A stretch of DNA of 64,000 nucleotides from Calothrix sp. FI2-JRJ7 (GTDB lineage Bacteria > Cyanobacteriota > Cyanobacteriia > Cyanobacteriales > Nostocaceae), in NCBI GenBank assembly GCA_019359675.1, contig JAHHGX010000071.1, forward strand, positions 124,001-188,000. Direction: 5' to 3'. This document shows, one piece after another, positions 1 through 64,000 of the stretch. The notes under the pieces are model-generated. The model was not told the DNA's origin and ran no database searches. It was given only the letters and a program-made list of their open reading frames with translations. Each line of letters starts with the position of its first letter. Position 1 is the first letter of the stretch. The translations under genes were made by a program, and so were the position numbers.

Positions 1-43
1 TCCACCCTAATATTTAGTATGGCTAGTATGGCTACATAAAAGC

Positions 44-574
44 ATGACAAATAAATCTATTTTTATACCCTTATTGTTAAGCTTAGGCTTTTTAGGTGGA
101 TGTGGTGGATATCCACGTATATTAAGCTATCCTTTCGACCCAGGTGGCAGAGGTCTAAATAGTTTTGCATCAGAATTAAATCCTCAAATATCAAGTAGAT
201 ACATCGTTTTCACTAGCGACCGTAGAGGCAGTCAAGATGTATACATGTTTGATACTGCTACACGCTTCTTAATAGATTTACCCGGCTTAAATTCATTTGA
301 TACAATTACCTCACATCCCAGCGTTACAGAAAGCGGTCGCTACATCGTATTTGCCGCAAGTCGTCAAGGTAGGTCAGGTATATTTATTTACGATAGAGAA
401 ACACGACAATCACGCAATTTAACGACAAATTTGCAGGCAGAAGTTCGCAATCCTACTATTAGCGCAGATGGTAGTAGAGTTGCTTTCGAGACAACAGTAA
501 ACGGTCAGTGGGACATTTTGGTTTATGACCGAGCATCAGGACAACCCCTAAACATCCCCCAAGACCCAAGATAA
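44..574 (+). CDS. TolB-like beta-propeller lipoprotein
   Basis: Seen: a 176-residue protein with a lipoprotein signal (Lys4, hydrophobic run 6-17, lipobox Leu17-Gly-Gly-Cys20), so it is probably anchored to a membrane after cleavage before Cys20. Three TolB/WD40-like units follow at roughly residues 47-75, 92-120 and 135-165, each with the pattern Ile-Val-Phe-x-Ser or Val-Ala-Phe followed by Asp-Ile/Val-Tyr and an Asp-Arg turn. Family knowledge: such PD40 repeats form beta-propellers that bind proteins or peptides; this copy is much shorter than TolB, with only three repeats. It stands alone with no tol-pal genes beside it. No Shine-Dalgarno is obvious before the ATG. Exact role unknown. Confidence 0.75.
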   Translation: MTNKSIFIPLLLSLGFLGGCGGYPRILSYPFDPGGRGLNSFASELNPQISSRYIVFTSDRRGSQDVYMFDTATRFLIDLPGLNSFDTITSHPSVTESGRYIVFAASRQGRSGIFIYDRETRQSRNLTTNLQAEVRNPTISADGSRVAFETTVNGQWDILVYDRASGQPLNIPQDPR

Positions 575-584
575 AACATTCCTC

Positions 585-651
585 GTAAGGTGCGTGACGC
601 TACTAGTTCACTAGTTTTACTTCACGATTGTTATGGCGTTACGCACCCTAC
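585..651. repeat. Palindromic repeat family A, copy 1 (67 bp)
   Basis: Outer arms GGTGCGTGACGC and GGCGTTACGCACC face each other around a variable core. One of seven copies in this window (others at 12601, 29681, 41078, 44340, 45557, 55491). It lies between a plus gene and the sdhB end, and its right edge contains the sdhB TAG stop codon. Confidence 0.8.
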
Positions 652-1655
652 CTTTCTTCTTTCTTCACTGCCTCAATTAAAGAACGAACTTGTTGTGTTC
701 CTTCGGATGGCTCAAATTTGAGGGGAAATTTTCCACGCTTGAGCATTCGTAGTCCTAAAGGAGCAATACTCAATAAACCATTAAGGTCTTGAAATTGATT
801 CCCAACTACTTGTAACCCAAATTTACGCTCATCAATCCAACCACCATTTTTGACTAAATCAATTAAAACTTTACGGTGACGAATTGAGCGACCATCGCTT
901 TTTTGTTTCCGCTCTAGAATTTCTTGTTTAATTTTAGTGATTTGATCTAAAGGAGCAACATCCATTGGACAAACGGAGTTGCAATTATAACAACGAGTAC
1001 ACCCCCAAACACCTTTACTATCTTCGTTATAATTTTCTAACCGATTTTCTGTGTTGTTATCGCGTGAGTCTGCTACCATTCGATATGCTTTTGCCAGTGC
1101 ATGAGGCCCTACAAAATTTTGATTCACCTCGCGCGCATTACATTCCGAGTAACAGGCGCCACACATAATACAATTACCAGTTTGGTCAAGAAGTGCGCGT
1201 TCCGATGGTGTTTGTAAAAATTCACGTTCTGGTACTTGCCGTCCAGCAGTACTAACGTATGGCGCCACAGCTTCAAGATTGTCCCAAAAAGGGTTCATAT
1301 CAACTATTAAATCTTTAACAACAGGCATATTACCTAGAGGCGCCACTGTTAAAACTGGTTTACCCTCGTAGGTATTTTTTGTAGCTGTATTTTCATATGA
1401 TGATTTTAAGAACTCAATCTCGCTGCCAACATTTTCTTTACAAGCCAAAGCCGAACGTCCGTTGATTCGCATTGCACAACTACCGCAAATAGTGTTACGG
1501 CAATTCTTACGGAATGCTAGAGTTCCATCTTGCTCCCACTTAATTTTATTAAGGCAGTCGAGGATTGTATTTCCAGGCTCGGTTTCCACCAAATAATCCT
1601 GCACGGAAGGCTCGGAGTTAGGTTTTTGTCGAATAATTTTAAAGATAACTTCCAT
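648..1655 (-). CDS. sdhB: Succinate dehydrogenase/fumarate reductase iron-sulfur subunit
   Basis: Carries electrons from the flavoprotein subunit to quinone in succinate dehydrogenase at the membrane (TCA cycle and respiratory chain). Seen: N-terminal ferredoxin domain with the [2Fe-2S] set CRNTICGSC plus a distal Cys (about residues 52, 57, 60 and 72 from the chosen start), then two C-terminal cysteine clusters, CIMCGACYSEC and CTRCYNCNSVCP, for the [4Fe-4S] and [3Fe-4S] centres. Length, about 335 residues, suits the long cyanobacterial type. I chose the ATG at 1655; a GTG two codons upstream is the alternative. The TAG stop lies in the edge of a palindromic repeat. No sdhA is adjacent, as is common in cyanobacteria. 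Confidence 0.93.
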   Translation of the reverse strand: MEVIFKIIRQKPNSEPSVQDYLVETEPGNTILDCLNKIKWEQDGTLAFRKNCRNTICGSCAMRINGRSALACKENVGSEIEFLKSSYENTATKNTYEGKPVLTVAPLGNMPVVKDLIVDMNPFWDNLEAVAPYVSTAGRQVPEREFLQTPSERALLDQTGNCIMCGACYSECNAREVNQNFVGPHALAKAYRMVADSRDNNTENRLENYNEDSKGVWGCTRCYNCNSVCPMDVAPLDQITKIKQEILERKQKSDGRSIRHRKVLIDLVKNGGWIDERKFGLQVVGNQFQDLNGLLSIAPLGLRMLKRGKFPLKFEPSEGTQQVRSLIEAVKKEER

Positions 1656-1661
1656 ATACAC

Positions 1662-3048
1662 AAATCCTATATATCGTATTTAACTCGGTTAATATCTATT
1701 ACGCACCGCAGTGGCTATTATTCTCACTCAACATCATCAATCCCTGCTCTTTAGTACTGAAGAACCGCAAATGTCTTGATTACAGCACACTTAAGATGAA
1801 AGTTAGGTGCTGAAGAATCTTGCCCAACAAGCGCGCGGACTACAACACTCTGCTCGTAATAAAAGTTCACTTCTATGCCTCCAATTGGTTTGAACATCTT
1901 CCAAGTATAACCATTAAATCTAAATCCATATGCTCAGAATCTGATTCAATTACATAACCGTAATATCCAAGACACTACAAGTTTATAAGAGTTGCTTGGG
2001 CTTACACAGGCAATATTAAGCAGCCATAACAAGCAGATCAACCTCTCCATACCCATAACTCACGTAAAGTCTCCAATATGTAAATATGTTCAAACACGTA
2101 TTTGACACGAACATCAACACTGACCCGTGAGGTTGTAGTTGTTGGATATATAGAATTGTTAAATTGTCTTGCCTCCAAGTCAACATCTCAACCAATACCC
2201 AAGAATTTAGCCTTCGCTGATTCTCATGTTGCCGAAATATGTAAGGCATCGGATGGTGAATTTTGATTTCTTGAGTAGCCAATACTCACCCTAAAGGTAG
2301 AAATTTATATATAAAGTGTATCGTAAATTTAATTCTAAATTAAATAAATATTTTGCTATTATTAGTCCATGCTAGTATTTAATATAAAATAACGGAGTGA
2401 CAAATCGAGTGTAAATCGCCCTGACTGTGCGAATATTACCGCTTTGTTTATTCGTAATTGTAAAGACGTGAAAATATCGTCTTTACATGTACGAGAAAAA
2501 GGTGTATAACCTCAATACCCTCGATATATACTATGCACTGTTCGTTCTTGAAGTGAGTTAATGAATGCGCGCATTCTAAGACTTGTTTCTCGATTTGGGT
2601 AAGTGCAGTCGTTAAAAGCCTGTTCCATGTGCAAGTCTATAACATAGCTGTTATAGAACATGAGCAGGTATCGAATCTTGATGAGCCAAATTTTCCTGAA
2701 TGTAATTCTGGAACTTAGCGCTCCCCTCCTCACAATCTTTCAGCCACCGATTTTACCTTTGTTGGCTTGAAGTCAAATTGCCACATCAATGCCAGTCGTA
2801 GAAAAGAATTCTCTGACCGATGGCGAATGATGGTTACAAATGCCGTAATATTACCGCGTTTCAAACCTGCTGATATTTTTGAACTCTTTTTGTGTAAGGG
2901 AAACCTTCAGAGCAGAAAGTCTCAAAGTTCTTCATAAGCAGGAATCCGCCGTAAGCCTTGGATATGGGCCGCCGTGCAAATTAAAATTGGCTCAATATGT
3001 GGTATTCCATTACCCAGTTAAAACGTTTGGAGACCTTTATAGGATAAT
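1662..3048. other. Long stretch without an intact gene
   Basis: About 1.4 kb between divergent sdhB and cyAbrB. Only short, frame-broken minus-strand coding-like pieces are visible (1751-1965, 2040-2282, 2512-2860). No tRNA, insertion-sequence ends or CRISPR were seen. The part nearest 3058 presumably holds the cyAbrB promoter, which I could not pinpoint. Confidence 0.5.
1751..2282 (-). pseudogene. Decayed coding remnants, unrecognised
   Basis: On the minus strand, one reading piece at 1751-1930 starts YGFRFNGYTWKMFKP and runs about 55 residues to a stop; a second piece in another frame covers about 1930-1965; a third, at about 2040-2190, begins DVDLEARQFNNS. They lie in different frames, separated by stops, with natural-looking residue composition. 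This suggests an old gene broken by frameshifts. I do not recognise the family and chance open frames cannot be excluded. Confidence 0.25.
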
Positions 3049-3057
3049 TTGAATCGA

Positions 3058-3507
3058 ATGAGTGAAACAGCTACCGCGCCATTAACCGGAAAAGCCCTGC
3101 TTGCTAAAGTCAAAGAACTTTCAACTTTACCAAGACGAGAAAGAGCTAAACAATGTGGTTATTACACCACTACTAAAGGTGGTCAAGTACGAGTTAACTT
3201 GACTGATTTTTACGACGCTTTGCTATCGGCTCGAGGAATTCCTTTGAGTCCAGAATCTCCCAAAGATGGTCGTGGTCGTGAACCTACGTACCGTGTTAGT
3301 GTCCATCAAAACGGTCAAATTGTTATTGGTGCAACATATACCAAAGCAATGGGTTTAGAGCCTGGTGATGAGTTTGAAATTAAGCTTGGATACAAACATA
3401 TTCATCTGATTCAAGTTGACGGCGATAAAAAGAGTTCCCAGTTAGAGGACTCAGATATCGACGACGAAGATGAAGATGAAGATGAAGATGAAGATGACGA
3501 AGAGTAA
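3058..3507 (+). CDS. cyAbrB-family transcriptional regulator with acidic tail
   Basis: Cyanobacterial AbrB-like DNA-binding regulator; members (CalA/CalB, Sll0359/Sll0822) act globally on carbon-nitrogen balance, hydrogenase and heterocyst genes. Seen: the family's N-terminal segment LTGKALLAKVKELS, the CGYYT motif, then the AbrB fold at about residues 78-118 with REPTYRVSVHQNGQIVIG. The ATG at 3058 gives the usual family start; an in-frame TTG at 3049 sits closer behind an AGGA and is the alternative. Odd: the last 23 residues are almost all Asp and Glu, encoded partly by a GAAGAT-type hexanucleotide repeat (3466-3500). I cannot decide between the two known paralogue groups. A terminator-like hairpin follows at 3684. 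Confidence 0.9.
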   Translation: MSETATAPLTGKALLAKVKELSTLPRRERAKQCGYYTTTKGGQVRVNLTDFYDALLSARGIPLSPESPKDGRGREPTYRVSVHQNGQIVIGATYTKAMGLEPGDEFEIKLGYKHIHLIQVDGDKKSSQLEDSDIDDEDEDEDEDEDDEE

Positions 3508-3683
3508 ATTTTCAGCAATAGAGTTAATCAACTAGTTTTAACCACAGGCTTACAAACTGTATCGTGTTATAAACGGCACTCTATTGCCGAAATTTTCCCT
3601 ATCTTAAATTTAGCCGATTGATACATTCCCGACACATTACTACGCACGTTGGGAATGAATGCAAAAAATTCAATGTTACTTTT

Positions 3684-3718
3684 AGCAGCTAGAGTCATAT
3701 CTGGCTGCTTTGATTTTT
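3684..3718 (+). terminator. Intrinsic terminator downstream of cyAbrB
   Basis: AGCAGCTAGA and TCTGGCTGCT form a 10-bp stem with one G-U pair around a six-base loop, followed by TTTGATTTTT. It lies 177 bases after the cyAbrB stop, so the transcript may have a long 3' end. Confidence 0.6.
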
Positions 3719-3831
3719 GCTCTTACTTAATCCCAAATATTCTTTCTAAAAATAAAAATAAATAAAATTAATTATAAATAATCACATTGCATCTAGCTTT
3801 TTATTAACACTCTAATATCAAGTTAATACAC

Positions 3832-3852
3832 GTAGGTTGGGTGCAACCCAAC
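3832..3852. repeat. Palindromic repeat family D (GTAGGTTGGGT)
   Basis: Short inverted repeat GTAGGTTGGGT / ACCCAAC just beyond the end of the minus-strand reductase gene. Related copies lie at 20359, 46088 and 54561, with partial ones at 9049 and 43625. The stretch 3508-3831 otherwise holds only the terminator at 3684. Confidence 0.55.
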
Positions 3853-3871
3853 CCCAAAAACTAGAAATTTT

Positions 3872-4993
3872 TTAACTACCACTAAAAGGAGTTAAACGTT
3901 TAATAGCACGACCAGCAACATCTCTATAACGTAGTTGTCCGCAAAGAATTTTGCCCATCAATTGTGGACCACTTGGACGTTTAACACCTAGGTTATACCC
4001 AACGTGAGGCAGACGGTAAAAAAGACTTGCTATTTTTGAAGCCCACGCCATATCGGCGCCCCATTCAGAATTCATAATGTTAGAGTAATTTTCTAGTGCG
4101 TTGATATCACCACTAAGAGCATCATCAATAGCATCACTAGCTTTTAGTCCGCTAAAAATTGACGGACGAATACCTTCAGCAGTCATTGGGTCAACAACAC
4201 AAGCAGCTTCACCAGCTAAAACAGCATTAGTCGTGTGAAGATTTTGTTCACCGTTCCATAAGCACAGAGCATGACCATACTGTTTACATGTACTGACATT
4301 TAAATTAAAGCTCTTGCCATATTCGTCAACGATTTTTTTAAAGTTCTGTGCTTGCCCACCAATAAAAGTGCCGACACCAATCGAATAACCATCAGCTTTC
4401 GGAAAATTCCACGCATACCCGTTTTTAACAATGCCAAATTCCAGGTCTATGACATTTTTTCTTTCAACAATAGCAGGCGCCTCAGCTTCTAAAGCCCCAG
4501 CTAGACGACGTAACCTATCTTTAAAACCAAGCCATTTTGCCATTGGCCCAAAGGCACCATCAGCAGCGATAATATAGCGACCCTGGAAACATCCATTTTT
4601 AGTATTAACTTCCCAGTAATTGCTTTTAAATTCAATACCCGTTACTTCGGTGTTATCGCGTAGTTCGGTGCCTTGCTTTTGAGCCTGCTGAATAATAAAA
4701 TGGTCGAATACATCACGGCGAACTAACCATACTGGCTCTGGTGTTTGTAACTCAACCTCAACAACATCCTCCATTTTCCAAGTACAGCGAATAGTATCAG
4801 CTTTAACCGAAATCGCTGGACTAAAATCAAAGTCAAACCATTCAGCGATCTGAGGAGATACTCCACCACCACAAGGTTTATACCGTGGTAAAGATTCTTT
4901 TTCTATAACTAATACCGAACGTCCCCGCTTGCTCAAATGATACGCAGCAGTTCCACCCGCAGGTCCTGCGCCGACGATTATACAGTCATACAT
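3872..4993 (-). CDS. Geranylgeranyl-reductase-family FAD-dependent oxidoreductase
   Basis: Seen: Rossmann FAD-binding start YDCIIVGAGPAGGTAAYHL (Gly8, Gly10, Gly13), an acidic residue ending the second strand (VIEKES), the substrate-side motif RYKPCGGGVS, and a second FAD motif GEAACVVDPMTAEGIRPS near residue 260. Family knowledge: this is the layout of geranylgeranyl reductases, which use NAD(P)H to saturate prenyl chains of chlorophyll, tocopherol or lipids. At 373 residues it is shorter than typical ChlP (about 405), so I do not call it chlP; it is more likely one of the uncharacterised cyanobacterial paralogues. It is downstream of frr on the same strand with a 150-base gap. Confidence 0.82.
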   Translation of the reverse strand: MYDCIIVGAGPAGGTAAYHLSKRGRSVLVIEKESLPRYKPCGGGVSPQIAEWFDFDFSPAISVKADTIRCTWKMEDVVEVELQTPEPVWLVRRDVFDHFIIQQAQKQGTELRDNTEVTGIEFKSNYWEVNTKNGCFQGRYIIAADGAFGPMAKWLGFKDRLRRLAGALEAEAPAIVERKNVIDLEFGIVKNGYAWNFPKADGYSIGVGTFIGGQAQNFKKIVDEYGKSFNLNVSTCKQYGHALCLWNGEQNLHTTNAVLAGEAACVVDPMTAEGIRPSIFSGLKASDAIDDALSGDINALENYSNIMNSEWGADMAWASKIASLFYRLPHVGYNLGVKRPSGPQLMGKILCGQLRYRDVAGRAIKRLTPFSGS

Positions 4994-5145
4994 AAAATTT
5001 TATACCTACCTGAATAAAGCCTTATCAATAGAAAGTAAAGCTTAAAAAGGGGTAAGAGGATAAAAGCAAAGGAACAAACACCCTTCACCCTTCTCCTTTT
5101 ACCCCGTCCAACAGCCCAAAGTATTAACGAATAACCGAGTTAGAG

Positions 5146-5694
5146 CTAGACAGTAGTAATGTCTTTTTCTTTCTCCGCCAGTAAATCGTTAATTCTAGCA
5201 GTATATTTGTCTGTTAGTTTTTGCAGTTTGTCTTGTAAATCGCGAGATTCATCCTCAGATATTTCTGATGCCTTTTCCTGCTTACGAATCAACTCAACGC
5301 CATCACGACGAATGTTACGAATTGCAACGCGCCCTTCTTCGGCATATTTAGCTGCAATTTTGACAAATTCTTTCCGCCGTTCGGTCGTTAATTGCGGAAT
5401 ATTCAGGCGAATCACAGAACCATCGTTACTGGGCGTTAAACCCACATCCGACAGTGAAATTGCCTTTTCGATGAGAGTTAGTGTGTTTCTATCGTAAGGC
5501 TGAATTAAAATAGTTGTCGCATCTGGAGTACTAATGTTCGCAAGCGATTTCAAAGATGTAGGCGTACCGTAATACTCTACAGAAATTCTGTCGAGTAAAC
5601 TTGAATTCGCGCGCCCAGTGCGAATAGTATTGAAAGACCGTAGCGTAGATTCAACGGTCTTTTGCATGGTACTCTCAGCGTCAGCTAACTTCAC
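5146..5694 (-). CDS. frr: Ribosome recycling factor
   Basis: Releases ribosomes from mRNA after termination together with EF-G. Seen: the full family run from [15 protein letters not shown] through the [15 protein letters not shown] signature and [14 protein letters not shown] to the C-terminal helix ending in LLAEKEKDI. The start is the GTG at 5694: it gives 182 residues, the usual length, and has GGGAGG seven bases before it. A longer frame to 5733 exists but would lie inside pyrH. The gene overlaps the pyrH stop by 14 bases, so translation is probably coupled. pyrH-frr is a conserved order. Confidence 0.95.
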
Positions 5695-6409
5695 AAGAAC
5701 CTCCCACAAGCGTTCCAATCGATTCTCCCACAACTGCGCGGTAAATATTACCGCTAGTGGTTAGATCAAAGACGAGAATCGGAATATTATTCTCCTTACA
5801 TAAGGCTATCGCGGTACTGTCCATTACTCGCAAATCTTTTGCCAAAACGTGAGAATAAGTCAAAGTCTTATAGCGTTTGGCGTCAGGTACTTTCATTGGG
5901 TCAGCATCATAAATACCATCTACTTTTGTAGCCTTGAAAATGACTTCTGCCTCAATTTCAGCCGCGCGTAGTGCCGCAGCAGTGTCGGTGGTAAAAAATG
6001 GGTTTCCAGAACCGGCGCCAAAAATAACCACCCGTCCTTTTTCAAGATGACGGATGGCGCGACGACGAATATAAGGTTCTGCAAGTTCTTGCATGGCAAT
6101 AGCGGTTAAAACTCGTGTCTGTACTCCTATACGTTCAAGGGAGTCTTGGAGTGTCATGGCGTTCATTACCGTGGCAATCATGCCAATGTAGTCAGCGGTT
6201 GCTCTGTCCATTCCTGCCGACGCGGCTTTGACACCTCTAAATATATTGCCCCCCCCTACGACAATAGCGAGTTGAACACCTGTGGCTACTACCTCTGCTA
6301 CTTCTTGTCCTATGTTCTTGACCACTTCGGGGTCAATTCCATAACCCATGTTGCCCATTAGGGCTTCACCGCTCAGTTTAAGTAAAACCCGTCGGTAATG
6401 TGTACCCAT
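5681..6409 (-). CDS. pyrH: Uridylate kinase
   Basis: Phosphorylates UMP to UDP with ATP in pyrimidine nucleotide synthesis, as a cytoplasmic hexamer. Seen: amino-acid-kinase fold with [14 protein letters not shown] at the start, the glycine motif [11 protein letters not shown], the [16 protein letters not shown] helix and the GTGNPFF-like region [15 protein letters not shown]. The ATG at 6409 (MGTHYRR) gives 242 residues, the normal length; upstream codons to 6499 in the open frame look like leader sequence. No good Shine-Dalgarno is visible. The last 14 bases overlap frr. Confidence 0.95.
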
Positions 6410-6502
6410 GAAGTTTCGTTTTATTTCAAAGAAAAAAAGTTGTAATTTCCTCCAATTTAAGATAGCAGTATGACGACAATATGTCTCTACTTGTGACAAA
6501 TT

Positions 6503-7057
6503 TTAGTCACGCCAAATAATTTTTGTGCCGATTGGCTCAGTTTCTGTAATATCTATATTATTGTTACCAAACAGTGACGCTATAGCACTTCTAAGATATC
6601 GTACCTGCACTGCTTCCGGGTTTTCCGGGTTGTCGTCTATTTGCCCACGATATCGTACTCTTCCTTCAGAATCTATTAAAAAACACATTGGCGTAGTCAT
6701 GGCGCCAAAACTGCGGGTTACATCTTGCGTTGAGTCCCATAGGTAGGGAAAGTTAAGTTCATGCTTCTGGGCAAAACCTTTCATCCGGTCAAAACTTTCT
6801 ACTAAGTCTTGGTTAGCAGCGCTGCCATTTACGCCAATTAGCGTAAACCCAAAGCTTGAAAACTCTTGTTGAATTTGTTTCAACCGTTCCAGGTAATGTC
6901 CAACATAAGGGCAGTAGTTGCACATCAAAACGACGCCAACTGCGTAGAACTTTTCGAGATAACGACTGAGATGATGAACCTGCCCGTCAATACCTGGCAG
7001 TTCAAAATCTGGTGCGTAGCTTCCTATCGGAGTATCAGTTGTTAAGCGCGTTTTCAT
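6503..7057 (-). CDS. Thioredoxin-like redoxin (AhpC/TSA-type fold)
   Basis: Seen: a single thioredoxin-fold domain of 184 residues with PDFELPGIDG near residue 16, an active-site Cys46-Asn-Tyr-Cys49-Pro motif after a hydrophobic strand, the cis-Pro region MTTPMCFLIDSEGRVRYRG, and a C-terminal YLRSAI helix. No signal peptide, so probably cytoplasmic. Family knowledge: this type is annotated as thioredoxin family protein or peroxiredoxin-like; the CXXC fits thiol-disulfide exchange, and the substrate is unknown. It lies 94 bases upstream of pyrH on the same strand and could share its transcript. Confidence 0.85.
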   Translation of the reverse strand: MKTRLTTDTPIGSYAPDFELPGIDGQVHHLSRYLEKFYAVGVVLMCNYCPYVGHYLERLKQIQQEFSSFGFTLIGVNGSAANQDLVESFDRMKGFAQKHELNFPYLWDSTQDVTRSFGAMTTPMCFLIDSEGRVRYRGQIDDNPENPEAVQVRYLRSAIASLFGNNNIDITETEPIGTKIIWRD

Positions 7058-7381
7058 TTTCCCCTGGCTTCAAGGAACTAGGAACAAAAATTTGGTTTAA
7101 TGAACATGTCATGCGACCGCATCGAACCGCTTTTTGGTGTAAATGCTTGATATTCGACCATTCTATAAACGTATCTACGCCACCGTACATTGTGAAACTA
7201 CTGAAATTATCCTTTCTCGGATTTATTCTAATTTGTGAAAATTAAGTCTTAAAATATTGTTAACTTATGCCACGGTGCCTGTGAGCGATCAGGGAGGAGA
7301 TGCTCTACTTTGAGATTCATCACTCGACATCCGTTGGCACACCCCAATCGTCAAAAACACATACTATCTCCGGAATAATCT
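7058..7381. other. Intergenic region between divergent genes
   Basis: A 324-base gap between the redoxin (minus) and the GH57 gene (plus). It must hold both promoters. I see no convincing -10/-35 pair, riboswitch or small gene; a GGGAGGAG run at about 7290 is too far from the ATG at 7382 to be its ribosome site. Confidence 0.4.
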
Positions 7382-8971
7382 ATGTCAATCGGCTATGTTG
7401 CGCTCGTTCTCCACGCACACCTGCCCTTCGTTCGTCACCCAGAAAGTGACTACGTGCTAGAAGAGGAATGGCTGTATGAAGCAATTACAGAAACATACGT
7501 ACCTTTATTAAAAGTATTTGAAGGGTTAAAGCGGGACGGGATTGACTTTAAAATTACGATGAGCATGACACCACCCTTGGTGTCAATGTTACGTGACCCT
7601 TTATTACAAGAACGTTACGATGCCCATTTAGCGCAGCTAGAAGAGCTTATCGAGTTAGAAATCGAGCATAACGCCCACAACGGTCATATAAAATATCTCG
7701 GAGAACATTACGCCAAAGAATTTAGTGAAACACGTCTTATTTGGGAGCGTCATCAAGGAGACTTAGTAACCGCGTTCAAAGAATTTCAAGACTCAGGCAA
7801 CCTAGAAATTATTACTTGCGGCGCCACTCACGGATATCTACCATTAATGAAAATGTACCCCCAAGCAGTGTGGGCACAACTTCAAGTCGCATGTGAACAC
7901 TACGAAGAAACATTTGGACAACCACCAAGAGGAATTTGGTTGCCAGAATGTGCGTACTACGAAGGTTTAGAGCGAATGCTCGCCGACGTTGGCTTGCGTT
8001 ACTTCCTAATCGACGGACACGGCATTTTATACGCACGTCCACGTCCCCGATATGGTACCTATGCACCAATATTTACCGAAACAGGGGTAGCAGCATTCGG
8101 TCGTGACCACGAATCATCGCAACAAGTTTGGTCTTCCGAAGTAGGTTATCCAGGCGCCGCAGAATACCGCGAATTTTATAAAGACCTAGGATGGGAAGCG
8201 GAATATGAGTACATCAAGCCGTATATAATGCCCAACGGTCAACGTAAAAATACTGGAATTAAATATCATAAAATTACAGGACGTGGACTAGGGCTATCGG
8301 ATAAAGCTTTATATGACCCTTACTGGGCAAGAGAAAAAGCCGCAGAACACGCCGCCAACTTTATGTATAACCGTGAACGGCAAACAGAGCATTTACACGG
8401 AATAATGGGGCGCCCGCCAATAATAGTTTCACCCTACGACGCCGAACTATTTGGTCACTGGTGGTACGAAGGCCCCTGGTTTATAGATTACCTATTCCGT
8501 AAATCATGGTACGACCAACAAACCTATAAAATGACACACCTCGCTGACTACTTGCGTGCAGAACCGTCACAACAAGTTTGTCGTCCCTCACAATCAAGCT
8601 GGGGTTACAAAGGCTTTCACGAATATTGGTTAAACGAAACCAATGCGTGGATTTACCCCCATCTCCATAAAACAGCCGAACGCATGATAGAAATATCAAC
8701 AATAGAACCAGAAGACGAACTTCAATGGCGCGCACTCAACCAAGCTGCACGCGAATTACTCTTAGCACAATCATCCGACTGGGCATTTATCATGCGAACC
8801 GGAACAATGGTACCCTACGCAGTAAGAAGAACACGTTCTCACGTTATGCGCTTCAACAAACTATATGAAGACATAAAAATTGGCAAAATAGACAGCGGTT
8901 GGCTAGAAAAAGTTGAACTAATGGACAACATCTTCCCCAATATCAACTACCGCACCTACCGCCCACTATAA
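7382..8971 (+). CDS. GH57 family glucan enzyme (branching-enzyme type)
   Basis: Seen: 529 residues starting YVALVLHAHLPFVRHPE, the first GH57 motif; WLPECAYYEG with the likely catalytic Glu near residue 183; SPYDAELFGHWWYEGP with the likely catalytic Asp near 354; and a C-terminal helical domain of DUF1957 type. Family knowledge: this arrangement matches GH57 1,4-alpha-glucan branching enzymes of about 525 residues, which introduce alpha-1,6 branches in glycogen, although several cyanobacterial homologues are only weakly active or untested. Cytoplasmic, no signal peptide. Standing alone, it is not in a glycogen operon here. Confidence 0.88.
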   Translation: MSIGYVALVLHAHLPFVRHPESDYVLEEEWLYEAITETYVPLLKVFEGLKRDGIDFKITMSMTPPLVSMLRDPLLQERYDAHLAQLEELIELEIEHNAHNGHIKYLGEHYAKEFSETRLIWERHQGDLVTAFKEFQDSGNLEIITCGATHGYLPLMKMYPQAVWAQLQVACEHYEETFGQPPRGIWLPECAYYEGLERMLADVGLRYFLIDGHGILYARPRPRYGTYAPIFTETGVAAFGRDHESSQQVWSSEVGYPGAAEYREFYKDLGWEAEYEYIKPYIMPNGQRKNTGIKYHKITGRGLGLSDKALYDPYWAREKAAEHAANFMYNRERQTEHLHGIMGRPPIIVSPYDAELFGHWWYEGPWFIDYLFRKSWYDQQTYKMTHLADYLRAEPSQQVCRPSQSSWGYKGFHEYWLNETNAWIYPHLHKTAERMIEISTIEPEDELQWRALNQAARELLLAQSSDWAFIMRTGTMVPYAVRRTRSHVMRFNKLYEDIKIGKIDSGWLEKVELMDNIFPNINYRTYRPL

Positions 8972-8980
8972 CCTCTTGTA

Positions 8981-9004
8981 GCACAGGCCTGCATGCGCCT
9001 GTGC
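8981..9004 (+). terminator. Hairpin after the GH57 gene, possible terminator
   Basis: GCACAGGC and GCCTGTGC form an eight-bp GC-rich stem 10 bases after the stop codon. There is no following T-run, so termination activity is doubtful; it may be only a processing or stability hairpin. Confidence 0.35.
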
Positions 9005-9247
9005 AGTCACATAATTCTCCTTACTATACAAACACAAACAATTTCCAGGTTAGGCTCACTACGTCGTGGAACCCAACAAACCTTACAAGTATTAGGTCAA
9101 TGCATCTTTTCGCACTGACTTATGTACATTTCTAATTTCATAAGTTATAACTGACACACAACATACTCAAACTTCAGCTAGTTATATTCCTTTCTAGCTG
9201 AATTTGTCATGCGACTACTTTGAATAAAACTTAAAAGGAGAGTAAAT

Positions 9248-9901
9248 TTGGCTTTATCTAGCACAACAAAAGGAGAAATAGGTAAATATCTAGAAAGCCT
9301 AATACCCAGTGTTAAAGCTTCTCTAAATAAGCTGACATTAAACGATATTCTCCATCATAAAAATCCTTTAATAAGAGAAATGTTCTACGATAATCCACAA
9401 AAATTTATATCGTTTTTCGTTATGGAAAGAGTTGAACGTTCATTTGTTACCACTATGGGTAACGTTATCGAAAATATTGTTGAAATTTTAGTGAAAAGTC
9501 AAGGTGGAGAAATCGTAGGTAAAAAAAAAGACTGGAAACCTTATGATTTAAAATTTCGTTTGAAAGACGGTAAAGAATACTGGCTAGAAATAAAATCAAT
9601 ACTAGAACAAAATAACAGTAACAAAAAAAGCATAACAACTTCTAAAGATAATGCTGCTAAACAGGGTAAAGAGTTTCGCTTATGTATTTATTATCCTACT
9701 AAATTAACAAGTAAAGAAGAATATATTCTTGTAGGAAAGGAATTTTGGACTTTTGTTGGTGGAGATAAAAACACGCAGTCAGAAGTTTTTAATTTAATAA
9801 GAAATACTGCAAAAAACTTCTCTTTCAAAGATTTAATAGAAAATCGCACAGAAATGCTTCTTCAAGAGTATACGTTAGTCATAAAGCACAAGCAATTCTA
9901 A
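9248..9901 (+). CDS. Type II restriction-endonuclease-like protein (TdeIII/PmeII-like)
   Basis: Seen: 217 residues with a helical N-terminus, the segment ERSFVTTMGNVIENIVEIL, then a PD-(D/E)XK-like core: Asp100 in KPYD, and Glu114-Ile-Lys116 in WLEIKS. Family knowledge: the ERSFVT...G helix followed by this core resembles TdeIII-type restriction enzymes. The start is a TTG at 9248, chosen because AAAAGGAG lies just before it at good spacing. Odd: no methyltransferase gene is adjacent, so it is either a solitary enzyme, protected by a methylase elsewhere, or a decaying remnant. AT-rich coding differs from its neighbours, and it lies next to the xisI/xisH pair, suggesting a mobile patch. Cleavage specificity cannot be read from the sequence. 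Confidence 0.62.
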   Translation: MALSSTTKGEIGKYLESLIPSVKASLNKLTLNDILHHKNPLIREMFYDNPQKFISFFVMERVERSFVTTMGNVIENIVEILVKSQGGEIVGKKKDWKPYDLKFRLKDGKEYWLEIKSILEQNNSNKKSITTSKDNAAKQGKEFRLCIYYPTKLTSKEEYILVGKEFWTFVGGDKNTQSEVFNLIRNTAKNFSFKDLIENRTEMLLQEYTLVIKHKQF

Positions 9902-9959
9902 ACAATTCCGCCTACACAGAGGGAATGATGGCTAATTTATAGAAAAGAGGCAAATAACA

Positions 9960-10301
9960 TTAAGCTACTGCAAAATCTGTGTATTGTCTCATTTTTGGCT
10001 CATGAAATGCTAATACAATGTCATCTTTAGGTACACCAAGACGAAGTAAATCGTTCGCAATACCTTCTTCAGTCCAATCTTCTTCTATCCAAAATTTACC
10101 ATCATTGACTCGAATATAAGCCGTCATACCAGCAATACGTTCACCTTTTTGCCAGCCAACATTCATCCAAATATAATGACCTTGTAATTCGTCCGTTATT
10201 AAAAAGGTTTCAATGCCATTGTTATTATGAGGATTGCACAATTCTATATAATCAGACAAGATTTTTTTGATAATTTGCGGATACTGAGTTAATTTATCCA
10301 T
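9960..10301 (-). CDS. xisI: XisI family protein
   Basis: Seen: 113 residues with family hallmarks: YPQIIKKILSDYIELCNP near the start, a central HYIWMNVGWQKGERI, and the C-terminal half WIEEDWTEEGIANDLLRLGVPKDDIVLAFHEPKMRQYTDFAVA. Family knowledge: XisI was named as a factor controlling excision of the fdxN element in Anabaena; homologues are widespread and multicopy in Nostocales, usually paired with XisH, and their biochemical role is unclear. The ATG at 10301 overlaps the end of xisH by 13 bases. Here xisI is intact while its partner has lost its core. Confidence 0.9.
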   Translation of the reverse strand: MDKLTQYPQIIKKILSDYIELCNPHNNNGIETFLITDELQGHYIWMNVGWQKGERIAGMTAYIRVNDGKFWIEEDWTEEGIANDLLRLGVPKDDIVLAFHEPKMRQYTDFAVA

Positions 10302-10590
10302 TGTACAATCTCCTCTGCTTCTATATCTACAACTATTATAGGAACCTGATGCTTACTGAGGATAAGTTTAACTATATCTTGAGTAAAAAATGTTTGATAC
10401 AGCATTGAGCTTACAGCTATATAAAGTTTACGTTCTGGAGCAATCTCCTCTAACACATAAAGGTAAATGTCATATTGTCCGCGTATAAAGTCGTTTTGCC
10501 GTACTGAATTACATAAGGAGCTTTAACAGTCCAGCCATCTTTTATTAATGCGTTTTTAATAGCATCATGGATTATGTCTAACTTCGGCAT
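10289..10590 (-). pseudogene. xisH: xisH with internal deletion
   Basis: Seen: from the ATG at 10590 the reading frame gives about 36 residues typical of the XisH N-terminus (MPKLDIIHDAIKNALIKDGW, then a segment ending TTLYAD) and soon stops. In another frame the XisH C-terminal part appears intact, from GQYDIYLYVLEEIAPERKLY to a TAA overlapping the xisI start. Compared with family proteins, roughly 40-45 residues are missing between the halves, including the region that carries the nuclease-like VEIKSF motif. The join occurs at a GGA shared by both expected sides, so a short-homology deletion is a fair inference. The product is surely inactive as a full XisH. Confidence 0.82.
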
Positions 10591-10630
10591 AATTTAAGTA
10601 TAAATCAAAATTTATTATCCTCTAGTAATA

Positions 10631-11740
10631 TTAAATCAACACTAAGTTATCACGATGTACAACAGTTTCGGCGCCTTCGTATCCTAAAATCTCTCTAATT
10701 TCTCTAGAATGGCGCCCGCGAATCTTCTGCAATTCATTACTACTATAATTCACCAATCCCCGTGCGATTTCATTGCCGTCGCCATCAAATATCCCTACAG
10801 CTTCTTGCGTATCAAATTCACCTTTTACTTCAGTAATACCCGCAGCAAGTAGAGATTTTCCTCCATCAGAAATTGCTGTAGCGGCGCCGTTATCTAAATA
10901 CAGTTTACCTAATGGTACTAAACCATAAGCTATCCAACGTTTGCGCGCTCCTGTTGGTTCAGGTTGTGGCTCAAACTGCGTACCAATAGACTCACCATTA
11001 ATAATTTTGCTTATATTATGAGGGTATTGTCCTTGTGTAATTACTGTCCGTACTCCTGCTGCTGTAGCAATGCGAGCCGCAGAAATTTTTGTTACCATTC
11101 CCCCCGTTCCCCATTGCGAACCTTGACCATCTGTTTGAACTTGCATAGCCGTCAGTTCTTTTATACTGTTTACCAAACTAATTGGTTTAGCATCAGGTAC
11201 AGAGCGAGGGTCTGCGGAATATAATTTATCTACATCTGTAAGTAAAAACAACCAATCAGCTTCAACTAAACTAGCAACAAGTGCCGAAAGAGTATCATTG
11301 TCCCCAAACTTTAATTCTTCAACAGCAACAGTATCATTCTCATTCACGATAGGAATAACACCAAGTTCGAGTAACTCTCGAAACGTGTTGTAAACATTTA
11401 AATATCTACTACGCTGCACCAAATCACTACGAGTTAATAAAACTTGAGCTATCGGTTGTTGTAGCGTCGTAAATAAATCATCATAAACCCGCATCAGGCG
11501 CCCTTGTCCAACAGCAGCAACAGCTTGTTTCAGAGCAATACTTTTTGGACGTTCGGTTAAACCTAAACGCGCACTTCCCACTCCTACGGCGCCACTCGAT
11601 ACAAGAATAACTCTATATCCCTTCGAGCGCAGTTGCGAAAGCACTTCAGCTAATGTAGCAATAGTAGATAGCGCCAATAATCCTGTTTCAGGTTGAGTAA
11701 GACTAGAAGTTCCAATTTTGATAACCAGAGTCTGAGGCAT
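10631..11740 (-). CDS. proB: Glutamate 5-kinase
   Basis: First step of proline synthesis: phosphorylates glutamate to gamma-glutamyl phosphate. Seen: amino-acid-kinase domain with [10 protein letters not shown] at the start, VSSGAVGVG, the [21 protein letters not shown] catalytic region and [12 protein letters not shown]; then a C-terminal PUA domain from about residue 275 with [20 protein letters not shown] and [15 protein letters not shown]. Its 369 residues match the two-domain form. proA is not adjacent. The ATG at 11740 is preceded by a 45-bp tandem duplication that occupies its upstream region. Confidence 0.95.
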
Positions 11741-11748
11741 TTTATATA

Positions 11749-11853
11749 TCGTAGAGGCGGTTTAACAAATATCCTAAAACAGCACGCAACACCTCGTAAG
11801 GGCGGGTTAACCAATATCCTAAAACAGCACGTAACACCTCGTAAACCCGCCCC
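11749..11853. repeat. 45-bp tandem duplication upstream of proB
   Basis: Two near-identical 45-base units (11749-11793 and 11794-11838), each containing ATATCCTAAAACAGCACG, are followed by a partial third start TCGTAAACCCGCCCC. A spurious minus-strand open frame runs through them. The unit looks like a mobile cyanobacterial intergenic repeat. Confidence 0.75.
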
Positions 11854-11867
11854 CCACCCCAAATACT

Positions 11868-11904
11868 AAAGCGCTAGTTCCTCTATCGTGAGGACTAGCG
11901 CTTT
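11868..11904. terminator. Long hairpin between yqeG and proB
   Basis: AAAGCGCTAGTTCCTC and GAGGACTAGCGCTTT form a 15-bp stem with a single bulged T and a six-base loop. It lies between yqeG and proB, both transcribed leftwards. On that strand the hairpin is followed by TTTAGTATTT, a weak U-tract, so a terminator after yqeG is likely but not certain. The rest of the 11741-12030 gap shows nothing clear. Confidence 0.5.
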
Positions 11905-12030
11905 ACAGGTTTTAAAGTTATTTACTATGCCTAGGGTATATATTTTTTTACCCCATCTTATTAATTTTCATATTCCCTTATTTTTGTCTGTAACAAACCT
12001 TTTTTAATTATTTCTTTAGATTTACTTTCT

Positions 12031-12579
12031 TTAAAATTTATTACGCTTTGTAAATCTTTTTTCCTTTGGACTAATTGTAGCCCCTAAAATTTCAGATGCC
12101 CACACTTCAAAGTTACGGACAGGGTGAGAACGCAATGCGGTACCAGGATGCATCATTGGTTCCACGAGAATTGTAAACATTCCCAAACGATTACCTACCA
12201 AGACATCAGTAAACAACCTGTCACCAACCATACCAACTTGGTTTACAGGCAAATTCATTTCAGCAAGTGCTGCACGGACTTTACGACGTGACGGTTTCGC
12301 GGCGCCATGATAATAAGGTAAATCTAGCGCACGGGCAATATTGCTAATTCGATTTTCGCTGATATTATTACTGACAAGCCAAAGCGATGCGACTTGACGC
12401 ACTTGTGCCACCCACTCTTGGAGTTCAGGCGAAGCAACAGCAGCTTTAAATGGTACTAATGTTTCATCAACATCAAGCACCAGCCCTTTAAGGTTATATC
12501 GTTGAATGATGTCAGGTGTAAGGCTCAATATCGAAGAAGAGAGAATTAAATCAGGTTGTAGTAATTCGTTCCAGGTCAT
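12031..12579 (-). CDS. yqeG: YqeG family HAD-type phosphatase
   Basis: Seen: a HAD IIIA-type phosphatase of 182 residues, with motif I LVLDVDETLVPF at about residue 33 (nucleophile and acid Asp pair), motif II LVSNN, a conserved Lys in HGAAKPSRRK, and motif III GMVGDRLFTDV. Family knowledge: YqeG proteins are close to phosphatidylglycerophosphate phosphatases (yeast Gep4, cyanobacterial and plant homologues), so dephosphorylation of PGP in phosphatidylglycerol synthesis is a reasonable but unproven role; phosphatidylglycerol is essential for photosystems. The C-terminus is basic. Confidence 0.87.
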   Translation of the reverse strand: MTWNELLQPDLILSSSILSLTPDIIQRYNLKGLVLDVDETLVPFKAAVASPELQEWVAQVRQVASLWLVSNNISENRISNIARALDLPYYHGAAKPSRRKVRAALAEMNLPVNQVGMVGDRLFTDVLVGNRLGMFTILVEPMMHPGTALRSHPVRNFEVWASEILGATISPKEKRFTKRNKF

Positions 12580-12600
12580 TAGTTCAAGTTAAGGTTAACA

Positions 12601-12667
12601 GTAGGGTGCGTGACGCTACCAACAATCCTACAACGAAGCTAGCAATCTACTAGCGTCACGCACCTTA
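12601..12667. repeat. Palindromic repeat family A, copy 2 (67 bp)
   Basis: GTAGGGTGCGTGACGCTA at the left and TAGCGTCACGCACCTTA at the right enclose a core of about 35 bases. It fills most of the gap between mltG and yqeG. Confidence 0.85.
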
Positions 12668-12686
12668 TAACAAGCGAAATTGCAAA

Positions 12687-13745
12687 CTATCTTTTCTGTC
12701 TTTCCCTACGAATTTTAGTAACAGCGGCTTCGTGTTCCTGTATAGTACGACTAAAAACGTGAGTACCATCATAGCGAGCAACAAAAAATAAATAATCAGT
12801 ATTTTCGGGGTTTAACACAGCCTCTAAGGCAGGCAAACCAGGCGCCGCTATGGGAGTAGGAGGTAAACCAGGCGTAGCATAAGTATTATACGGTGATGCT
12901 TGTCTGACTTGTGCGAATGTTAAAGGTCTATCAGGAGTTTGAGTAATTCCAAAAGCATATTCAACAGTGGGATCACTTTCCAGTTTTATCCCTTTTTGCA
13001 AGCGAGATACAAATACACCCGCAATCCGGCGCCTTTCTTGTGCCACAACAGCCTCTTTTTCCACGATACTAGCAAGCGTCACCCATTCTTTAAGTGTAAA
13101 CTTTGTTTTACCTTTCTCTTTTTGGTATACAGGTAAAGCAGTTTGCTCAAAACGTTCAAGCATTTGCTCGACAACATCTTGAGGTGTAATTTTCTCCGCT
13201 GGAACTTGGTAAGTATCGGGAAAAAGAAAACCTTCCAGAATCGGAATCTCAGCAGGAAGCCAAGAAAATTTTTTCCTATCAACAATACTGGCGGCCTTTA
13301 TAAAATCTTCAGCAGAAAACCAACCCTTTTCTTGAAAGTACCTCGCCATTTGTCTCAAAGACCAACCTTCTGGGATAGTAAAACTAGTTTGCACAACTTT
13401 ACCATCTCGAATTGTTTCAACGATTACATTCATTGGCTGATTTGCAGATAATTCATAAGTACCAGCCTGAAAATCACCTTTTGGGTCTTGCCAATTTTTA
13501 TATCTTGCCAATAAACTCCAGGCATATTTCGACCGAATTAAACCTGCTTGTTCTAACTTGGCGCCAATTTGTTGAGTTGCTGTACCAGAAGGAATTTGGA
13601 ACCGTTGAGGTTTTGCGGTACTAGATACAGGTGAAATAGCCCAACCCCACCAAAGCCAACTGGTGCTGCCAACAATACCTAACAGTAAAGGCAGCAGGCT
13701 AAATATAAATAACCCCTGCCAACCTCTTTTTTGATAACTCATCAT
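12687..13745 (-). CDS. mltG: Endolytic peptidoglycan transglycosylase MltG
   Basis: Cleaves nascent glycan strands in the periplasm and sets peptidoglycan chain length. Seen: one N-terminal membrane helix (about residues 10-35: GLFIFSLLPLLLGIVGS), a LysM-like segment (FQIPSGTATQQIGAKLEQAGLI), then the YceG catalytic domain with EGFLFPDTYQVP, the catalytic Glu in LASIVEKEA, SDPTVEYAFG and YNTYATPGLPPTPIAAPG. The open frame extends to a TTG at 13781 that overlaps the DUF3727 stop by eight bases; I prefer the ATG at 13745, but translational coupling from the TTG is possible. The downstream gap contains a family A repeat. Confidence 0.92.
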   Translation of the reverse strand: MMSYQKRGWQGLFIFSLLPLLLGIVGSTSWLWWGWAISPVSSTAKPQRFQIPSGTATQQIGAKLEQAGLIRSKYAWSLLARYKNWQDPKGDFQAGTYELSANQPMNVIVETIRDGKVVQTSFTIPEGWSLRQMARYFQEKGWFSAEDFIKAASIVDRKKFSWLPAEIPILEGFLFPDTYQVPAEKITPQDVVEQMLERFEQTALPVYQKEKGKTKFTLKEWVTLASIVEKEAVVAQERRRIAGVFVSRLQKGIKLESDPTVEYAFGITQTPDRPLTFAQVRQASPYNTYATPGLPPTPIAAPGLPALEAVLNPENTDYLFFVARYDGTHVFSRTIQEHEAAVTKIRRERQKR

Positions 13746-13773
13746 TAAGTACTGATTTTTACGAAAAAATTCT

Positions 13774-14346
13774 TTACTCAACTTCGTTAAACAACTGTTC
13801 TTCCAAAAGCGGTTGAACTTTACGAAATTCTTCAGGAGATAAAAGCTCAGGTTTACCAGATTTTGTTAATCGTGCGAAAAACAAAAGCGGGTCAAGGGGA
13901 GTGTATATGGCGTATTCTTGCTCATCTTGGTAAAAGGTCGCAAGCAATTGTAATTGCTCAGGTTCTAAATCCGCGTCTTCGTCTTCAATTTCGAGAGTAA
14001 AAAGTTCGGAATCTTCAACAGGCGGTAATTCACCTGCTACAGTTAGGGCATAAGCTGTATTTTTGAGCGCTAAATTGTGTTCTGACAACACAGCTTGAGC
14101 GTTGGCAAATAACTCATCAATTGCGGCATCGTCTTCTACTAGAATTGCTTCTTCTTCCTCATCGTCACCTTGCCAAGCAAAGATTTCTACGGGGGCATCT
14201 ACAGGAAGAAGTAAAACATATTCTTGCCCTTCCACCGAAAGTGAATGCTCGACATAACATTCAAGCGTGCGTCCTTGCTCATCCGTCAAGGTGATGGAAC
14301 CAGCTTGAGCTTTATCATTGTCTTCAGGAAATTGTGAGGAATACAT
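13774..14346 (-). CDS. DUF3727 domain protein
   Basis: Seen: a 190-residue, very acidic soluble protein without membrane segments. It begins with a DUF1292-like part (SITLTDEQGRTLECYVEHSL, then EYVLLLPVD), continues with an acidic linker and a second half with similar pattern (LATFYQDEQEYAIYTPLDPLLFFAR) and a short C-terminal helix. Family knowledge: DUF3727 proteins occur in cyanobacteria and plastids and typically precede mltG and follow ruvX, exactly as here; function unknown. I use the ATG at 14346; the frame also runs to a TTG at 14361. Cotranscription with mltG is likely. Confidence 0.87.
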   Translation of the reverse strand: MYSSQFPEDNDKAQAGSITLTDEQGRTLECYVEHSLSVEGQEYVLLLPVDAPVEIFAWQGDDEEEEAILVEDDAAIDELFANAQAVLSEHNLALKNTAYALTVAGELPPVEDSELFTLEIEDEDADLEPEQLQLLATFYQDEQEYAIYTPLDPLLFFARLTKSGKPELLSPEEFRKVQPLLEEQLFNEVE

Positions 14347-14459
14347 AGCCGATATATGCAAATATATTAACTACCAGCAACTGCAAAAACTGCTTAATTG
14401 TTTCTTAAACAGGTAATGTAAATTAAATTGAGTCGAACTGGCTACCAAACTTCAGGATA

Positions 14460-14969
14460 TCATGCATTTGGAATTGGTCGTGTTTCAAAATTCCTTCTTG
14501 CATCAAGCCATTGCTGCAAAATCAATGCTGCCGCTTTTCGGTCGATTAAACCTTTATTACGAGATGGAGAACCATTTTCAGCTAAAATCATTTGTTCAGC
14601 TTGAAACGAGGTTAAACGCTCATCAACATATTCCACTGGCAGGTTTAATATTTTGCTAACGCGCTTGGCAAATTTCTGAACGTGTTTTGCTTGAAACCCT
14701 AAAGTTCCATCCATGTTATATGGTAAACCCACAACCAATACATTTATTTCGCGCTCAATAACTAATTGGCGTAATTGCTCGATATCCTTCGAGAAAGCAG
14801 TGCGCTCAATAGTAGTTATGCCAGTTGCAATAAGTCCTGTTTTGTCGCAACCAGCAACACCAATTCGCTTGCTTCCTACATCTAATGCTAAAGCAAGAAC
14901 GTATTTAGATTGAGATGAGGAAGACACTAAATAAACTTCATTGTCTTCCTTTAACTGCTGATTAACCAC
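14460..14969 (-). CDS. ruvX: Putative pre-16S rRNA nuclease / Holliday junction resolvase-like RuvX (YqgF)
   Basis: Seen: RNase-H-like fold with ALALDVGSKRIGVAGCD (catalytic Asp), the LVVGLPYNMDGTLG motif, VEYVDERLTSFQAEQ (catalytic Glu) and the final DRKAAALILQQWLD. Family knowledge: YqgF homologues process the 5' end of 16S rRNA; earlier annotation is Holliday junction resolvase. The start is the GTG at 14969, because AGGAG lies seven bases before it and it overlaps the upstream GNAT stop by only eight bases; this gives 169 residues. The open frame continues to an ATG at 15005, which would overlap much more. Confidence 0.92.
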   Translation of the reverse strand: MVNQQLKEDNEVYLVSSSSQSKYVLALALDVGSKRIGVAGCDKTGLIATGITTIERTAFSKDIEQLRQLVIEREINVLVVGLPYNMDGTLGFQAKHVQKFAKRVSKILNLPVEYVDERLTSFQAEQMILAENGSPSRNKGLIDRKAAALILQQWLDARRNFETRPIPNA

Positions 14970-16218
14970 GTAACTGCTCCTGGTCAGCATCGCCTTCAAA
15001 ATCATTCGATGCTTCTACGCTACCGTGATTATAGGAAAATGCAACCGAATCTTTAACAGTATTATTTTTGACAATTCTATCCGGAACTGACGGTTTACTT
15101 TGTTGAGTCCAAGACATTCCACCAGGTATTGGTTTACGTGCAGGTTGTAAACCTTGTAATACTTCAGGCAGTTGAATACCTTCGAGTGAAACAAACTTCG
15201 ACTCGCGCACTTTATGCCACACTGACCGGGACATAATTAATGTATGCTCAGTTCGGCTTGCTCCAATTCGTTCTAGATATTCCTCTCCTTCTGGTAAATA
15301 ATCAGCTGAAGCTATACGTAAAGCTTGCTTAGGAAAATCTTGAGCTATGCGTGCTAACTGAGAAAGTAGCTCTGGATATAGCCAAGTATAAGCAGGATGT
15401 ACTGTTAGTGTTGCGACGTGTGGTGAATTTCCTTTTCTGTCTACAGTTATTTGAAAGTAACCTATCGCTGCTTTGCGAGAAGGTTCAAAAACATACCCAC
15501 TAACAACTTCGCTTTTATTGAGCCACTGTTTCAAAGCATCCGTCAACCCTTCAAATAAACCTGTTTTAAAGTCACAAGTTTGACGGTCAAATACTTGTCG
15601 CACCAAAGGTGGCATTGATGCTGTATCTAATTGATACAACAATTGGGCATCAGCATTACTGACAGGAAGTAAGTTTGGCAAGTCGGGTTCTGCCAAAGCC
15701 AAGCTTGATAATAATTCTGGTTTTAATTCCCAATACGTAATTTCCGCAAGACGCTGGAATCCATTGCGACGGTAAAGTGCTAATGCGTCTGCATCGTTTA
15801 CATTAACTTCGAGTATCCAAGTACGCGCTTCCAATATTGACTCGAAGCAATGACGTAAAAGCTGCGAGCCAATGCTTAATCTATCATTACCCCGTTCTAG
15901 CAGTACACGGTCTACGCGCCAAGTACTTCGTGTCCGGTTAAATGGTGACACTTGTACCATTCCTAATAATGTTCGTCCTTGCTCTACAACATAAGCACAC
16001 AGACGATATCTTAAAGGGTTGGGAAACCAACTTAAACATTTCAGCAACCCATACCAACGACGTAACCATTGTACTTGCTTGGTGCCGTCACTTTCTCCCT
16101 GTGGTGTTAGGGCAGAGAATGACTCGTGAGTCAAGCGTTCAATACCGTCCAAGTCACGATACTGTACTGGTCGGATAACAACACTTAGATTTTGGGGTAA
16201 TAAAGAAGTCATTTTCAT
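14962..16218 (-). CDS. GNAT family N-acetyltransferase
   Basis: Seen: 418 residues. The N-terminal 175 residues form a GNAT domain: IRPVQYRDLDGIERL, then GMVQVSPFNRT, a helix with SIGSQLLRHCFE in the acetyl-CoA site and VNDADALALYRRNGFQRLAEITYWEL at the end of the fold. A second, more divergent GNAT-like half occupies about residues 180-350 (GYFQITVDRKGNSPHVATLTVHPAYTW cut by gaps), followed by a disordered tail. Substrate unknown. Gene order GNAT, ruvX, DUF3727, mltG is compact and probably one operon; GNAT overlaps ruvX by eight bases. Confidence 0.85.
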   Translation of the reverse strand: MKMTSLLPQNLSVVIRPVQYRDLDGIERLTHESFSALTPQGESDGTKQVQWLRRWYGLLKCLSWFPNPLRYRLCAYVVEQGRTLLGMVQVSPFNRTRSTWRVDRVLLERGNDRLSIGSQLLRHCFESILEARTWILEVNVNDADALALYRRNGFQRLAEITYWELKPELLSSLALAEPDLPNLLPVSNADAQLLYQLDTASMPPLVRQVFDRQTCDFKTGLFEGLTDALKQWLNKSEVVSGYVFEPSRKAAIGYFQITVDRKGNSPHVATLTVHPAYTWLYPELLSQLARIAQDFPKQALRIASADYLPEGEEYLERIGASRTEHTLIMSRSVWHKVRESKFVSLEGIQLPEVLQGLQPARKPIPGGMSWTQQSKPSVPDRIVKNNTVKDSVAFSYNHGSVEASNDFEGDADQEQLRG

Positions 16219-16431
16219 TCGAGCCGCTACACAGCCATAGGTAATGGTGTTGAGAATATATATCTATTGCATTAATTTTAACGGCTTTTGACACTTTGGC
16301 GCCAAATCATAAGAGGTATTTATTTAAAGCTAAACGCCAAAAAGCAAACCTAGCTAGAATAAATTTACCCTAAAGAAACTAGGTCTGCTTTAAATATATT
16401 TTAAGTTTTGTTAAAAAATGTATAAGCCTTG

Positions 16432-16635
16432 CTACGCTTGACGAGAAATTTGCTTCTCAAAATTAGCTTGTGTTTGATGCAGCAAAAGCTCTCGACTGTC
16501 ATCTAAGCTTGGCTTGAGAGTAGGAACCAGATTACGAGCTTGTAGTGTCATATGAAACTGTAAATGAGCAACATATTCGCTGAACTCCTCATTTACCGCG
16601 TCTTTGCCCCTTTTGAAATTTGATTCCGTTGCCAC
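16432..16635 (-). CDS. Small conserved-looking protein, 67 residues
   Basis: Seen: a short, soluble, probably helical protein (ESNFKRGKDAVNEEFSEYVA, then HLQFHMTLQARNLVP and a charged C-terminus). It starts at a GTG at 16635 with AAGGAG seven bases upstream, a strong ribosome site that supports translation. No known domain recognised. It is separated from the GNAT gene by 213 bases and from the decayed region 16733-17440. The protein may bind a partner or regulate; nothing in the sequence says which. Confidence 0.6.
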   Translation of the reverse strand: MATESNFKRGKDAVNEEFSEYVAHLQFHMTLQARNLVPTLKPSLDDSRELLLHQTQANFEKQISRQA

Positions 16636-16732
16636 TGTTTTCTCCTTGATTAATTAATCGTGCCGAATATTTATTAACATTTGCCAAACTTATCATATTG
16701 TTTCATTTCAACATCGCCTTCGCAATGAACTG

Positions 16733-17049
16733 TTACGAAACGGTTGCCTTACGTTCCAGTTTACCCCAACCAACCACTGAACCCTTAATAGCAGTAATTG
16801 TAGACTTTCTCGCTACATAGTACATTAGTTGTCTATAAAAGAAGCGATGGGGCAATAGCCAAATTAGTAACTTCCAGTCTTCTTTTCGCTCAAGGCAGAA
16901 GGCAACTAGTGCTGCTTGGCTTTTGTAAAAACATTAACTCGATGTTCATGGGCGAAAGTCTCAATTACATCTTGGTAGGTGTTATCGCTTGAACCATCAT
17001 CAACGACAATAATATCGAAGTTTGTGTAGTGTGAATGTAGTATAGAGTT
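16733..17049 (-). pseudogene. Glycosyltransferase family 2 remnant with large internal deletion
   Basis: Seen: on the minus strand, one frame reads a GT2 N-terminal segment containing FDIIVVDDGSSDNTYQDVIE and stops at 16905. A second frame carries on directly to an ending typical of membrane GT2 synthases: FFYRQLMYYVARKSTITAIK, then VVGWGKLERKATVS and a TAA at 16733. A complete GT2 of this type has some 400 residues, so most of the middle, including catalytic DxD and QxxRW regions, is gone. It is a clear relic of a polysaccharide synthase-like gene. Confidence 0.8.
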
Positions 17050-17101
17050 TTAGTTAAGATTATTGAGTATAGACAAATGGTGTGTTATTTTAAACAAGCG
17101 A

Positions 17102-17440
17102 TTATTTGAGGTATTCCACCCCATTGTTTAAATAATTTGGTGCCTTTGCGGTTATTTCTGCTATGGTTCTAGGTTTACCGTTACCTGAACCTAGAAAAAA
17201 TACATAAAATAATCCCTCTTGAACTCCTCCATGTCTAGGGTTTGAGGGAACACCTAAAGCATTAGCGAGTGCTATAGAACCTTCACCAAACCGATATTCT
17301 TCCATGCCACCAGCAAAAAATAAACTAGTGTCAACGAATATTGCATAAACCAACTTGCGGTTAGTTGTATTGTAAGCAACCGTAAAATTTCCGAGTTTAA
17401 TATTTGTCAGCTTTAAAAATTCCTCATATAGGGTAGCCAA
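17102..17440 (-). CDS. GH75 chitosanase-like fragment
   Basis: Seen: 112 residues containing VYAIFVDTS and FGEGSIALANALGVPSNPRH, which resemble the catalytic region of GH75 chitosanases; Asp37 and Glu53 could be the two catalytic acids. The product lacks the N-terminal half and signal peptide that the family normally has, and its only start is a TTG at 17440 without a ribosome site. I infer a truncated gene, although a short functional form is possible. The adjacent GT2 relic suggests that the whole 16.7-17.4 kb stretch is decaying. Confidence 0.5.
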   Translation of the reverse strand: MATLYEEFLKLTNIKLGNFTVAYNTTNRKLVYAIFVDTSLFFAGGMEEYRFGEGSIALANALGVPSNPRHGGVQEGLFYVFFLGSGNGKPRTIAEITAKAPNYLNNGVEYLK

Positions 17441-17509
17441 GTAGCGCAGTATGGTCTTAACGCTAACACGTCACGCTCTTGGCAACCATATAAAAGTTAA
17501 GAGTAATAA

Positions 17510-19108
17510 TTAAGCAACAGCTTCAGCTTTTTCTACTTTTTCAGCTTTCACAACTGGTACATAAGGCTTTTCGGCGCCTTGTGCTAAGTACTCAGCTAGT
17601 TGTGCTTCGATTTGGTCGCGAACAATTTGACGATATTCTAAGAAATGCTCATTGTGCGCGCAAGTGGCCAAATAGTGGTCGAACACTTTTGGATTATGTT
17701 TCAAAATGCTAAATAAGTGATGCCAGAACTTCCAGCGAGTTTCCCGCTTAATTCCCTGGCGCCAAATTATAGTTAAGAAAGCTTTGACTACAATCAATTC
17801 TGGCATTTTCGCAGGTGCCGTCCAACTTGGCCCACCCATTATCATAAAACAGCGATAAGTTCTGTCTAAATATGCTACTGGGTCATATAAAGCACAAAAC
17901 GCTTCAACATATTCACGGGCTATTTCTTCTAGTGGACGGGTGGCAATAAAGTTCATTAATGTAGTTTGATTAATGTTCCCGTCTGCATTTTCCCGCAGGC
18001 GCCCTTCTCTACTTAAACGATGCCATAAAGCAGTATTAGGTAACGCTTGTAACATCGCAAAAGTTGTCGAAGGAATGGCAGCTTGTTCAGCAAACCTAAC
18101 AATACGTGAACCGGCGCCACTTTTTTCACCATCGAACCCAATAATAAACCCAGCCATTGGACGCAAACCAGTTCTGATAATGGTTTCAACAGCATCCGTT
18201 AAAGAACTACGGGTATTTTGAAACTTCTTAGTCATTTGCAAACTGTCTTCGTCGGGTGTTTCAATACCCAAAAATACAGCTTTGAATCCAGACTCAACCA
18301 TCAATTCCATTAATTCTTCGTCTTGAGCAAGGTCAATAGAAGCTTCTGTATCAAAACTGAAAGGATATTGATGTTCAGCCATCCAGGTTTTTAACTCTTT
18401 GAGCAACAACTTCACATTCCGCTTGTTGCCAATAAAGTTATCATCTACCATGAAAACGCTACGGCGCCAACCCAACTCATAAAGACGGTCAAGCTCTGCA
18501 AGTAACTGTTCTGGAGTTTTAGTCCGGGGTTTACGACCGTAGAGAACAATAATGTCGCAAAACTCGCACTGAAACGGACAACCACGCGAAAACTGAACTG
18601 ACATTGAGTCATAAGCATCAAACTCCAACAAGTCAAAGCGAGGTATAGGTGTACTTGTAACATCAGGTTTTTCGGTTGCTCTAAAAATTCCTGACTTTTC
18701 ACCCTTATTTACAGCTTCGACAAACATGGGTAGAGTAATCTCACCTTCGTCTAAAATCAGGAAGTCGGTGCCAACATTTTGGACTTCGTGCGGAACTGAG
18801 GTAGGATAAGGACCACCAACAGCAACTAACTTACCACGTTGCTTTGCTTCTTTAATTTGGTCAAGTAAATCTTGCTTCTGAACAATCATTGCAGACAGAA
18901 TAACCATATCTGCCCACTCCCACTCTGCCTCAGTAACAGCACGAATATTACGGTCAACTAATTTAAACTCCCATTCCTGGGGTAATATTGCAGCGACAGT
19001 TACTAAACCCAACGGAGGCAGTAGAACTTTGCGGTTAACTAGATCTAAGATTTTTTCGTATGACCAAAATGTTTTAGGAAACACCGGATAGACAAGCAAT
19101 ACACGCAT
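17510..19108 (-). CDS. B12-binding-domain radical SAM protein
   Basis: Seen: 532 residues. An N-terminal cobalamin-binding-like Rossmann domain (MRVLLVYPVFPKTFWS, with LVAVGGPYPTSVP near residue 100 and DEGEITLP) is followed by the radical SAM core with Cys177, Cys181 and Cys184 (SRGCPFQCEFCD) that holds the [4Fe-4S] cluster, and a C-terminal DUF4070-type domain. The tail is Lys/Glu/Ala-rich. Family knowledge: class B radical SAM enzymes of this kind often act as methyltransferases or in hopanoid and tetrapyrrole chemistry; the substrate of this branch is not known to me. Transcribed alone. Confidence 0.87.
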   Translation of the reverse strand: MRVLLVYPVFPKTFWSYEKILDLVNRKVLLPPLGLVTVAAILPQEWEFKLVDRNIRAVTEAEWEWADMVILSAMIVQKQDLLDQIKEAKQRGKLVAVGGPYPTSVPHEVQNVGTDFLILDEGEITLPMFVEAVNKGEKSGIFRATEKPDVTSTPIPRFDLLEFDAYDSMSVQFSRGCPFQCEFCDIIVLYGRKPRTKTPEQLLAELDRLYELGWRRSVFMVDDNFIGNKRNVKLLLKELKTWMAEHQYPFSFDTEASIDLAQDEELMELMVESGFKAVFLGIETPDEDSLQMTKKFQNTRSSLTDAVETIIRTGLRPMAGFIIGFDGEKSGAGSRIVRFAEQAAIPSTTFAMLQALPNTALWHRLSREGRLRENADGNINQTTLMNFIATRPLEEIAREYVEAFCALYDPVAYLDRTYRCFMIMGGPSWTAPAKMPELIVVKAFLTIIWRQGIKRETRWKFWHHLFSILKHNPKVFDHYLATCAHNEHFLEYRQIVRDQIEAQLAEYLAQGAEKPYVPVVKAEKVEKAEAVA

Positions 19109-19191
19109 AAATTTCTACTCCTACCGCATCATTTTTATAAATCAATGTAAACTCACTTAATATATAGATGAGTTTTATGTGAATATGTTTC

Positions 19192-19214
19192 AGAAACCAA
19201 GAAACCCGGTTTCT
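19192..19214. repeat. Repeat family B, single arm
   Basis: AGAAACCAAGAAACCCGGTT followed by TCT matches the end arm of the family B elements at 30711, 40471 and 50871. Only one arm is present, in the gap between the SDR and radical SAM genes. Confidence 0.5.
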
Positions 19215-19275
19215 CTGTACCTTAGCATTATTACTTATTTTTTTTTGCTACTCTGTTATACCTTACGTACAAGCT

Positions 19276-20223
19276 TTACCTTTTGACACCGCTAAGTCTT
19301 AAAACATCACTCATCGTTTCACAGTAGTTGCTTAAACCAAAGCTTTTCGGACTAACAGCATTTTTGTACGTAAAATGACGATATTCCATACAAAATCTGT
19401 CCCACGCTGCCATCTGAATACGGAACAGCACAATAATTACATTCGCTAAACCGAATGACAGCGGGATACGGAACAAGATTTTTTTACCAAGGTAAGCACA
19501 AACTTGTTCTATAACTTGGTTTGCGGTAATTCTAGTTTGTCCCAAAACTAACGACCGCTCTTGCTCTGCACTAGGAGGATTATTGACAAGATGTTTAACA
19601 ACAGTGGCAATATCCTGACCGTGAATGAAGTGAAAGCTACCATCTGCCTTTAAAAATCGGATGATATCTATATATTTAGCTACTTCAGGAAGACCTGTTG
19701 TAATGTGCGAGTAAGGTTTGTTAGCATCTCCACCAAAAACAAACGTGGGAAAAACAGTTGTAACTTTCGGTGCAATCTTCAACTGCGATTTTTTCATTAA
19801 ACAGTCGTACTTGGAACGAACATAGTCAGTTCCTATTTCACCTGCTTCTTTAAGTGGTTCGCCATTATTACCTAAAACACTTGCCGTCGAGAAGTATATT
19901 ACCTGTTCGCATCGTTCAGGGTCTAACATATTCATTAGCTGCAACGTTTTCGTGACATTCACATCAAACGTAATATCACCACCCCAAGCTGTTGCTGTCA
20001 AAACAGCCACATCAATAGTTTTCAGCAAATCAGCAAACTTTTCTATCTCTTGCATATCACCTTGCAGCACAGTGATATTACTACGAACATTAGTATCAAC
20101 TTTTAATTTATCTGGATTTCTTACGAGCAAAAATAATTCGTGTTCAGTCTCTTGAATTAACTGCTCACTAATATAATGACCCACACACCCACTGGCGCCT
20201 GTAACTAAAATACGTTTAGACAT
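19276..20223 (-). CDS. NAD-dependent epimerase/dehydratase family protein (SDR)
   Basis: Seen: extended short-chain dehydrogenase, 315 residues from the ATG at 20223. N-terminal Rossmann motif ILVTGASGCVGHYISEQL, Asp in LQGDMQ, catalytic Ser-Thr around YFSTASVLG and the YVRSKYD motif (Tyr-x-x-x-Lys) near residue 140; a C-terminal substrate region follows. No signal peptide. Family knowledge: atypical SDRs of this group include NAD(P)-binding sugar-nucleotide, flavonoid and chlorophyll-related enzymes; the substrate cannot be read here. The open frame runs six codons further upstream. It is not in an obvious operon. Confidence 0.85.
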   Translation of the reverse strand: MSKRILVTGASGCVGHYISEQLIQETEHELFLLVRNPDKLKVDTNVRSNITVLQGDMQEIEKFADLLKTIDVAVLTATAWGGDITFDVNVTKTLQLMNMLDPERCEQVIYFSTASVLGNNGEPLKEAGEIGTDYVRSKYDCLMKKSQLKIAPKVTTVFPTFVFGGDANKPYSHITTGLPEVAKYIDIIRFLKADGSFHFIHGQDIATVVKHLVNNPPSAEQERSLVLGQTRITANQVIEQVCAYLGKKILFRIPLSFGLANVIIVLFRIQMAAWDRFCMEYRHFTYKNAVSPKSFGLSNYCETMSDVLRLSGVKR

Positions 20224-20358
20224 AGACTTTGAATAAAACAAAAATTAAATCAGCTAGAAATCATATCCCAACAGGCAAGGCAAAACAAGTGCATAGCCAA
20301 TACAACCGCACATTACATACGATGAATAAATTACCTTAAAGTTCCGTTACTCAAAAAT

Positions 20359-20397
20359 CGTAGGTTGGGTGAAGCGAAGCGCGGAACCCAACCTACG
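20359..20397. repeat. Palindromic repeat family D, long copy
   Basis: CGTAGGTTGGGT and ACCCAACCTACG pair perfectly around GAAGCGAAGCGCGGA. It lies in the gap upstream of the plus-strand gene at 20463. Confidence 0.8.
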
Positions 20398-20462
20398 ATA
20401 CTCTGCATAAGTTAAACCCATCAGATTTAGTAGTAACCAAGACAGTCGGGAAGATTAAAAAT

Positions 20463-20957
20463 ATGTCGTTTAATATTTTCTGCAAACGCTACTTAGGTGC
20501 GATGGCTATAAGCTTTGCAACACTTTCAACACTGGCGCCAGCACCTGCACAAGCAAGAGGCTTAATTATTTACAATACTGGGGAGGAACTTTTCGAGGTA
20601 GCTGATTTTCCTCAAGAGATGGTTGCTCAATATCCTGGTCTAAAAGATTATAAAATATCGTATGCGTGCCAACGATTTGGCTTATTTTGGGCAGATGTAT
20701 GGACTTGGGACTGTAAATTAACAGCAGGAAATATAAGCACAAATACTATAGCTGACATTCCACAAGAGTTAATACCTAAATTAGAGAAAGATTATCCTTT
20801 TGATCAAGTACAGCGCAACTTCTGGAATAAATACGGTTTTATAACAATGGTAGGTATTTTTGCACTATTGGCAATAATGAAGGGCAAAGAACAACCAACA
20901 GCAGAAACACAACCACAAACAGGACTTGAATCACAAAGTGATACTTCGACGAATTAA
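20463..20957 (+). CDS. Secreted or membrane hypothetical protein
   Basis: Seen: 164 residues with an N-terminal signal-like segment (residues 1-32, ending PAPAQARG with a plausible cleavage after Ala-x-Ala), a soluble middle part with two Cys (in SYACQRF and TWDCKLT) and a membrane-like segment near residue 127-140 (FITMVGIFALLAIM), followed by a polar Gln/Thr-rich tail. The architecture suggests a periplasmic domain held by a C-terminal anchor. I recognise no family. It is monocistronic, between repeat families D and E. Confidence 0.7.
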   Translation: MSFNIFCKRYLGAMAISFATLSTLAPAPAQARGLIIYNTGEELFEVADFPQEMVAQYPGLKDYKISYACQRFGLFWADVWTWDCKLTAGNISTNTIADIPQELIPKLEKDYPFDQVQRNFWNKYGFITMVGIFALLAIMKGKEQPTAETQPQTGLESQSDTSTN

Positions 20958-20970
20958 AATCTTAATCAAA

Positions 20971-21049
20971 GTTGTCATTCTGAGCGTAGCGAACAATCTT
21001 TAAAGCTTACTAAGTTATAGAGATGCTTCACTACGTTCAGCATGACATA
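20971..21049. repeat. Repeat family E (TCATTCTGAGCG...CAGCATGACA)
   Basis: TGTCATTCTGAGCGTAGCGA and GTTCAGCATGACA flank a 45-base core, forming an imperfect inverted repeat between convergent genes. Related pieces are at 35449, 47157 and 47544. Confidence 0.65.
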
Positions 21050-21060
21050 TATATAGCAAT

Positions 21061-22116
21061 TTACACTGCTGTTAAACTTAACTGCTTTGCGGTTTCAAAG
21101 AAGAATCTTACATTGTCTTCGGGTGTTTCAGGTAAAACACCGTGACCGAGGTTGAGGATATGACCCCAGTTACCTGCTTTACGAACTGTATCGTAAATAC
21201 GTTCACGAATAAATTCTTTGGAACCAAATAAAACACCTGGGTCTAAATTACCCTGTACTTTCATGGTTTTACCAAGACGTTGACGCGCGTCTGCCATGTC
21301 AACTGTCCAGTCTACTGATATTATATCGGCGCCTGATGTTGACATGCGTTCCAATACACCAGCACTACCTGTTACCAAAAGAATTAATGGTGTGTCGGGG
21401 TGTGTTTGTTTAACTTTCTCGAAAACCATTTTTTGGTAGGGTTGTGCAAATACTTCGTAGTCTTGAGGACTAAGTTGTCCTGCCCATGAATCAAACATTT
21501 GCACTACTTGGGCGCCGCATTCAATTTGATAGCGAACATAAGTAGCAATAGAATCGGCGAGTTTTTCCAACAGTTGATGTAAAATCGTGGAGTCGGAGAA
21601 CGCCATGTTTTTAATAACCGAGTAGGTTTTGGAACCTTTACCTTCTACAGCATAAGCCGCCAAAGTCCACGGGGCGCCAACGAATCCAAGTACAGTAGAC
21701 TGCGTACCAACTTCAGAGCGTAAAGCCTGTAAAATCGTTTTGATGAAAGGTAACGATTCTTCAGGGTTTAAAGCGTGTAAATTATCTACTTGTTCCTGTG
21801 AACGAATTGGTGCATGAATAATTGGACCCTTTCCTTCGGCAATATCCATATCGATACCCAAACCAGGAAGTGGGGTAACAATATCAGAAAATAGAATTAC
21901 ACCATCGGGTTGAAATGCTTTCCAGGGTTGCAAAGAAACTTCGATAGCAACTTCGGGAATTTCCGACCGTTCGCGGAACGAGGGATACTTCTCTCTCAAA
22001 TCGCGATAAGCTTTCATATATCGTCCAGCTTGTCGCATCATCCAAACAGGAGGACGATCTACAACTTCACCACGAGCAGCCCTTAATAAATGAGGCGTAT
22101 TTGCGGAAATACCCAT
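21061..22116 (-). CDS. hemE: Uroporphyrinogen decarboxylase
   Basis: Converts uroporphyrinogen III to coproporphyrinogen III on the heme and chlorophyll path. Seen: the N-terminal signature [20 protein letters not shown], the [17 protein letters not shown] segment with the essential Asp, [35 protein letters not shown] with the catalytic Asp/Tyr neighbourhood, and [15 protein letters not shown] at the C-terminus. Complete at 351 residues from the ATG at 22116 ([17 protein letters not shown]); a GTG two codons upstream is less likely. No obvious operon partner. Confidence 0.96.
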
Positions 22117-22286
22117 TAACACTTCATCCTATATCGCTTTTTTATTTCATCATTTAGCTTACCATTCCAGGCTGACAAAAGTATAACCAGAAAAGATAAA
22201 ACAGCGGAAACAAAGACTTTTTCTGTATATCACAAATATTGACTTTCAAGCAATATTGTTACTTTCTGATTGTAAATTTTTGTAAA

Positions 22287-22505
22287 TTACATATCCTCGA
22301 TTTCAGTTTCATAAAGCAGAACAGTCGTCTCTGGCCCAACTCTACCCATTTTAGGTAACGGACCCATTTCCATTTCTACAAAATAAGTCCAAATACCAGA
22401 GTCTTGATGGTAATTTAAAACTTTACCCATACCACCTATAAAAGAAACTTTTTGGTTTTTACGGTATTTTGGCTGGGATTGCTTCTGATATACATTGGTA
22501 AGCAT
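22287..22505 (-). CDS. Small conserved-looking protein, 72 residues
   Basis: Seen: a compact basic-then-acidic protein beginning MLTNVYQKQSQPKYRKNQKV and containing SFIGGMGKVLNYHQDSG followed by WTYFVEMEMGPLPKMGRVG. The beta-rich pattern with repeated glycines looks like a small barrel similar in style to KOW or ferredoxin-thioredoxin-reductase-like domains, but I have no firm match. ATG at 22505 is chosen over one seven codons upstream because the upstream codons look like leader. Codon use is normal, so it is probably expressed. Confidence 0.6.
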   Translation of the reverse strand: MLTNVYQKQSQPKYRKNQKVSFIGGMGKVLNYHQDSGIWTYFVEMEMGPLPKMGRVGPETTVLLYETEIEDM

Positions 22506-22917
22506 GGTGATACGCCTTAAATACAAAGCTAAGTTCTTAGTGAGCTAGCAGCGACTAATTTCGCTAACAAAGCTACAAAATAAAGTTCAGGTACTATAAA
22601 ATAAATAAAATGTATAAATAAGTCAGTATTATTGTTTATCGTTCTACTAAAGTACTTTCTTAGCTAAATTCAAATAACCTACCTCTGGACTTAAAATCTG
22701 TATAGACTAAAGAGTGATTTTGTCCAATCCAAAGTATAATTTTGTTGATTTATTAATTAAAATTGGTCGTATAAAATATTACACAGTATAGAGATAGATT
22801 GTAGCGATATAGGACATTGCAGGTAATCTGCGTCTAAAGATAGTGTTCGACTTATGCCAAAAGTGCCATATTCGTAGGAAATAACCTATCATATTGGCAT
22901 ATATCCATAAGTTTAAA
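22506..22917. other. Divergent intergenic region
   Basis: A gap of about 410 bases between the small protein and the histidine kinase. It is AT-rich and should contain two divergent promoters. I see no repeat, RNA gene or further reading frame that looks real. Confidence 0.4.
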
Positions 22918-24609
22918 ATGTCGTCAAAATCCCAAGTTAACGTCCTACTAGTGGATGACCACACAGAAAATTTACTGGCACTTGAGGGTATACTAGGAGG
23001 TCTAGGTCAAAATTTGGTACGAGCAACTTCAGGCGCCCAAGCATTGAAGTGCTTACTAAATCAGGATTTTGCCGTGATTTTACTAGATGTGCAAATGCCT
23101 GATATGGATGGTTTTGAAACTGCTGCTTTGATACGTCAACGTAAACGTTCGCTCCATACACCAATCATTTTTTTAACTGCATTTAGCACGAGCGATAATA
23201 TGGTTGAGCGGGGTTACTCGTTAGGTGCAGTAGATTATTTATTCAAGCCTCTTCACCCAGAAATATTAAAATCAAAAGTGGTCGCGTTTATTGATTTATA
23301 TCAAAAAACTGCTGAAATCGAGCGACAAGCAGCAGAACTAGCGGCAATAAACGCTGAACTCAAAAAAAGTGAAGAAAAATTTCGTGGTTTAAGCGCTTGT
23401 TCTCCCGTAGGTATTTTTCTTACTGATATAAACGGTTTTTGCACTTACACAAATCCATCCTGTCAAAAAATATACGGTCTTGAAGAAACCCGTATGATTG
23501 GTGAAGGGTGGGTACAAGCCATTCACCCAGATGACCGCGAACGAGTAATTAACGATTGGTATAAAACATCACGTGGAGGTGAAGAATATCACGACGAGTT
23601 TAGAATTATTACCAGTAGTGGAATTGAGCGTTGGATTTATGCTCATAGTTCGCCAATGCGCTCAGATAAGGGTAATCTTATGGGTCATGTCGGTACCGTT
23701 GAAGATATTACTGCGCGTAAACAAGCTGAAGCTGAACATATCGAATTGATTCGCGCACAAGCAGCACGTACTGAAGCAGAAAATGCAAATCGTTTGAAAG
23801 ACGAATTTCTGGCTGTATTATCGCATGAACTTCGTACACCCTTAAACTCGATACTTGGATGGGCAAAACTACTTCAGCGTCAGAAATTTGATGAGAAAAA
23901 TGTTGCACGGGGTTTAGAGATTGTTGAGCGTAATGCTCTTTTACAAACCCAACTAATTAACGATATTTTAGATGTATCGCGAATTATGCGGGGTAAGCTA
24001 AAGCTCAATTTAACTCCCGTCAACTTAGAGTCTTTAGTGTTGCAAACAGTAAATGCTGTACATGTCGAAGCAGAAGCTAAAAAGTTGCACCTCGACTGTG
24101 TAATTGAACCTCTTCCAGTAGCATTAACAACACAATCACACACTGATATTCAGGGAGCATCTTATATAGTTACAGGTGATATTAATCGGTTACAGCAAGT
24201 AGTGGGTAATTTGCTTAGTAACGCGCTGAAGTTTACACCACCCAATGGTAATATTCAAGTCAAGCTATGCCTCGATAACGAGAATGATTTTATAGCTTCG
24301 GCGCCTACCGCTTTAATCGAAGTTCGTGATACAGGTGTTGGTATAACTCCTGATTTCCTGCCGCATGTTTTTGATAGGTTTCGTCAAGCTGATGGTAGTA
24401 CAACTCGAATCCATAATGGGCTGGGTTTAGGATTGGCAATAGTACGACATTTGGTAGAAATGCACGGTGGTAGTGTTAGTGCTGCAAGTCCTGGTGTAAA
24501 CCAAGGGGCAACGTTTACTGTTAAATTACCTCTACGAACCTATGGACAAGGGGTGCAACAAACACAAGATTCCCCAGTTCTCAAGCAAGTTGAGAACTTA
24601 AAACGCTAA
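22918..24609 (+). CDS. Hybrid sensor histidine kinase (REC-PAS-HisKA-HATPase)
   Basis: Seen: order of domains is receiver (residues 6-125; Asp57 in VILLDVQMPDMDG, Lys110 in FKPL), a short coiled coil (about 130-155), PAS/PAC (155-270, with GIFLTDINGFCTYTN and VGTVEDITARKQAE), HisKA with His303 in LSHELRTPLN, and HATPase_c with an N box, DTGVGI and GLGLGLAIV. No membrane segments, so it is a soluble phosphorelay kinase. Family knowledge: an N-terminal receiver with PAS suits a second kinase in a relay that accepts phosphate and a cytoplasmic signal. I chose the ATG at 22918; the frame begins at a TTG at 22894. Ends in a four-base tail overlap with the convergent gene. Confidence 0.93.
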   Translation: MSSKSQVNVLLVDDHTENLLALEGILGGLGQNLVRATSGAQALKCLLNQDFAVILLDVQMPDMDGFETAALIRQRKRSLHTPIIFLTAFSTSDNMVERGYSLGAVDYLFKPLHPEILKSKVVAFIDLYQKTAEIERQAAELAAINAELKKSEEKFRGLSACSPVGIFLTDINGFCTYTNPSCQKIYGLEETRMIGEGWVQAIHPDDRERVINDWYKTSRGGEEYHDEFRIITSSGIERWIYAHSSPMRSDKGNLMGHVGTVEDITARKQAEAEHIELIRAQAARTEAENANRLKDEFLAVLSHELRTPLNSILGWAKLLQRQKFDEKNVARGLEIVERNALLQTQLINDILDVSRIMRGKLKLNLTPVNLESLVLQTVNAVHVEAEAKKLHLDCVIEPLPVALTTQSHTDIQGASYIVTGDINRLQQVVGNLLSNALKFTPPNGNIQVKLCLDNENDFIASAPTALIEVRDTGVGITPDFLPHVFDRFRQADGSTTRIHNGLGLGLAIVRHLVEMHGGSVSAASPGVNQGATFTVKLPLRTYGQGVQQTQDSPVLKQVENLKR

Positions 24610-25331
24610 ATATTTAGTGTATAATTTAGAAATCTTAGTATTGCTAAATCTTGTGATGTGTCTGTATCTGTGTTCGGTGCCTGATAAAATTGACCTGTTA
24701 CCCAATTTAGATTATCTTCTGGATTTATATAGTTTTGATTTTTTACATCATAGTATTTCCAGTAAGCTTCGTCTTTAAGCTTGTTATAATCACTTTGAGT
24801 AAATAATTCATCACATTTAGTAAAACTTAACCAGTTACTTAAAGTATTTTCCATCTTTGCAATTCTACCATCACGAAAGTGGAAATGTATATAATCTTCA
24901 TGAGTTTCATAATCTGTAACAAGCTTTGTAATTGCACATTCACTTTGGCTTTGAATAATGCGATAAAGGAAAGTAAAAAATTTACCTTGTAATTTTGTAT
25001 CTTGACACGACGCTAAAACTCTCCATTCATAAGTCGGAGTTGAAGTATTTTGTAAAAACGGGGTGATATTTATCGAAGTATAACGAGGATTTCTGACTAT
25101 AATTGAAGCTTGACGTAAAACTTCATGGGTTGTTTTTGCTGATATGCCTAATATTTTTTTGTAGTTATACTCATGCTGCACAGGTGCTATACCATACGCG
25201 GCACCAAGTACAAATTCGTAGATTGCCGCATCTTGGTCATCCAATAAATCAGGGTCTTGAATCACACCCTGTTTACTGACATCTTGCACCTTCTCAACAA
25301 GGGTAAGGTGGGCAGTGCCCACCCTACGCAA
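24606..25331 (-). CDS. Amidoligase-like, C-terminal part of a split gene
   Basis: Seen: 241 codons open from a TTG that lies in a palindromic repeat, so there is no true start. From about residue 40 it reads GAAYGIAPVQHEYNY, then NPRYTSINITPF and PTYEWRVLASCQDTKLQGKF; the Tyr-x-x-Ile-Asn and Tyr-Glu-Trp-Arg elements resemble the second half of the Amidoligase_2 fold, where a Glu-Phe-Arg motif closes the active site. The upstream frame at 25324-26457 carries the matching first half. I infer one gene broken by a repeat insertion or frameshift, though two proteins cannot be excluded. Its stop overlaps that of the convergent histidine kinase. Confidence 0.55.
   Translation of the reverse strand: MRRVGTAHLTLVEKVQDVSKQGVIQDPDLLDDQDAAIYEFVLGAAYGIAPVQHEYNYKKILGISAKTTHEVLRQASIIVRNPRYTSINITPFLQNTSTPTYEWRVLASCQDTKLQGKFFTFLYRIIQSQSECAITKLVTDYETHEDYIHFHFRDGRIAKMENTLSNWLSFTKCDELFTQSDYNKLKDEAYWKYYDVKNQNYINPEDNLNWVTGQFYQAPNTDTDTSQDLAILRFLNYTLNI
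25303..25327. repeat. Palindromic repeat family C, copy 1, inside the split gene
   Basis: GTAAGGTGGGCAGTGCCCAC followed by CCTAC is a near-perfect palindrome. Copies are at 32183 and 37976, both intergenic. Here it sits at the junction of the two amidoligase-like halves and supplies the TAG that ends the first. A 14-base inverted repeat (AAGGTGCAAGATGT and its complement) lies on either side of it, at about 25280 and 25370. Confidence 0.8.
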
Positions 25332-26457
25332 AAATAAAGGTTACAAGCTCTTTTATTCTCAATAAGCGCAAGGTGCAAGATGTAAGTTTAACCATATTAA
25401 TTTTTTTCTGGATATATTCTAATTTACTCAAACGTTTTTTATAGCGTCCTATATGTTCATCGACTTGATTACCAAATGGCATTGCATAAATATTACTTTT
25501 TCTTGTAGGTGGCAGAATTTGCTCTAAAATCTGAGAGACCGCAGCAGACACAGAAGTAATATTAGCAAGGTGATTAATTATTTCTTCAGTGGTTTTATAT
25601 TGATTTTTTATACCTACATGTAAATGTACTCCTGATGTTGTAGAAAAGTGGACTCCATTTTTTTTCAGCGTGGAGACTACAAATTCATATATATTAATTA
25701 TTTCTTCTATCGACTCGCATACAGGAAAACCAATTTCTTGACCACTATAAATTTTAAATCGAAACCGGGTATCTCGATTTTGTTTATAAAGATTTTCGTA
25801 ATAATCTATATTCTCTTGATTAGTACCATGCACTGACCCGTCAATTCCCACCTTTAATACATTATCACCTGGCGCCTCTACTAAATTCAAAGTTTCGAGA
25901 CGATTAAAAATAGCCAAAACAGTTTGTTCAATTTGATTATAATTATAATCTTTACTTGTGTCATATACTTGTAAAACTTGATTTTGTTTTTGTTTTAACT
26001 TGATATAATCCCAAGTACTTCTAATATTTTGAAAAAAATTACCTAATTTCAATTGTTGATTATAATACTGCAAATTATTATTAACTTTATCATGTTTGTA
26101 TGCAGTTTTAAGCATAGCTTGCTTGTGTTTTTCAAAATCAATACGATTTATTTTTGCTTGATATTTTGGGTTTCCAGGATATTCAATACTTCCATAAAAA
26201 TTAATTAATCCAACCGTCACTAAGATTTGAATTAATCTATTAAAATGTGGCTGACGTGTAATGATGGCACCATTTATCTTACTCAAATCATAAATTGGCT
26301 TTAACTTTTTAATAACCTCTGGCGCCAAACGGTACATAGGGAAGTCTGTTAACGGTAAAAACTCCAACTCGGCGCCGGAAGTAACCAAATGTAAGAGTTC
26401 AGCATCTTGAACTAATTCAATAGATACAGTATCGCTATTACCGAGGCTGATGACCAT
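25324..26457 (-). CDS. Amidoligase-like, N-terminal part of a split gene
   Basis: Seen: 377 residues from the ATG at 26457. Residues 30-95 look like a small winged-helix or PqqD-like unit (FPMYRLAPEVIKKLKPIYDL, then ILVTVGLINFYG). From about residue 200 an Amidoligase_2-like domain starts: VGIDGSVHG, FKIYSGQEIGFPVCESIEEI, and the metal-ligand signature TTSGVHLHVGIK. The frame ends soon after KKINMVKLTS in bases belonging to an intergenic repeat, so the second half of the domain is missing and continues in the frame at 24606. Family knowledge: such ligases join amino acids or peptides by amide bonds using ATP, often in peptide-modification or cell-wall tasks. Confidence 0.6.
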   Translation of the reverse strand: MVISLGNSDTVSIELVQDAELLHLVTSGAELEFLPLTDFPMYRLAPEVIKKLKPIYDLSKINGAIITRQPHFNRLIQILVTVGLINFYGSIEYPGNPKYQAKINRIDFEKHKQAMLKTAYKHDKVNNNLQYYNQQLKLGNFFQNIRSTWDYIKLKQKQNQVLQVYDTSKDYNYNQIEQTVLAIFNRLETLNLVEAPGDNVLKVGIDGSVHGTNQENIDYYENLYKQNRDTRFRFKIYSGQEIGFPVCESIEEIINIYEFVVSTLKKNGVHFSTTSGVHLHVGIKNQYKTTEEIINHLANITSVSAAVSQILEQILPPTRKSNIYAMPFGNQVDEHIGRYKKRLSKLEYIQKKINMVKLTSCTLRLLRIKELVTFIFA

Positions 26458-26654
26458 AAAATAAATCGTAAATATATATCTTGCTGAATATATATTTTAG
26501 ATAATTTAAAGTCAAATAATCACAATACATTTGCTATAAAACTTTCATATTTAATTATTCATTAAAAACGATGCTTGGAGAGCGCTCCTAGCTTACTCAA
26601 TAAATCCAGATTTTCATTTAGACATATGTTACGATATGTTAAAATTGCAAATGC

Positions 26655-27671
26655 ATGAATATAAACCGTCGTCAGTTTTTAACTAGCTCTGGAATTACAG
26701 CTTTATCCACGATTTTATCGGCACCAAAAGTCAGAGGAATACCACCACAAACCATAATTAAACCGCCGCGCTTACGAGTTGGTGATACTGTTGGGTTAGT
26801 CGCACCAGCGAGTATTGTTGAACAAAGTGATGTTGATACAGCACAACAGACTTTGATCAAATTGGGGCTAAAAGTCAAACTAGGAAAGTATGTATTCAAA
26901 CAGTACGGATACTTAGCAGGTCAAGATAGCGAACGAGCGTTCGATATCAACGCAATGTTTACAGATAAATCAGTTCAGGCAATAATTGGGATGCGTGGAG
27001 GTTGGGGTTGTAATCGGATATTACCGCTACTCGACTATACTCGTATTCGCAACAATCCTAAAATAATTCTTGGCTACAGCGATATTACATCATTATTATT
27101 AGCGATTGGCGCCCGTAGTCGCATTATTACTTTTCACGGCCCAGTTGCAACATCAACTTGGAACGACTTTACACTTTCTTACCTCAAACCTGTTTTATTT
27201 GATGGTGCGACAGTGACAATGCAAAACCCGACAACCTCTTCAGGCAATATTCAAGTTATCACACCAGGTAAAGCAAAAGGTAAACTGGTCGGTGGAAACC
27301 TATCAGTACTGTGTGCAATGGTGGGTTCTATATACCTTCCCTCATGGAACCATCGCATTTTATTTTTAGAAGACATCGGTGAAGATGTTTACCGTGTTGA
27401 CCGAATGCTAACACAATTAAAGAACGCAGGAATTCTCAACCAAATATCTGGACTCATTTTTGGACAATGCACCAACTGTAAACCAGGAGAGGCGCCGACA
27501 TTTGCTTTAATAGAAGTACTAAAAGACCATATTCAACCTTTGGGCATTCCAGCTTGGTATGGTTCAATGATAGGTCATATAAAAGATAAGTTTACTGTAC
27601 CTCTTGGCGCCGAAGTACAAATAGATGCCAGTTTAGGAGTAATTAAAATGTTAGAACCAGCAGTGGCATAA
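26655..27671 (+). CDS. LD-carboxypeptidase (peptidase S66 family)
   Basis: Removes the terminal D-alanine from tetrapeptides during murein recycling. Seen: 338 residues with a twin-arginine-like start (NRRQFLTSSGITALSTIL), so probably exported; then the S66 domain with RVGDTVGLVAPAS, MRGGWGCNRILPLLDY, the nucleophile Ser in ILGYSDITSLL, the Glu of the triad in ILFLEDIGEDVYRVDRML and the His in GSMIGHIKDKFTVPLG. Family knowledge: cytoplasmic members recycle murein; an exported form would act on the sacculus. Single gene, facing the nucleotidyltransferase with a hairpin repeat between. Confidence 0.92.
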   Translation: MNINRRQFLTSSGITALSTILSAPKVRGIPPQTIIKPPRLRVGDTVGLVAPASIVEQSDVDTAQQTLIKLGLKVKLGKYVFKQYGYLAGQDSERAFDINAMFTDKSVQAIIGMRGGWGCNRILPLLDYTRIRNNPKIILGYSDITSLLLAIGARSRIITFHGPVATSTWNDFTLSYLKPVLFDGATVTMQNPTTSSGNIQVITPGKAKGKLVGGNLSVLCAMVGSIYLPSWNHRILFLEDIGEDVYRVDRMLTQLKNAGILNQISGLIFGQCTNCKPGEAPTFALIEVLKDHIQPLGIPAWYGSMIGHIKDKFTVPLGAEVQIDASLGVIKMLEPAVA

Positions 27672-27685
27672 CTTGCAAGGGATGG

Positions 27686-27722
27686 AACGGATGTAACGGA
27701 TGGTTTATCCGTTACATCCGTT
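27686..27722. repeat. Perfect 16-bp hairpin between convergent genes (family F)
   Basis: AACGGATGTAACGGAT and ATCCGTTACATCCGTT are exact complements around a five-base loop. Further pieces GGATGG and GATAATCCGTTGCC flank it. A direct-repeat relative, GGCAACGGATGTAACGGATG, lies at 40391. It may act as a two-way terminator, although T-runs are missing. Confidence 0.75.
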
Positions 27723-27738
27723 GATAATCCGTTGCCAA

Positions 27739-28626
27739 CTATCTATTCCTAAAATCAATCAAAGATTGTAAATAAGCATCAGGCATTCCAACATCATAAA
27801 ACTTACCTTGCACAACATAACCCGTCATACCTGCACGCTGTCTTAATATATCTAAACAAGTAGTAAGCTGAAATTCGCCTTTCATTCGGACATTGTTATT
27901 AATGTCGTCTTCTAAACAATCAAAAATACTCGGTGTTAAAGCATATAATCCGAATATACTTAAAAACTCATCTTCTCCCAAACCATCTACACGCAAATTT
28001 TCACGCGCGTATTCAATTGTTGGTTTTTCAGAAACTTGTGATATAGATAAAATAGAGTTTTGTTCCTTCCAAGTACCTGTTACACATCCAACTTTATGTA
28101 AAAGGTCTGAATTAACGGTAGTTAAACCAATAACGCTGTGGTTGACCTTTTCGTATATATCTAAAACTTGTTTTGCACAAGATTTTTTCTCTTTCGATGA
28201 ATAAATATGGTCGCCAAGCATTAATAAAAATGGCTCATTGTCTACCCATTCTTTCGCGCAATATACAGCATGACCGTAACCTTCTTGCTTATCTTGGGTA
28301 ATAACCTTAATTCGGTCGCCAATATCAACTAAACGTTTACTAAGCTTTTGATTTTCTGGCGTTAACTTTTCAAATAACGCAGCGCTTGGTGGTCTTTTAA
28401 ATAACTTCTTAAAAATTGGTTTATCATCAGGTTGGACGATAATAGCAATTTCCTCAATTCCGGCACTAAGCGCTTCTTCGATAATTAAAAAAATTACAGG
28501 TTTGGCGCTACCATCTTTATCTATGACTGGAAACAGTTCTTTCTTAACTACTTTAGTGGTTGGAAATAACCTAGTTCCAAAACCTGCTGCGGGAATAACT
28601 GCTTTTGTGATTTTATTTGCTGGCAT
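27739..28626 (-). CDS. UTP-glucose-1-phosphate uridylyltransferase-like nucleotidyltransferase
   Basis: Seen: 295 residues of the GalU/RmlA-like NTP transferase fold: AVIPAAGFGTRLFPTTKVVKKELFP at the start with the nucleotide loop and Lys, QEGYGHAVYCAKEW, LMLGDHIYSS with the metal Asp, and GLYALTPSIFDCLE. Family knowledge: these transfer UMP or dTMP to a sugar-1-phosphate. The gene overlaps the upstream GHMP-kinase gene by 14 bases, so this pair probably phosphorylates a free sugar at C1 and then activates it. The sugar is unknown, so galU is not asserted. Confidence 0.87.
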   Translation of the reverse strand: MPANKITKAVIPAAGFGTRLFPTTKVVKKELFPVIDKDGSAKPVIFLIIEEALSAGIEEIAIIVQPDDKPIFKKLFKRPPSAALFEKLTPENQKLSKRLVDIGDRIKVITQDKQEGYGHAVYCAKEWVDNEPFLLMLGDHIYSSKEKKSCAKQVLDIYEKVNHSVIGLTTVNSDLLHKVGCVTGTWKEQNSILSISQVSEKPTIEYARENLRVDGLGEDEFLSIFGLYALTPSIFDCLEDDINNNVRMKGEFQLTTCLDILRQRAGMTGYVVQGKFYDVGMPDAYLQSLIDFRNR

Positions 28627-29656
28627 AAATCGTTAGTTTCAAACACTGCATTTGGGGAAAGTCACGTTCGATGATGTCGATAACCTGCTGCTGACTCTCC
28701 TCGTTTTCAATAATAAATTGCGCTGTTCCGTCTCCCTGCGAACCAACTCCTTTACCGCCCAATATATAACGCTGAATTGGGGGATAATCTAGTAAGTTAT
28801 GTAACACAGGCGCCGTTAACTGTTCTGGACAAGCGGGGATCAGATGCGCGTCAAATTCAGCTTGGGCAGTTCGCATCAAATCACCAAGTTGTTTTGCATC
28901 ACCTGCTTGTAGAGCATCAATTGCCGCTTGGGTAATTTTATAGCTAACCGTACTAAGATATCTTTGAACATTGCTTTGAACCGAATTTTTAGCAAAAGGA
29001 TAACACTCATTGAGTTTAGCCAAAATTTCTTGAGTATTTTTGCCTGCATTCAAATCAACAAGCACAAGATACAGATTTTTCGGTGCCTTTAACTCAATTA
29101 TCTCCGCGCGCTCGTTATCGAATAACATTGCGATGGGACGATTTCCATATGCACACCCTTGGTCCATACGTCCGCATTGCGAAGGCGTAGTAATTTCCCC
29201 TAAATAAGCAAACTCCATTTCACCGCGCAACGTCAACTTTAAGTTATACACCTGATTAAACGCTCTCGCCACCAAAACGCAAATCGCCGCACTCGACGAT
29301 AAACCCTTCTGAACAGGTAAATCTGTCAGATAATTGTCAATTTCCAAACCACCCACCTGAAAGTACGACAAAAATTGATAAGCAACTCCTGCCGCATAGC
29401 TAAAAAACCCTCCTTTTTGCGCCTCATCCAATAAAGCCTGTTTTTCCATCGGTAAAGCCAACATCTCCCTACCTTCAACAGAAGAACGCACAATCAACTC
29501 ATGGGGATGCGCTTCAACTTCTGCATACAACCCTTGATTTGTCCCAACTAACAATGTATAACCTACTCCCAACTCAGAATTATAGCGGCGATAACCCCCC
29601 GCCCAATCACTATGCTCACCAAACAAACACAGGCGCCCAGGTACAAACAACTTCAT
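28613..29656 (-). CDS. GHMP-family sugar kinase
   Basis: Seen: 347 residues with the GHMP plan: PGRLCLFGEHSDWAGG at the N-terminus (sugar-binding Glu-His-x-Asp, as in galactokinases), the ATP loop PVQKGLSSSAAICVLVARAF near residue 112, CGRMDQGCAYGN, and a C-terminal GGKGVGSQGDGTAQFI motif. Cytoplasmic. Family knowledge: galactokinase, glucuronokinase and related enzymes share this layout; the conserved Asp-Gln after CGRM fits a galactokinase-like catalytic base. Overlap with the downstream nucleotidyltransferase by 14 bases indicates a salvage pathway for a monosaccharide or uronic acid. Confidence 0.87.
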   Translation of the reverse strand: MKLFVPGRLCLFGEHSDWAGGYRRYNSELGVGYTLLVGTNQGLYAEVEAHPHELIVRSSVEGREMLALPMEKQALLDEAQKGGFFSYAAGVAYQFLSYFQVGGLEIDNYLTDLPVQKGLSSSAAICVLVARAFNQVYNLKLTLRGEMEFAYLGEITTPSQCGRMDQGCAYGNRPIAMLFDNERAEIIELKAPKNLYLVLVDLNAGKNTQEILAKLNECYPFAKNSVQSNVQRYLSTVSYKITQAAIDALQAGDAKQLGDLMRTAQAEFDAHLIPACPEQLTAPVLHNLLDYPPIQRYILGGKGVGSQGDGTAQFIIENEESQQQVIDIIERDFPQMQCLKLTIYASK

Positions 29657-29680
29657 AAGCCCTTCTTCATAGATATAAAC

Positions 29681-29745
29681 GTAGGGTGCGTGAATGCATC
29701 AACAAACCACATGTGAAACGAGAACCAAGTGCATTCACGCACCAT
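29681..29745. repeat. Palindromic repeat family A, copy 3
   Basis: GTAGGGTGCGTGAATGCA and TGCATTCACGCACCAT enclose the core. The arms differ from the other copies in matched positions, so pairing is conserved by compensating changes. It lies between divergently transcribed genes. Confidence 0.82.
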
Positions 29746-29801
29746 CACAATCATGTAGTATAAGTAGTATAAAAATTTATCCCACATAACCATTCAAACA
29801 T

Positions 29802-30683
29802 ATGCAGAATCGTTATCAAAGCTCATTCGCACAAGACATTACCCTAATTTCCAAACTATTCAACCTACTAGAAATAGTATTTCCAGGCGCCGAACTTACT
29901 ACACTAGCAGAACAAGCAAGAAAACTAGGCGCCGCATGGGAAAATGCATCAACACCATTCGCACGCTTTGATAATGACGGTAGTTTAATAGCCCACGTCG
30001 GAGTATTAGAAATTCCAATGCGACTAATGGGAGAAAACGTAATAGTTGGAGGAATTCACGCAGTATGTACACATCCCAATTTTCGTAGACGCGGTTACTA
30101 TCGTGAAATCATGAATGAAGTATTAGATTATTGCGACAAACACTACAAAACATTAGTACTGACAACTTCCAACCCAGAATATTACCAACCATTTGGATTT
30201 CGTTTTGTCCAAGAACACAGTTTTACAACCAACGTCAACTCAGAAGGTAGTGTAAACGGAACACGTTTGCTTGATATTAATAATATTGATGACGTGAGAC
30301 TGCTACACCGACTATTAGAAACGCGGGCACCTGTATCTAACATTGTAGGTATAGTTAACGAAAAGCCTTTATTTCTGGTCAACGAAGCGACAAGACCTAT
30401 ATATTATTTTCCAGACATAGACACAATTGCCTGCATGTCGATTCAAAACAACGAACTTAAATTATATGACTTAGTGGCGCCAAAAATATTTCCTCTACAA
30501 CAACTTGTACAAAGAATACCTCAACCCATTCAAACTTGCTCTATTTACTTTAGCCCAGATAGCCTTAACACAAAAGCTCAAGCATCACCAGAAATGTTAG
30601 ACGGAGATTCACACTTAATGGTTCGTGGCACATTTTCCCCTGAATCGCAAAAATTCATGATTCCACGCTCCGCGCGTTGTTAG
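29802..30683 (+). CDS. GNAT family N-acetyltransferase (Eis-like)
   Basis: Seen: 293 residues. The N-terminal part has the acetyl-CoA signature HAVCTHPNFRRRGYYREIMN near residue 88-107, then LVLTTSNPEYYQPFGFRF; a further C-terminal half is less clear and may contain a sterol-carrier-like domain. Family knowledge: the layout suits Eis/SCP2-type acetyltransferases, which modify aminoglycosides, peptides or lysines; the substrate here is not known. No membrane segment. No operon partner. Confidence 0.82.
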   Translation: MQNRYQSSFAQDITLISKLFNLLEIVFPGAELTTLAEQARKLGAAWENASTPFARFDNDGSLIAHVGVLEIPMRLMGENVIVGGIHAVCTHPNFRRRGYYREIMNEVLDYCDKHYKTLVLTTSNPEYYQPFGFRFVQEHSFTTNVNSEGSVNGTRLLDINNIDDVRLLHRLLETRAPVSNIVGIVNEKPLFLVNEATRPIYYFPDIDTIACMSIQNNELKLYDLVAPKIFPLQQLVQRIPQPIQTCSIYFSPDSLNTKAQASPEMLDGDSHLMVRGTFSPESQKFMIPRSARC

Positions 30684-30710
30684 GTAGCGCGGTAATAAAA
30701 TGAAAATCTT

Positions 30711-30792
30711 AGAAACCTGGTTTCTTGGTCGATAATTTGTAATAAAAACGACGATTTGTCTGCGACAATGAATGTGTGGAAACTAGGTTTCT
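30711..30792. repeat. Repeat family B, copy 1
   Basis: Ends AGAAACCTGGTTTCT and GAAACTAGGTTTCT, each a palindrome, flank a core with TTGTAATAAAAACGACGATT. The same core lies in the copies at 40471 and 50871. Confidence 0.8.
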
Positions 30793-31176
30793 GTACGTAA
30801 GTCAATGAAGTTTTAATTTTTCGCCAAGCCAAATTTGCCAGCCAACAGGTAGAAATATTATACTAATTTAAATTTATTATATAATGCATTTGAACTGACT
30901 TTAAATTAAGTTGAAAGATTATTTGGTTTTATAATTTCCAATTCAAATCTAAAAACTTACTTTTCCCCTGTAGTCGCTCCTAAGTTCTGCAAGAGTGAAA
31001 ATTTATTGACATTTTAGGTATATTTACTTCCGGATGCGGAAAAATTATGATACTACGTTCAGCATTTAGCTAGATATTAACCGCAAGATAGATACAATAC
31101 CCCTATATTTTCTGCTACTACATAGAATTTGTGCTTTGTAAGACAAAGCTATACACGTAATTGTTCAATGTACACT

Positions 31177-31424
31177 GTGAGTTTTTGACTAGTGCCAGAT
31201 GAAAAAGTGTCACTCACCTCACTCCGCAACTAATTACACAGGAGATATTCTAAGTTAGTGCAAGGAGTGATACCACTTCACCATATGTTTGCCACAGGTT
31301 ATTTTCGCAATACTCCTTACACTCTGGGGTAGGGCGAAACCTGAAATGTTGCAGCAAACTAGTGAATTGGTATTAAGTTATACGGGGAAGCGCTAGGAGT
31401 CGTCAAAATCCAAGCGCTTTTTTT
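31177..31424 (+). ncRNA. Candidate structured noncoding RNA
   Basis: Seen: several nested inverted repeats in one orientation and no reading frame. SL0: GTGAGT (31177-31182) with ACTCAC (31212-31217). SL1: TCACTCC (31219-31225) with GGAGTGA (31264-31270), continued by GCAACTAA (31226-31233) with TTAGTGC (31255-31261). SL2: ATACCACTTCAC (31270-31281) with GTGAATTGGTAT (31362-31373), enclosing CAGGTT..TTCGC (31295-31308) with GCGAAACCTG (31334-31343). SL3: terminator 31386-31424. A competing 12-base pairing is 31257-31268 with 31312-31323. Start point inferred. I do not recognise a known family; cyanobacterial 6S RNA and a regulatory leader are options, but the next gene starts 300 bases downstream. 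Confidence 0.5.
31386..31424 (+). terminator. Intrinsic terminator with no upstream gene
   Basis: AGCGCT-A-GGA (31389-31398) pairs with TCC-A-AGCGCT (31409-31418) around a loop of about ten bases and runs into seven T. No open frame on the plus strand precedes it for over 700 bases. Confidence 0.75.
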
Positions 31425-31728
31425 GCGCGTACACAAAATACAGTTTATACAAGGCAACGAGCGAAAATGTAATATTTCGTTCAGATTTTACTTTGCCGTG
31501 TTTTTGACAAAAAGGTATTGTTTCTCACACCTGACTGGCGCCTAGCAACATATACGTTGTAACCTTCAGGATGTGCAAATGTCATCTGTAATATGTTAAA
31601 AATTTTTTATAGTACTAATGAATTAAAAGTACTTAAGCAAACACTTTATTTATTTTTGTGAATAATTGTAAAATATTGTATATGGGTAATAATGCCTGAT
31701 TTAACTATACTGATATAAATAATCGCTT

Positions 31729-32178
31729 ATGTCATTACTAAGTACAAAAACATCTGACTGGAAAATTAAGCTGTTATATGACGGTGAGTGTCCTTTATGT
31801 GTACGCGAAGTCAACTTTCTAAAGAAGCGCGATGCAGGTAGAGGGTTAGTTGCTTTTGTAGATATTGCGGATGAAAACTATAACCCCGATACAAACGGTG
31901 GGGTTGACTTTGAAACTGCAATGGGTCGCATTCATGCAGTATTACCTGATGGAACACTCATTAAAAACGTTGAAGTGTTTCGCCGCATTTACGAAACTTT
32001 GGGGATGGGATGGGTTTATGCTGTAACGAAGTTGCCCGTTATCGGCGCCATAGCTGATTTTATATATGGTATTTGGGCAGACTGGCGCCTTGCTTTAACA
32101 GGAAGACCAAATTTGGCGACAGTTGTGCGAGAGCGTCAAGAGCGGGCAGAGTGTACAGAGCGCTGTCGGATTAATTAA
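31729..32178 (+). CDS. DCC-family thiol-disulfide oxidoreductase
   Basis: Seen: 149 residues with the family signature LLYDGECPLCVREVNFLKK (Asp-Gly-x-Cys-x-x-Cys near residue 18-24), a middle FVDIADENY and the C-terminal segment typical of the DUF393 group (VEVFRRIYETLGMGWVYA, then WADWRLALTGR). Family knowledge: DUF393/DCC proteins have a thioredoxin-like fold with an exposed CxxC; redox role inferred. No signal peptide is evident. The start ATG at 31729 has no strong ribosome site. Ends a few bases before a family C repeat. Confidence 0.88.
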   Translation: MSLLSTKTSDWKIKLLYDGECPLCVREVNFLKKRDAGRGLVAFVDIADENYNPDTNGGVDFETAMGRIHAVLPDGTLIKNVEVFRRIYETLGMGWVYAVTKLPVIGAIADFIYGIWADWRLALTGRPNLATVVRERQERAECTERCRIN

Positions 32179-32182
32179 TTTT

Positions 32183-32206
32183 TAGGGTGGGCACTGCCCA
32201 CCTTAC
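32183..32206. repeat. Palindromic repeat family C, copy 2
   Basis: TAGGGTGGGCACTGCCCACC followed by TTAC, a near-perfect palindrome between the convergent DCC and ureohydrolase genes; may serve as a two-way transcription stop. Confidence 0.8.
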
Positions 32207-32209
32207 CTT

Positions 32210-33247
32210 TTATTTTTGCCAAGATAAATCTAGAAAGTTTGCTAGCTTTAGAACAATTCTGGCGCCAACATTTCCATCCCACTCAGCATCACCAACTTCG
32301 CACAAGTCAAAGCCAATAATTTTTCTGCCACTGTTTACTAGTTCTCTAAATAAACAAAAAGCTTGTTCTAGTTCTAAACCACCTGGTACTGGCGTACCTG
32401 TTTTTGAGCAAAGTTTTGGGTCTAGACCGTCAACGTCAAAGCTAATATGAACGTATTCGGGTAGATTATTAATGATTTCTCGGCATAAATCTATCCAGGT
32501 GGCGCCGGAATATTGTCTTTGCTTGATGATTGAGTCGTAATAAGCCACTATGCGATTATTTGAGTTATTAATTAAATCAACTTCTTCATGACAAATATCG
32601 CGTAAAGCTACTTGAACTAACTTAGAGATTTGCGGTATTTTCATGGCGTTAAACATAATTGATGCATGAGAATATTCAAATCCCTCATATGCGTCACGTA
32701 AGTCAGCATGTGCATCAATATGTAAAATTCCAAAATCAGAATATTTTGCAGCTAACGCTTGGAAGTAACCTAGCGGTACACTGTGGTCGCCACCAATAAC
32801 ACCAACTCGCTTACCTTTATTGAGTGCTTCTTGACAGTTTTGAAATAACCATTGATTGACATTGACGCCTGCTTGGTTAATTTCTGTAATTACTGGTGTT
32901 AAGTCTGGTGTTTCTGTGAGTGATTTACCTTGCTCTAGTCTTTCAATTATGGATGCTGCGCGCGTGCGGTAATATTGATTTTTTTGTAATATATCTTGGG
33001 GAATCTCCTGCATAAAAATTCCCTGCTTCCACCCATCAGGATTATCAAAATCAAACAAATCTAACTGTGGTGATGCTTCTAAAACTCGCTGCGGTCCTGA
33101 AGCTGTGCCGGCGCCGTAAGATACAGTGACTTCCCACGGCACCCCAAAAACAATCAAGTTCGCCGACTCATAATCAAACGGCAAACCAAAAAGATTCCCA
33201 TTCGCTTGACCTACTCCACTAGGGTTGTAGTCTTGGAGATTACCCAT
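32210..33247 (-). CDS. Agmatinase/arginase-family ureohydrolase
   Basis: Seen: manganese or nickel ureohydrolase of 345 residues from the ATG at 33247 (MGNLQDYNPSGVG). The metal motifs are GVIGGDHSVPLG, ILHIDAHADLRDAYEG and VHISFDVDGLDPKLCSKTGTP cut in pieces, with the final FDLCEVGD. Family knowledge: agmatinase (agmatine to putrescine and urea), arginase, formimidoylglutamase and the cyanobacterial guanidine hydrolase share this set. Cyanobacteria carry more than one paralogue, so the substrate is open; polyamine supply to the speE gene 8 kb away would suit agmatinase. The open frame extends upstream to 33442 but overlaps the divergent gene. Confidence 0.87.
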   Translation of the reverse strand: MGNLQDYNPSGVGQANGNLFGLPFDYESANLIVFGVPWEVTVSYGAGTASGPQRVLEASPQLDLFDFDNPDGWKQGIFMQEIPQDILQKNQYYRTRAASIIERLEQGKSLTETPDLTPVITEINQAGVNVNQWLFQNCQEALNKGKRVGVIGGDHSVPLGYFQALAAKYSDFGILHIDAHADLRDAYEGFEYSHASIMFNAMKIPQISKLVQVALRDICHEEVDLINNSNNRIVAYYDSIIKQRQYSGATWIDLCREIINNLPEYVHISFDVDGLDPKLCSKTGTPVPGGLELEQAFCLFRELVNSGRKIIGFDLCEVGDAEWDGNVGARIVLKLANFLDLSWQK

Positions 33248-33344
33248 AACACGCTTCCGACATTCTGAACTAAACCAATTACTATGGTAAAGGTTTAACG
33301 TAGAAAGGGTTATTATATAGAGTGTGTGTACCAGCGTGTAACTT

Positions 33345-34094
33345 ATGGTTCTACAAGCTCCACCCCAGAAGAAGCAGCCAACTATCACTTGGGAAGCACT
33401 TCCTGCCGACTTTGCTCTACCAGATGACCCTGTGGAAAACATTCAACAACCCCCTCTCGCTGCTGGACTTACTGATGCGTTAGGTGCAGCGGGACGTATT
33501 CAACCGCAGATGCTAATTGGCTCCAATTTTGGGCTTGTTGCAAACGTTAATAAAAAAACAGTTGTAAAAGCACCAGATTGGTTTTATGTGCCAAATGTGC
33601 AACCTGTGGCATCCGATGTAATTCGCCGTAGCTACACTCAGAATTTAGAGGGCGACCCCGTTGCAGTTGTAATGGAATTTCTCTCGAATGAGGATAATGG
33701 AGAACTTTCTGTACGTGCGACTGCACCATATGGAAAACTTTACTTTTACGAACAAGTTCTCGCTGTTCCCACATATGTAACTTATGACCCTTACGAACTA
33801 ATTTTAGAAGTACGGCGCCTGCAAAATAAACAGTACGTACTACAGCAACCATCCGAGCAGGGGCGCCACTGGATTCCTGAGTTAGAGTTATTTCTAGGAA
33901 TTTGGCAAGGTGAGCGACTGTGCCAAACAATGAATTGGCTACGATGGTGGGATGCAGATGGCAATATGTTGCTGATTTGTAGCGAGCAAGCTGTCCAAGA
34001 ACGCCAACGCGCGGAGCAAGAACGCCAACGCGCGGACAAGCTAGCCGCAAAACTATGCGAATTAGGTTTAAACCCTGATGAAATCGGTTCATAA
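33345..34094 (+). CDS. Uma2 family endonuclease-like protein (DUF820)
   Basis: Seen: 249 residues. The PD-(D/E)XK-type Uma2 core is visible in VVKAPDWFYVPNVQ and PVAVVMEFLSNED, then YFYEQVLAVPTYVTYDP. The C-terminal 40 residues are Arg/Gln/Glu-rich (ERQRAEQERQRADKLA), a heptad-like coiled coil. Family knowledge: Uma2 proteins are very numerous in cyanobacteria, often with this coiled-coil tail, and their activity has not been proven. It is divergent from the ureohydrolase with a 97-base gap. The tail codes contain a 24-base direct repeat. Confidence 0.87.
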   Translation: MVLQAPPQKKQPTITWEALPADFALPDDPVENIQQPPLAAGLTDALGAAGRIQPQMLIGSNFGLVANVNKKTVVKAPDWFYVPNVQPVASDVIRRSYTQNLEGDPVAVVMEFLSNEDNGELSVRATAPYGKLYFYEQVLAVPTYVTYDPYELILEVRRLQNKQYVLQQPSEQGRHWIPELELFLGIWQGERLCQTMNWLRWWDADGNMLLICSEQAVQERQRAEQERQRADKLAAKLCELGLNPDEIGS

Positions 34095-34099
34095 TTATG

Positions 34100-34125
34100 G
34101 CGCCTCTTAAATAATTAGGAGGCGC
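34100..34125. terminator. Bidirectional terminator-like hairpin
   Basis: GCGCCTC and GAGGCGC (plus AT pairs inside) form a hairpin between the convergent Uma2 and SDR genes. Weak T-rich sequence lies beyond on both sides. Confidence 0.5.
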
Positions 34126-34164
34126 ACAAAAGTTTATTTATAAAGTATTACGAAATTTTTAGCA

Positions 34165-34989
34165 TCAATATTGGTTCGGACTACTAGTTTTTCCCAGCAT
34201 GATACTTTCTACTAAATATCTCCATAATCGATCAGGTAGTATGGCGTGTAAGAAAAATACTGCTTCACCATAAGGAGAATAACGTAGTCTACCTGATTTA
34301 TCGTTTGCTGCTCTATATATAACTTTAGCGACTCCTTCAGGTTTTGGCAGGGAGTCATTTATCATATCCATGAAGTTTTTGACATGATTTTCCATCTCAG
34401 TATAAGCTGGGTGAGGCGCCCACGATACACCATGATTAATAAAATTTGTTTTAATTCCACCAGGTTCAATAATTTTGACACGAATGTTAAAGCGGCGCAG
34501 TTCGTAACGCATAGCTTCTGAAAGTCCTTCTACTGCCCATTTTGTTGCATGGTAAGAAGACGTAAACGGAAAACCTATACGTCCACCTATTGATGCGACG
34601 TTAATAATTGTTCCTCTACCAGATGAACGGAAAATCGGCAGGATTGTTTGAATAGTTGATACAAGTCCGAAAAAATTGGTTTCAAACTGCTGGTGTAATT
34701 GCTCTGGTGTTACACCTTCTATTGAACCCATAAGCGCATACCCAGCATTATTAATCAATACATCTATACTGCCAAAGTATTTTAAGGTTTCGTGGATTGC
34801 GGATGTAATTGTCTCTGGTTTGGTGACATCAAGTTCCGGACAAATGACTTTGTTTGCTTTCGTCCAATCAAGTGCTTTACTTGGTGTTCGCATTGTGGCA
34901 GCAACATTCCAACCTTTTTGGATAAAATATTTTGCTGTTGCTTCGCCAATACCACTTGAGGCGCCTGTTATCAAAACTGTCTTACTCAT
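34165..34989 (-). CDS. Short-chain dehydrogenase/reductase
   Basis: Seen: classical SDR of 274 residues: TVLITGASSGIGEATAKYFI at the N-terminus, NNAGYALMG, the catalytic Ser in INVASIGGRIG and Tyr-x-x-x-Lys in SSYHATKWAVEGLSEA, then IEPGGIKTNF. Cytoplasmic, cofactor NAD(P)H. Its upstream region contains a MerR-type operator within a long promoter spacer, and a divergent merR gene; this suggests induction by a ligand or stress sensed by that regulator. Family knowledge does not fix the substrate. Confidence 0.92.
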   Translation of the reverse strand: MSKTVLITGASSGIGEATAKYFIQKGWNVAATMRTPSKALDWTKANKVICPELDVTKPETITSAIHETLKYFGSIDVLINNAGYALMGSIEGVTPEQLHQQFETNFFGLVSTIQTILPIFRSSGRGTIINVASIGGRIGFPFTSSYHATKWAVEGLSEAMRYELRRFNIRVKIIEPGGIKTNFINHGVSWAPHPAYTEMENHVKNFMDMINDSLPKPEGVAKVIYRAANDKSGRLRYSPYGEAVFFLHAILPDRLWRYLVESIMLGKTSSPNQY

Positions 34990-35018
34990 TGCTTGCTTCC
35001 AAATGTCGTTATGAAGCA

Positions 35019-35049
35019 GCGTAAACTATGGAGTATACTCCACAGTCAA
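35019..35049 (-). promoter_or_regulatory. MerR-type operator-promoter for the SDR gene
   Basis: On the minus strand: -35 TTGACT (35049-35044), a spacer of 18 or 19 bases, and a -10-like TTTACG or TTACGC. The spacer centre is the perfect palindrome TGGAGTATACTCCA (35029-35042). Over-long spacers with central dyads are the known hallmark of MerR-activated promoters. Confidence 0.7.
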
Positions 35050-35081
35050 GTGGTATTTATTTAAAATTTTTGGTTACTAGG

Positions 35082-35444
35082 ATGCTAATTGGTCAACTAT
35101 CGAAGAAAACTGGCTTGTCGAAGGATACTATTCGCTTTTATGAAAAAATTGGGCTAATCACTGCAACTGACAAGCAAGCAGGAACCAGAATTTATAAAGA
35201 GTACGATGAAGAGATGGTAGAACGTCTTTCAATGATTAATCAAGGTAAGGGGTTAGGTTTTACTCTCGGCGAAATGAAGCAATTGCTCGACGAATGGGGA
35301 AATGGCTCTATTCCTAAAAGCGAACAAATACGAATTATTGAGCGTAAACTCGAAGAAGTTGCTCAGAAGATGCAACAACTTCATCAAGTGGAAAATTATC
35401 TAATAAATAAGCTAGGCAAATTGAAAGATCATGATTTGCAATAA
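35082..35444 (+). CDS. MerR family transcriptional regulator
   Basis: Seen: 120 residues from the ATG at 35082 (MLIGQLSKKTGLSKDTIRFY), with the typical MerR winged-helix (DTIRFYEKIGLI, RIYKEYDEEMVERLSMI) and a long C-terminal helix (about residues 78-112) for dimerisation. There are no conserved metal-binding cysteines, so a metal sensor is unlikely. The open frame to 35028 runs through the operator, which argues against the longer start. It faces the SDR gene across the operator, and likely activates that gene. Confidence 0.9.
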   Translation: MLIGQLSKKTGLSKDTIRFYEKIGLITATDKQAGTRIYKEYDEEMVERLSMINQGKGLGFTLGEMKQLLDEWGNGSIPKSEQIRIIERKLEEVAQKMQQLHQVENYLINKLGKLKDHDLQ

Positions 35445-35448
35445 TCAG

Positions 35449-35583
35449 AGATGCTTCGTTCCTCAGCATGATAAGGGATGCTAAGAAAGCGGGAAAACTA
35501 CGTTTAGGTTCCTCAGCATGACAAGGGATGCTAAGAAAGCGGGAAAAGCTCCGCTTTACATTCCTCAGCATGACAAGGGATGC
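35449..35583. repeat. Tandem family E repeats (CCTCAGCATGACAAGGGATGC)
   Basis: TTCCTCAGCATGA followed by AAGGGATGCTAAGAAAGCGG occurs two to three times at roughly 55-60 base spacing right after the merR stop. The same CCTCAGCATGACA unit is present at 47544-47641. Confidence 0.7.
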
Positions 35584-35640
35584 TTTGTTTGTTACCATGA
35601 CGTAGTTGGCGCCTCACATCTTTTTATGCTACAGTATGTA

Positions 35641-35747
35641 GTAAGCCAGTAATACAAAGCGATGCTATGGTTTGGGTTCTGTATGCCCAACTGGTGCGCT
35701 CTTAAGATTCAATTGTGCGTATGCCGCGTTAGCAGTAACTGTCTTAC
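35641..35747 (+). other. Structured element preceding the tRNA-like cluster
   Basis: GTAAGCCAGT (35641-35650) pairs with ACTGTCTTAC (35738-35747) with a single mismatch, closing a 107-base element that contains TTGGG/CCCAA hairpin arms near 35671-35690. It directly abuts the first tRNA-like element. Not a recognisable tRNA; may be a degraded one or part of a processed transcript. Confidence 0.3.
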
Positions 35748-35748
35748 C

Positions 35749-35818
35749 GTGTGATTAGCTCAGTTGGCAGAGCATCCGAAGAATCGGCTGGACAAAGGTT
35801 CGAGTCCTTTATCATACC
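35749..35818 (+). tRNA. Degenerate tRNA-like element with truncated anticodon arm
   Basis: Seen: a 70-base cloverleaf. Acceptor GTGTGAT pairs with ATCATAC (seven pairs, one G-U), D arm GCTC/GAGC with loop AGTTGGCA, and T arm AAAGG-TTCGAGT-CCTTT are intact. The anticodon arm is only CCGA-AGAA-TCGG, a four-base loop with no anticodon. No CCA is encoded. A deletion in a tRNA-Phe-like loop (CTGAAAA) would explain it, but this is inference. Degenerate tRNA genes occur in long tRNA clusters of some Nostocales. Confidence 0.6.
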
Positions 35819-35820
35819 CC

Positions 35821-35896
35821 CAAAAGTTAGCTCATTAGGTAGAGCGGTCGGCGTTTAACCGATTGGTAGTAGGTTCGATTCCTACACTTTTAACCA
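35821..35896 (+). tRNA. tRNA-Asn-like element with altered anticodon loop
   Basis: Seen: 73 bases plus an encoded CCA. Acceptor CAAAAGT pairs with ACTTTTA except the first pair; D arm GCTC/GAGC; anticodon stem GTCGG/CCGAT; T arm GTAGG-TTCGATT-CCTAC. The sequence around the anticodon resembles tRNA-Asn(GUU), but the loop reads CGTTTAA rather than CTGTTAA, so position 33 is G and the triplet becomes TTT. A normal role in decoding is doubtful. Starts three bases after the first element. Confidence 0.6.
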
Positions 35897-35925
35897 ACCC
35901 TGTCCGGGTCAAAAGACACTACTTT

Positions 35926-35994
35926 GAGGAAGTAGCTCCAACAAAAATGGAAAGAGGGAGAAATCCCGCAACGGTTCGATTCCGTTATTTTACA
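35926..35994 (+). tRNA. Degenerate tRNA-like element with GAAA tetraloop
   Basis: Seen: T arm AACGG-TTCGATT-CCGTT is perfect; the D arm is recognisable (GCTC...GAG) with an enlarged loop; the acceptor strands GAGGAAG and ATTTTAC pair only partly. The anticodon arm is GGGA-GAAA-TCCC, a four-base loop. Like the first element it resembles tRNA-Phe after loss of loop bases. Probably not a functional tRNA. Confidence 0.5.
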
Positions 35995-36005
35995 AACTCT
36001 GTGGT

Positions 36006-36067
36006 GCAGGTGCGCGTTTTTGCTCGTCTTCGTGATGAGTGTTAACGCAACAGTGAAGGCGCCTGTG
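36006..36067 (+). other. Long stem-loop at end of the tRNA-like cluster
   Basis: CAGGTGC/GCGCCTG, GCGTT/AACGC and CTCGT/ATGAG nest around a seven-base loop CTTCGTG. It could be a further degraded tRNA or a processing hairpin. Beyond it, 36068-36300 shows nothing that I can name. Confidence 0.35.
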
Positions 36068-36377
36068 CGTTTACATTTTCTCTTACTTGAGTATGTCCTT
36101 CCTTTGTAACATCCAAGTTCTTTATAGAATTTGGAATTAGCAAACCGAACGATATATGTGAGCGTTGTTTGCTGAACTGCCGAAAGGTACTTTAGTAACA
36201 ACAATCTTAATCCAGTAGAAAAATATGTATCTGCCCGCACCTTAACTGTAGACACTTGCGCTTGCAGAGTTTATAATATTTCTATATACTACATATACTA
36301 CATAAAGAAATAGCCCGCTTCAGTGGACTTCAACTATTAGCTTTTGGGTTTTCAACCCCAAGCGGAGGTTATACAAA

Positions 36378-37961
36378 ATGGCTTTATTTAATCTTGAATG
36401 GGTAAAAATACCCAAACTATCTATCAATATCCCTATGTGGAAAACTTTTTATATCAAACCTAACGAGCTTGGAATTTTGTATCATCGCAGCGATTTTAAG
36501 AAAATTTTGCAACCTGGTACTTATACTTATTTTGGTAGTCACTGGCAAGTTAAAGCATATGACCTGAATGTGCCAGAAGCTAAGATTGAAAACTTAGAGT
36601 TGTTGCTGCGAAACCACAGTTTGGAGCTAGAAGATTATTTATTAATTGTGCGAACTGCTTTTAACCAAGCAGCTTTGGTACGGTTCGGTCAAAATTGGGT
36701 CAGCGTTGCGCCAAATCAACTACGCGCGTTTTGGCGTGGTTTTATTGAAGTAGAAGCACACGTCTTTAACTTGGAGGAAAGCTTAGAGCTGCCGTCTGAA
36801 TTTGTTCAACAAACGCGCGGTCTGGTTTTGGGTGGAATTAGAAAATTCCTAATTTCTGAGTCTGAGATTGGTTTACTTTATCTGCAAAATAACTTTGTTC
36901 GACCTTTAGAACCTGGTGAGTATGCATTTTGGACTTTTGATAGAGATGTAGCTGTTCGTACTCTCAGTCGAATTATCCCAAATCCAGATTTTCCCTTTGA
37001 AGATGTTTTGATTCAAAGACATCCTGAATTTGTTGCTGCTTATTGTGAGGTAGTGCAATTACTGAGTACTCAAGTCGCTATTGTGCGATATCAAGGTAAA
37101 GCTATTTCTATATTGGCGCCATCCAGTCGCAAGCTGTTTTGGCAAGGTGTGGAAGTTGAAGTTATTGATATCAGCACAGATGCTAAATTACCACCTCGCT
37201 TAGTTGCTGAGTTAAACTCTGGTTTACCTGAAGTAACTTATCTTGCTTGCAAGAGTTTACATTTGTGCGAGGTTAAGGCACAGCACATCGGTCTACTATA
37301 TATTAACCAAGAGTATCAATCTGAACTTCAACCGGGTGTTCATGCTTGGTGGATATTTGGACGGTCTTTTTTAACTGAAGTTTTTGACTTGCGTCAACAA
37401 TCAATGGAAGTATCGGGTCAAGATATTCTTTCTAAAGATAAAGTGCCTTTGCGGTTAAACTTGACGGCTGGTTATCGTATTGTAGAACCATTACGAGCAA
37501 AAAATGCTTTGTCAGATATTAGTAATTTCTTGTACAAAGAATTACAGTTTGCTTTACGCGGGGCTGTTGGTGAAAAGACTCTGGATGCTTTGCTGGAAGA
37601 TAAAGGCGCCGTTGACACGAGTATTTCTGAATACATCCGCTCGAAAACAGCAGAGTACGGAATTGAAGTTGCTTCTGTAGGTGTTAAGGATATTATTTTA
37701 CCTGGTGAGATTAAGACTATTTTGAGTAAGGTAGTCGAAGCCGAAAAAGCTGCTCAAGCTAACGTGGTTAGGCGCCGTGAAGAAACTGCCGCAACTCGTA
37801 GTATGCTAAATACCGCTAAAGTTATGGAAGATAACCCCGTTGCTTTGCGGTTGAAGGAACTTGAAGTGTTAGAACGAATTGCCGAGAAAATTGAGAAAAT
37901 TCAAGTAAACGGTAGCTTGGATAGCATTTTAACCGAGTTAATTAGCATTAATAGACAGTAA
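36378..37961 (+). CDS. Slipin-family (SPFH/band 7) protein with repeated N-terminal modules
   Basis: Seen: 527 residues. A pattern Ile-Gly-Leu-Leu-Tyr...Leu-x-Pro-Gly-x-x-x-x-Trp/Phe occurs at residues 28-50, 161-187 and 300-328. After the first two, a matching strand (LVRFGQNWVSVAPNQLRAFW at 100-119 and a related one at 234-254) follows, so about two and a half copies of a 130-residue module precede the SPFH domain (330-500), which ends in an EKAAQANVVRRREETAATRS helix. No clear transmembrane helix. Family knowledge: slipins scaffold membrane microdomains; two or three modules in one chain is unusual. GGAGG lies nine bases before the ATG, within reach of an upstream hairpin. Confidence 0.85.
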   Translation: MALFNLEWVKIPKLSINIPMWKTFYIKPNELGILYHRSDFKKILQPGTYTYFGSHWQVKAYDLNVPEAKIENLELLLRNHSLELEDYLLIVRTAFNQAALVRFGQNWVSVAPNQLRAFWRGFIEVEAHVFNLEESLELPSEFVQQTRGLVLGGIRKFLISESEIGLLYLQNNFVRPLEPGEYAFWTFDRDVAVRTLSRIIPNPDFPFEDVLIQRHPEFVAAYCEVVQLLSTQVAIVRYQGKAISILAPSSRKLFWQGVEVEVIDISTDAKLPPRLVAELNSGLPEVTYLACKSLHLCEVKAQHIGLLYINQEYQSELQPGVHAWWIFGRSFLTEVFDLRQQSMEVSGQDILSKDKVPLRLNLTAGYRIVEPLRAKNALSDISNFLYKELQFALRGAVGEKTLDALLEDKGAVDTSISEYIRSKTAEYGIEVASVGVKDIILPGEIKTILSKVVEAEKAAQANVVRRREETAATRSMLNTAKVMEDNPVALRLKELEVLERIAEKIEKIQVNGSLDSILTELISINRQ

Positions 37962-37975
37962 AGTTTTGGAAGGTT

Positions 37976-38000
37976 GTAGGGTGGGCATTGCCCACCTTAC
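37976..38000. repeat. Palindromic repeat family C, copy 3
   Basis: GTAGGGTGGGCATTGCCCAC followed by CTTAC, between the convergent slipin and antiporter genes. Confidence 0.8.
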
Positions 38001-38015
38001 ACTCGGCGTTAATTG

Positions 38016-40091
38016 TTAGTTTGTTTCTCCTAGTAAGATGAATGAAGTTTTTAGTTGTTTAATTACTTGTGTTGTCACTTCGCTGACTGCTAATCCTCCA
38101 GCAGTACGGTAGCGCACTGAACGCAAAATTACTATATCGGTATTTAATGCTTCTTGAGTAATTATTCTGGCTATATCATTACTTTTTACTGTTTTAATAG
38201 TAGTGTTTATTTTTGATTGGTTTTTCGAGGCTATATCTAATATTTTTGATTCAAAGACTTCAACTTGAATTTGCGTGGTTTTTGGGTTACGAATGTGTAA
38301 TAAAATTATTTCTGCTTGATTTCCTTCAGCTAATATTTGAGCAAACCTGATGGCGCCTGTTGTTTGAGATGTTAAATCTCCGACGGGTACGAGGATTTTT
38401 TTGAACTCTGTTGGACTTTTTAAAAGACGAGTTACGGCGACTGGGCAGTGAGAAGACCAGAAGATACTATCAATTATATTACCAAATAATTTTGCCTTTA
38501 AACCGATATTTTGTGACCAACCTAATATTAACAGGTTTGCGTCTTGCTCTCGACTAACACGACTAATACCTAAAGCTATGTCATCATCTATGCGGATAGC
38601 TGGCACCACTTCTATATCAAATTCTTTGCTTATATCTGTGGCTAAATCTAATCTTTCTCTAGCTTGTACAAGTTCCGTTTTCAATTGAGGATTATCCATT
38701 TGGATATGTCCTTTTGTTATTGCTAATGGCACCAGTCTTCCTGACTCGTAACGAGCTAAAATTGCCGCCATTTCTAGCAAATAACGTTGGGTTTGCGGGT
38801 TATAAATTGGAACTACTACAGTGAATGTTTGATGAATTGTATCTACCACATCATCGCGGTAGTTCCTCCACCAAGTTGAGAGAGGTTCAGAAGCTAAATC
38901 TGGTTGGGGGACAGTCAGGGAAGCGGCAGACCTCGCTGTTATTACTGGACCAAGAATAGCTGTGACTAGCATCAGAACTATAACACTATTTAAAACACCA
39001 CTATTAATTAGTCTTTCATTGTTGGCATTTACAGTTTCATAGGCAACTAATGCAGCAGCGAGTGTGGCAGCTACTTGTGGTAAAGATAATGACCACATTG
39101 TTAATAGTTCTGTATTGTTATAACGGTAAAAAACTTTAGCTAGATATGCGGCAATAAATTTACTACCTATTAAACCTATGACTATTGCCGCTGTTAAACC
39201 TATGGAGCTTAAGGTTTTGATGAATGCTGGAATATCAATTAGTAATCCCATGTCTATGAAAAAACAAGGGATAAATAATGCACTGCCAATAAACTCTATT
39301 TTCTCTTTAACTGGACTACGCCCTAAAACATCGTTTACTGCTAAACCCGCTAAAAAGGCGCCAACTATTTTTTCTACACCAATAACTTGGGCACCGACTG
39401 ATGCTAAAAACAAAGCTAATAAAATAAATAAAAATTGGTTACTTTGTTCATCACCTGTACGTTTGAAAAATTCTTTTCCTGCCCAATCAAAACCGAATAA
39501 TACAACCACTGAATATATAGCTAATCCACCTAGTAAAGTAATTAAACTCAAAGGTGTAAATTCTCCACCATGAATCCCTACACATACTGCTAGTACCAAT
39601 AAAGCACCTGTATCTGTAAAAATGGTGGCGCCGATAGTAACTGTTACCGCTTCATTTGCTACCACTCCTAAGCGACTGACGATTGGATATGCTAAAAGGG
39701 TGTGTGAAGCAAGTAGAGAGCCAATTAAAACAGAGCTATTCCAACCAAAATTGAATATTCTGCCAACTGCAATACCTGCTATCATTGGAACTATAAATGT
39801 TAGAAATCCAAATCCTATCGAACGATTCCTGGTTTTACGAAACTGTTCTAAGTCTATTTCTAACCCTGCCACAAACATTAAATATATTTTGCCAATTTCA
39901 GATAAAAGCTTGATGGTTTCTGACTCAGGATTGAGAAGTTTTAATCCGCTATCACCCAAAATTACACCTGCTACAAGCAAACCTACTAGCCCAGGCAGTT
40001 TTAACCGCTCGAAGAGTGGTGGGATTGTAAATATTACTATTAAAAGAATGGTAAATGCAATGATTGGACTATTTATAAGCACTTTTGGCAT
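38016..40091 (-). CDS. CPA2-type cation/proton antiporter with C-terminal universal stress domains
   Basis: Exchanges Na+ or K+ for H+ across the membrane. Seen: about 11-12 hydrophobic helices in residues 5-395, starting IIAFTILLIVIFTIPPLFER and LPGLVGLLVAGVILG, with the acidic ion site in TIFTDTGALLVLAV and GVEKIVGAFLAGLAVND; then a cytoplasmic half (about 410-690) with two UspA-like domains (VVVPIYNPQTQRYL and KKILVPVGDLTSQT). I use the ATG at 40091; the frame begins at a TTG at 40112. The stress-domain tail may sense nucleotides. Ion specificity cannot be read here. Confidence 0.9.
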   Translation of the reverse strand: MPKVLINSPIIAFTILLIVIFTIPPLFERLKLPGLVGLLVAGVILGDSGLKLLNPESETIKLLSEIGKIYLMFVAGLEIDLEQFRKTRNRSIGFGFLTFIVPMIAGIAVGRIFNFGWNSSVLIGSLLASHTLLAYPIVSRLGVVANEAVTVTIGATIFTDTGALLVLAVCVGIHGGEFTPLSLITLLGGLAIYSVVVLFGFDWAGKEFFKRTGDEQSNQFLFILLALFLASVGAQVIGVEKIVGAFLAGLAVNDVLGRSPVKEKIEFIGSALFIPCFFIDMGLLIDIPAFIKTLSSIGLTAAIVIGLIGSKFIAAYLAKVFYRYNNTELLTMWSLSLPQVAATLAAALVAYETVNANNERLINSGVLNSVIVLMLVTAILGPVITARSAASLTVPQPDLASEPLSTWWRNYRDDVVDTIHQTFTVVVPIYNPQTQRYLLEMAAILARYESGRLVPLAITKGHIQMDNPQLKTELVQARERLDLATDISKEFDIEVVPAIRIDDDIALGISRVSREQDANLLILGWSQNIGLKAKLFGNIIDSIFWSSHCPVAVTRLLKSPTEFKKILVPVGDLTSQTTGAIRFAQILAEGNQAEIILLHIRNPKTTQIQVEVFESKILDIASKNQSKINTTIKTVKSNDIARIITQEALNTDIVILRSVRYRTAGGLAVSEVTTQVIKQLKTSFILLGETN

Positions 40092-40568
40092 CCTTTTTAT
40101 TAATCTTGGCAATGAGAAAAAACTAATTGCTTGTAGGATAAGGCTTGTCTTGTATTTATAGTTCTACCTTTAGACAGTATTTTTGCTATTCATTAATTAT
40201 ATGTATAGTTTGTTTTTATACTGTAATAATAATGTTCAGTATTGGCGCCAACTGTTTAAGTTATCGTTTCTTTTTTTTAAACCAAGTATCCCAATACCTG
40301 AACCCATGATGATTTCGTTGATAATGATTTTAGGCGCCTATCTTGGATATCTGGGAATTTCTCCATGTTTTTGGTTGAATAGGCAAGACTGGCAACGGAT
40401 GTAACGGATGTAACGGATAAGTGCTTGGTAACAACTGCAACAAAAATTATACATTAACGTCTAGTCCTCTAGAAACCGGGTTTCTTTGTTGAGATATTGT
40501 AATAAAACGACGATTTTGCGTAGAAACCCGGTTTCTTTACATTATAACATGCACGAGAGTTATTTAAT
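40092..40568. other. Intergenic region with two repeats
   Basis: Contains the family F relative GGCAACGGATGTAACGGATG at 40391 and a family B element at 40471-40536. A 73-codon plus-strand frame at 40183-40404 has no ribosome site and poor composition, so I leave it out. Confidence 0.45.
40471..40536. repeat. Repeat family B, copy 2
   Basis: AGAAACCGGGTTTCT and AGAAACCCGGTTTCT flank TTGTAATAAAACGACGATTT. Both ends are nearly perfect palindromes, so the element can fold as two hairpins or one large one. Confidence 0.85.
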
Positions 40569-41042
40569 ATGTTGAAGTTATCAAGGAATAATAAGGACTT
40601 TAGATATTGGTTAGTAAAATCAAAATTAGTAGGAGTCGGCTTTTTTGTATCTATAGTTTTAGGTGTAATTTTATCGCAACCTGCTAGCGCTTGTAAGCCT
40701 GCACCCGGAAGTACACCTGCAACTTTGGCGGCAAGGGTGGATAATACTCCTTATGTTTTTGATGGTACTGTGATTCGAGTGAATGAAGATAAAGTGACAG
40801 TTCGAGTCAAGCGCTATTTTAAAGGTAAAGGTTCAAGGATTGTTACTTTAACGGGATTTAATAGAACTTCCTGTGATAATTTTATTACTACTACTGGCGC
40901 CCGCTATTTATTTTTTGCCAAACCCGCAGAAAAAAAGATTTTGACTGCGGTTTATGATGGCGCCTTTGGTTCGGTGCGTGAGTGGTCTAATGATACTGAA
41001 AGTGAGTTGAGGCAGTTGGGTTTACTAGGTAGAAGGAAATAA
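40569..41042 (+). CDS. Exported protein with TIMP/netrin-like domain
   Basis: Seen: 157 residues. Positive N-terminus, hydrophobic helix (about residues 20-36) and a likely signal peptidase site at PASA-C, leaving a mature Cys42 near the N-terminus, as in NTR/TIMP-like folds where that Cys is important. Then YVFDGTVIRVNEDKVTVRV, KGKGSRIVTLTGF, a second Cys in TSCDNF and TTTGARYLFFAK. Family knowledge: bacterial NTR-like proteins are exported, with no known role. Placement between repeats gives no context. Confidence 0.65.
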   Translation: MLKLSRNNKDFRYWLVKSKLVGVGFFVSIVLGVILSQPASACKPAPGSTPATLAARVDNTPYVFDGTVIRVNEDKVTVRVKRYFKGKGSRIVTLTGFNRTSCDNFITTTGARYLFFAKPAEKKILTAVYDGAFGSVREWSNDTESELRQLGLLGRRK

Positions 41043-41077
41043 ACCAGGATTTACGATATTGTTATAATCAATTTGAA

Positions 41078-41142
41078 TTGGTGCGTGACGCTACAAGTCT
41101 TATCGCTACGTTTAATTTTTTGGGTAGCGTCACGCACCCTAC
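41078..41142. repeat. Palindromic repeat family A, copy 4
   Basis: TTGGTGCGTGACGCTAC and GTAGCGTCACGCACCCTAC flank the core; lies between convergent genes. Confidence 0.85.
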
Positions 41143-41182
41143 GTTTTTATGTACCAATTGCATAAGCCTGTAAATGATTGAT

Positions 41183-42073
41183 TTAGATTTCTATTTTTTG
41201 TTTAATATAACCGGGAAGTGCAAACGCTGCTTGATGAATATCTGGGTTGTAGTAGCGCAAGTTATGTTCTTTTGTAAATTGCGCTGAAGAGTTACGGTCA
41301 AAGTTAGTTACTGGGTGTTGTCCTTGTTTTGAACAATATGTCAAACTCCACATTCCTGTGGGATACATGGGTATAAATACTAAGTATGGATGTACGAAGT
41401 CGGTGCCGAAAACTTCTTTGAGGCATTTGTTTAAGTCTACGAATGCGTCGGGATGGAATAGTGGTGACTCGCTCTGTATTGTTACTACTCCACCTGGACG
41501 CAAGCAACGGTATACGTCTTCGTAAAATGATTTGCTGAAAAGTCCTTCTGATGGACCTACTGGGTCGGAGGAGTCGATAATGACTAAATCATAAGATGCA
41601 TCGGCGGCTTCTTTGACGAATTTTATGCCATCGTCGATGAGCAAATTTAATTTGGGATGTTCTAGGGCTGATGATATTGTGGGTAAAAACTGCTTGCTAG
41701 CGCGTACTACAACTTCGTCAATTTCTACCATTGTTACTTTTTCGATACCTGGATGACGCATTAGTTCCCGAATTGTCCCACCATCTCCGGCGCCGATTAC
41801 TAATACATCTTTGATACTGGAATTAGCGAACATTGGTACATGAACAATCATTTCATGATAGTTTGCTTCATCTGATTCGGTACACATAACCATGCGGTCA
41901 ATAGTCAGCATTTTCCCTCGGTCGTATGTATCAAATACTTCTACGACTTGAAATGGCGATTGCTCTTTAAAAAGACATTCTCCTTTGACGCGAATTGACA
42001 GCGCGCTTTTATTGTTGTGGTCTATTACCCATTCGTCTTGGTTAAATTCGGATGATGTGTCAGGTGTAGTCAT
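41183..42073 (-). CDS. speE: Spermidine synthase (polyamine aminopropyltransferase)
   Basis: Transfers the aminopropyl group of decarboxylated S-adenosylmethionine to putrescine. Seen: 296 residues from the ATG at 42073 (MTTPDTSSEFNQDEW): LTIDRMVMCTESDEANYHEM, VLVIGAGDGGTIRELMRHP with the nucleoside-binding loop, VEIDEVVVRAS, and IIDSSDPVGPSEGLFSKSFY with the catalytic Asp. The C-terminal extension of about 30 residues is typical of some bacterial members. A related triamine substrate is possible. Confidence 0.93.
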   Translation of the reverse strand: MTTPDTSSEFNQDEWVIDHNNKSALSIRVKGECLFKEQSPFQVVEVFDTYDRGKMLTIDRMVMCTESDEANYHEMIVHVPMFANSSIKDVLVIGAGDGGTIRELMRHPGIEKVTMVEIDEVVVRASKQFLPTISSALEHPKLNLLIDDGIKFVKEAADASYDLVIIDSSDPVGPSEGLFSKSFYEDVYRCLRPGGVVTIQSESPLFHPDAFVDLNKCLKEVFGTDFVHPYLVFIPMYPTGMWSLTYCSKQGQHPVTNFDRNSSAQFTKEHNLRYYNPDIHQAAFALPGYIKQKIEI

Positions 42074-42223
42074 TTTACTAGTTATTTTAAAGGGGTGCCT
42101 TATCAAACAAATCAAATGCCAGTGGAAAGTATACATGACTTTGGCACCCAGAGTTTCTAAATTTAGAGACCTATTTTTTGTTAATATTTAAGATTCGAGA
42201 GAATAAGAACACGGATTTTAGAT

Positions 42224-43627
42224 ATGAGCAAGGGCACGCTGTTTGATAAAGTTTGGGAATTACATACTGTTGGTACGTTGCCATCTGGGCAAACGCAGCT
42301 ATTTATAGGACTTCACCTGATTCACGAAGTTACTAGTCCCCAAGCTTTTGCGATGCTACGCGAACGGGGTTTGAAGGTATTATTTCCAGAACGGACTGTG
42401 GCAACGGTTGACCATATTGTTCCTACTGACAACCAAGCGCGTCCATTTGTTGATACTCTTGCTGAAGAGATGATGCAGGCGTTGGAGCATAACGCGAAAG
42501 ATAATAATATCACTTTTTATAATATTGGTTCGGGCAATCAGGGAATAGTTCACGTTATTGCACCTGAACAAGGTTTGACTCAACCGGGTATGACTATTGC
42601 TTGTGGTGATAGTCATACTTCCACACATGGCGCCTTTGGTGCAATTGCTTTTGGTATTGGAACTAGTCAAGTTCGTGATGTTTTGGCTTCGCAAACGTTG
42701 GCTTTGGCAAAACTCAAAGTTCGTAAAATCGAAGTTAACGGCGCCTTAAAACCAGGTATATATGCTAAAGATATTATTTTGCATGTTATTCGTATCCTTG
42801 GTGTTAAAGGTGGGGTTGGGTATGCATACGAATTTGCTGGTACTACCTTTGAAGCGATGAACATGGAAGAACGAATGACTGTTTGTAACATGGCTATTGA
42901 AGGTGGCGCCCGTTGTGGTTATGTTAATCCTGACCAAGTAACTTATGATTATCTTAAAGGACGCGACTTTGCTCCTAAAAGTGAAGACTGGGATAAAGCT
43001 GTCGCGTGGTGGGATTTGATAAAAAGTGATAGTAATGCTGAATATGATGATGTAGTTGTTTTTAAAGCCGAAGATATTCCTCCTACTGTCACTTGGGGAA
43101 TTACACCTGGTCAAGGTATTGGAGTTGACCAACAAGTACCAACTCCCGAACAGTTGAGCGAAGATGACCGTGTAATCGCCCAAGAAGCATATAAATATAT
43201 GGATTTGGCGCCAGGTCAATCTATCGAAGGCACTAAAATAGACGTATGCTTCATTGGTAGTTGTACTAATGGACGTATTAGCGACCTACGCGAAGCTGCA
43301 AAAATTGCTAAAGGGCGCCAAGTTGCTTCTGGTATAAAAGCCTTTGTTGTTCCAGGTTCTGAACGAGTCAAAAAACAAGCAGAAGAAGAAGGACTTGATA
43401 GAATTTTTGTGGAAGCGGGTTTTGAATGGCGTGAAGCTGGATGTTCAATGTGTCTAGCGATGAACCCTGATAAATTAGAAGGACGACAAATTAGTGCTTC
43501 TTCTTCTAATCGTAACTTTAAAGGGCGCCAGGGTTCTGCAAGCGGTCGCACTTTATTGATGAGTCCTGCAATGGTTGCTGCTGCTGCTGTTAAAGGTAAG
43601 GTCTTTGATGTACGCGAGCTAGTGTAG
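42224..43627 (+). CDS. leuC: 3-isopropylmalate dehydratase large subunit
   Basis: With LeuD isomerises 2- to 3-isopropylmalate in leucine synthesis. Seen: 467 residues, aconitase fold with [10 protein letters not shown] at the start, [20 protein letters not shown], the [4Fe-4S] Cys ligands in [17 protein letters not shown] and [10 protein letters not shown], and [17 protein letters not shown] near the end. The last codon is followed by TAG that begins a GTAGGTTGGGT repeat piece (43625). leuD follows 117 bases later, separated by a small tandem repeat. Confidence 0.95.
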
Positions 43628-43682
43628 GTTGGGTGGAGGTGCCTCGGTTCCCAAGATTATCTATATATAAGGGACGGGCAAG

Positions 43683-43714
43683 GATGCCCATCCCACAAGA
43701 TGCCCATCCCACAA
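43683..43714. repeat. 16-bp tandem duplication between leuC and leuD
   Basis: GATGCCCATCCCACAA occurs twice back to back, after GACGGGCAAG, in the leuC-leuD spacer. A GTAGGTTGGGT piece lies at 43625. Confidence 0.8.
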
Positions 43715-43744
43715 GATTTCCAGTTAAAAATATTTAGAATTTGT

Positions 43745-44338
43745 ATGCCAAGTGAAGTAAAATCAGTTTCTGGTCGCGCTATTCCTTTAGTAGGTAATGA
43801 CATCGACACCGACCGTATTATTCCTGCGCGCTTTTTACGTTGTGTTACCTTTGACGGGTTAGGTGCCCATGCTTTTGAAGATGACCGTATTGCCCTCAAA
43901 GGTCAACATCCTTTCGACCAACCGCAATATCAAGGCGCCAATATTTTAGTAGTCAACCGTAACTTTGGCTGTGGTTCATCGCGCGAACACGCACCGCAAG
44001 CTTTAGCAAAATGGGGTATTACTGCGGTAGTTGGTGAAAGCTTTGCCGAAATATTCTTCGGCAATTGCGTAGCTATGGGAGTCCCTTGTTTAACAGCCGA
44101 TAGCGAAACTGTAAAACAAATCCAAGACCTAGTTAGCGCAAACCCAGAAATATCAGTAACAGTAAATCTAGAAACAATGCAAGTTCAATGTAATGACTTT
44201 ACAGGCGCCGTCTCAATAAATGAAGGAGCAAGGAACATGTTTGTCTCTGGTTCCTGGGACGCATGTGGACAACTAGTAGCGCAAGCAGAACAAGTCAGAG
44301 CCACCGCAGCAAAATTACCCTACATAGCTTGGAAGTAA
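43745..44338 (+). CDS. leuD: 3-isopropylmalate dehydratase small subunit
   Basis: Swivel subunit of isopropylmalate isomerase. Seen: 197 residues from the ATG at 43745 ([15 protein letters not shown]): [14 protein letters not shown] near residue 18, [19 protein letters not shown] (Ser and Arg for substrate) and [13 protein letters not shown]. The frame also runs upstream through the tandem repeat to an ATG at 43700, which I regard as chance. Ends two bases before a family A repeat. Confidence 0.94.
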
Positions 44339-44339
44339 A

Positions 44340-44406
44340 GTAGGGTGCGTGATGCCTACAACAAATCATCAACAAACATTACAATCCTCAAGCATCACGC
44401 ACCATC
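44340..44406. repeat. Palindromic repeat family A, copy 5 (67 bp)
   Basis: GTAGGGTGCGTGATGC and GCATCACGCACCATC enclose the core; starts directly after leuD. Confidence 0.85.
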
Positions 44407-44431
44407 TAACATATAAAACCACCAAATTACC

Positions 44432-44729
44432 ATGATTGAAGCAAATCGTCCTTTTACTCCAGATTGGGTATCTCCCCCTGGTGATACTATTGCTGACTTT
44501 TTAGAAGAGCGCAATTGGACACAACCACGGGAACGCAGAACACTTGGGTTACACAGTAGAACATATTAATCTACTTATTAATGGTAAGGTGCCTATAAAC
44601 GAAGAAACCGCCTTGAAGCTAGAGCAAGTTTCGGGGAGTACAGCAGCATTTTGGCTTAATCGTGAAGCTCAGTATCGCAACAACCTTGCTCGAATAGAAG
44701 AAAACCGTTTGCAGGACAAAATCGCTTAG
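44432..44729 (+). pseudogene. higA: HigA-family antitoxin, frameshifted
   Basis: Seen: the ATG at 44432 reads MIEANRPFTPDWVSPPGDTI and ADFLEERNWTQ, the exact opening of HigA/VapI-type antitoxins. It then loses frame inside the helix-turn-helix near 44525-44540; the next frame resumes with LGYTVEHINLLINGKVPINE and TALKLEQVSGSTAAFWLNRE to a TAG at 44729. A one-base indel is enough to explain it. The product would also be short at the C-terminus. No toxin gene is visible beside it. Confidence 0.78.
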
Positions 44730-45090
44730 TAATTACAAGTTAAACAGTGCCAAAGGCTACATTGGGTTTGCTTAAAGGCACTTTCAATGATAATATATAC
44801 ATAGTTACAAAACTTTTGCGGCGCAGAACAAAGTTTGTCAAGGTGCTTTTACAAAGATTTATAAATAGAAAAATATTCAAAATTTGATTGTGGGGTGTCG
44901 TGAGCCACCCTAAATTTCAAATGGGCAGGGATGGTGATTTTACATTGCGGGAAAATTATTAATTTTTATAACCTCCTGATAGTACTGCATAAAATTACGT
45001 TGATTGCTCCTATAAGATATTAGAAAACGATTTATGTTGACCTCGGATTACCGATTCCCACTTTAATTATAATAATTTAAGGGTAAAAAA
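44730..45090. other. Intergenic region
   Basis: About 360 AT-rich bases. A hairpin-like pair AGTGCC/GGCACT (about 44746-44785) follows the higA relic. Upstream of 45091 there is TTGACC at about 45038 and TTTAAT 19 bases later, a weak promoter candidate. No gene seen. Confidence 0.35.
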
Positions 45091-45546
45091 ATGTCTTGTG
45101 ATGCACTCAAAGCAATTTATACTATACAATTAGATTTACTAGCAGAGGCTGCTAAGATTGCGGCTTTGGTTTTACCTGATACTGAGTACAAGTTATTGTA
45201 TCGGCAGGCTAGCTGTTTCGATGCTGCTTTTATTTTCCCAAAAAATCAATATCATTTGTTAGGTCAAAAAATTGGTAGCAATAACTTATCTATAACTTTC
45301 AAAAAAGAAAAACATATTGGCAAGAATGTCAACTTCAGTGTGTGCTTTTTCCCAAAAATTAATACTATGACTTTATCCGGGTACTATTCTGAAGGAATGG
45401 CTCACCTTATTTATACGCCATTTAATAATCATTACTGGTTAAATGGGAAAGGGTATAAAATTACTACTCCTGATTGTGTTGGAGAAAAATTTGAGTTGTT
45501 GGCGCCGAAGTTTTATACTTTTTTTGAAGAATTTTTTCTAGACTAA
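45091..45546 (+). CDS. Hypothetical protein, 151 residues
   Basis: Seen: a soluble protein without signal or membrane segments. An N-terminal helix (ALKAIYTIQLDLLAEAAKIA) is followed by an alternation of short strands rich in aromatic residues (FKKEKHIGKNVNFSVCF, YYSEGMAHLIYTPFNNHYW) and an acidic-aromatic end. No family recognised. The codon pattern and position between a relic and the pentapeptide gene do not reveal a function. A GGG lies nine bases before the ATG, a weak ribosome site. Confidence 0.6.
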   Translation: MSCDALKAIYTIQLDLLAEAAKIAALVLPDTEYKLLYRQASCFDAAFIFPKNQYHLLGQKIGSNNLSITFKKEKHIGKNVNFSVCFFPKINTMTLSGYYSEGMAHLIYTPFNNHYWLNGKGYKITTPDCVGEKFELLAPKFYTFFEEFFLD

Positions 45547-45556
45547 GTAGCGTGCA

Positions 45557-45590
45557 TTGGTGCGTGATGCTTTATTGTATTACGCACCCA
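45557..45590. repeat. Short family A repeat, copy 6
   Basis: TTGGTGCGTGATGC and ATTACGCACCCA with only eight bases between them; an internally deleted copy of the 67-bp element. Confidence 0.7.
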
Positions 45591-45608
45591 ATATTCTAAG
45601 TATCTATT

Positions 45609-46085
45609 ATGACAAGTAATACAGCATCATATTTATATCAAGCAGCAACTGAATTTCTGGAACAGGATGCTCAACAGCGTTTACATATACTTAAGCAATA
45701 TGGAATCGCACGCTATACGTTTTTGCTACAAATGCGTTTGAATGAAGCTAATATAATTTGTGTAACGAGATATTTACAAAATGCTAGAGGATTAAAGTTT
45801 CCAAATTTGATAGGAGCAGATTTATCTGGTTTAATTTTGGATGGAGTTAATTTGATTCGCGGTAATTTGTCTGGCGCCAATTTAAGCAATACTAGTTTAG
45901 TCAAAGCTGACATGATATTTGTTAATTTTACTGGTGCCGATTTACGTAACGCTAATTTATCGGGCGCCACGCTTAATGAAACAATATGGCAAGATACATT
46001 AGTTACAGGATGCCAGCTTGATAATACTATTGGTTTGACACAGGCACAACGTCAAGGTTTGCTATCGTTGGGCGCCAAATTTTAA
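45609..46085 (+). CDS. Pentapeptide repeat protein
   Basis: Seen: 158 residues. A helical N-terminal part (about residues 1-60) precedes about ten A(D/N)LxX units: LIGADLSGLILDGVNLIRGN, then LSGANLSNTSLVKADM and GADLRNANLSGATLNE. Ends with a short TQAQRQGLLSLGAKF segment common in cyanobacterial members. Family knowledge: right-handed quadrilateral beta-helices, abundant in cyanobacteria, of mostly unknown role. No signal peptide. Confidence 0.88.
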   Translation: MTSNTASYLYQAATEFLEQDAQQRLHILKQYGIARYTFLLQMRLNEANIICVTRYLQNARGLKFPNLIGADLSGLILDGVNLIRGNLSGANLSNTSLVKADMIFVNFTGADLRNANLSGATLNETIWQDTLVTGCQLDNTIGLTQAQRQGLLSLGAKF

Positions 46086-46087
46086 CC

Positions 46088-46119
46088 GTAGGTTGGGTGG
46101 AGGAACGCAACCCAACGTA
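46088..46119. repeat. Palindromic repeat family D, copy
   Basis: GTAGGTTGGGT and ACCCAACGTA with core GGAGGAACGCA right after the pentapeptide gene. Confidence 0.65.
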
Positions 46120-46218
46120 TAATCTTGCCAAATTCAGCAATTACCACGACTATACATAATTTAAATATAGGTCAAAATAGAAGAAGGTAATTCCTCTATT
46201 AATAAAATTGTTTCAAAT

Positions 46219-46947
46219 ATGAGTAGTAGCAGCAACTTCCGCGAAGCTATTAACCAGGCAAAAAATCAAGCCCTGGTCGGTCCAAACGTAATTGCTAACG
46301 CCCTTCCTTTTGTGGGTGGGGGTCTTGTATTGACAGCTGTTGGCACATATGGCGGTTTGTATATACGCCAAAATAACCCAAGTATCTTCTTTCCTACGTT
46401 TATTGCGGCGTTTGTTCTAGAACTCATACTTTTCTTTGTTGCCCAGAACGTTGCAGAGAAAGGTAACAACAAAGTAGCGCTACCCTTACTAGCAACCTAT
46501 AGCCTTTTATCTGGCTATACGCTGAGTGGCATTGTCGCTGTAGCTTTGGGTACAAGGGGCGTAGGGATTGCAGGAATTGGGTTTGCAGCACTTGGTTGTG
46601 GAGTCACCTTTATTGGCGCCCGTCAAATTGGCTCTAACATGAGTGAATCTGATGGAATGGCGTTAAGTAAAACAATCAGCTTGGGGTTAATTGCTTTACT
46701 TGTAGTAATGCTAACCCAAGTTGTTTTCCGTATGTTTGGTGTGTATACACCAGGTTGGTTAGAAATTGGTATTTCGGGTATAGGAGTATTTTTGTTTGCA
46801 GGAGCAGCTGTAGTTGACTTCTACATTTTACCGCGCGCTTACCGTGATAATCAATATTTAAGTGCTGCGCTGTCAATGTACCTAACCTACATCAACTTGT
46901 TCATTTTTATCTTACGCTTACTAATTGCGCTAAATAGCCGCGATTAA
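46219..46947 (+). CDS. Bax inhibitor-1/YccA-like membrane protein
   Basis: Seen: 242 residues with about seven hydrophobic helices, e.g. ALPFVGGGLVLTAVGTYGGL, FPTFIAAFVLELILFFVAQN, LLATYSLLSGYTLSGIVAVA, GIAGIGFAALGCGVTFIGAR and the final YLTYINLFIFILRLLIAL. The order fits the TMBIM/Bax-inhibitor-1 group, whose bacterial member BsYetJ is a pH-dependent calcium leak channel. The C-terminal helix ends in LNSRD. Followed by a strong terminator at 46976. Single gene. Confidence 0.87.
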   Translation: MSSSSNFREAINQAKNQALVGPNVIANALPFVGGGLVLTAVGTYGGLYIRQNNPSIFFPTFIAAFVLELILFFVAQNVAEKGNNKVALPLLATYSLLSGYTLSGIVAVALGTRGVGIAGIGFAALGCGVTFIGARQIGSNMSESDGMALSKTISLGLIALLVVMLTQVVFRMFGVYTPGWLEIGISGIGVFLFAGAAVVDFYILPRAYRDNQYLSAALSMYLTYINLFIFILRLLIALNSRD

Positions 46948-46975
46948 TCTCTGACGGGATATTATTTAATATTTT

Positions 46976-47001
46976 ACCGTGGTATTATGCCACGGTTTTT
47001 T
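46976..47001 (+). terminator. Strong intrinsic terminator
   Basis: ACCGTGG-TATTATG-CCACGGT followed by T5-6, 29 bases after the Bax-inhibitor-like gene. Confidence 0.9.
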
Positions 47002-47108
47002 ATTATGTAATGGGCGCCTTGATTGACGCAAATAAATATTCAATTTTGTCCAGATTTGTGAAATTACATAGCGAATATAAATTTCAGATGCACCCTGATT
47101 AACAGTTG

Positions 47109-47137
47109 CCTCAGTCTACTATAGACTGAGGTTTTTT
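47109..47137 (+). terminator. Second strong terminator without a gene
   Basis: CCTCAGTCTA-CTA-TAGACTGAGG with ten pairs, three-base loop and T6. No reading frame lies between it and the terminator at 46976, so a small RNA of at most about 105 bases could end here. Confidence 0.88.
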
Positions 47138-47543
47138 ATTATTAAAATATAAAACTGTCATTCTGAGCGCAGCGAAGAATCTAATGTTTAGTTATATATT
47201 CAGAGACTTAACTGCATTTGTCTTCTAAATCTCGCATATATTCCTTCAACACGCCCAAATTTTACCAGCTACAGAAGCATCTGATAATTTAAGTCTTTTT
47301 TTATTGTAGGTAATTGGAATGAGTCCATGTAAAAGATATATCTGATGACAATATATCTTCTTCCAAAATTTACCGAATTATTGCAGTATAATTACTTAAA
47401 TTTAAAGTTATTGCTGTTTATTTTTATATTAATTCTAGAGGTAGGCACCAATTCTAAGCTCTCTTCTCTGTGCGCTCTGCGTCTCTGTGGTAAATATAAT
47501 AAGAACGGGTTATAACTTTACTTTTAAAAAATTAAAATCTTTG

Positions 47544-47641
47544 AGATGCTACCCTGCGGGAAAACTGCGTTAACGTACCTCAGCATGACAGTTAAGATGC
47601 TACCCTGCGGGAAAACTGCGTTAACGTACCTCAGCATGACA
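47544..47641. repeat. 51-bp tandem repeat, two units
   Basis: AGATGCTACCCTGCGGGAAA begins each unit and CTCAGCATGACA ends it; the two copies are almost identical, with period 51. It belongs to family E. Confidence 0.85.
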
Positions 47642-47678
47642 ATTTATAATTTCTCTTACTTTTAAGATATTTTCTTAG

Positions 47679-47697
47679 CCCCCCGAAATTCGGGGGG
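47679..47697. repeat. CCCCCCG/CGGGGGG palindrome
   Basis: A 19-base palindrome followed by TTGGGGGG, just past the end of the minus-strand decarboxylase gene. Its G-rich continuation and lack of T-run argue against a simple terminator on that strand. Confidence 0.6.
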
Positions 47698-47710
47698 TTG
47701 GGGGGATTAA

Positions 47711-49363
47711 TTAGACTTTACAGGTTAAGTCGCCGGCTTTTTGGGAGAAGCGGGCGTTTTCGCGGTAGTCTACTGGGCAGTCTATGACTGCGGGTACGTC
47801 TTGGGCTAGTGCTTCTTTGAGGACGGGTATGAAGTCGGTTGCGGATGTTACTCTGTAGCCTTTTAGACCCATGCTTTCGGCGAATTTTACGAAGTCGGGG
47901 TTGCCGAAGTGGACGAAGGATGAGCGACCTTTACCGAAGTGGTTTTCTTGTTTCCATTCGATTAGTCCGTAACCTCCGTCGTTGAATATTAAGGTTACAA
48001 ATGGTGTGCCTACTCGCAGTGCGGTTTCTAGTTCTTGACAGTTCATCATGAACCCTCCGTCTCCTGTGGCTGCGATGACTTTACGGTTGGGATGTACTAG
48101 TTTGGCTGCTACGGCGCCTGGTATGGCTATACCCATTGCTGCGAAGCCGTTGGATATTATACAGGTGTTGGGACTGTGGGCATGATAGTGACGGGCTATC
48201 CACATTTTGTGGGCGCCTACGTCTGATATTACGATGTCTTCTGGCCCCATTACTTGGCGCATATCGTAGATTAATTTTTGGGGTTTTATTGGGAAACCGT
48301 CATCGGAAGCATATTGTTCGTAGTCTTCGCGGATGTTGTCGCGTAGGGTAAGGGAGTAGGGTTTTGGTTTGCCGTGTCTGTCGGCTACTTTTAATATTTC
48401 GTTTAATGAGTCTGATATGTCACCGACTACTTCAACTGTTGGTATATAGCTGCTGTCAATTTCTGCTGAGTTGGCGCCGATATGTATAATGGGTATTTTG
48501 CCGTCGGGGTTCCATTTTTTAGGCGAAAATTCTATGAGGTCGTAACCTATACAAATTACTAGGTCGGTGTTATCAAAACCGCAGCTAACGAAATCACGTT
48601 GTTGTAACCCAACTGCCCATAATGCTAAAGGGTGAGTGTAAGGAATTACACCTTTACCCATAAATGTATTGGCTGTAGGAATATTTAGTTGAGTAGCAAA
48701 TTGAGTGACTGCATCACTCGCTAAGGCGCGAATTGCTCCGTTTCCTACTAAAATAATTGGGTTAACTGCTTGAGAAATAGCAGCTGCGGCTGCACGGATA
48801 CTAGCAAAAGATGCAAAGGTTTTGTCAGGTTTGTCGATGCGTAAAGGTTGACCATCTACTGGCATCGCGGCAATGTTTTCGGGTAAGTCGATATGCACTG
48901 CACCAGGTTTTTCGCTTTGCGATTTTTTGAAGGCTTTACGTACTAATTCGGGTGTGATGCTTGGTCGAACTATTTGTTTACTCCATTTAGTCACTGGGGC
49001 AAACATTGCTACTAAGTCTAAGTACTGGTGCGATTCTATATGCATTCTGTCAGTACCAACTTGTCCGGTTATTGCTACTAGCGGCGCCCCATCTAAGTTA
49101 GCATCGGCAACACCTGTCATTAAGTTGGTTGCACCTGGGCCTAGTGTAGAAAGACACACACCTGCTTTCCCGGTTAGGCGCCCGTATACGTCAGCCATGA
49201 ACGCTGCACCTTGTTCATGACGGGTAGTAATGAATTGAATCGAGGAATTTTTAAGTGCTTCGAGTACGTGTAAATTTTCCTCTCCAGGAAGACCGAATAC
49301 GTACTGTACGCCTTCGTTTTCCAAGCATTTTACTAATAATTCTGCTGTATTCATTGTATTCAT
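47711..49363 (-). CDS. 2-oxoglutarate decarboxylase (acetolactate-synthase-like TPP enzyme)
   Basis: Seen: 550 residues of the thiamine-diphosphate fold: VFGLPGEENLHVLEAL with the catalytic Glu region RHEQGAAFMADVYGRLTG, a middle domain (NPIILVGNGAIRALA), and the C-terminal GDGGFMMNCQELETALRVG to NDGGYG metal-TPP motif. Database labels are usually acetolactate synthase. Family and context knowledge: the cyanobacterial enzyme paired with succinic semialdehyde dehydrogenase decarboxylates 2-oxoglutarate to succinic semialdehyde. The SSADH gene lies directly upstream on the same strand, 23 bases away, supporting this role. I use the ATG at 49363; a second ATG lies three codons later, and the open frame reaches back into SSADH. 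Confidence 0.85.
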   Translation of the reverse strand: MNTMNTAELLVKCLENEGVQYVFGLPGEENLHVLEALKNSSIQFITTRHEQGAAFMADVYGRLTGKAGVCLSTLGPGATNLMTGVADANLDGAPLVAITGQVGTDRMHIESHQYLDLVAMFAPVTKWSKQIVRPSITPELVRKAFKKSQSEKPGAVHIDLPENIAAMPVDGQPLRIDKPDKTFASFASIRAAAAAISQAVNPIILVGNGAIRALASDAVTQFATQLNIPTANTFMGKGVIPYTHPLALWAVGLQQRDFVSCGFDNTDLVICIGYDLIEFSPKKWNPDGKIPIIHIGANSAEIDSSYIPTVEVVGDISDSLNEILKVADRHGKPKPYSLTLRDNIREDYEQYASDDGFPIKPQKLIYDMRQVMGPEDIVISDVGAHKMWIARHYHAHSPNTCIISNGFAAMGIAIPGAVAAKLVHPNRKVIAATGDGGFMMNCQELETALRVGTPFVTLIFNDGGYGLIEWKQENHFGKGRSSFVHFGNPDFVKFAESMGLKGYRVTSATDFIPVLKEALAQDVPAVIDCPVDYRENARFSQKAGDLTCKV

Positions 49364-49386
49364 AATGTACTGCCCCTGTTCTCTAA

Positions 49387-50751
49387 TTATTTCTGCCACA
49401 CTGTTTTAACATTTACAAACTCATGTATACCCTGGATACTTAGTTCGCGACCGTAACCAGAACGTTTAATGCCCCCGAAAGGTAAGCGGGGGTCTGATTT
49501 TACCATGCCGTTTATAAATACTGAACCTGCTTCGATTTCGTTAATGAAGCGTTTTTGCTCGCTTTCATCGTTACTCCAAGCACTGGCGCCTAAGCCAAAG
49601 GGTATATCATTGGCAAGTTCAATAGCTGCGTCGATATCTTTGACTCGAAACAACATTGCCACTGGCCCGAAGAATTCTTCTTTAGCAATGGGGTTTTCTT
49701 TAGAAATTTTTAAGATTGTTGGTGGATAAAAGTTGCCAGGACGATCGTCTATAGGATTACCCCCTGTTAATACTTTTGCTCCATTGTTGACGGCAGCTTT
49801 GACTTGCGAGTCTATATCTTGAAGGATATTGGGTGTCGCGAGTGGGCCGATGTCGGTGTCGGTTGACATGGGGTCGCCGATTTTTAAAGCCTGAAATTTT
49901 TGTAGGAGTAATTTTTCAAATTCCAGTGCTATTGTTTCAGTGACTATAAATCGTTTGGCTGCGATGCATGATTGTCCATTGTTCAACATGCGCGCGCTTG
50001 TGGCTGTTGTTGCTGCTAGCTCTAGGTCTGCACTCTCCATTACTATAAATGGGTCGCTTCCACCTAGTTCTAATACGACTTTTTTAATTTGTTGCCCTGC
50101 TGCTGCTGCTAGTGAGGCGCCTGCTGGCTCGCTACCTGTTAGGGTTGCGGCTTTTACGCGGTCGTCGGTTATAATGTCGGCGACTTTGTTGGCGCCGATG
50201 AGGAAAGTTTGAAATACACCTGCCTCAAAGCCTGCTTTTTGGAAAATTTCTTCGATGGCTATTGCACACTGAGGTACGTTCGAGGCATGTTTTAATATAC
50301 CAACATTGCCTGCCATTAAAGCTGGCGCCGCAAAGCGAAAGACTTGCCAAAACGGGAAATTCCACGGCATTACAGCAAGAATAATACCTAATGGTTGGTA
50401 GCGAATAAAACTAGCGCTTGCATCTGTTTCTACACTTTTATCAGCTAGAAATTGCGGCGCCGTTTCGGCATAATAACGACAAACTAAAGCGCATTTTTCG
50501 ACTTCAGCAATAGCACTTTTATAAGTTTTGCCCATTTCTAAAGTCATCAAAGCTGCAAATTTAGCTTTGTCTTGTTCTAAAATCTCTGCTGAAGAGTTCA
50601 GTAAATGCGAGCGCGTCTCGAAACTTGTGTGACGATATTTCAAAAATACCTGCTGTGCCAAATCTATTTTGGCGCCTATTTCAGTATCATTGAGCGGCTC
50701 GAAAGTCCTGATTAGTTCCCCGGTAGCGGGATTTATAGTGGCTATTGCCAT
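49387..50751 (-). CDS. Succinate-semialdehyde dehydrogenase
   Basis: Oxidises succinic semialdehyde to succinate with NAD(P)+. Seen: aldehyde dehydrogenase of 454 residues from the ATG at 50751, with VMPWNFPFWQ, catalytic Glu228 in VLELGGSDPF, catalytic Cys262 in NNGQSCIAAKRF, and PFGGIKRSGYGRELS near the C-terminus. GGGAGG lies eight bases before this ATG; a GTG three codons earlier is too close to it. Together with the downstream decarboxylase it forms the bypass that replaces 2-oxoglutarate dehydrogenase in cyanobacteria. Likely one transcript. Confidence 0.92.
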   Translation of the reverse strand: MAIATINPATGELIRTFEPLNDTEIGAKIDLAQQVFLKYRHTSFETRSHLLNSSAEILEQDKAKFAALMTLEMGKTYKSAIAEVEKCALVCRYYAETAPQFLADKSVETDASASFIRYQPLGIILAVMPWNFPFWQVFRFAAPALMAGNVGILKHASNVPQCAIAIEEIFQKAGFEAGVFQTFLIGANKVADIITDDRVKAATLTGSEPAGASLAAAAGQQIKKVVLELGGSDPFIVMESADLELAATTATSARMLNNGQSCIAAKRFIVTETIALEFEKLLLQKFQALKIGDPMSTDTDIGPLATPNILQDIDSQVKAAVNNGAKVLTGGNPIDDRPGNFYPPTILKISKENPIAKEEFFGPVAMLFRVKDIDAAIELANDIPFGLGASAWSNDESEQKRFINEIEAGSVFINGMVKSDPRLPFGGIKRSGYGRELSIQGIHEFVNVKTVWQK

Positions 50752-50870
50752 GACAAACACCTCCCGTTAAGTACACCTATAGATAACATTTATTTTTGAC
50801 TTAACCATTATGGTAATGAGCAAAAATTGATTATGTGTAACACTATTATAATTTTAGTGTCTGCCTATAT

Positions 50871-50931
50871 AAACCGGGTTTTTTTATTAGATTGCAATAA
50901 AAATGACAATTTTGCTTAAAAACCCCGTTTA
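50871..50931. repeat. Repeat family B, copy 3
   Basis: AAACCGGGTTTTT and AAAAACCCCGTTT flank TTGCAATAAAAATGACAATT. Lies upstream of SSADH, downstream of the cyclase gene. Confidence 0.8.
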
Positions 50932-51047
50932 TTGCAATTATTTTAGATTTAAAATTTACAATGTTAATTAGTATATATATTTAAAAACAATCATTTGTAT
51001 ATTTACTTATTCAGTATTTGTACTGATGAAAGTAATGTAATTATAAA

Positions 51048-52676
51048 TTAGTGCATCCTTGTTTGATATACTTTTACTAGGCGGTCAATACCTTTAAAGC
51101 GGTACTCGCCCATTTCGTAAAATGAAGAATTGGAATTAAGAAGTTGGTAAGTTGCTTCACTTATGACGCATTCACCTGGTGGACATACACTTTCTAAACG
51201 TGATGCTAAATTAATTGTTGCTCCTAATGCGGTGTATTCTACCCGTTGCGAACTCCCAACATCACCAACAACGGCTTTACCACTGTTAATTGCTATTCGT
51301 AATTGCAAAGGTTCTTGCCAGAAGTTATTGGCATTTAGATTCTCTAACCTAATTAACATTCCTTGTGCAGCAGCAACCGCACGTTCTGCATGGTCGGGCT
51401 GTAGTTCGGGGGCGCCGAAAAAAGCCATGATACAATCACCTATATATTTATCTAAAGTGCCACCATAGGCAAAAACCTCTTGAAGCATTTCTTCAAATAA
51501 ATTATTGAGCATTTCGGCAATTTGCGTTGGTGTCATCCGTTCGGAAATAGCCGTAAATCCAACAATATCGGCGAATAAAATGCTAATTTCGCTTTCTTTG
51601 GGTGGTAAACGTCCATCGGGTAAAGCACCAACCTCGATTAATTGCTGAACAACTGCTGGTGAATGATATCGTTCTAAACGGTGACGTATTACTTCTTCGC
51701 TTTTGAGTTTTTCTGCTAGCAACCAACGTTGAACGCTCGATGCTACGATATTTGCTAGCGCTGAGAAAAAACTTAACTCTTGCTCACCTTCTGCTTCCCA
51801 ATGGTATGAAGAAAGATGCGCGTCTGCATATAAAACGCCAACTACTTTATTTTCATCCCACAGAGGTACAGCCATTGCGCTGCGTATATCGTTTATTAAT
51901 ATGCTGTGTTCGCTTGCAAATCTTTCGTCGTTTTGGGCATCGGCAATTTGAATCGCTATTTTTTCTTCAAATACTTTTTGGCAAATACTGCGACTTACCC
52001 AACTGCCATCTGCTGAGAGTTTTTTTTCTTTAGCAGAAATTCGTACTGCTGCACTTATTAATTCTAGCTTGCCACAGCCTTTAACGTCGATTAATAGCGC
52101 TAAACGGTCTATACTGTCTAAGTAGCGAAATACAACTTCCTGTACTTGTGCAAAAATTTCTTCTATTGACGCAGCAGCAGAAAGATTTTTCGCGATGTTT
52201 ACTAAATCCTTAAGACGCGCAATTGTTTTGTCTTTGTTACTATCGCTACCTGAGTTTCCTTGTGCTTCTATCCAGCTTTCTCGCAACTGCTTGACGTTTC
52301 GCAATATAGTTCGCTGTTCTCCTGTTTCTGAGAACCCTGGCGCCTGAAGACGATAATCATTATCTTTGAGAAGAACAAGCAGGCTGATGTTGCCCAACCA
52401 TATTACATCGCCATGATAGAATTTTTGTGGCGCCGTAATCATTTTATCATTAACGTGTGTCCCGTTTTTGCTTCCTAAATCCTCAACTGTCCATGTATCG
52501 TCAGGTGCTTTTACTAAACGAGCATGATAGCGAGAAATTCCGCCAAACGGTAAATATAAGTCGCATTCCGGTAGACGACCAATTGTAAACACATCTTGAT
52601 GCACTTCTACCGTTCTATCGGTGTTTCCCTCTTTGAGTCGTAGCTTCAGGTGGGTCATGGGTGACGAAAACTCCAT
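51048..52676 (-). CDS. Class III adenylate cyclase with FHA and GAF domains
   Basis: Makes cyclic AMP from ATP. Seen: N-terminal FHA domain (about residues 22-100) with FTIGRLPECDLYLP, ISRYHARL and DLGSKNGTHVND, which binds phosphothreonine; a GAF domain (about 170-330) with IRSAMAVPLWDENKVVGVLYAD; then the cyclase domain with the metal Asp in SILFADIVGFTAISERMT and KYIGDCIMAFFG, and VEYTALGATINLASRLE. The Lys in DKYIGD and Thr in EYTALG fit ATP rather than GTP. No membrane segment. Start uncertain among ATG 52676 and ATG 52658. The gene is alone. Confidence 0.92.
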   Translation of the reverse strand: MEFSSPMTHLKLRLKEGNTDRTVEVHQDVFTIGRLPECDLYLPFGGISRYHARLVKAPDDTWTVEDLGSKNGTHVNDKMITAPQKFYHGDVIWLGNISLLVLLKDNDYRLQAPGFSETGEQRTILRNVKQLRESWIEAQGNSGSDSNKDKTIARLKDLVNIAKNLSAAASIEEIFAQVQEVVFRYLDSIDRLALLIDVKGCGKLELISAAVRISAKEKKLSADGSWVSRSICQKVFEEKIAIQIADAQNDERFASEHSILINDIRSAMAVPLWDENKVVGVLYADAHLSSYHWEAEGEQELSFFSALANIVASSVQRWLLAEKLKSEEVIRHRLERYHSPAVVQQLIEVGALPDGRLPPKESEISILFADIVGFTAISERMTPTQIAEMLNNLFEEMLQEVFAYGGTLDKYIGDCIMAFFGAPELQPDHAERAVAAAQGMLIRLENLNANNFWQEPLQLRIAINSGKAVVGDVGSSQRVEYTALGATINLASRLESVCPPGECVISEATYQLLNSNSSFYEMGEYRFKGIDRLVKVYQTRMH

Positions 52677-53057
52677 CCAGGGCAAAGTTGTGCTAGCATC
52701 TTAACTCAGCAGCCTGTTGGCTTGGTAATTGACTGGTCATTTTTAACCCACACTCCTTGATATGAGTAATATAAAGCACATAATATTTTCGCAATCTAAT
52801 TCCAGAAACGCAAGGTTAAAAGTACTAGATAGCTTACACAAAAAATTTCATCTGAGTAATTTCAACTAGAGTATAGCTTATTGGCATAGGTCAGGCGAGT
52901 AGTGTACGTCAGGCGAGACACATGACTCACGGTGATTTATTACACAAATAAAAATATAAATAAGTATTTTCGCATATTCTTTACAACAGCTTTATTCTAT
53001 CTTGACCTTTTTTTAGTCAATATTATATAGACAAAAAAATTTAGCGACTAATAAATA
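52677..53057. other. Divergent intergenic region
   Basis: About 380 bases with promoters for the cyclase (minus) and VanZ-like gene (plus). A 10-base direct repeat, GTCAGGCGAG, occurs twice at about 52891-52917. No RNA gene or clear promoter recognised. Confidence 0.4.
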
Positions 53058-54557
53058 ATGAAAAGAGACAAAGCATCTTCCGTCTTACTAATTTGGGGTT
53101 TTCCAGCAGATTTATTGTTGGTGTTTGTTGGTATTGCAGCAGTCGCAGTCGCAACATTATACCCGTTTAATTTTTCAGTACCAGATAATTTTTCGCTTGG
53201 CACCATTTTTGAGCGATTTAACAACACGAGTTTTTTTAATGACCAAGTAAATAATATTTTACTGTTTATGCCGCTTGGTTTTGGTGTTGCAAGTATTTTA
53301 CTTAGAAAAAATGTTTCGCCATTAATTCAAATACTTGCTGTGATTGCCACTGGTGCCTGTTTATCTTTTACGGTAGAATTTTTACAATCGTTTTTACCGT
53401 CACGAGACCCTACTCCTGCTGATATTTTTAATAACACGCTGGGTAGTTTTGTCGGGTTGCTTAGTTTCTATATATTAGACACACGTCAATTTCGTTCTAC
53501 GCTTGATTATATTCAAAATAGCCGCATTAGTAATTCTCGTGCTGGTATTGTAGGATTTTTGACTGGATATATTATTTTGGCGTTTTTTGTTGGTATTTCG
53601 TGGGAAAACAATATTAGTTTAAACCAATGGAACACCAATTTCCCTTTGGTGATTGGTAATGAACGAACTGGTGATAGACCTTGGCAAGGAAGTGTATCGC
53701 AAATAGCTATTGCTGATAAAGCTTTTTCAGATAGCGAAATTGAAAAAGTTTTCTCTAACCCTAATTATTTAGCTAGTACAAATGATGCGATATTAGCAAA
53801 ATATGAATTTGATGGGAAAGATAGCTATCGCGATATTACAGGGAAACAACCTGATTTATTATGGCAAGGACAAGTATCTAACGGTTCAACCAGCAATGAA
53901 AAAGGTATATCTGTTGATTCGAGTCGCTGGTTAAAGACAGAAGAACCAGTTAAATTAATTAATCAAAGAATTAGTGAAACTTCAGAATTTACGATTATTA
54001 CAACTGTAGCGTCTGCTAATCTTTTGCAGAAAGGACCTGCGCGGATAATTTCTGTTTCTGGTGACCCGTTGCATCGAAATTTTACTATTGGTCAAGATAA
54101 TACTAATTTATCGCTGCGTTTGCGAACTCCTATAACTGGACAAAATGGTTCGGATATTAACTTGTCGGTGCCTAATGTGTTCTCTGATACTAGTCCACGC
54201 CGTATAATTATTAGTTATGCGAAGGGTAAAATTCAGGTAAATGTAGATAAACCAGAAAATGTTTATGTATTTAACTTGTTAGAACTGTATCCTAATAATC
54301 TAAAACTTTTTGCGTATGCAATTACTTTTATTCCGTTAGGATTGTATTTAACAGTGTTGATTATTATAGTTAAGCGCAAAGCCTTTAATTTGATTCTACT
54401 TATTTGTGGCGCCGTTTTACCTTCTTTGATAATTGAAAGCATTTTAATTCATGCTAGTGATAAGAGTTTTAGCTTGGTGAATTTAATGCTGGGAGTATTT
54501 TTTACTGCTTGTACAGTGTTGGTGTTTAAAGCGCGAACTTTGATATTGAGTAATTAA
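53058..54557 (+). CDS. VanZ-like membrane protein with LamG-like domain
   Basis: Seen: 499 residues. N-terminal VanZ-like helices (residues 15-170): ADLLLVFVGIAAVAVATLYP, NILLFMPLGFGVASILL and FTVEFLQSFLPSRDPTPADI with NNTLGSFVGLLSFYIL. A soluble extracytoplasmic part (about 190-410) reads like a concanavalin/LamG jelly roll (AKYEFDGKDSYRDITGK, then HRNFTIGQDNTNLSLRLRTP). Three further helices lie at the C-terminus. Family knowledge: VanZ proteins relate to teicoplanin resistance in other bacteria, but most are of unknown function; a jelly-roll insert suggests carbohydrate binding. Adjacent repeats end the unit. Confidence 0.82.
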   Translation: MKRDKASSVLLIWGFPADLLLVFVGIAAVAVATLYPFNFSVPDNFSLGTIFERFNNTSFFNDQVNNILLFMPLGFGVASILLRKNVSPLIQILAVIATGACLSFTVEFLQSFLPSRDPTPADIFNNTLGSFVGLLSFYILDTRQFRSTLDYIQNSRISNSRAGIVGFLTGYIILAFFVGISWENNISLNQWNTNFPLVIGNERTGDRPWQGSVSQIAIADKAFSDSEIEKVFSNPNYLASTNDAILAKYEFDGKDSYRDITGKQPDLLWQGQVSNGSTSNEKGISVDSSRWLKTEEPVKLINQRISETSEFTIITTVASANLLQKGPARIISVSGDPLHRNFTIGQDNTNLSLRLRTPITGQNGSDINLSVPNVFSDTSPRRIIISYAKGKIQVNVDKPENVYVFNLLELYPNNLKLFAYAITFIPLGLYLTVLIIIVKRKAFNLILLICGAVLPSLIIESILIHASDKSFSLVNLMLGVFFTACTVLVFKARTLILSN

Positions 54558-54560
54558 TTA

Positions 54561-54588
54561 GTAGGGTTGGGGTTGTACCCAACCTTCG
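54561..54588. repeat. Palindromic repeat family D, copy
   Basis: GTAGGGTTGGGGTTGTACCC followed by AACCTTCG between the convergent VanZ-like and ylqF genes. Confidence 0.6.
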
Positions 54589-55485
54589 TTATTCGTCACC
54601 GCTAAATTGAGTGGGTATTTCTAGGGGTATTTGACCTAGAAATCCTTTGCGATAGTCTGTGAGTAGCTGACGTGCGGTGCGTTCGACATCTCCTTTGTAA
54701 CGATGTTCTGCTAGAGCATGAAGATAACCTTCACCTGTATGCTCTGTTGGGTCTAGCTTATAACGCTCGTTTAATGCTTGTTTTGGTAATAGTTCTGGCG
54801 CCACTGCTTCTAAGTAACTAATTATATCAAGAAAAGCGGCGGCGACTAACTGATTATCATACGACGCATCACCGATATCATCGCAAATTGCTAATTTGAC
54901 GGCAGCATCTTGATTTTCTAGCCTTAAAGGAATTACTCCAGGTGCATCGAGTAATTCTAATTCATCAGAAATTCTCACCCAACGTAGCGAACGTGTTACA
55001 CCAGGACGTGCGGCACTTTCAACTACACGCTTTCCTAATATACGGTTAATTAATGCCGATTTTCCAACATTGGGGAAACCAATTACAACCGCACGGACGG
55101 GACGCGGTAGCATTCCTCTGCTTTTGCGACGCTGATTTAATTCTACACCCGCAGCTTGAGCGGCTTTGAGTACTGCTGGTACACCTTGCCCATGTTGAGC
55201 ATTGGTATAGTAGGGGACTTCGCTTTGTCGCTTAAACCAGTTTATCCAGGCTTGCTTCGTTTGCGGTAAAATCATGTCGAAGCGGTTGATTACTAAAACG
55301 CGGGATTTGTTTCCTATCCATTCTAGTAATTGTGGGTGATGGGTAGATACTGGGATACGCGCATCACGCACCTCTAATACCACGTCAACAAGCTTTAGCT
55401 GCTCTTTTAGTTGCTTTTCTGCTTTGGCTATGTGACCTGGGTACCACTGGATAGTATTTAATTTGTAGTTTTGTGTTATTCCCAT
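54589..55485 (-). CDS. ylqF: Ribosome biogenesis GTPase YlqF/RbgA
   Basis: Circularly permuted GTPase that helps late 50S assembly. Seen: 298 residues from the ATG at 55485 (MGITQNYKLNTIQWYPGHI): the KAEKQLKEQLKLVDVVLEVRDARIP segment and the G4-like motif VLVINRFD come first, then G1 GFPNVGKSALINRI, G2-like PGVTRSLRWVR and G3 LLDAPGVIPL, the permuted order typical of this family. The C-terminal helical domain follows. The frame runs on upstream to 55548 but this includes a family A repeat, so I reject it. Confidence 0.93.
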   Translation of the reverse strand: MGITQNYKLNTIQWYPGHIAKAEKQLKEQLKLVDVVLEVRDARIPVSTHHPQLLEWIGNKSRVLVINRFDMILPQTKQAWINWFKRQSEVPYYTNAQHGQGVPAVLKAAQAAGVELNQRRKSRGMLPRPVRAVVIGFPNVGKSALINRILGKRVVESAARPGVTRSLRWVRISDELELLDAPGVIPLRLENQDAAVKLAICDDIGDASYDNQLVAAAFLDIISYLEAVAPELLPKQALNERYKLDPTEHTGEGYLHALAEHRYKGDVERTARQLLTDYRKGFLGQIPLEIPTQFSGDE

Positions 55486-55490
55486 TGTTT

Positions 55491-55557
55491 GTAGGGTGCG
55501 TGACGCCACAACGATCTTACAATAAAATAACAAATGTAATAGCGTCACGCACCCTAC
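55491..55557. repeat. Palindromic repeat family A, copy 7 (67 bp)
   Basis: GTAGGGTGCGTGACGCCA and TAGCGTCACGCACCCTAC; contains at its right edge the TAG stop of the next minus-strand gene. Confidence 0.87.
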
Positions 55558-56738
55558 TTTGTGATGTTTTTGATTGCGGTTGCGGTTTGTTCTGGTTTGC
55601 CTTCTAGGGGGAATACTAAAACGCTTTTGATTTTGGTGTTGTCAATTAGTTGTTTTAGGTGATTTAATTGTTTATCTAGAATTGCGACTCCTGCGTAATT
55701 CTCTGCGTAGTCTAATTCTTGGTTAAAGTTGGCATTGTTATATGCCTGAATGAAGACTCTATCTACACCCCAATTTTTCCAATCAGCGGCAAAATAACGT
55801 TTCGCCCAATAAGGGTTATGATGGCAAATGTCGAAGCTAACTTTGGGATTAGCTTTTTTCATGTCTGTTATCATTTGCCGCACAAAGTTGGTTAGATGAG
55901 CAGTGCGGTCTACTTGACCTGGCAGTTCTGCATGATAGCCTAAATAATCATCCCATTGGACTGCATCTATGTTGGGATATTTTTGAACAAATTCTGTTAA
56001 GGTTCTTTTAAATAAATTACCTACTTCTGCAATTTCTACATCTAATACATAGTGGTCAATTCCTGCATAGGTTCTATCGACTCCAGGTACAATCCACTTT
56101 TTAGAAATTGCTAAGTCAAATATTGGGCTGTTTTTATCTATTTTAATGCCTTTCTCGAAATAGGCGTGAACTTGCATTCCCTGTTTATGTGCTTCATCTA
56201 TTAACCAATCTAACCATTGGTCTTGAAACTGGTTGGGGCAACTTTTATAACCAAGAATTTGCTGTGTCACTTCACTATTATACATTGTACAACCATTACC
56301 CCATACTCCATGAATAATGGTGTTAATTCCTTGGGCGCGATAATTACGAACTCGTTGACGAATTGTTTGCTCGTCTGCATTATTCGTTATTTGATATCTA
56401 CTTAAATAAATTCCTCTAATTACTTTTTTATCCCAAGGTGTTTGAGGTGATGATAGTGCTTTTTGGGTTGCTTCGGGTGATGGTTTAGCTTGTGGAGTGC
56501 TTGTTGGTGTACTATTTGCAACAATCGGCGCCAATGGTTGGGGGGTAGTAACAGTATCATTCACTATAGGCGCCTTTGGCAAAGTCGGAGCAGTTATTTG
56601 CTGGTTATTAGGTAGGAATTTGCTGATATTAAAATTGCCTAAATGAATAAACCACCAATAACCACCGCCAAGAGCAGCTATAATTACTGAGATTGGAATA
56701 CTCCCGCATCCACACCCACTTTCTTTTTTGCGCGACAT
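55554..56738 (-). CDS. Glycoside-hydrolase-like (GHL10/DUF4015 type) protein
   Basis: Seen: 394 residues from the ATG at 56738. A short basic start with CGCG, one membrane helix (IPISVIIAALGGGYWWFIHL), a Pro/Thr/Ser linker (about 45-105), then a TIM-barrel-like region with VIRGIYLSRYQITN, GINTIIHGVWGNG, MQVHAYFEKGIKI and DAVQWDDYLGYHAELPG. Family knowledge: this matches the YngK/GHL10 glycoside-hydrolase-like group, of unknown substrate, often on the cell surface. The TAG stop lies inside the flanking repeat. Confidence 0.8.
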   Translation of the reverse strand: MSRKKESGCGCGSIPISVIIAALGGGYWWFIHLGNFNISKFLPNNQQITAPTLPKAPIVNDTVTTPQPLAPIVANSTPTSTPQAKPSPEATQKALSSPQTPWDKKVIRGIYLSRYQITNNADEQTIRQRVRNYRAQGINTIIHGVWGNGCTMYNSEVTQQILGYKSCPNQFQDQWLDWLIDEAHKQGMQVHAYFEKGIKIDKNSPIFDLAISKKWIVPGVDRTYAGIDHYVLDVEIAEVGNLFKRTLTEFVQKYPNIDAVQWDDYLGYHAELPGQVDRTAHLTNFVRQMITDMKKANPKVSFDICHHNPYWAKRYFAADWKNWGVDRVFIQAYNNANFNQELDYAENYAGVAILDKQLNHLKQLIDNTKIKSVLVFPLEGKPEQTATAIKNITK

Positions 56739-56767
56739 ATTTATAAAAGAGAGCAATAATATAGTTA

Positions 56768-57574
56768 CTACAACCTGCCTCTCTCGTATTCCGCAATAGT
56801 ATTAGCAGAAATACTCGGGTCTGCTGACCAAGGGTTTTTATAGAATCTAAATTTTTGTTTAAGAACTAACCAGAAGAATGGCGCCGCATCGAGCAAATAC
56901 CTCTTCCAGAGTCGAGTCGGTTCAGCGGAAAGTCTATATAACCACTCTAGACCAACTTGGCTCATCCATTTTGGCGCCCGTGTTATTGTTCCTGCTTCAA
57001 AATTGATGGTGGCGCCTATTGCTAAGAAAATTTTGATATTTTTTAATTTATGTCTATACTTAGAAATCCACATTTCTTGCTTGGGGGCGCCTACTCCAAT
57101 TGCTAGAACTGTTGCTCCTGAGCGATTGATTAACTCTATTATGCTTTGACATTCTTTTTCGTTTTTCTCAAACCCCATTGGTGGGGAATAAGTTGCAATA
57201 ATAATATTACGCCCTATTTTGGAATTGATATTACGCTGGGCAGTATATCCGACTTCTCCAATTCCTCCTAACAAAAATATTTTGATATCATCGTCATCTC
57301 TATAATAATTATAAAAAGCTGGAAATAAATCTGAACCAGATATTTTTTCTTGAATGGGTATACCTAAAAACTTAGATGTGAACATAATAATTTTACTATC
57401 GCAAACTATGTAATCTGCTTCTTGATAGGCATCATAAAAATTTAAGTTTCTTTGTAGCTGAATCAGATGGTTTACATTAGGAGTAAATACAATACCACCA
57501 AATTTCAGTTTTTTCAGTAATTGATACATTGTGATGTTATCAATAGTCAAATTGAATAGTTGAACTTGATTCAT
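56768..57574 (-). CDS. WecG/TagA/CpsF family glycosyltransferase
   Basis: Transfers a nucleotide-activated sugar to a lipid-linked sugar at the inner membrane. Seen: GT26 fold of 268 residues: VFTPNVNHLIQLQRN near residue 30, the GSDLFP segment with the conserved Asp, IFLLGGIGEVGYTAQ, VLAIGVGAPKQEMWISKYRH, the GATINFEAGTITRAPKWM motif and the C-terminal GLEWLYRLSAEPTRLWKRYL. Probably membrane-associated via the basic C-terminus. It opens (as the last gene of the transcribed strand) the polysaccharide cluster 56.8-64 kb. Confidence 0.93.
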   Translation of the reverse strand: MNQVQLFNLTIDNITMYQLLKKLKFGGIVFTPNVNHLIQLQRNLNFYDAYQEADYIVCDSKIIMFTSKFLGIPIQEKISGSDLFPAFYNYYRDDDDIKIFLLGGIGEVGYTAQRNINSKIGRNIIIATYSPPMGFEKNEKECQSIIELINRSGATVLAIGVGAPKQEMWISKYRHKLKNIKIFLAIGATINFEAGTITRAPKWMSQVGLEWLYRLSAEPTRLWKRYLLDAAPFFWLVLKQKFRFYKNPWSADPSISANTIAEYERGRL

Positions 57575-57676
57575 TGTCTTATGATATAATTAAGTAGTTA
57601 TTTTAGAAAGCAAGAGACAGTTTGAGCAGAGAAACTGTTTATCTTTCTGCTATTTTCGATAAAATGAGTTACCTCA

Positions 57677-58609
57677 TCAAGTTTTTACCAAAATTCTTTG
57701 GTCTAAAATGTCTAAAATAGTGCTATCAATATCAATATCAAATTTACGTGCGAAATAATATTGATTTTGTTTCATCAAAATATAATAATCCTTGGTTAAA
57801 GTTGCTGGACTACCGTAAGTAGTTTTAGAAAAATCTATATAATGTTTAGATTCATTCGATAAATTGAAAACTTTACTGTTAACTAGTACAGTCTGAATAA
57901 AAGATTCTTCAGGGTTGATTACATATTTATAATGCTCAAGAATATCGGGATGCTTTTGAGTAAACTCATGTATATATTCAAGGCATTTTTTAGAAAGAAT
58001 AGAAAAATAAGAGCCTCCATAACAAATAAATTCATCATTAAAGGGAGATTTAACTTTTCTTCCTATCATCAGCAGACCATAAATAAAATAAATCCGCAAA
58101 TTTGGCTGAAAGTAATTAATGGTTTTTAATGATTTTAAGAATAAGTTTAACCAATTAGGGAAATTGATTAAACTTACTTTATACCTGTATAAGTATCTAT
58201 CATACCCTTGCTTAATAGTCCATGAACTTTTTTTAGAAAATACTTTAAAATATTCAATATAAGCGTCGTAACTATTTGTAGATAAAAAAAGTTCTAGCTC
58301 TGAAATAGATTGAGTTGGATAATCTTGTCCAGTTAGATTAATAAACCAATCAAAATCTAGATTATTACTAAATATCCAGTTGATAGTTGATAAATATTCT
58401 CGAAGTATTGAAAAATCTCCTCTACCTGTTGTGACGTTAAATAAATAAATATTTGAATATTGTTTCAATCTAGATATATCTAGAACGCAATAAGTAGAAT
58501 TATGACTCAGTATAATTATTGAGTTTGGGCTCGAGCTTTTAATATTACGAATAAGTCGATATATTTGCTCTGGATTTTTATAACTTTGAATCAAGAAACA
58601 GATTTTCAT
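57677..58609 (-). CDS. GT14-like glycosyltransferase (beta-1,6-N-acetylglucosaminyltransferase family)
   Basis: Seen: 310 residues from the ATG at 58609 (MKICFLIQSYKNPEQIYRLI). Typical GT14/Branch pieces are HNSTYCVLDIS, GRGDFSILREYL, WFINLTGQDYPTQS, FICYGGSYFSILSKKCLEYI and PEESFIQTVLVNS with the likely catalytic Glu. Very AT-rich coding compared with neighbours, which suggests recent acquisition. The open frame extends upstream to 58684, where it includes a family B repeat piece, so the inner start is chosen. Sugar and acceptor unknown. Confidence 0.82.
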   Translation of the reverse strand: MKICFLIQSYKNPEQIYRLIRNIKSSSPNSIIILSHNSTYCVLDISRLKQYSNIYLFNVTTGRGDFSILREYLSTINWIFSNNLDFDWFINLTGQDYPTQSISELELFLSTNSYDAYIEYFKVFSKKSSWTIKQGYDRYLYRYKVSLINFPNWLNLFLKSLKTINYFQPNLRIYFIYGLLMIGRKVKSPFNDEFICYGGSYFSILSKKCLEYIHEFTQKHPDILEHYKYVINPEESFIQTVLVNSKVFNLSNESKHYIDFSKTTYGSPATLTKDYYILMKQNQYYFARKFDIDIDSTILDILDQRILVKT

Positions 58610-58680
58610 ACTCTGATGGTCTTTTGATTGATGAAAAATTAATAGGGAAGTAATACAAAAAACCGGGTTTTTGGCTAAGG

Positions 58681-59658
58681 TCAAGTGGATAATTCTGGTC
58701 TACGGAAAGTGGCTTTTATAGGGTTTATGAACCAGAGTAGATAAGCTGCAACACCAGTTATTACAGTTTTACCTGGTTCTTCTAATAAGATATGCCAATG
58801 ATTGATTAGAACAAGGTTGAATAGCTTTGCAGCAGTTATTCCGTCACCCAAGCTCACCAAACGACGCGCTGTATAACGCATATGGTAAGCTTTTGCAGCT
58901 TTTTCACAGTGTGCGATGATATCTGGAGCATAGGAACGAGTTTTTTCTATTACCGTTTCTAACGCTTCTAATTGTTTCAAAGCATTCGCAGATAGTCCTC
59001 CCGAAGTTATTCTGTACAAAGTCAATACTTCTGGAATTCCTTCGTGGCGCCAGTGGGTAAGAATAGAGATTCGTAACCAACATTCGATATCTTCAGCACG
59101 ACGCAAAGCTTCATCAAAGTAGTAATCTTCAGTGGCGCCGTACAAATTATCTTGAAATTTAATTGCTTCAAAGACTTCACGTCTTATAACTGCTGCTGAA
59201 CCATTACCGACAGGATTACGACACAGTACATATGAGGGTGTGATGTCATGGAGCTTGCGAGGTCTTTGATAAAGTCCTGTTAGATTGCCCTGTTCATTAA
59301 TAAATGCAGAGTAACAAAAGCTGATTCCTACTGTGGGTGAATTGTCAAGATGTTTGACGTGTTTTTCTAGTTTGTCCGGAGTCCAGATGTCATCCGCATC
59401 TACAAAAGCTATATAGTCACCTTGAGCATGGCGAATGCCTGTATTTCTAGCCCCTGGTAGTCCTCTATTTGCTTGATGAATAATCTTGATTCTCGAATCT
59501 TTGAACTGTCGGCAAATTTCTATGCTGCCATCAAGAGACCCATCATCGATGATGAGAATTTCAAAGTTTTGATAGGTTTGTGACAGAACAGAGTCAACTG
59601 TTGCGGCAACATACTTTTCGGCGTTATATACAGGAATAATTACGGAAACTTTTTTCAT
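58681..59658 (-). CDS. Glycosyltransferase family 2
   Basis: Seen: 325 residues from the ATG at 59658: GT-A fold starting KKVSVIIPVYNAEKYVAATV, with IIDDGSLDGSIEICRQF, a nucleotide-sugar DADD in DYIAFVDADDIWTPDKL, and an acidic substrate end (ECWLRISILTHWRHEGIPEV), then a C-terminal hydrophobic segment that may anchor to the membrane. Closely similar to the next gene (59733-60752), showing a tandem duplication followed by divergence. Adds a sugar to a lipid-linked oligosaccharide, by cluster context. Confidence 0.92.
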   Translation of the reverse strand: MKKVSVIIPVYNAEKYVAATVDSVLSQTYQNFEILIIDDGSLDGSIEICRQFKDSRIKIIHQANRGLPGARNTGIRHAQGDYIAFVDADDIWTPDKLEKHVKHLDNSPTVGISFCYSAFINEQGNLTGLYQRPRKLHDITPSYVLCRNPVGNGSAAVIRREVFEAIKFQDNLYGATEDYYFDEALRRAEDIECWLRISILTHWRHEGIPEVLTLYRITSGGLSANALKQLEALETVIEKTRSYAPDIIAHCEKAAKAYHMRYTARRLVSLGDGITAAKLFNLVLINHWHILLEEPGKTVITGVAAYLLWFINPIKATFRRPELST

Positions 59659-59732
59659 ACAATTAACCAAATCATTTCAGGGAAAATTAATATATAAAGA
59701 GAAACTTTTCAAGTGTAAACAACTTTTGAAAT

Positions 59733-60752
59733 TTATCTTCCAAATTCTTCTTGCATTTTGTGTTTTTGGATAAAGCCTTTTGCTTTTAAAATCAAATGTT
59801 CGACTTGAAAGTACAAAGATTTTGGCATTAGCCAAAGTAAGTAAGACATTACCAATGTCAAACTTGTTGTTAGCGGTTCTGTTAATAGCAGGCGCCAGTT
59901 AAATTTTAAAGCTTGATTAATAACTTTTACGGCAATAGAACCAGCTTGTCTACGTACAGCTTCGCGCGCTAAATCTCGCAATCGATAAGCCATAGCTTGA
60001 TGTTTCCATTTATCTATTAGTTCTGGTGCATATGAGCGTGTCTTTTCATCTATTTTTTCCCAATAATCTATGGCTTTTAGTAAATCCCCCGAACGGCTTT
60101 CTGGATTAACTCTATATAAAGTTAATACTTCAGGTATACCTTCAAACTTCCAAATGGTTTGAATAGCTATACGCAGCCAACACTCAATATCTTCTAGTAC
60201 AGTAAATTTAGTGTCAAAGTAACAATACTCTTCTGTATTAGAGTCTTCTTTAAAAGCTATCGCTTCAAAAACTTCTCGTCTAAACACTCCAGATGAACCA
60301 TTTCCAAGTGGGTTAGTATAGAGTAAATCAGACACTTCAATCTCTTTCAGCTTAGGCATTTGATATATATTTAAGGATTGCCCAAGTTCATTGATAAGAG
60401 CAGAACGACTAAAGCTTATTCCAACGTTAGGAGAATTATCTAAATGTTCTACATGTTTTTCTAACTTTTCTGGTATCCAAATATCGTCTGCATCTATAAA
60501 AGCAAAATAATCACCTTGAGCATGACGAATACCTGTATCTCTTGCTGCTGAAACTCCTTTGTTTTGCTGTCGAATTATTTTAATTCTAGGGTCAGTGAAT
60601 TGTTGACAAGCCTGTATGCTTTGGTCAGGAGAACCATCGTCAATGATTAGAATCTCAATGTTTTTGTAGGTTTGCAATAATACCGATTTAACTGTTAGTG
60701 CAACATACTTTTCAGCATTATATACGGGAATAATTACGGAAACTTTTTTCAT
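59733..60752 (-). CDS. Glycosyltransferase family 2 (paralogue of the next)
   Basis: Seen: 339 residues with the same landmarks as its neighbour: KKVSVIIPVYNAEKYVALTV, IIDDGSPDQSIQACQQF, FAFIDADDIWIPEKLEKHVE, GNGSSGVFRREVFEAI and ECWLRIAIQTIWKFEGIPEV. The first 110 residues are nearly alike; the C-terminal third has drifted, with a membrane-like segment (LTLVMSYLLWLMP). A separate acceptor or sugar is likely. Likely cotranscribed with the rest of the cluster. Confidence 0.92.
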   Translation of the reverse strand: MKKVSVIIPVYNAEKYVALTVKSVLLQTYKNIEILIIDDGSPDQSIQACQQFTDPRIKIIRQQNKGVSAARDTGIRHAQGDYFAFIDADDIWIPEKLEKHVEHLDNSPNVGISFSRSALINELGQSLNIYQMPKLKEIEVSDLLYTNPLGNGSSGVFRREVFEAIAFKEDSNTEEYCYFDTKFTVLEDIECWLRIAIQTIWKFEGIPEVLTLYRVNPESRSGDLLKAIDYWEKIDEKTRSYAPELIDKWKHQAMAYRLRDLAREAVRRQAGSIAVKVINQALKFNWRLLLTEPLTTSLTLVMSYLLWLMPKSLYFQVEHLILKAKGFIQKHKMQEEFGR

Positions 60753-60814
60753 AACTCATTAGCATCTGTATTTAATATTACAGTAAATATGTACAAAATC
60801 AATAAAAAGAAAAA

Positions 60815-61807
60815 CTAAGATTTGATAAGATTTGCCTTTTGGGCTGGCATTGCACGTGAATTAGTAATAAAGTTTAGTATTCTTCCTGCAACTTCAGGTG
60901 TAAGAAAATGCATTGCAATTAACTTAACTACCAGAATAAGAGCGTATTTTTTGAGGATAACTATTGGGGATAAACGAGCAGCTTTTAGCAGGTGATAACG
61001 AGCTTGTGTAACACCTTTGAAACCTGGAACGCGAGTTAAATATAGCTGACTCCAGTATAAGTGACAATTTGCAATACTTTTTGATCTTATTTTTGATAAA
61101 GATTCAATTCCTTGTGGAGCATTTTGAATAGCTCTGTTTATAACTGTGAGTACAGATTTTTCAAACGCTTCGATATTAGTTGAGGCAGAACCTGAAGATA
61201 GACGGTAAAAAACTTGATATTCAGGTACAGCAACAAATGACCATTTGCTCGCTAATCGTAGACACCAATCCCAATCTTCATAATGACTCAAGGTTGTATC
61301 AAAAATACCAACAGAATCGATAGCTGCTTTCCGAACTAGGATATTAGAAGATATACCTATAATAAAATTACCAGCAAGTAATTTAGTATAAACATTTCCT
61401 TCATAATATATAGGGTCACATTTGTGAACTTGCTTGCCGTTTTCACTCATCATATAAGTCAAGCTATAAGCTAACCCTGCTTCAGGATGTTGTTCTAAGG
61501 CTGAATATTGAAGCTCTAATTTATTTTGTGTCCATAAGTCATCGCCATCTAGAAAAGCGATATATTTTCCTCTTGCTACTGAAATTCCACGATTACGCGC
61601 TGTAGAAACGCCACTATTTTCATAAGTAAAAACTTTGACTCTTTCATCTGGAATACTATTTAAAATCTTTAAAGTATCATCTGTAGAGCCATCATTAATA
61701 ACTACAATTTCTAAATCAGAAAAGCTTTGTTTCTGAATTGATTCTATAGTTTCTAATATTGTTCTTTGATTATTATAGGTTGGGATAATTACGGATATAG
61801 TCGGCAT
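60815..61807 (-). CDS. Glycosyltransferase family 2
   Basis: Seen: 330 residues from the ATG at 61807 (MPTISVIIPTYNNQRTILET): GT-A domain with VVINDGSTDDTLKIL, YIAFLDGDDLWTQNKLELQY with the metal DGDD, and HYEDWDWCLRLASKWSF with the probable catalytic ED. C-terminal helices contain a hydrophobic run near residue 285. Less similar to the two downstream GT2 genes. The frame also opens six codons earlier, but the MPTISV start has the normal family length. Confidence 0.92.
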   Translation of the reverse strand: MPTISVIIPTYNNQRTILETIESIQKQSFSDLEIVVINDGSTDDTLKILNSIPDERVKVFTYENSGVSTARNRGISVARGKYIAFLDGDDLWTQNKLELQYSALEQHPEAGLAYSLTYMMSENGKQVHKCDPIYYEGNVYTKLLAGNFIIGISSNILVRKAAIDSVGIFDTTLSHYEDWDWCLRLASKWSFVAVPEYQVFYRLSSGSASTNIEAFEKSVLTVINRAIQNAPQGIESLSKIRSKSIANCHLYWSQLYLTRVPGFKGVTQARYHLLKAARLSPIVILKKYALILVVKLIAMHFLTPEVAGRILNFITNSRAMPAQKANLIKS

Positions 61808-61868
61808 AAATACACTCCAGTACAAAAAAACTATGAAAGTTGGTCGGTGAAAGTAAAATTTAAGTAGA

Positions 61869-63125
61869 TTAAGAATTAGATGTTATTGCATATTTAGCAC
61901 CCCAAATGGTAAAGATTGGCATTGCAACAAAATGAGAAACGAGAACAGCTACTGCGACTGGGACAATTCCCCATTTAACAGCGATTAATATCGATAGTGC
62001 AAAAATTGTGGTAAAAATAACACTCCATTTGACATTAATATCTGTTCTATCTACAGCTTGTAACAGTGTTGAAGTTGCTATTGCAAAGGGACGTGGTAAA
62101 GCGGAAAGACAAATTAAGACTAGAACTGGAATACCTACTACCCATTTTTGTCCAAAAATTATTGGCACATAGAATGGCGCCAGACTCGATTGCACAATTA
62201 CTAACGGTACAAACACCGCTGCAATAGTTTTTAAACCATCTAAATATCGTTTTTTGAGGTCTTGTATATTACCGCGCGCAGCACAAAGATGAGGTAGTAA
62301 AGCAATAATAAATGAATTTATGACACTTAGACTAATCCCTAACCCAGCATTAAAGGCAAAATAGTAAATTCCTAAAGCGTTAATTCCTAAAAATCTTCCT
62401 ACAATTAGGTAGTCTAGATTGTTTCGGAGATTATCTAATAACTGTACAGTTAATATATTTCTACAAAATACGAATATTTCTTTCCAACGATAAAGTGTAA
62501 AAGTACGTTTTGGGCGCCAGGAACTGTATTTGTAAGCAAAAAATAGCCATATAAAAGGAGAAGAGATAACTGAGGGTAATACAATTGCCCACAAACCCAT
62601 GCCTGATGCCGCTAAACACAGTGTTATTAAATTATTAATGGCTGAATCGGTAGTTTGAGTTAACGCCATTAAATTCATTCGATTTTCTCGTTCAATCAAT
62701 GCCCATTGAATAACAAAGTTGGGGACGATTAAATGATAAAAAGCAACAACACATATTGGCAAAATAATTTCATTTGATTTGTAGAACCAAGCTATAGGAA
62801 AAGCTGCCGCACATTGAAAAATAAAAATAAGAATACAAAATATCCAATTGAGGCAATAAGATGTGTTGATTAAATCATCTAAATCTTTTTCATTAGCTTG
62901 AATAAGTTTACTTGCAATTCCAAATTTAAGTGATAAAACAACCGCGAATTCTCTAACAGTGAATATTATCGCTGCTAGTCCGTAATCATGTGGAGATAAT
63001 AAACGCGCAATAACTACCGTAGTCACTAAACGAAAAACTCGATTAAGAAACTCTCCTCCAGCTAAAAAACTAAGATTACGGACAAATTCGTTAGAAAACC
63101 TTTTTTTGATTTTATTAATTAACAT
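61869..63125 (-). CDS. Oligosaccharide flippase (Wzx-like, MATE/MVF fold)
   Basis: Moves lipid-linked oligosaccharides across the inner membrane. Seen: 418 residues, about 12 hydrophobic helices; typical start RNLSFLAGGEFLNRVFRLVT, RLLSPHDYGLAAIIFTVREF, NNLDYLIVGRFLGINALGIY and YYFAFNAGLGISLSVINSFI. ATG at 63125 is chosen since AGGTG lies close before it; a GTG at 63137 coincides with that ribosome site. Family knowledge: the position beside a polymerase and glycosyltransferases is classic Wzx/Wzy-dependent export. Confidence 0.92.
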   Translation of the reverse strand: MLINKIKKRFSNEFVRNLSFLAGGEFLNRVFRLVTTVVIARLLSPHDYGLAAIIFTVREFAVVLSLKFGIASKLIQANEKDLDDLINTSYCLNWIFCILIFIFQCAAAFPIAWFYKSNEIILPICVVAFYHLIVPNFVIQWALIERENRMNLMALTQTTDSAINNLITLCLAASGMGLWAIVLPSVISSPFIWLFFAYKYSSWRPKRTFTLYRWKEIFVFCRNILTVQLLDNLRNNLDYLIVGRFLGINALGIYYFAFNAGLGISLSVINSFIIALLPHLCAARGNIQDLKKRYLDGLKTIAAVFVPLVIVQSSLAPFYVPIIFGQKWVVGIPVLVLICLSALPRPFAIATSTLLQAVDRTDINVKWSVIFTTIFALSILIAVKWGIVPVAVAVLVSHFVAMPIFTIWGAKYAITSNS

Positions 63126-63161
63126 TGGCAAATTCACCTGTATCTATTATTTAATTTGACT

Positions 63162-64000
63162 TTAGTTATATACAATGCGAACTTTGCCTTTATTTGCAAG
63201 ATTCCAAATATCTAACTTGTTAAGAGTGGAGTGCATTGAAATTGTAATTGTTACATAAAGCAACCAGTGAATTGTGCCTATCATAAAACGACTTTCAGAC
63301 AAATTCATTAGTACTAGGCAAGTCAGGTATAGTAACGGAACAAGACCTTCTGCACCTTGAACATGGCGTACCCAAATTAATGCTTTTAAGCTAATAGTAA
63401 GTAAACTAATTACTAAAGCAATCAATCCAATTAAACCTAAACTAAGGTAAAGGTCAAGAAAACCATTGTGAGCATGAATTGGCTCAAATCCCCCTCCTAT
63501 TTCTCTCCAAACATCTGCCGTTTCTCCTTCCCATTTACCTAACCAAAACGTTTCATAGCCATAACCCAGCCAAGGACGCTCTTGAATTTTGTTGAAAACT
63601 ACAGGCCAAATTTCTGTACGACCAGTAAAAGTCATATCTCTACCCAAGTTGTTTAAAATAGATTCTGCATTGCTTACCAATAGTAAAGAAGTAACCCCAC
63701 TAATTAAAATTGTGATAATCAAAAATGGTAATGCTTTTGTATGATTCCAACGCAAAGCTTTAACGAAAGGAGTCAGAACCATTACTATTAATACAACGAC
63801 TAGAGCAGTTTGTGATTTTGAGCCTAAGATTACCGCTGTTGATATGATAAACCCAACCCACATTATTTTACGAAATTTAGTATTACTTATTGCATTTAAA
63901 AAGAAAGTTACTGCACTCAAACTTGTAATGTTTCCCAGGTCGTTTTTATGGACGAAAACACCTCGCCAAGCACCTGTATGTATTACGTCTTCTATATTGG
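63162..64000 (-). CDS. O-antigen ligase/polymerase (Wzy/WaaL-like), partial
   Basis: Runs off the right end of the window, so the N-terminus is missing; the frame is open to base 64000 (reading WRGVFVHKNDLG just before 63920). Seen: several transmembrane helices, GRDMTFTGRTEIWPVVFNKI, ERPWLGYGYETFWLG and PIHAHNGFLDLYLSLGLIG, all typical of the Wzy_C/O-antigen-ligase domain with the conserved HxxH-N region. The codon TTG at 63920 is only an internal methionine-like start of the frame, not a gene start. It should polymerise the repeat units or ligate the finished chain. Confidence 0.9.
   Translation of the reverse strand, partial: NIEDVIHTGAWRGVFVHKNDLGNITSLSAVTFFLNAISNTKFRKIMWVGFIISTAVILGSKSQTALVVVLIVMVLTPFVKALRWNHTKALPFLIITILISGVTSLLLVSNAESILNNLGRDMTFTGRTEIWPVVFNKIQERPWLGYGYETFWLGKWEGETADVWREIGGGFEPIHAHNGFLDLYLSLGLIGLIALVISLLTISLKALIWVRHVQGAEGLVPLLYLTCLVLMNLSESRFMIGTIHWLLYVTITISMHSTLNKLDIWNLANKGKVRIVYN

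Follow-up and report, generated by a model that had tools for sequence, protein, structure and literature searches.

The 64,000-nt stretch of the FI2-JRJ7 genome analyzed here (the window; 38.8% G+C, rather than the approximately 40% given in an initial annotation of the same DNA) contains exactly 108 copies of the palindrome GGCGCC, which agrees with the 105–110 that the annotation had counted by eye. As also described there, the sites lie in genes and in gaps, with 101 in open reading frames (called mechanically, with a minimum of 90 amino acids) and seven outside (Table 1). The expectation for the window is 3.4 copies under independent bases and 5.8 under a first-order Markov model, or, with the sites masked out, 4.7 (first-order) and 2.3 (third-order chain); an unmasked third-order chain gives 17.0, because GGCGCC sites inflate their own sub-words. 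GGCGCC has the highest observed/expected ratio (O/E) among the 64 palindromic hexamers in the window. The HIP1 octamer, GCGATCGC, which the annotation had not seen in the window, is indeed missing, and its core words are scarce (GATC, 16 vs. 147 expected; CGATCG, 1).

Table 1. Coordinates of the palindrome sites and of the candidate methyltransferase gene (window positions unless a contig is named).
Feature	Location	Strand	Remarks
GGCGCC, 108 copies	1155..62518	palindromic, both strands	8 to 19 per 8 kb; direct count
GGCGCC outside called ORFs	16298..16303	.	one of seven
GGCGCC outside called ORFs, remaining six (starts)	31537, 34099, 35608, 40244, 40333, 47013		
HIP1 (GCGATCGC), absence	1..64000	.	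count 0
M.HindV/M.BsaHI-family C5-methyltransferase (L006)	G000:C79:135478-136434	minus	homology

Across the 8.66-Mb genome (G000), there are 14,889 copies of GGCGCC (1.72 per kb, ∼20 times the base-composition expectation) and 31 of HIP1, compared with 51 for the reversed HIP1 word. The reversed word CCGCGG occurs only eight times and is itself avoided, and the fair comparison is therefore the Markov expectation: in 458 kb of the genome, 742 copies were found where 43.3 were expected, a 17-fold excess despite self-inflation. Neither genome-wide GGCGCC counts near expectation nor a normal HIP1 density beyond the window, the two outcomes named in the annotation as contrary to its reading, were observed, and that reading, of an alternate HIP with a six-base core in place of HIP1, is supported genome-wide. 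An alternate HIP is recognized by an over-represented G+C-rich palindrome, a low HIP1 count, and an encoded methyltransferase able to modify the palindrome; all three are found here, the specificity of the last being assigned by homology only. Within the same 458 kb, GATC is avoided (O/E 0.12), and GACGTC and GACGCC are depleted there and on plasmid 2 of NIES-4105. Gaps between GGCGCC sites follow a near-exponential distribution (mean 615, CV 0.97), with 20.2% of them exceeding 1000 where 19.7% are expected, and there is no sign of even coverage in these 906 gaps. The few HIP1 remnants were considered as possible marks of foreign islands, which was rejected, as four of their flanks (L001–L004) hold 3–5 GGCGCC per 3 kb, about the usual density.

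Distribution across genomes and a candidate methyltransferase

The genus was taken as Dulcicalothrix, since D. desertica PCC 7102 is among its members; another is Calothrix PCC 7103 (G061), a congener with ∼95% identity to FI2-JRJ7 in aligned stretches. Each of the seven genus genomes searched carries 7,475–20,380 copies of GGCGCC, compared with 0–1,053 in 210 other genomes of the family, and counts over all 217 set the genus fully apart. For Calothrix PCC 7103, GGCGCC has already been reported as an alternate HIP (Elhai, 2015; PMC4390886), and FI2-JRJ7 is a new case and not a new palindrome; in the literature searched for this hexamer, that paper alone came up. The same hexamer, the loss of HIP1 and GATC, and methyltransferases of the GRCGYC type recur here, and in PCC 7103 likewise no GGCGCC-specific enzyme was recognized (PMC4390886). 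That work covered one strain and 19 kb of Calothrix D253, and its two methyltransferases lie on different branches, whereas here the trait occurs in 7/7 genus genomes with one universal methyltransferase at one locus. Alternate HIPs were there called sporadic and not persisting in clades (PMC4390886), a statement that the genus-wide occurrence of GGCGCC corrects for this case. For HIP1, orphan methyltransferases specific for GATC and CGATCG occur in most cyanobacteria (PMC4390886); GGCGCC resembles it as a G+C-rich palindrome with many copies and orphan methyltransferases predicted to recognize it, and differs in its six-base core, the other type of methyltransferase, and the avoidance of GATC.

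The universal candidate, L006, lies outside the window on another contig of the same genome. It is present in all seven genus genomes at 81–100% identity (in HK-06, a contig end interrupts the gene at this locus) and adjoins a RuBisCO-like gene in each of them (six loci compared, plus HK-06), with dN/dS of 0.08–0.12 in six pairwise comparisons. The protein matches PF00145 (E 7e-66), and the catalytic motifs PCQ, ENV, QxRxR, and GNAVP are present as invariant alignment columns. Its target-recognition stretch is conserved in the alignment and carries RRGIFSIDEPSPTI, a TI/TL motif with an upstream R and a small residue at the degenerate position, where 7/7 alignment rows have G or A; the motif was read against a published description (PMC2413257), the spacing being our own reading. 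Homologs outside the genus share 54–71% identity with L006, and one on an E. coli plasmid is annotated hindVM. In GRCGYC, it is the central C that M.BsaHI methylates (PMC2413257), and by homology the specificity of L006 is probably of this type, which includes GGCGCC, and not GGCGCC-specific. Of the matching orphan methyltransferase anticipated in the annotation, the solitary gene is thus present in 7/7 genomes, while its exclusive match to GGCGCC probably does not stand.

The HindVP endonuclease (PF09519) was found in none of the seven genus genomes by Pfam search, and in 43 of the 217 family genomes. At homologous loci outside the genus, a RE_HindVP-like gene adjoins the methyltransferase in 17 of the 23 cut out, an assignment that Pfam returned at 3/3 tested loci and that the R.BsaHI motif SPERRFD accompanies in 17/17. 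Family genomes with both a full-length methyltransferase and PF09519 have a median of only 5 GGCGCC (n = 37), compared with 37 in those lacking an M.HindV-family methyltransferase (n = 153), which indicates that the target of this enzyme family includes GGCGCC. L006 belongs to the same methyltransferase family as the HindV/BsaHI/HgiDI restriction-modification systems (GRCGYC), but the genus lacks the endonuclease gene and its sites are enriched instead of avoided. Outside the genus, 13 family genomes have the methyltransferase without PF09519 and show no excess (median 94 GGCGCC, range 2–277); an orphan methyltransferase is therefore not sufficient, and at most necessary. Another C5-methyltransferase, L008, was rejected as the cause since it occurs in 7/7 genus genomes but also in 161 of the 210 others.

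A 61% paralog of L006, termed L005, is present in only some genus members and was rejected as a universal cause. Paralogs of this type occur on plasmids of NIES-4105 and on contig C38 of FI2-JRJ7, and PCC 7716 has a broken plasmid copy as well as a chromosomal one; PCC 7102 (G060) and the MAG G064 each have a single M.HindV-type gene at >50% identity. GGCGCC was found on all plasmids sampled. Contig C38 resembles plasmid 2 of NIES-4105, and this plasmid family, which carries its own M.HindV-type methyltransferase, has 2.7–3.5 GGCGCC per kb (twice the chromosomal density), with 4.5 per kb in its non-coding parts; a length of 143.9 kb holds 459 copies where 7.7 are expected, 454 of 458 in unique contexts. 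Plasmid 1 of NIES-4105 has an intact M.HindV-type gene beside a transposase and only 1.12 GGCGCC per kb in 40 kb, which contradicts the idea that a resident methyltransferase gene suffices for a dense plasmid.

Gains, losses, and conservation of sites

Comparison among congeners revealed an uneven spectrum of substitutions at GGCGCC. Losses by C-to-T change at the inner cytosine (C3) numbered 98 vs. 56.7 expected (O/E 1.73, 95% CI 1.40–2.11), while all other losses numbered 30 vs. 140.7 (O/E 0.21, 95% CI 0.14–0.30) and were suppressed at silent positions too. This residual loss ratio is the lowest among 158 G+C-rich hexamers (0.21, with a median of 0.63); the first background model thus over-stated the suppression, and GGCGCC lies about 3-fold below a typical hexamer and 4.7-fold below the model. 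Gains numbered 9 vs. 1.35 expected (O/E 6.7, 95% CI 3.1–12.7), including six from GGTGCC (0.57 expected) and two from GACGCC, where 10 opportunities existed and 0.06 gains were expected. Losses on the tips (128) exceed gains (9), which reflects either transient losses or a slow decay of sites. NIES-4105 retains 93 of the 117 sites that are fixed in four genomes.

Because C-to-T change alone escapes the suppression of losses, 5-methylcytosine (5mC) at C3 may be inferred. The ratio of C-to-T to C-to-A/G changes is 121 to 4 at C3 and 38 to 13 in other GGCG words (p 3e-5). Simple hypermutability of C3 was discarded as an explanation, since the C-to-T rate at GGCGCC (121/2,965) does not differ significantly from that of other GGCG words (38/1,175; p 0.21). 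Methylation of GCGC in general was likewise discarded, as outside third codon positions C-to-T change is rarer in other GCGC words (11/2,010) than in GGCGCC (33/1,825; p 4e-4). The pattern is one of motif-level conservation with a leak resembling that of 5mC, the methylation itself being inferred from the spectrum. Conservation does not extend to the surroundings, where substitution O/E is 1.21 within 10 bp of a site and 0.94 beyond 800 bp.

Origin and maintenance of the palindrome

We consider it likely that the whole genus inherited GGCGCC as an alternate HIP, which an orphan M.HindV-family enzyme methylates and a process aimed at the motif maintains. L006, solitary without HindVP and fixed beside the RuBisCO-like gene, would be active in the cell and methylate the inner cytosine, giving GG(5mC)GCC; deamination of 5mC would turn sites into GGTGCC or GGCACC, and the motif-aimed process would keep and re-create GGCGCC, with other losses about 3 to 5 times rarer and gains about 7 times commoner than expected. 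For the maintenance itself, selection for some function that the methylated motif has and a methylation-linked bias in repair or gene conversion appear about equally probable.

Elhai proposed that mismatch repair directed by G(5mC) incidentally favors the appearance of new G(5mC) sites, with no function of the motif itself, a model that we regard as unlikely here. The ∼7-fold gains, including those from GACGCC, agree with it (although they are also expected under selection), as do the depletion of GACGTC and GACGCC and the methylation of the inner C by M.BsaHI (PMC2413257), which the model requires. It predicts a rise up to ∼1 site per 1000 nt, when every base comes within reach, and allows for a possibly critical early role of a second GRCGYC methyltransferase (PMC4390886); the observed densities (1.72 per kb in the genome, 2.7–3.5 on the plasmid) exceed that set point, and the single genes of PCC 7102 and G064 indicate that two copies are unneeded. 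The unprotected nearby DNA and the random spacing also speak against the plain mismatch-repair model, though saturation may erase a substitution gradient, and the former is not decisive. Alternatively, GGCGCC may be a recognition tag acting in trans (in DNA uptake or self-recognition, recombination, or as a nucleoid-protein site), with methylation incidental or regulatory. The motif-limited conservation, random spacing, and presence on sampled plasmids would fit a tag, but it has no known binding protein, replicon densities differ two- to three-fold, and its reader would need to have switched specificity from HIP1 to GGCGCC (PMC4390886); we find this reading distinctly improbable.

In E. coli, Dcm is an orphan C5-methyltransferase whose target, CCWGG, is over-represented, and Vsr enriches this target. 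A Vsr-like nuclease reverting GGTGCC mismatches to GGCGCC by very-short-patch repair could similarly enrich the motif, and gains from GGTGCC are raised; Vsr (PF03852), however, occurs in 0/7 genus genomes and 1/217 family genomes, the enrichment here is far stronger than for Dcm/Vsr, GGTGCC/GGCACC are not depleted (132 vs. 105 expected in 458 kb; 98 vs. 23 on plasmid 2), and the suppressed losses are those at other positions. This route is largely refuted and highly unlikely. A by-product of composition or codon usage, in which G+C-rich codon pairs happen to yield GGCGCC, has a vanishingly small probability: in 560 kb, 785 of 909 sites are in called genes and 431 of the 801 Gly-Ala pairs are encoded as GGC-GCC, but 12.4 such pairs are expected, GGC and GCC are elsewhere rare (0.13 and 0.12 of the codons for their amino acids), non-coding DNA holds 124 sites vs. 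5.6 expected, and sites occur in all three reading frames, which refutes it.

A more speculative and, in our view, unlikely reading is a methyltransferase-driven ratchet, its strength set per replicon: wherever a solitary M.HindV-type gene has resided for long and is well expressed, repair or conversion directed at the motif would rewrite the DNA towards GG(5mC)GCC; the plasmid 2/C38 family would be its extreme and perhaps its source. Plasmid 1 of NIES-4105, sparse despite its intact gene, counts against it, and would require a different residence time or expression of the gene there.

Selection on HIP1 has reportedly been addressed by Xu, Lawrence and Durand. The function and multiplication of HIPs are an old open question (Elhai, 2015; PMC4390886), for which the genus offers a clean second system with one hexamer and one universal candidate methyltransferase, congeners 5% apart that allow gains and losses to be counted, and a range of densities among replicons. 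The genus-wide trait, the orphan methyltransferase locus, the suppression of losses at silent positions with its C-to-T exception, the unprotected surroundings and random spacing, and the dense plasmid family are new, and the protection of the motif from mutation makes the question of function testable.

Elsewhere in the same order, G377 (3,403 GGCGCC vs. 13 of the reversed word) and G224 (2,493 vs. 38) are rich in the palindrome but lack a close M.HindV-family gene, which shows that other routes to enrichment exist. G273, considered as a possible second independent case, has 9,489 GGCGCC and an M.HindV-type gene, with HindVP absent among the four neighbors tested by Pfam; in 24 kb of this genome (52.6% G+C), the excess is just 3.7-fold and AGCGCC is more enriched. 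A scan of viral contigs with the G273 enzyme yielded three loci.

GGCGCC excess in the window, genome and genus

Direct counting in the 64-kb window (38.8% G+C) gave 108 GGCGCC sites, the highest observed/expected ratio for any palindromic hexamer (3.4 expected from independent bases, and 5.8 and 2.3 from a first-order Markov model and a third-order model with sites masked), and no copy of the HIP1 octamer. Both the excess and the absence claimed in the initial annotation are thus borne out, and they extend to the complete genome, with 14,889 GGCGCC (1.72 per kb) and just 31 HIP1. Its reading of an alternate highly iterated palindrome (HIP) with an orphan methyltransferase holds in outline, and the palindrome itself is already known as an alternate HIP from the congener Calothrix PCC 7103 (Elhai, 2015; PMC4390886). 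What is added here is its genus-wide inheritance, a concrete orphan gene, an excess on one plasmid family, conservation at the level of the motif with a methylation-like leak, and evidence against a plain mismatch-repair model. We consider it probable that GGCGCC is a genus-wide alternate HIP, methylated at its inner C (C3) by a solitary M.HindV-type enzyme and maintained by a motif-directed process.

Among 217 family genomes counted, the seven members of the window's genus (taken as Dulcicalothrix, given the inclusion of Dulcicalothrix desertica PCC 7102) each carry 7,475 to 20,380 sites, and the 210 others (55 genera) carry 0 to 1,053. In the account by Elhai (2015; PMC4390886), exceptional HIPs are sporadic and HIP1 alone persists; for GGCGCC in this genus the counts contradict this, because the trait is kept in NIES-4105 and the MAG C42_A2020_038, which diverge from the window's genome by ∼13% and ∼18% of aligned DNA. 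In coding sequence, about 54% of Gly-Ala pairs are encoded with the motif, as are 53% of the X-Ala-Pro triplets that can accommodate it, with similar use in PCC 7103 and PCC 7716 (52–60%), and 49 and 55% in NIES-4105 and 43 and 51% in the MAG, respectively.

A few further genomes in a draw of 388 from the order show an excess of GGCGCC over its reversed word, CCGCGG, notably G377 (3,403 vs. 13) and G224 (2,493 vs. 38). These two, together with G252, G274, and G398 (all 6–7 Mb, from another family of the order), have 1,031–3,403 GGCGCC and 10–38 reversed words; a close M.HindV-family gene was not found in these five genomes, which possibly carry a second, independent GGCGCC palindrome. Genome G346 has 872 sites (nine reversed words) and an M.HindV-type gene (L248, contig C17; 63%) flanked on one side by a further C5-methyltransferase gene and on the other by the gene for an acetolactate synthase small subunit, with HindVP absent from the 3.8 kb examined around it. 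In 24 kb of genome G273 (loci L249/L250; 52.6% G+C), AGCGCC/GGCGCT occurs 92 times (17.5 expected) and GGCGCC 47 times (12.6 expected); four members of its genus that were also drawn carry ∼30 times fewer GGCGCC.

Across 458 kb of the genome, GATC and GGCC are strongly avoided (O/E 0.12 and 0.13), and in the window and contigs C31, C79, and C71 many palindromic hexamers are nearly missing (GTGCAC, GTCGAC, CCGCGG, and CCATGG, 0; TTCGAA and TGCGCA, 1 in 458 kb). The near-absence of these hexamers, along with that of GATC, suggests heavy restriction, past or present. The window also contains dispersed repeats resembling small mobile elements, with many copies elsewhere in the genome and in congeners (79–100% identity).

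Location of the orphan methyltransferase gene and of the dispersed repeats
Feature	Location	Length	Annotation
L006	Calothrix sp. FI2-JRJ7 genome, contig C79	319 aa	PF00145 methyltransferase
Repeat	window, 25276-25388	∼100 bases	
Repeat	window, 30703-30803	∼100 bases	
Repeat	window, 41045-41166	∼100 bases	

A solitary M.HindV-type methyltransferase

A PF00145 search of the genome returned nine matches, arising from five whole proteins and three fragments. The solitary gene L006 has orthologues in 7/7 genus members, with dN/dS of 0.08–0.12 and a RuBisCO-like gene upstream in every case (six whole loci; the HK-06 locus is split by a contig end). Another C5-methyltransferase, L008, is general in the family (168/217 genomes), and the paralogue L005 is restricted to some genus members. 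Outside the genus, full-length homologues occur in 50 family genomes (identity up to 71%), and a RE_HindVP-like endonuclease gene adjoins 17 of the 23 loci excised; this assignment was confirmed by Pfam in 3/3 tried, and the R.BsaHI motif SPERRFD is present in all 17. The corresponding family, PF09519, was found in 43/217 family genomes and, by profile search, in none of the seven in the genus. M.BsaHI, of the same family as L006, is described as methylating the central C of GRCGYC (PMC2413257); according to Elhai, no enzyme with this specificity had a known methylated position (PMC4390886). Methylation of GGCGCC by L006 is predicted from sequence data, and a causal role for the enzyme is putative.

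Family genomes with both methyltransferase and PF09519 have a median of 5 GGCGCC (n = 37), those without the methyltransferase 37 (n = 153), and those with the methyltransferase alone 94 (n = 13), omitting seven genomes with partial genes. Because these 13 non-genus genomes have so few sites, a solitary M.HindV-type enzyme is not enough for the excess.

Site loss, gain, and conservation

Three contigs of the window's genome (C31, C79, and C71; 560 kb) were aligned with PCC 7102, PCC 7103, and PCC 7716 (292,607 four-way positions, 94–95% identity). A tip change was scored where one genome differs and the remaining three agree, with expectations from trinucleotide and codon-position rates taken outside GGCGCC. 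There were 128 losses among 1,338 site-lineages: 98 by C3→T (56.7 expected) and 30 by all other changes (140.7 expected), of which 21 were at third codon positions (110.4 expected). Gains numbered nine (1.35 expected). The surplus of losses over gains (128 to 9) may reflect short-lived variants close to the species boundary or a slow decay of the sites. The eight remaining loss classes fit a single uniform factor of 0.21 (chi-square 10.9, 7 df, p 0.15), and the residual loss ratio is the lowest among 158 G+C-rich hexamers handled identically. Since their median is 0.63, the background model over-predicts in general, and, set against other words, a fair estimate of the suppression at GGCGCC is about 3-fold.

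Only C→T at the inner C evades suppression; the last two bases, C5 and C6, stay suppressed. At C3, C→T accounts for 121 changes and C→A/G for 4, compared with 38 and 13 in other GGCG words (p 3e-5). Inner-C methylation combined with motif maintenance would give such an escape, an indirect match read from the mutation pattern. Outside third positions, the raw C→T rate at C3 is higher than in other GCGC words (p 4e-4); it shows no significant excess over other GGCG words (p 0.21), which slightly lowers the weight we give to methylation and maintenance as the overall explanation. Of 117 sites common to the four genomes, 93 are intact in NIES-4105 (90.4% identity; a fraction of 0.55 expected if positions were independent); the two-genome version kept 159/208, the highest among 10 hexamers compared, and the MAG kept 35/65.

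The mechanism of Elhai, whereby methylated sites direct mismatch repair and nearby DNA might then change less, appears unlikely here. Substitutions are not reduced near sites (O/E 1.21 within 10 bp, 400 vs. 330.6; 0.94 beyond 800 bp), although the model may predict no gradient once a genome is saturated, such that this result weakens it without being fatal. Spacing is near exponential rather than even, and one set point for the whole cell does not predict the differences in density between replicons. More favorably, GACGCC gave two gains in 10 opportunities (0.06 expected) and GACGTC is depleted; together these fit a ratchet from GRCGYC, and motif-directed conversion may therefore be at work. 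The 21% excess of substitutions within 10 bp of conserved sites in the four-way alignment (C31, C79, and C71) could represent local repair at sites or codon compromise.

Plasmids and replicon density

Density differs between replicons. Plasmid 2 of NIES-4105 (366 kb), which encodes its own M.HindV-family gene, has 459 GGCGCC in 143.9 kb sampled (2.7–3.5 per kb; 7.7 expected), and the chromosome has 1.4–1.6 per kb (320 kb); non-coding density is 4.48 per kb on the plasmid vs. 0.92. These sites are not repeat copies, since 454/458 have unique 18-base contexts. Contig C38 of the window's genome, which carries L005, is 73–79% identical to plasmid 2 over the four aligned pieces >900 bases. Its 11.9 kb contain 39 sites, or 3.29 per kb, where the density of the genome would give 20.4 (p 1.6e-4). 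A methyltransferase-driven ratchet, its strength set per replicon by the resident M.HindV-type gene, could rewrite DNA toward GGCGCC; we regard this as improbable, the more so because plasmid 1 of NIES-4105 has an intact M.HindV-type gene, yet only 1.12 sites per kb (40 kb). The same plasmid makes it doubtful that a resident gene causes high plasmid density. Plasmid p1 of PCC 7716 has a broken copy and 1.31 sites per kb.

The plasmid family represented by AP018292.1 (366 kb in NIES-4105; loci L254, L256, and L258) and contig C38 (L005 and L259) has ∼2x the chromosomal GGCGCC density with an M.HindV-type methyltransferase aboard, and also carries phage-like primase/helicase and HNH-type genes, as well as an annotated RNA polymerase beta' gene.
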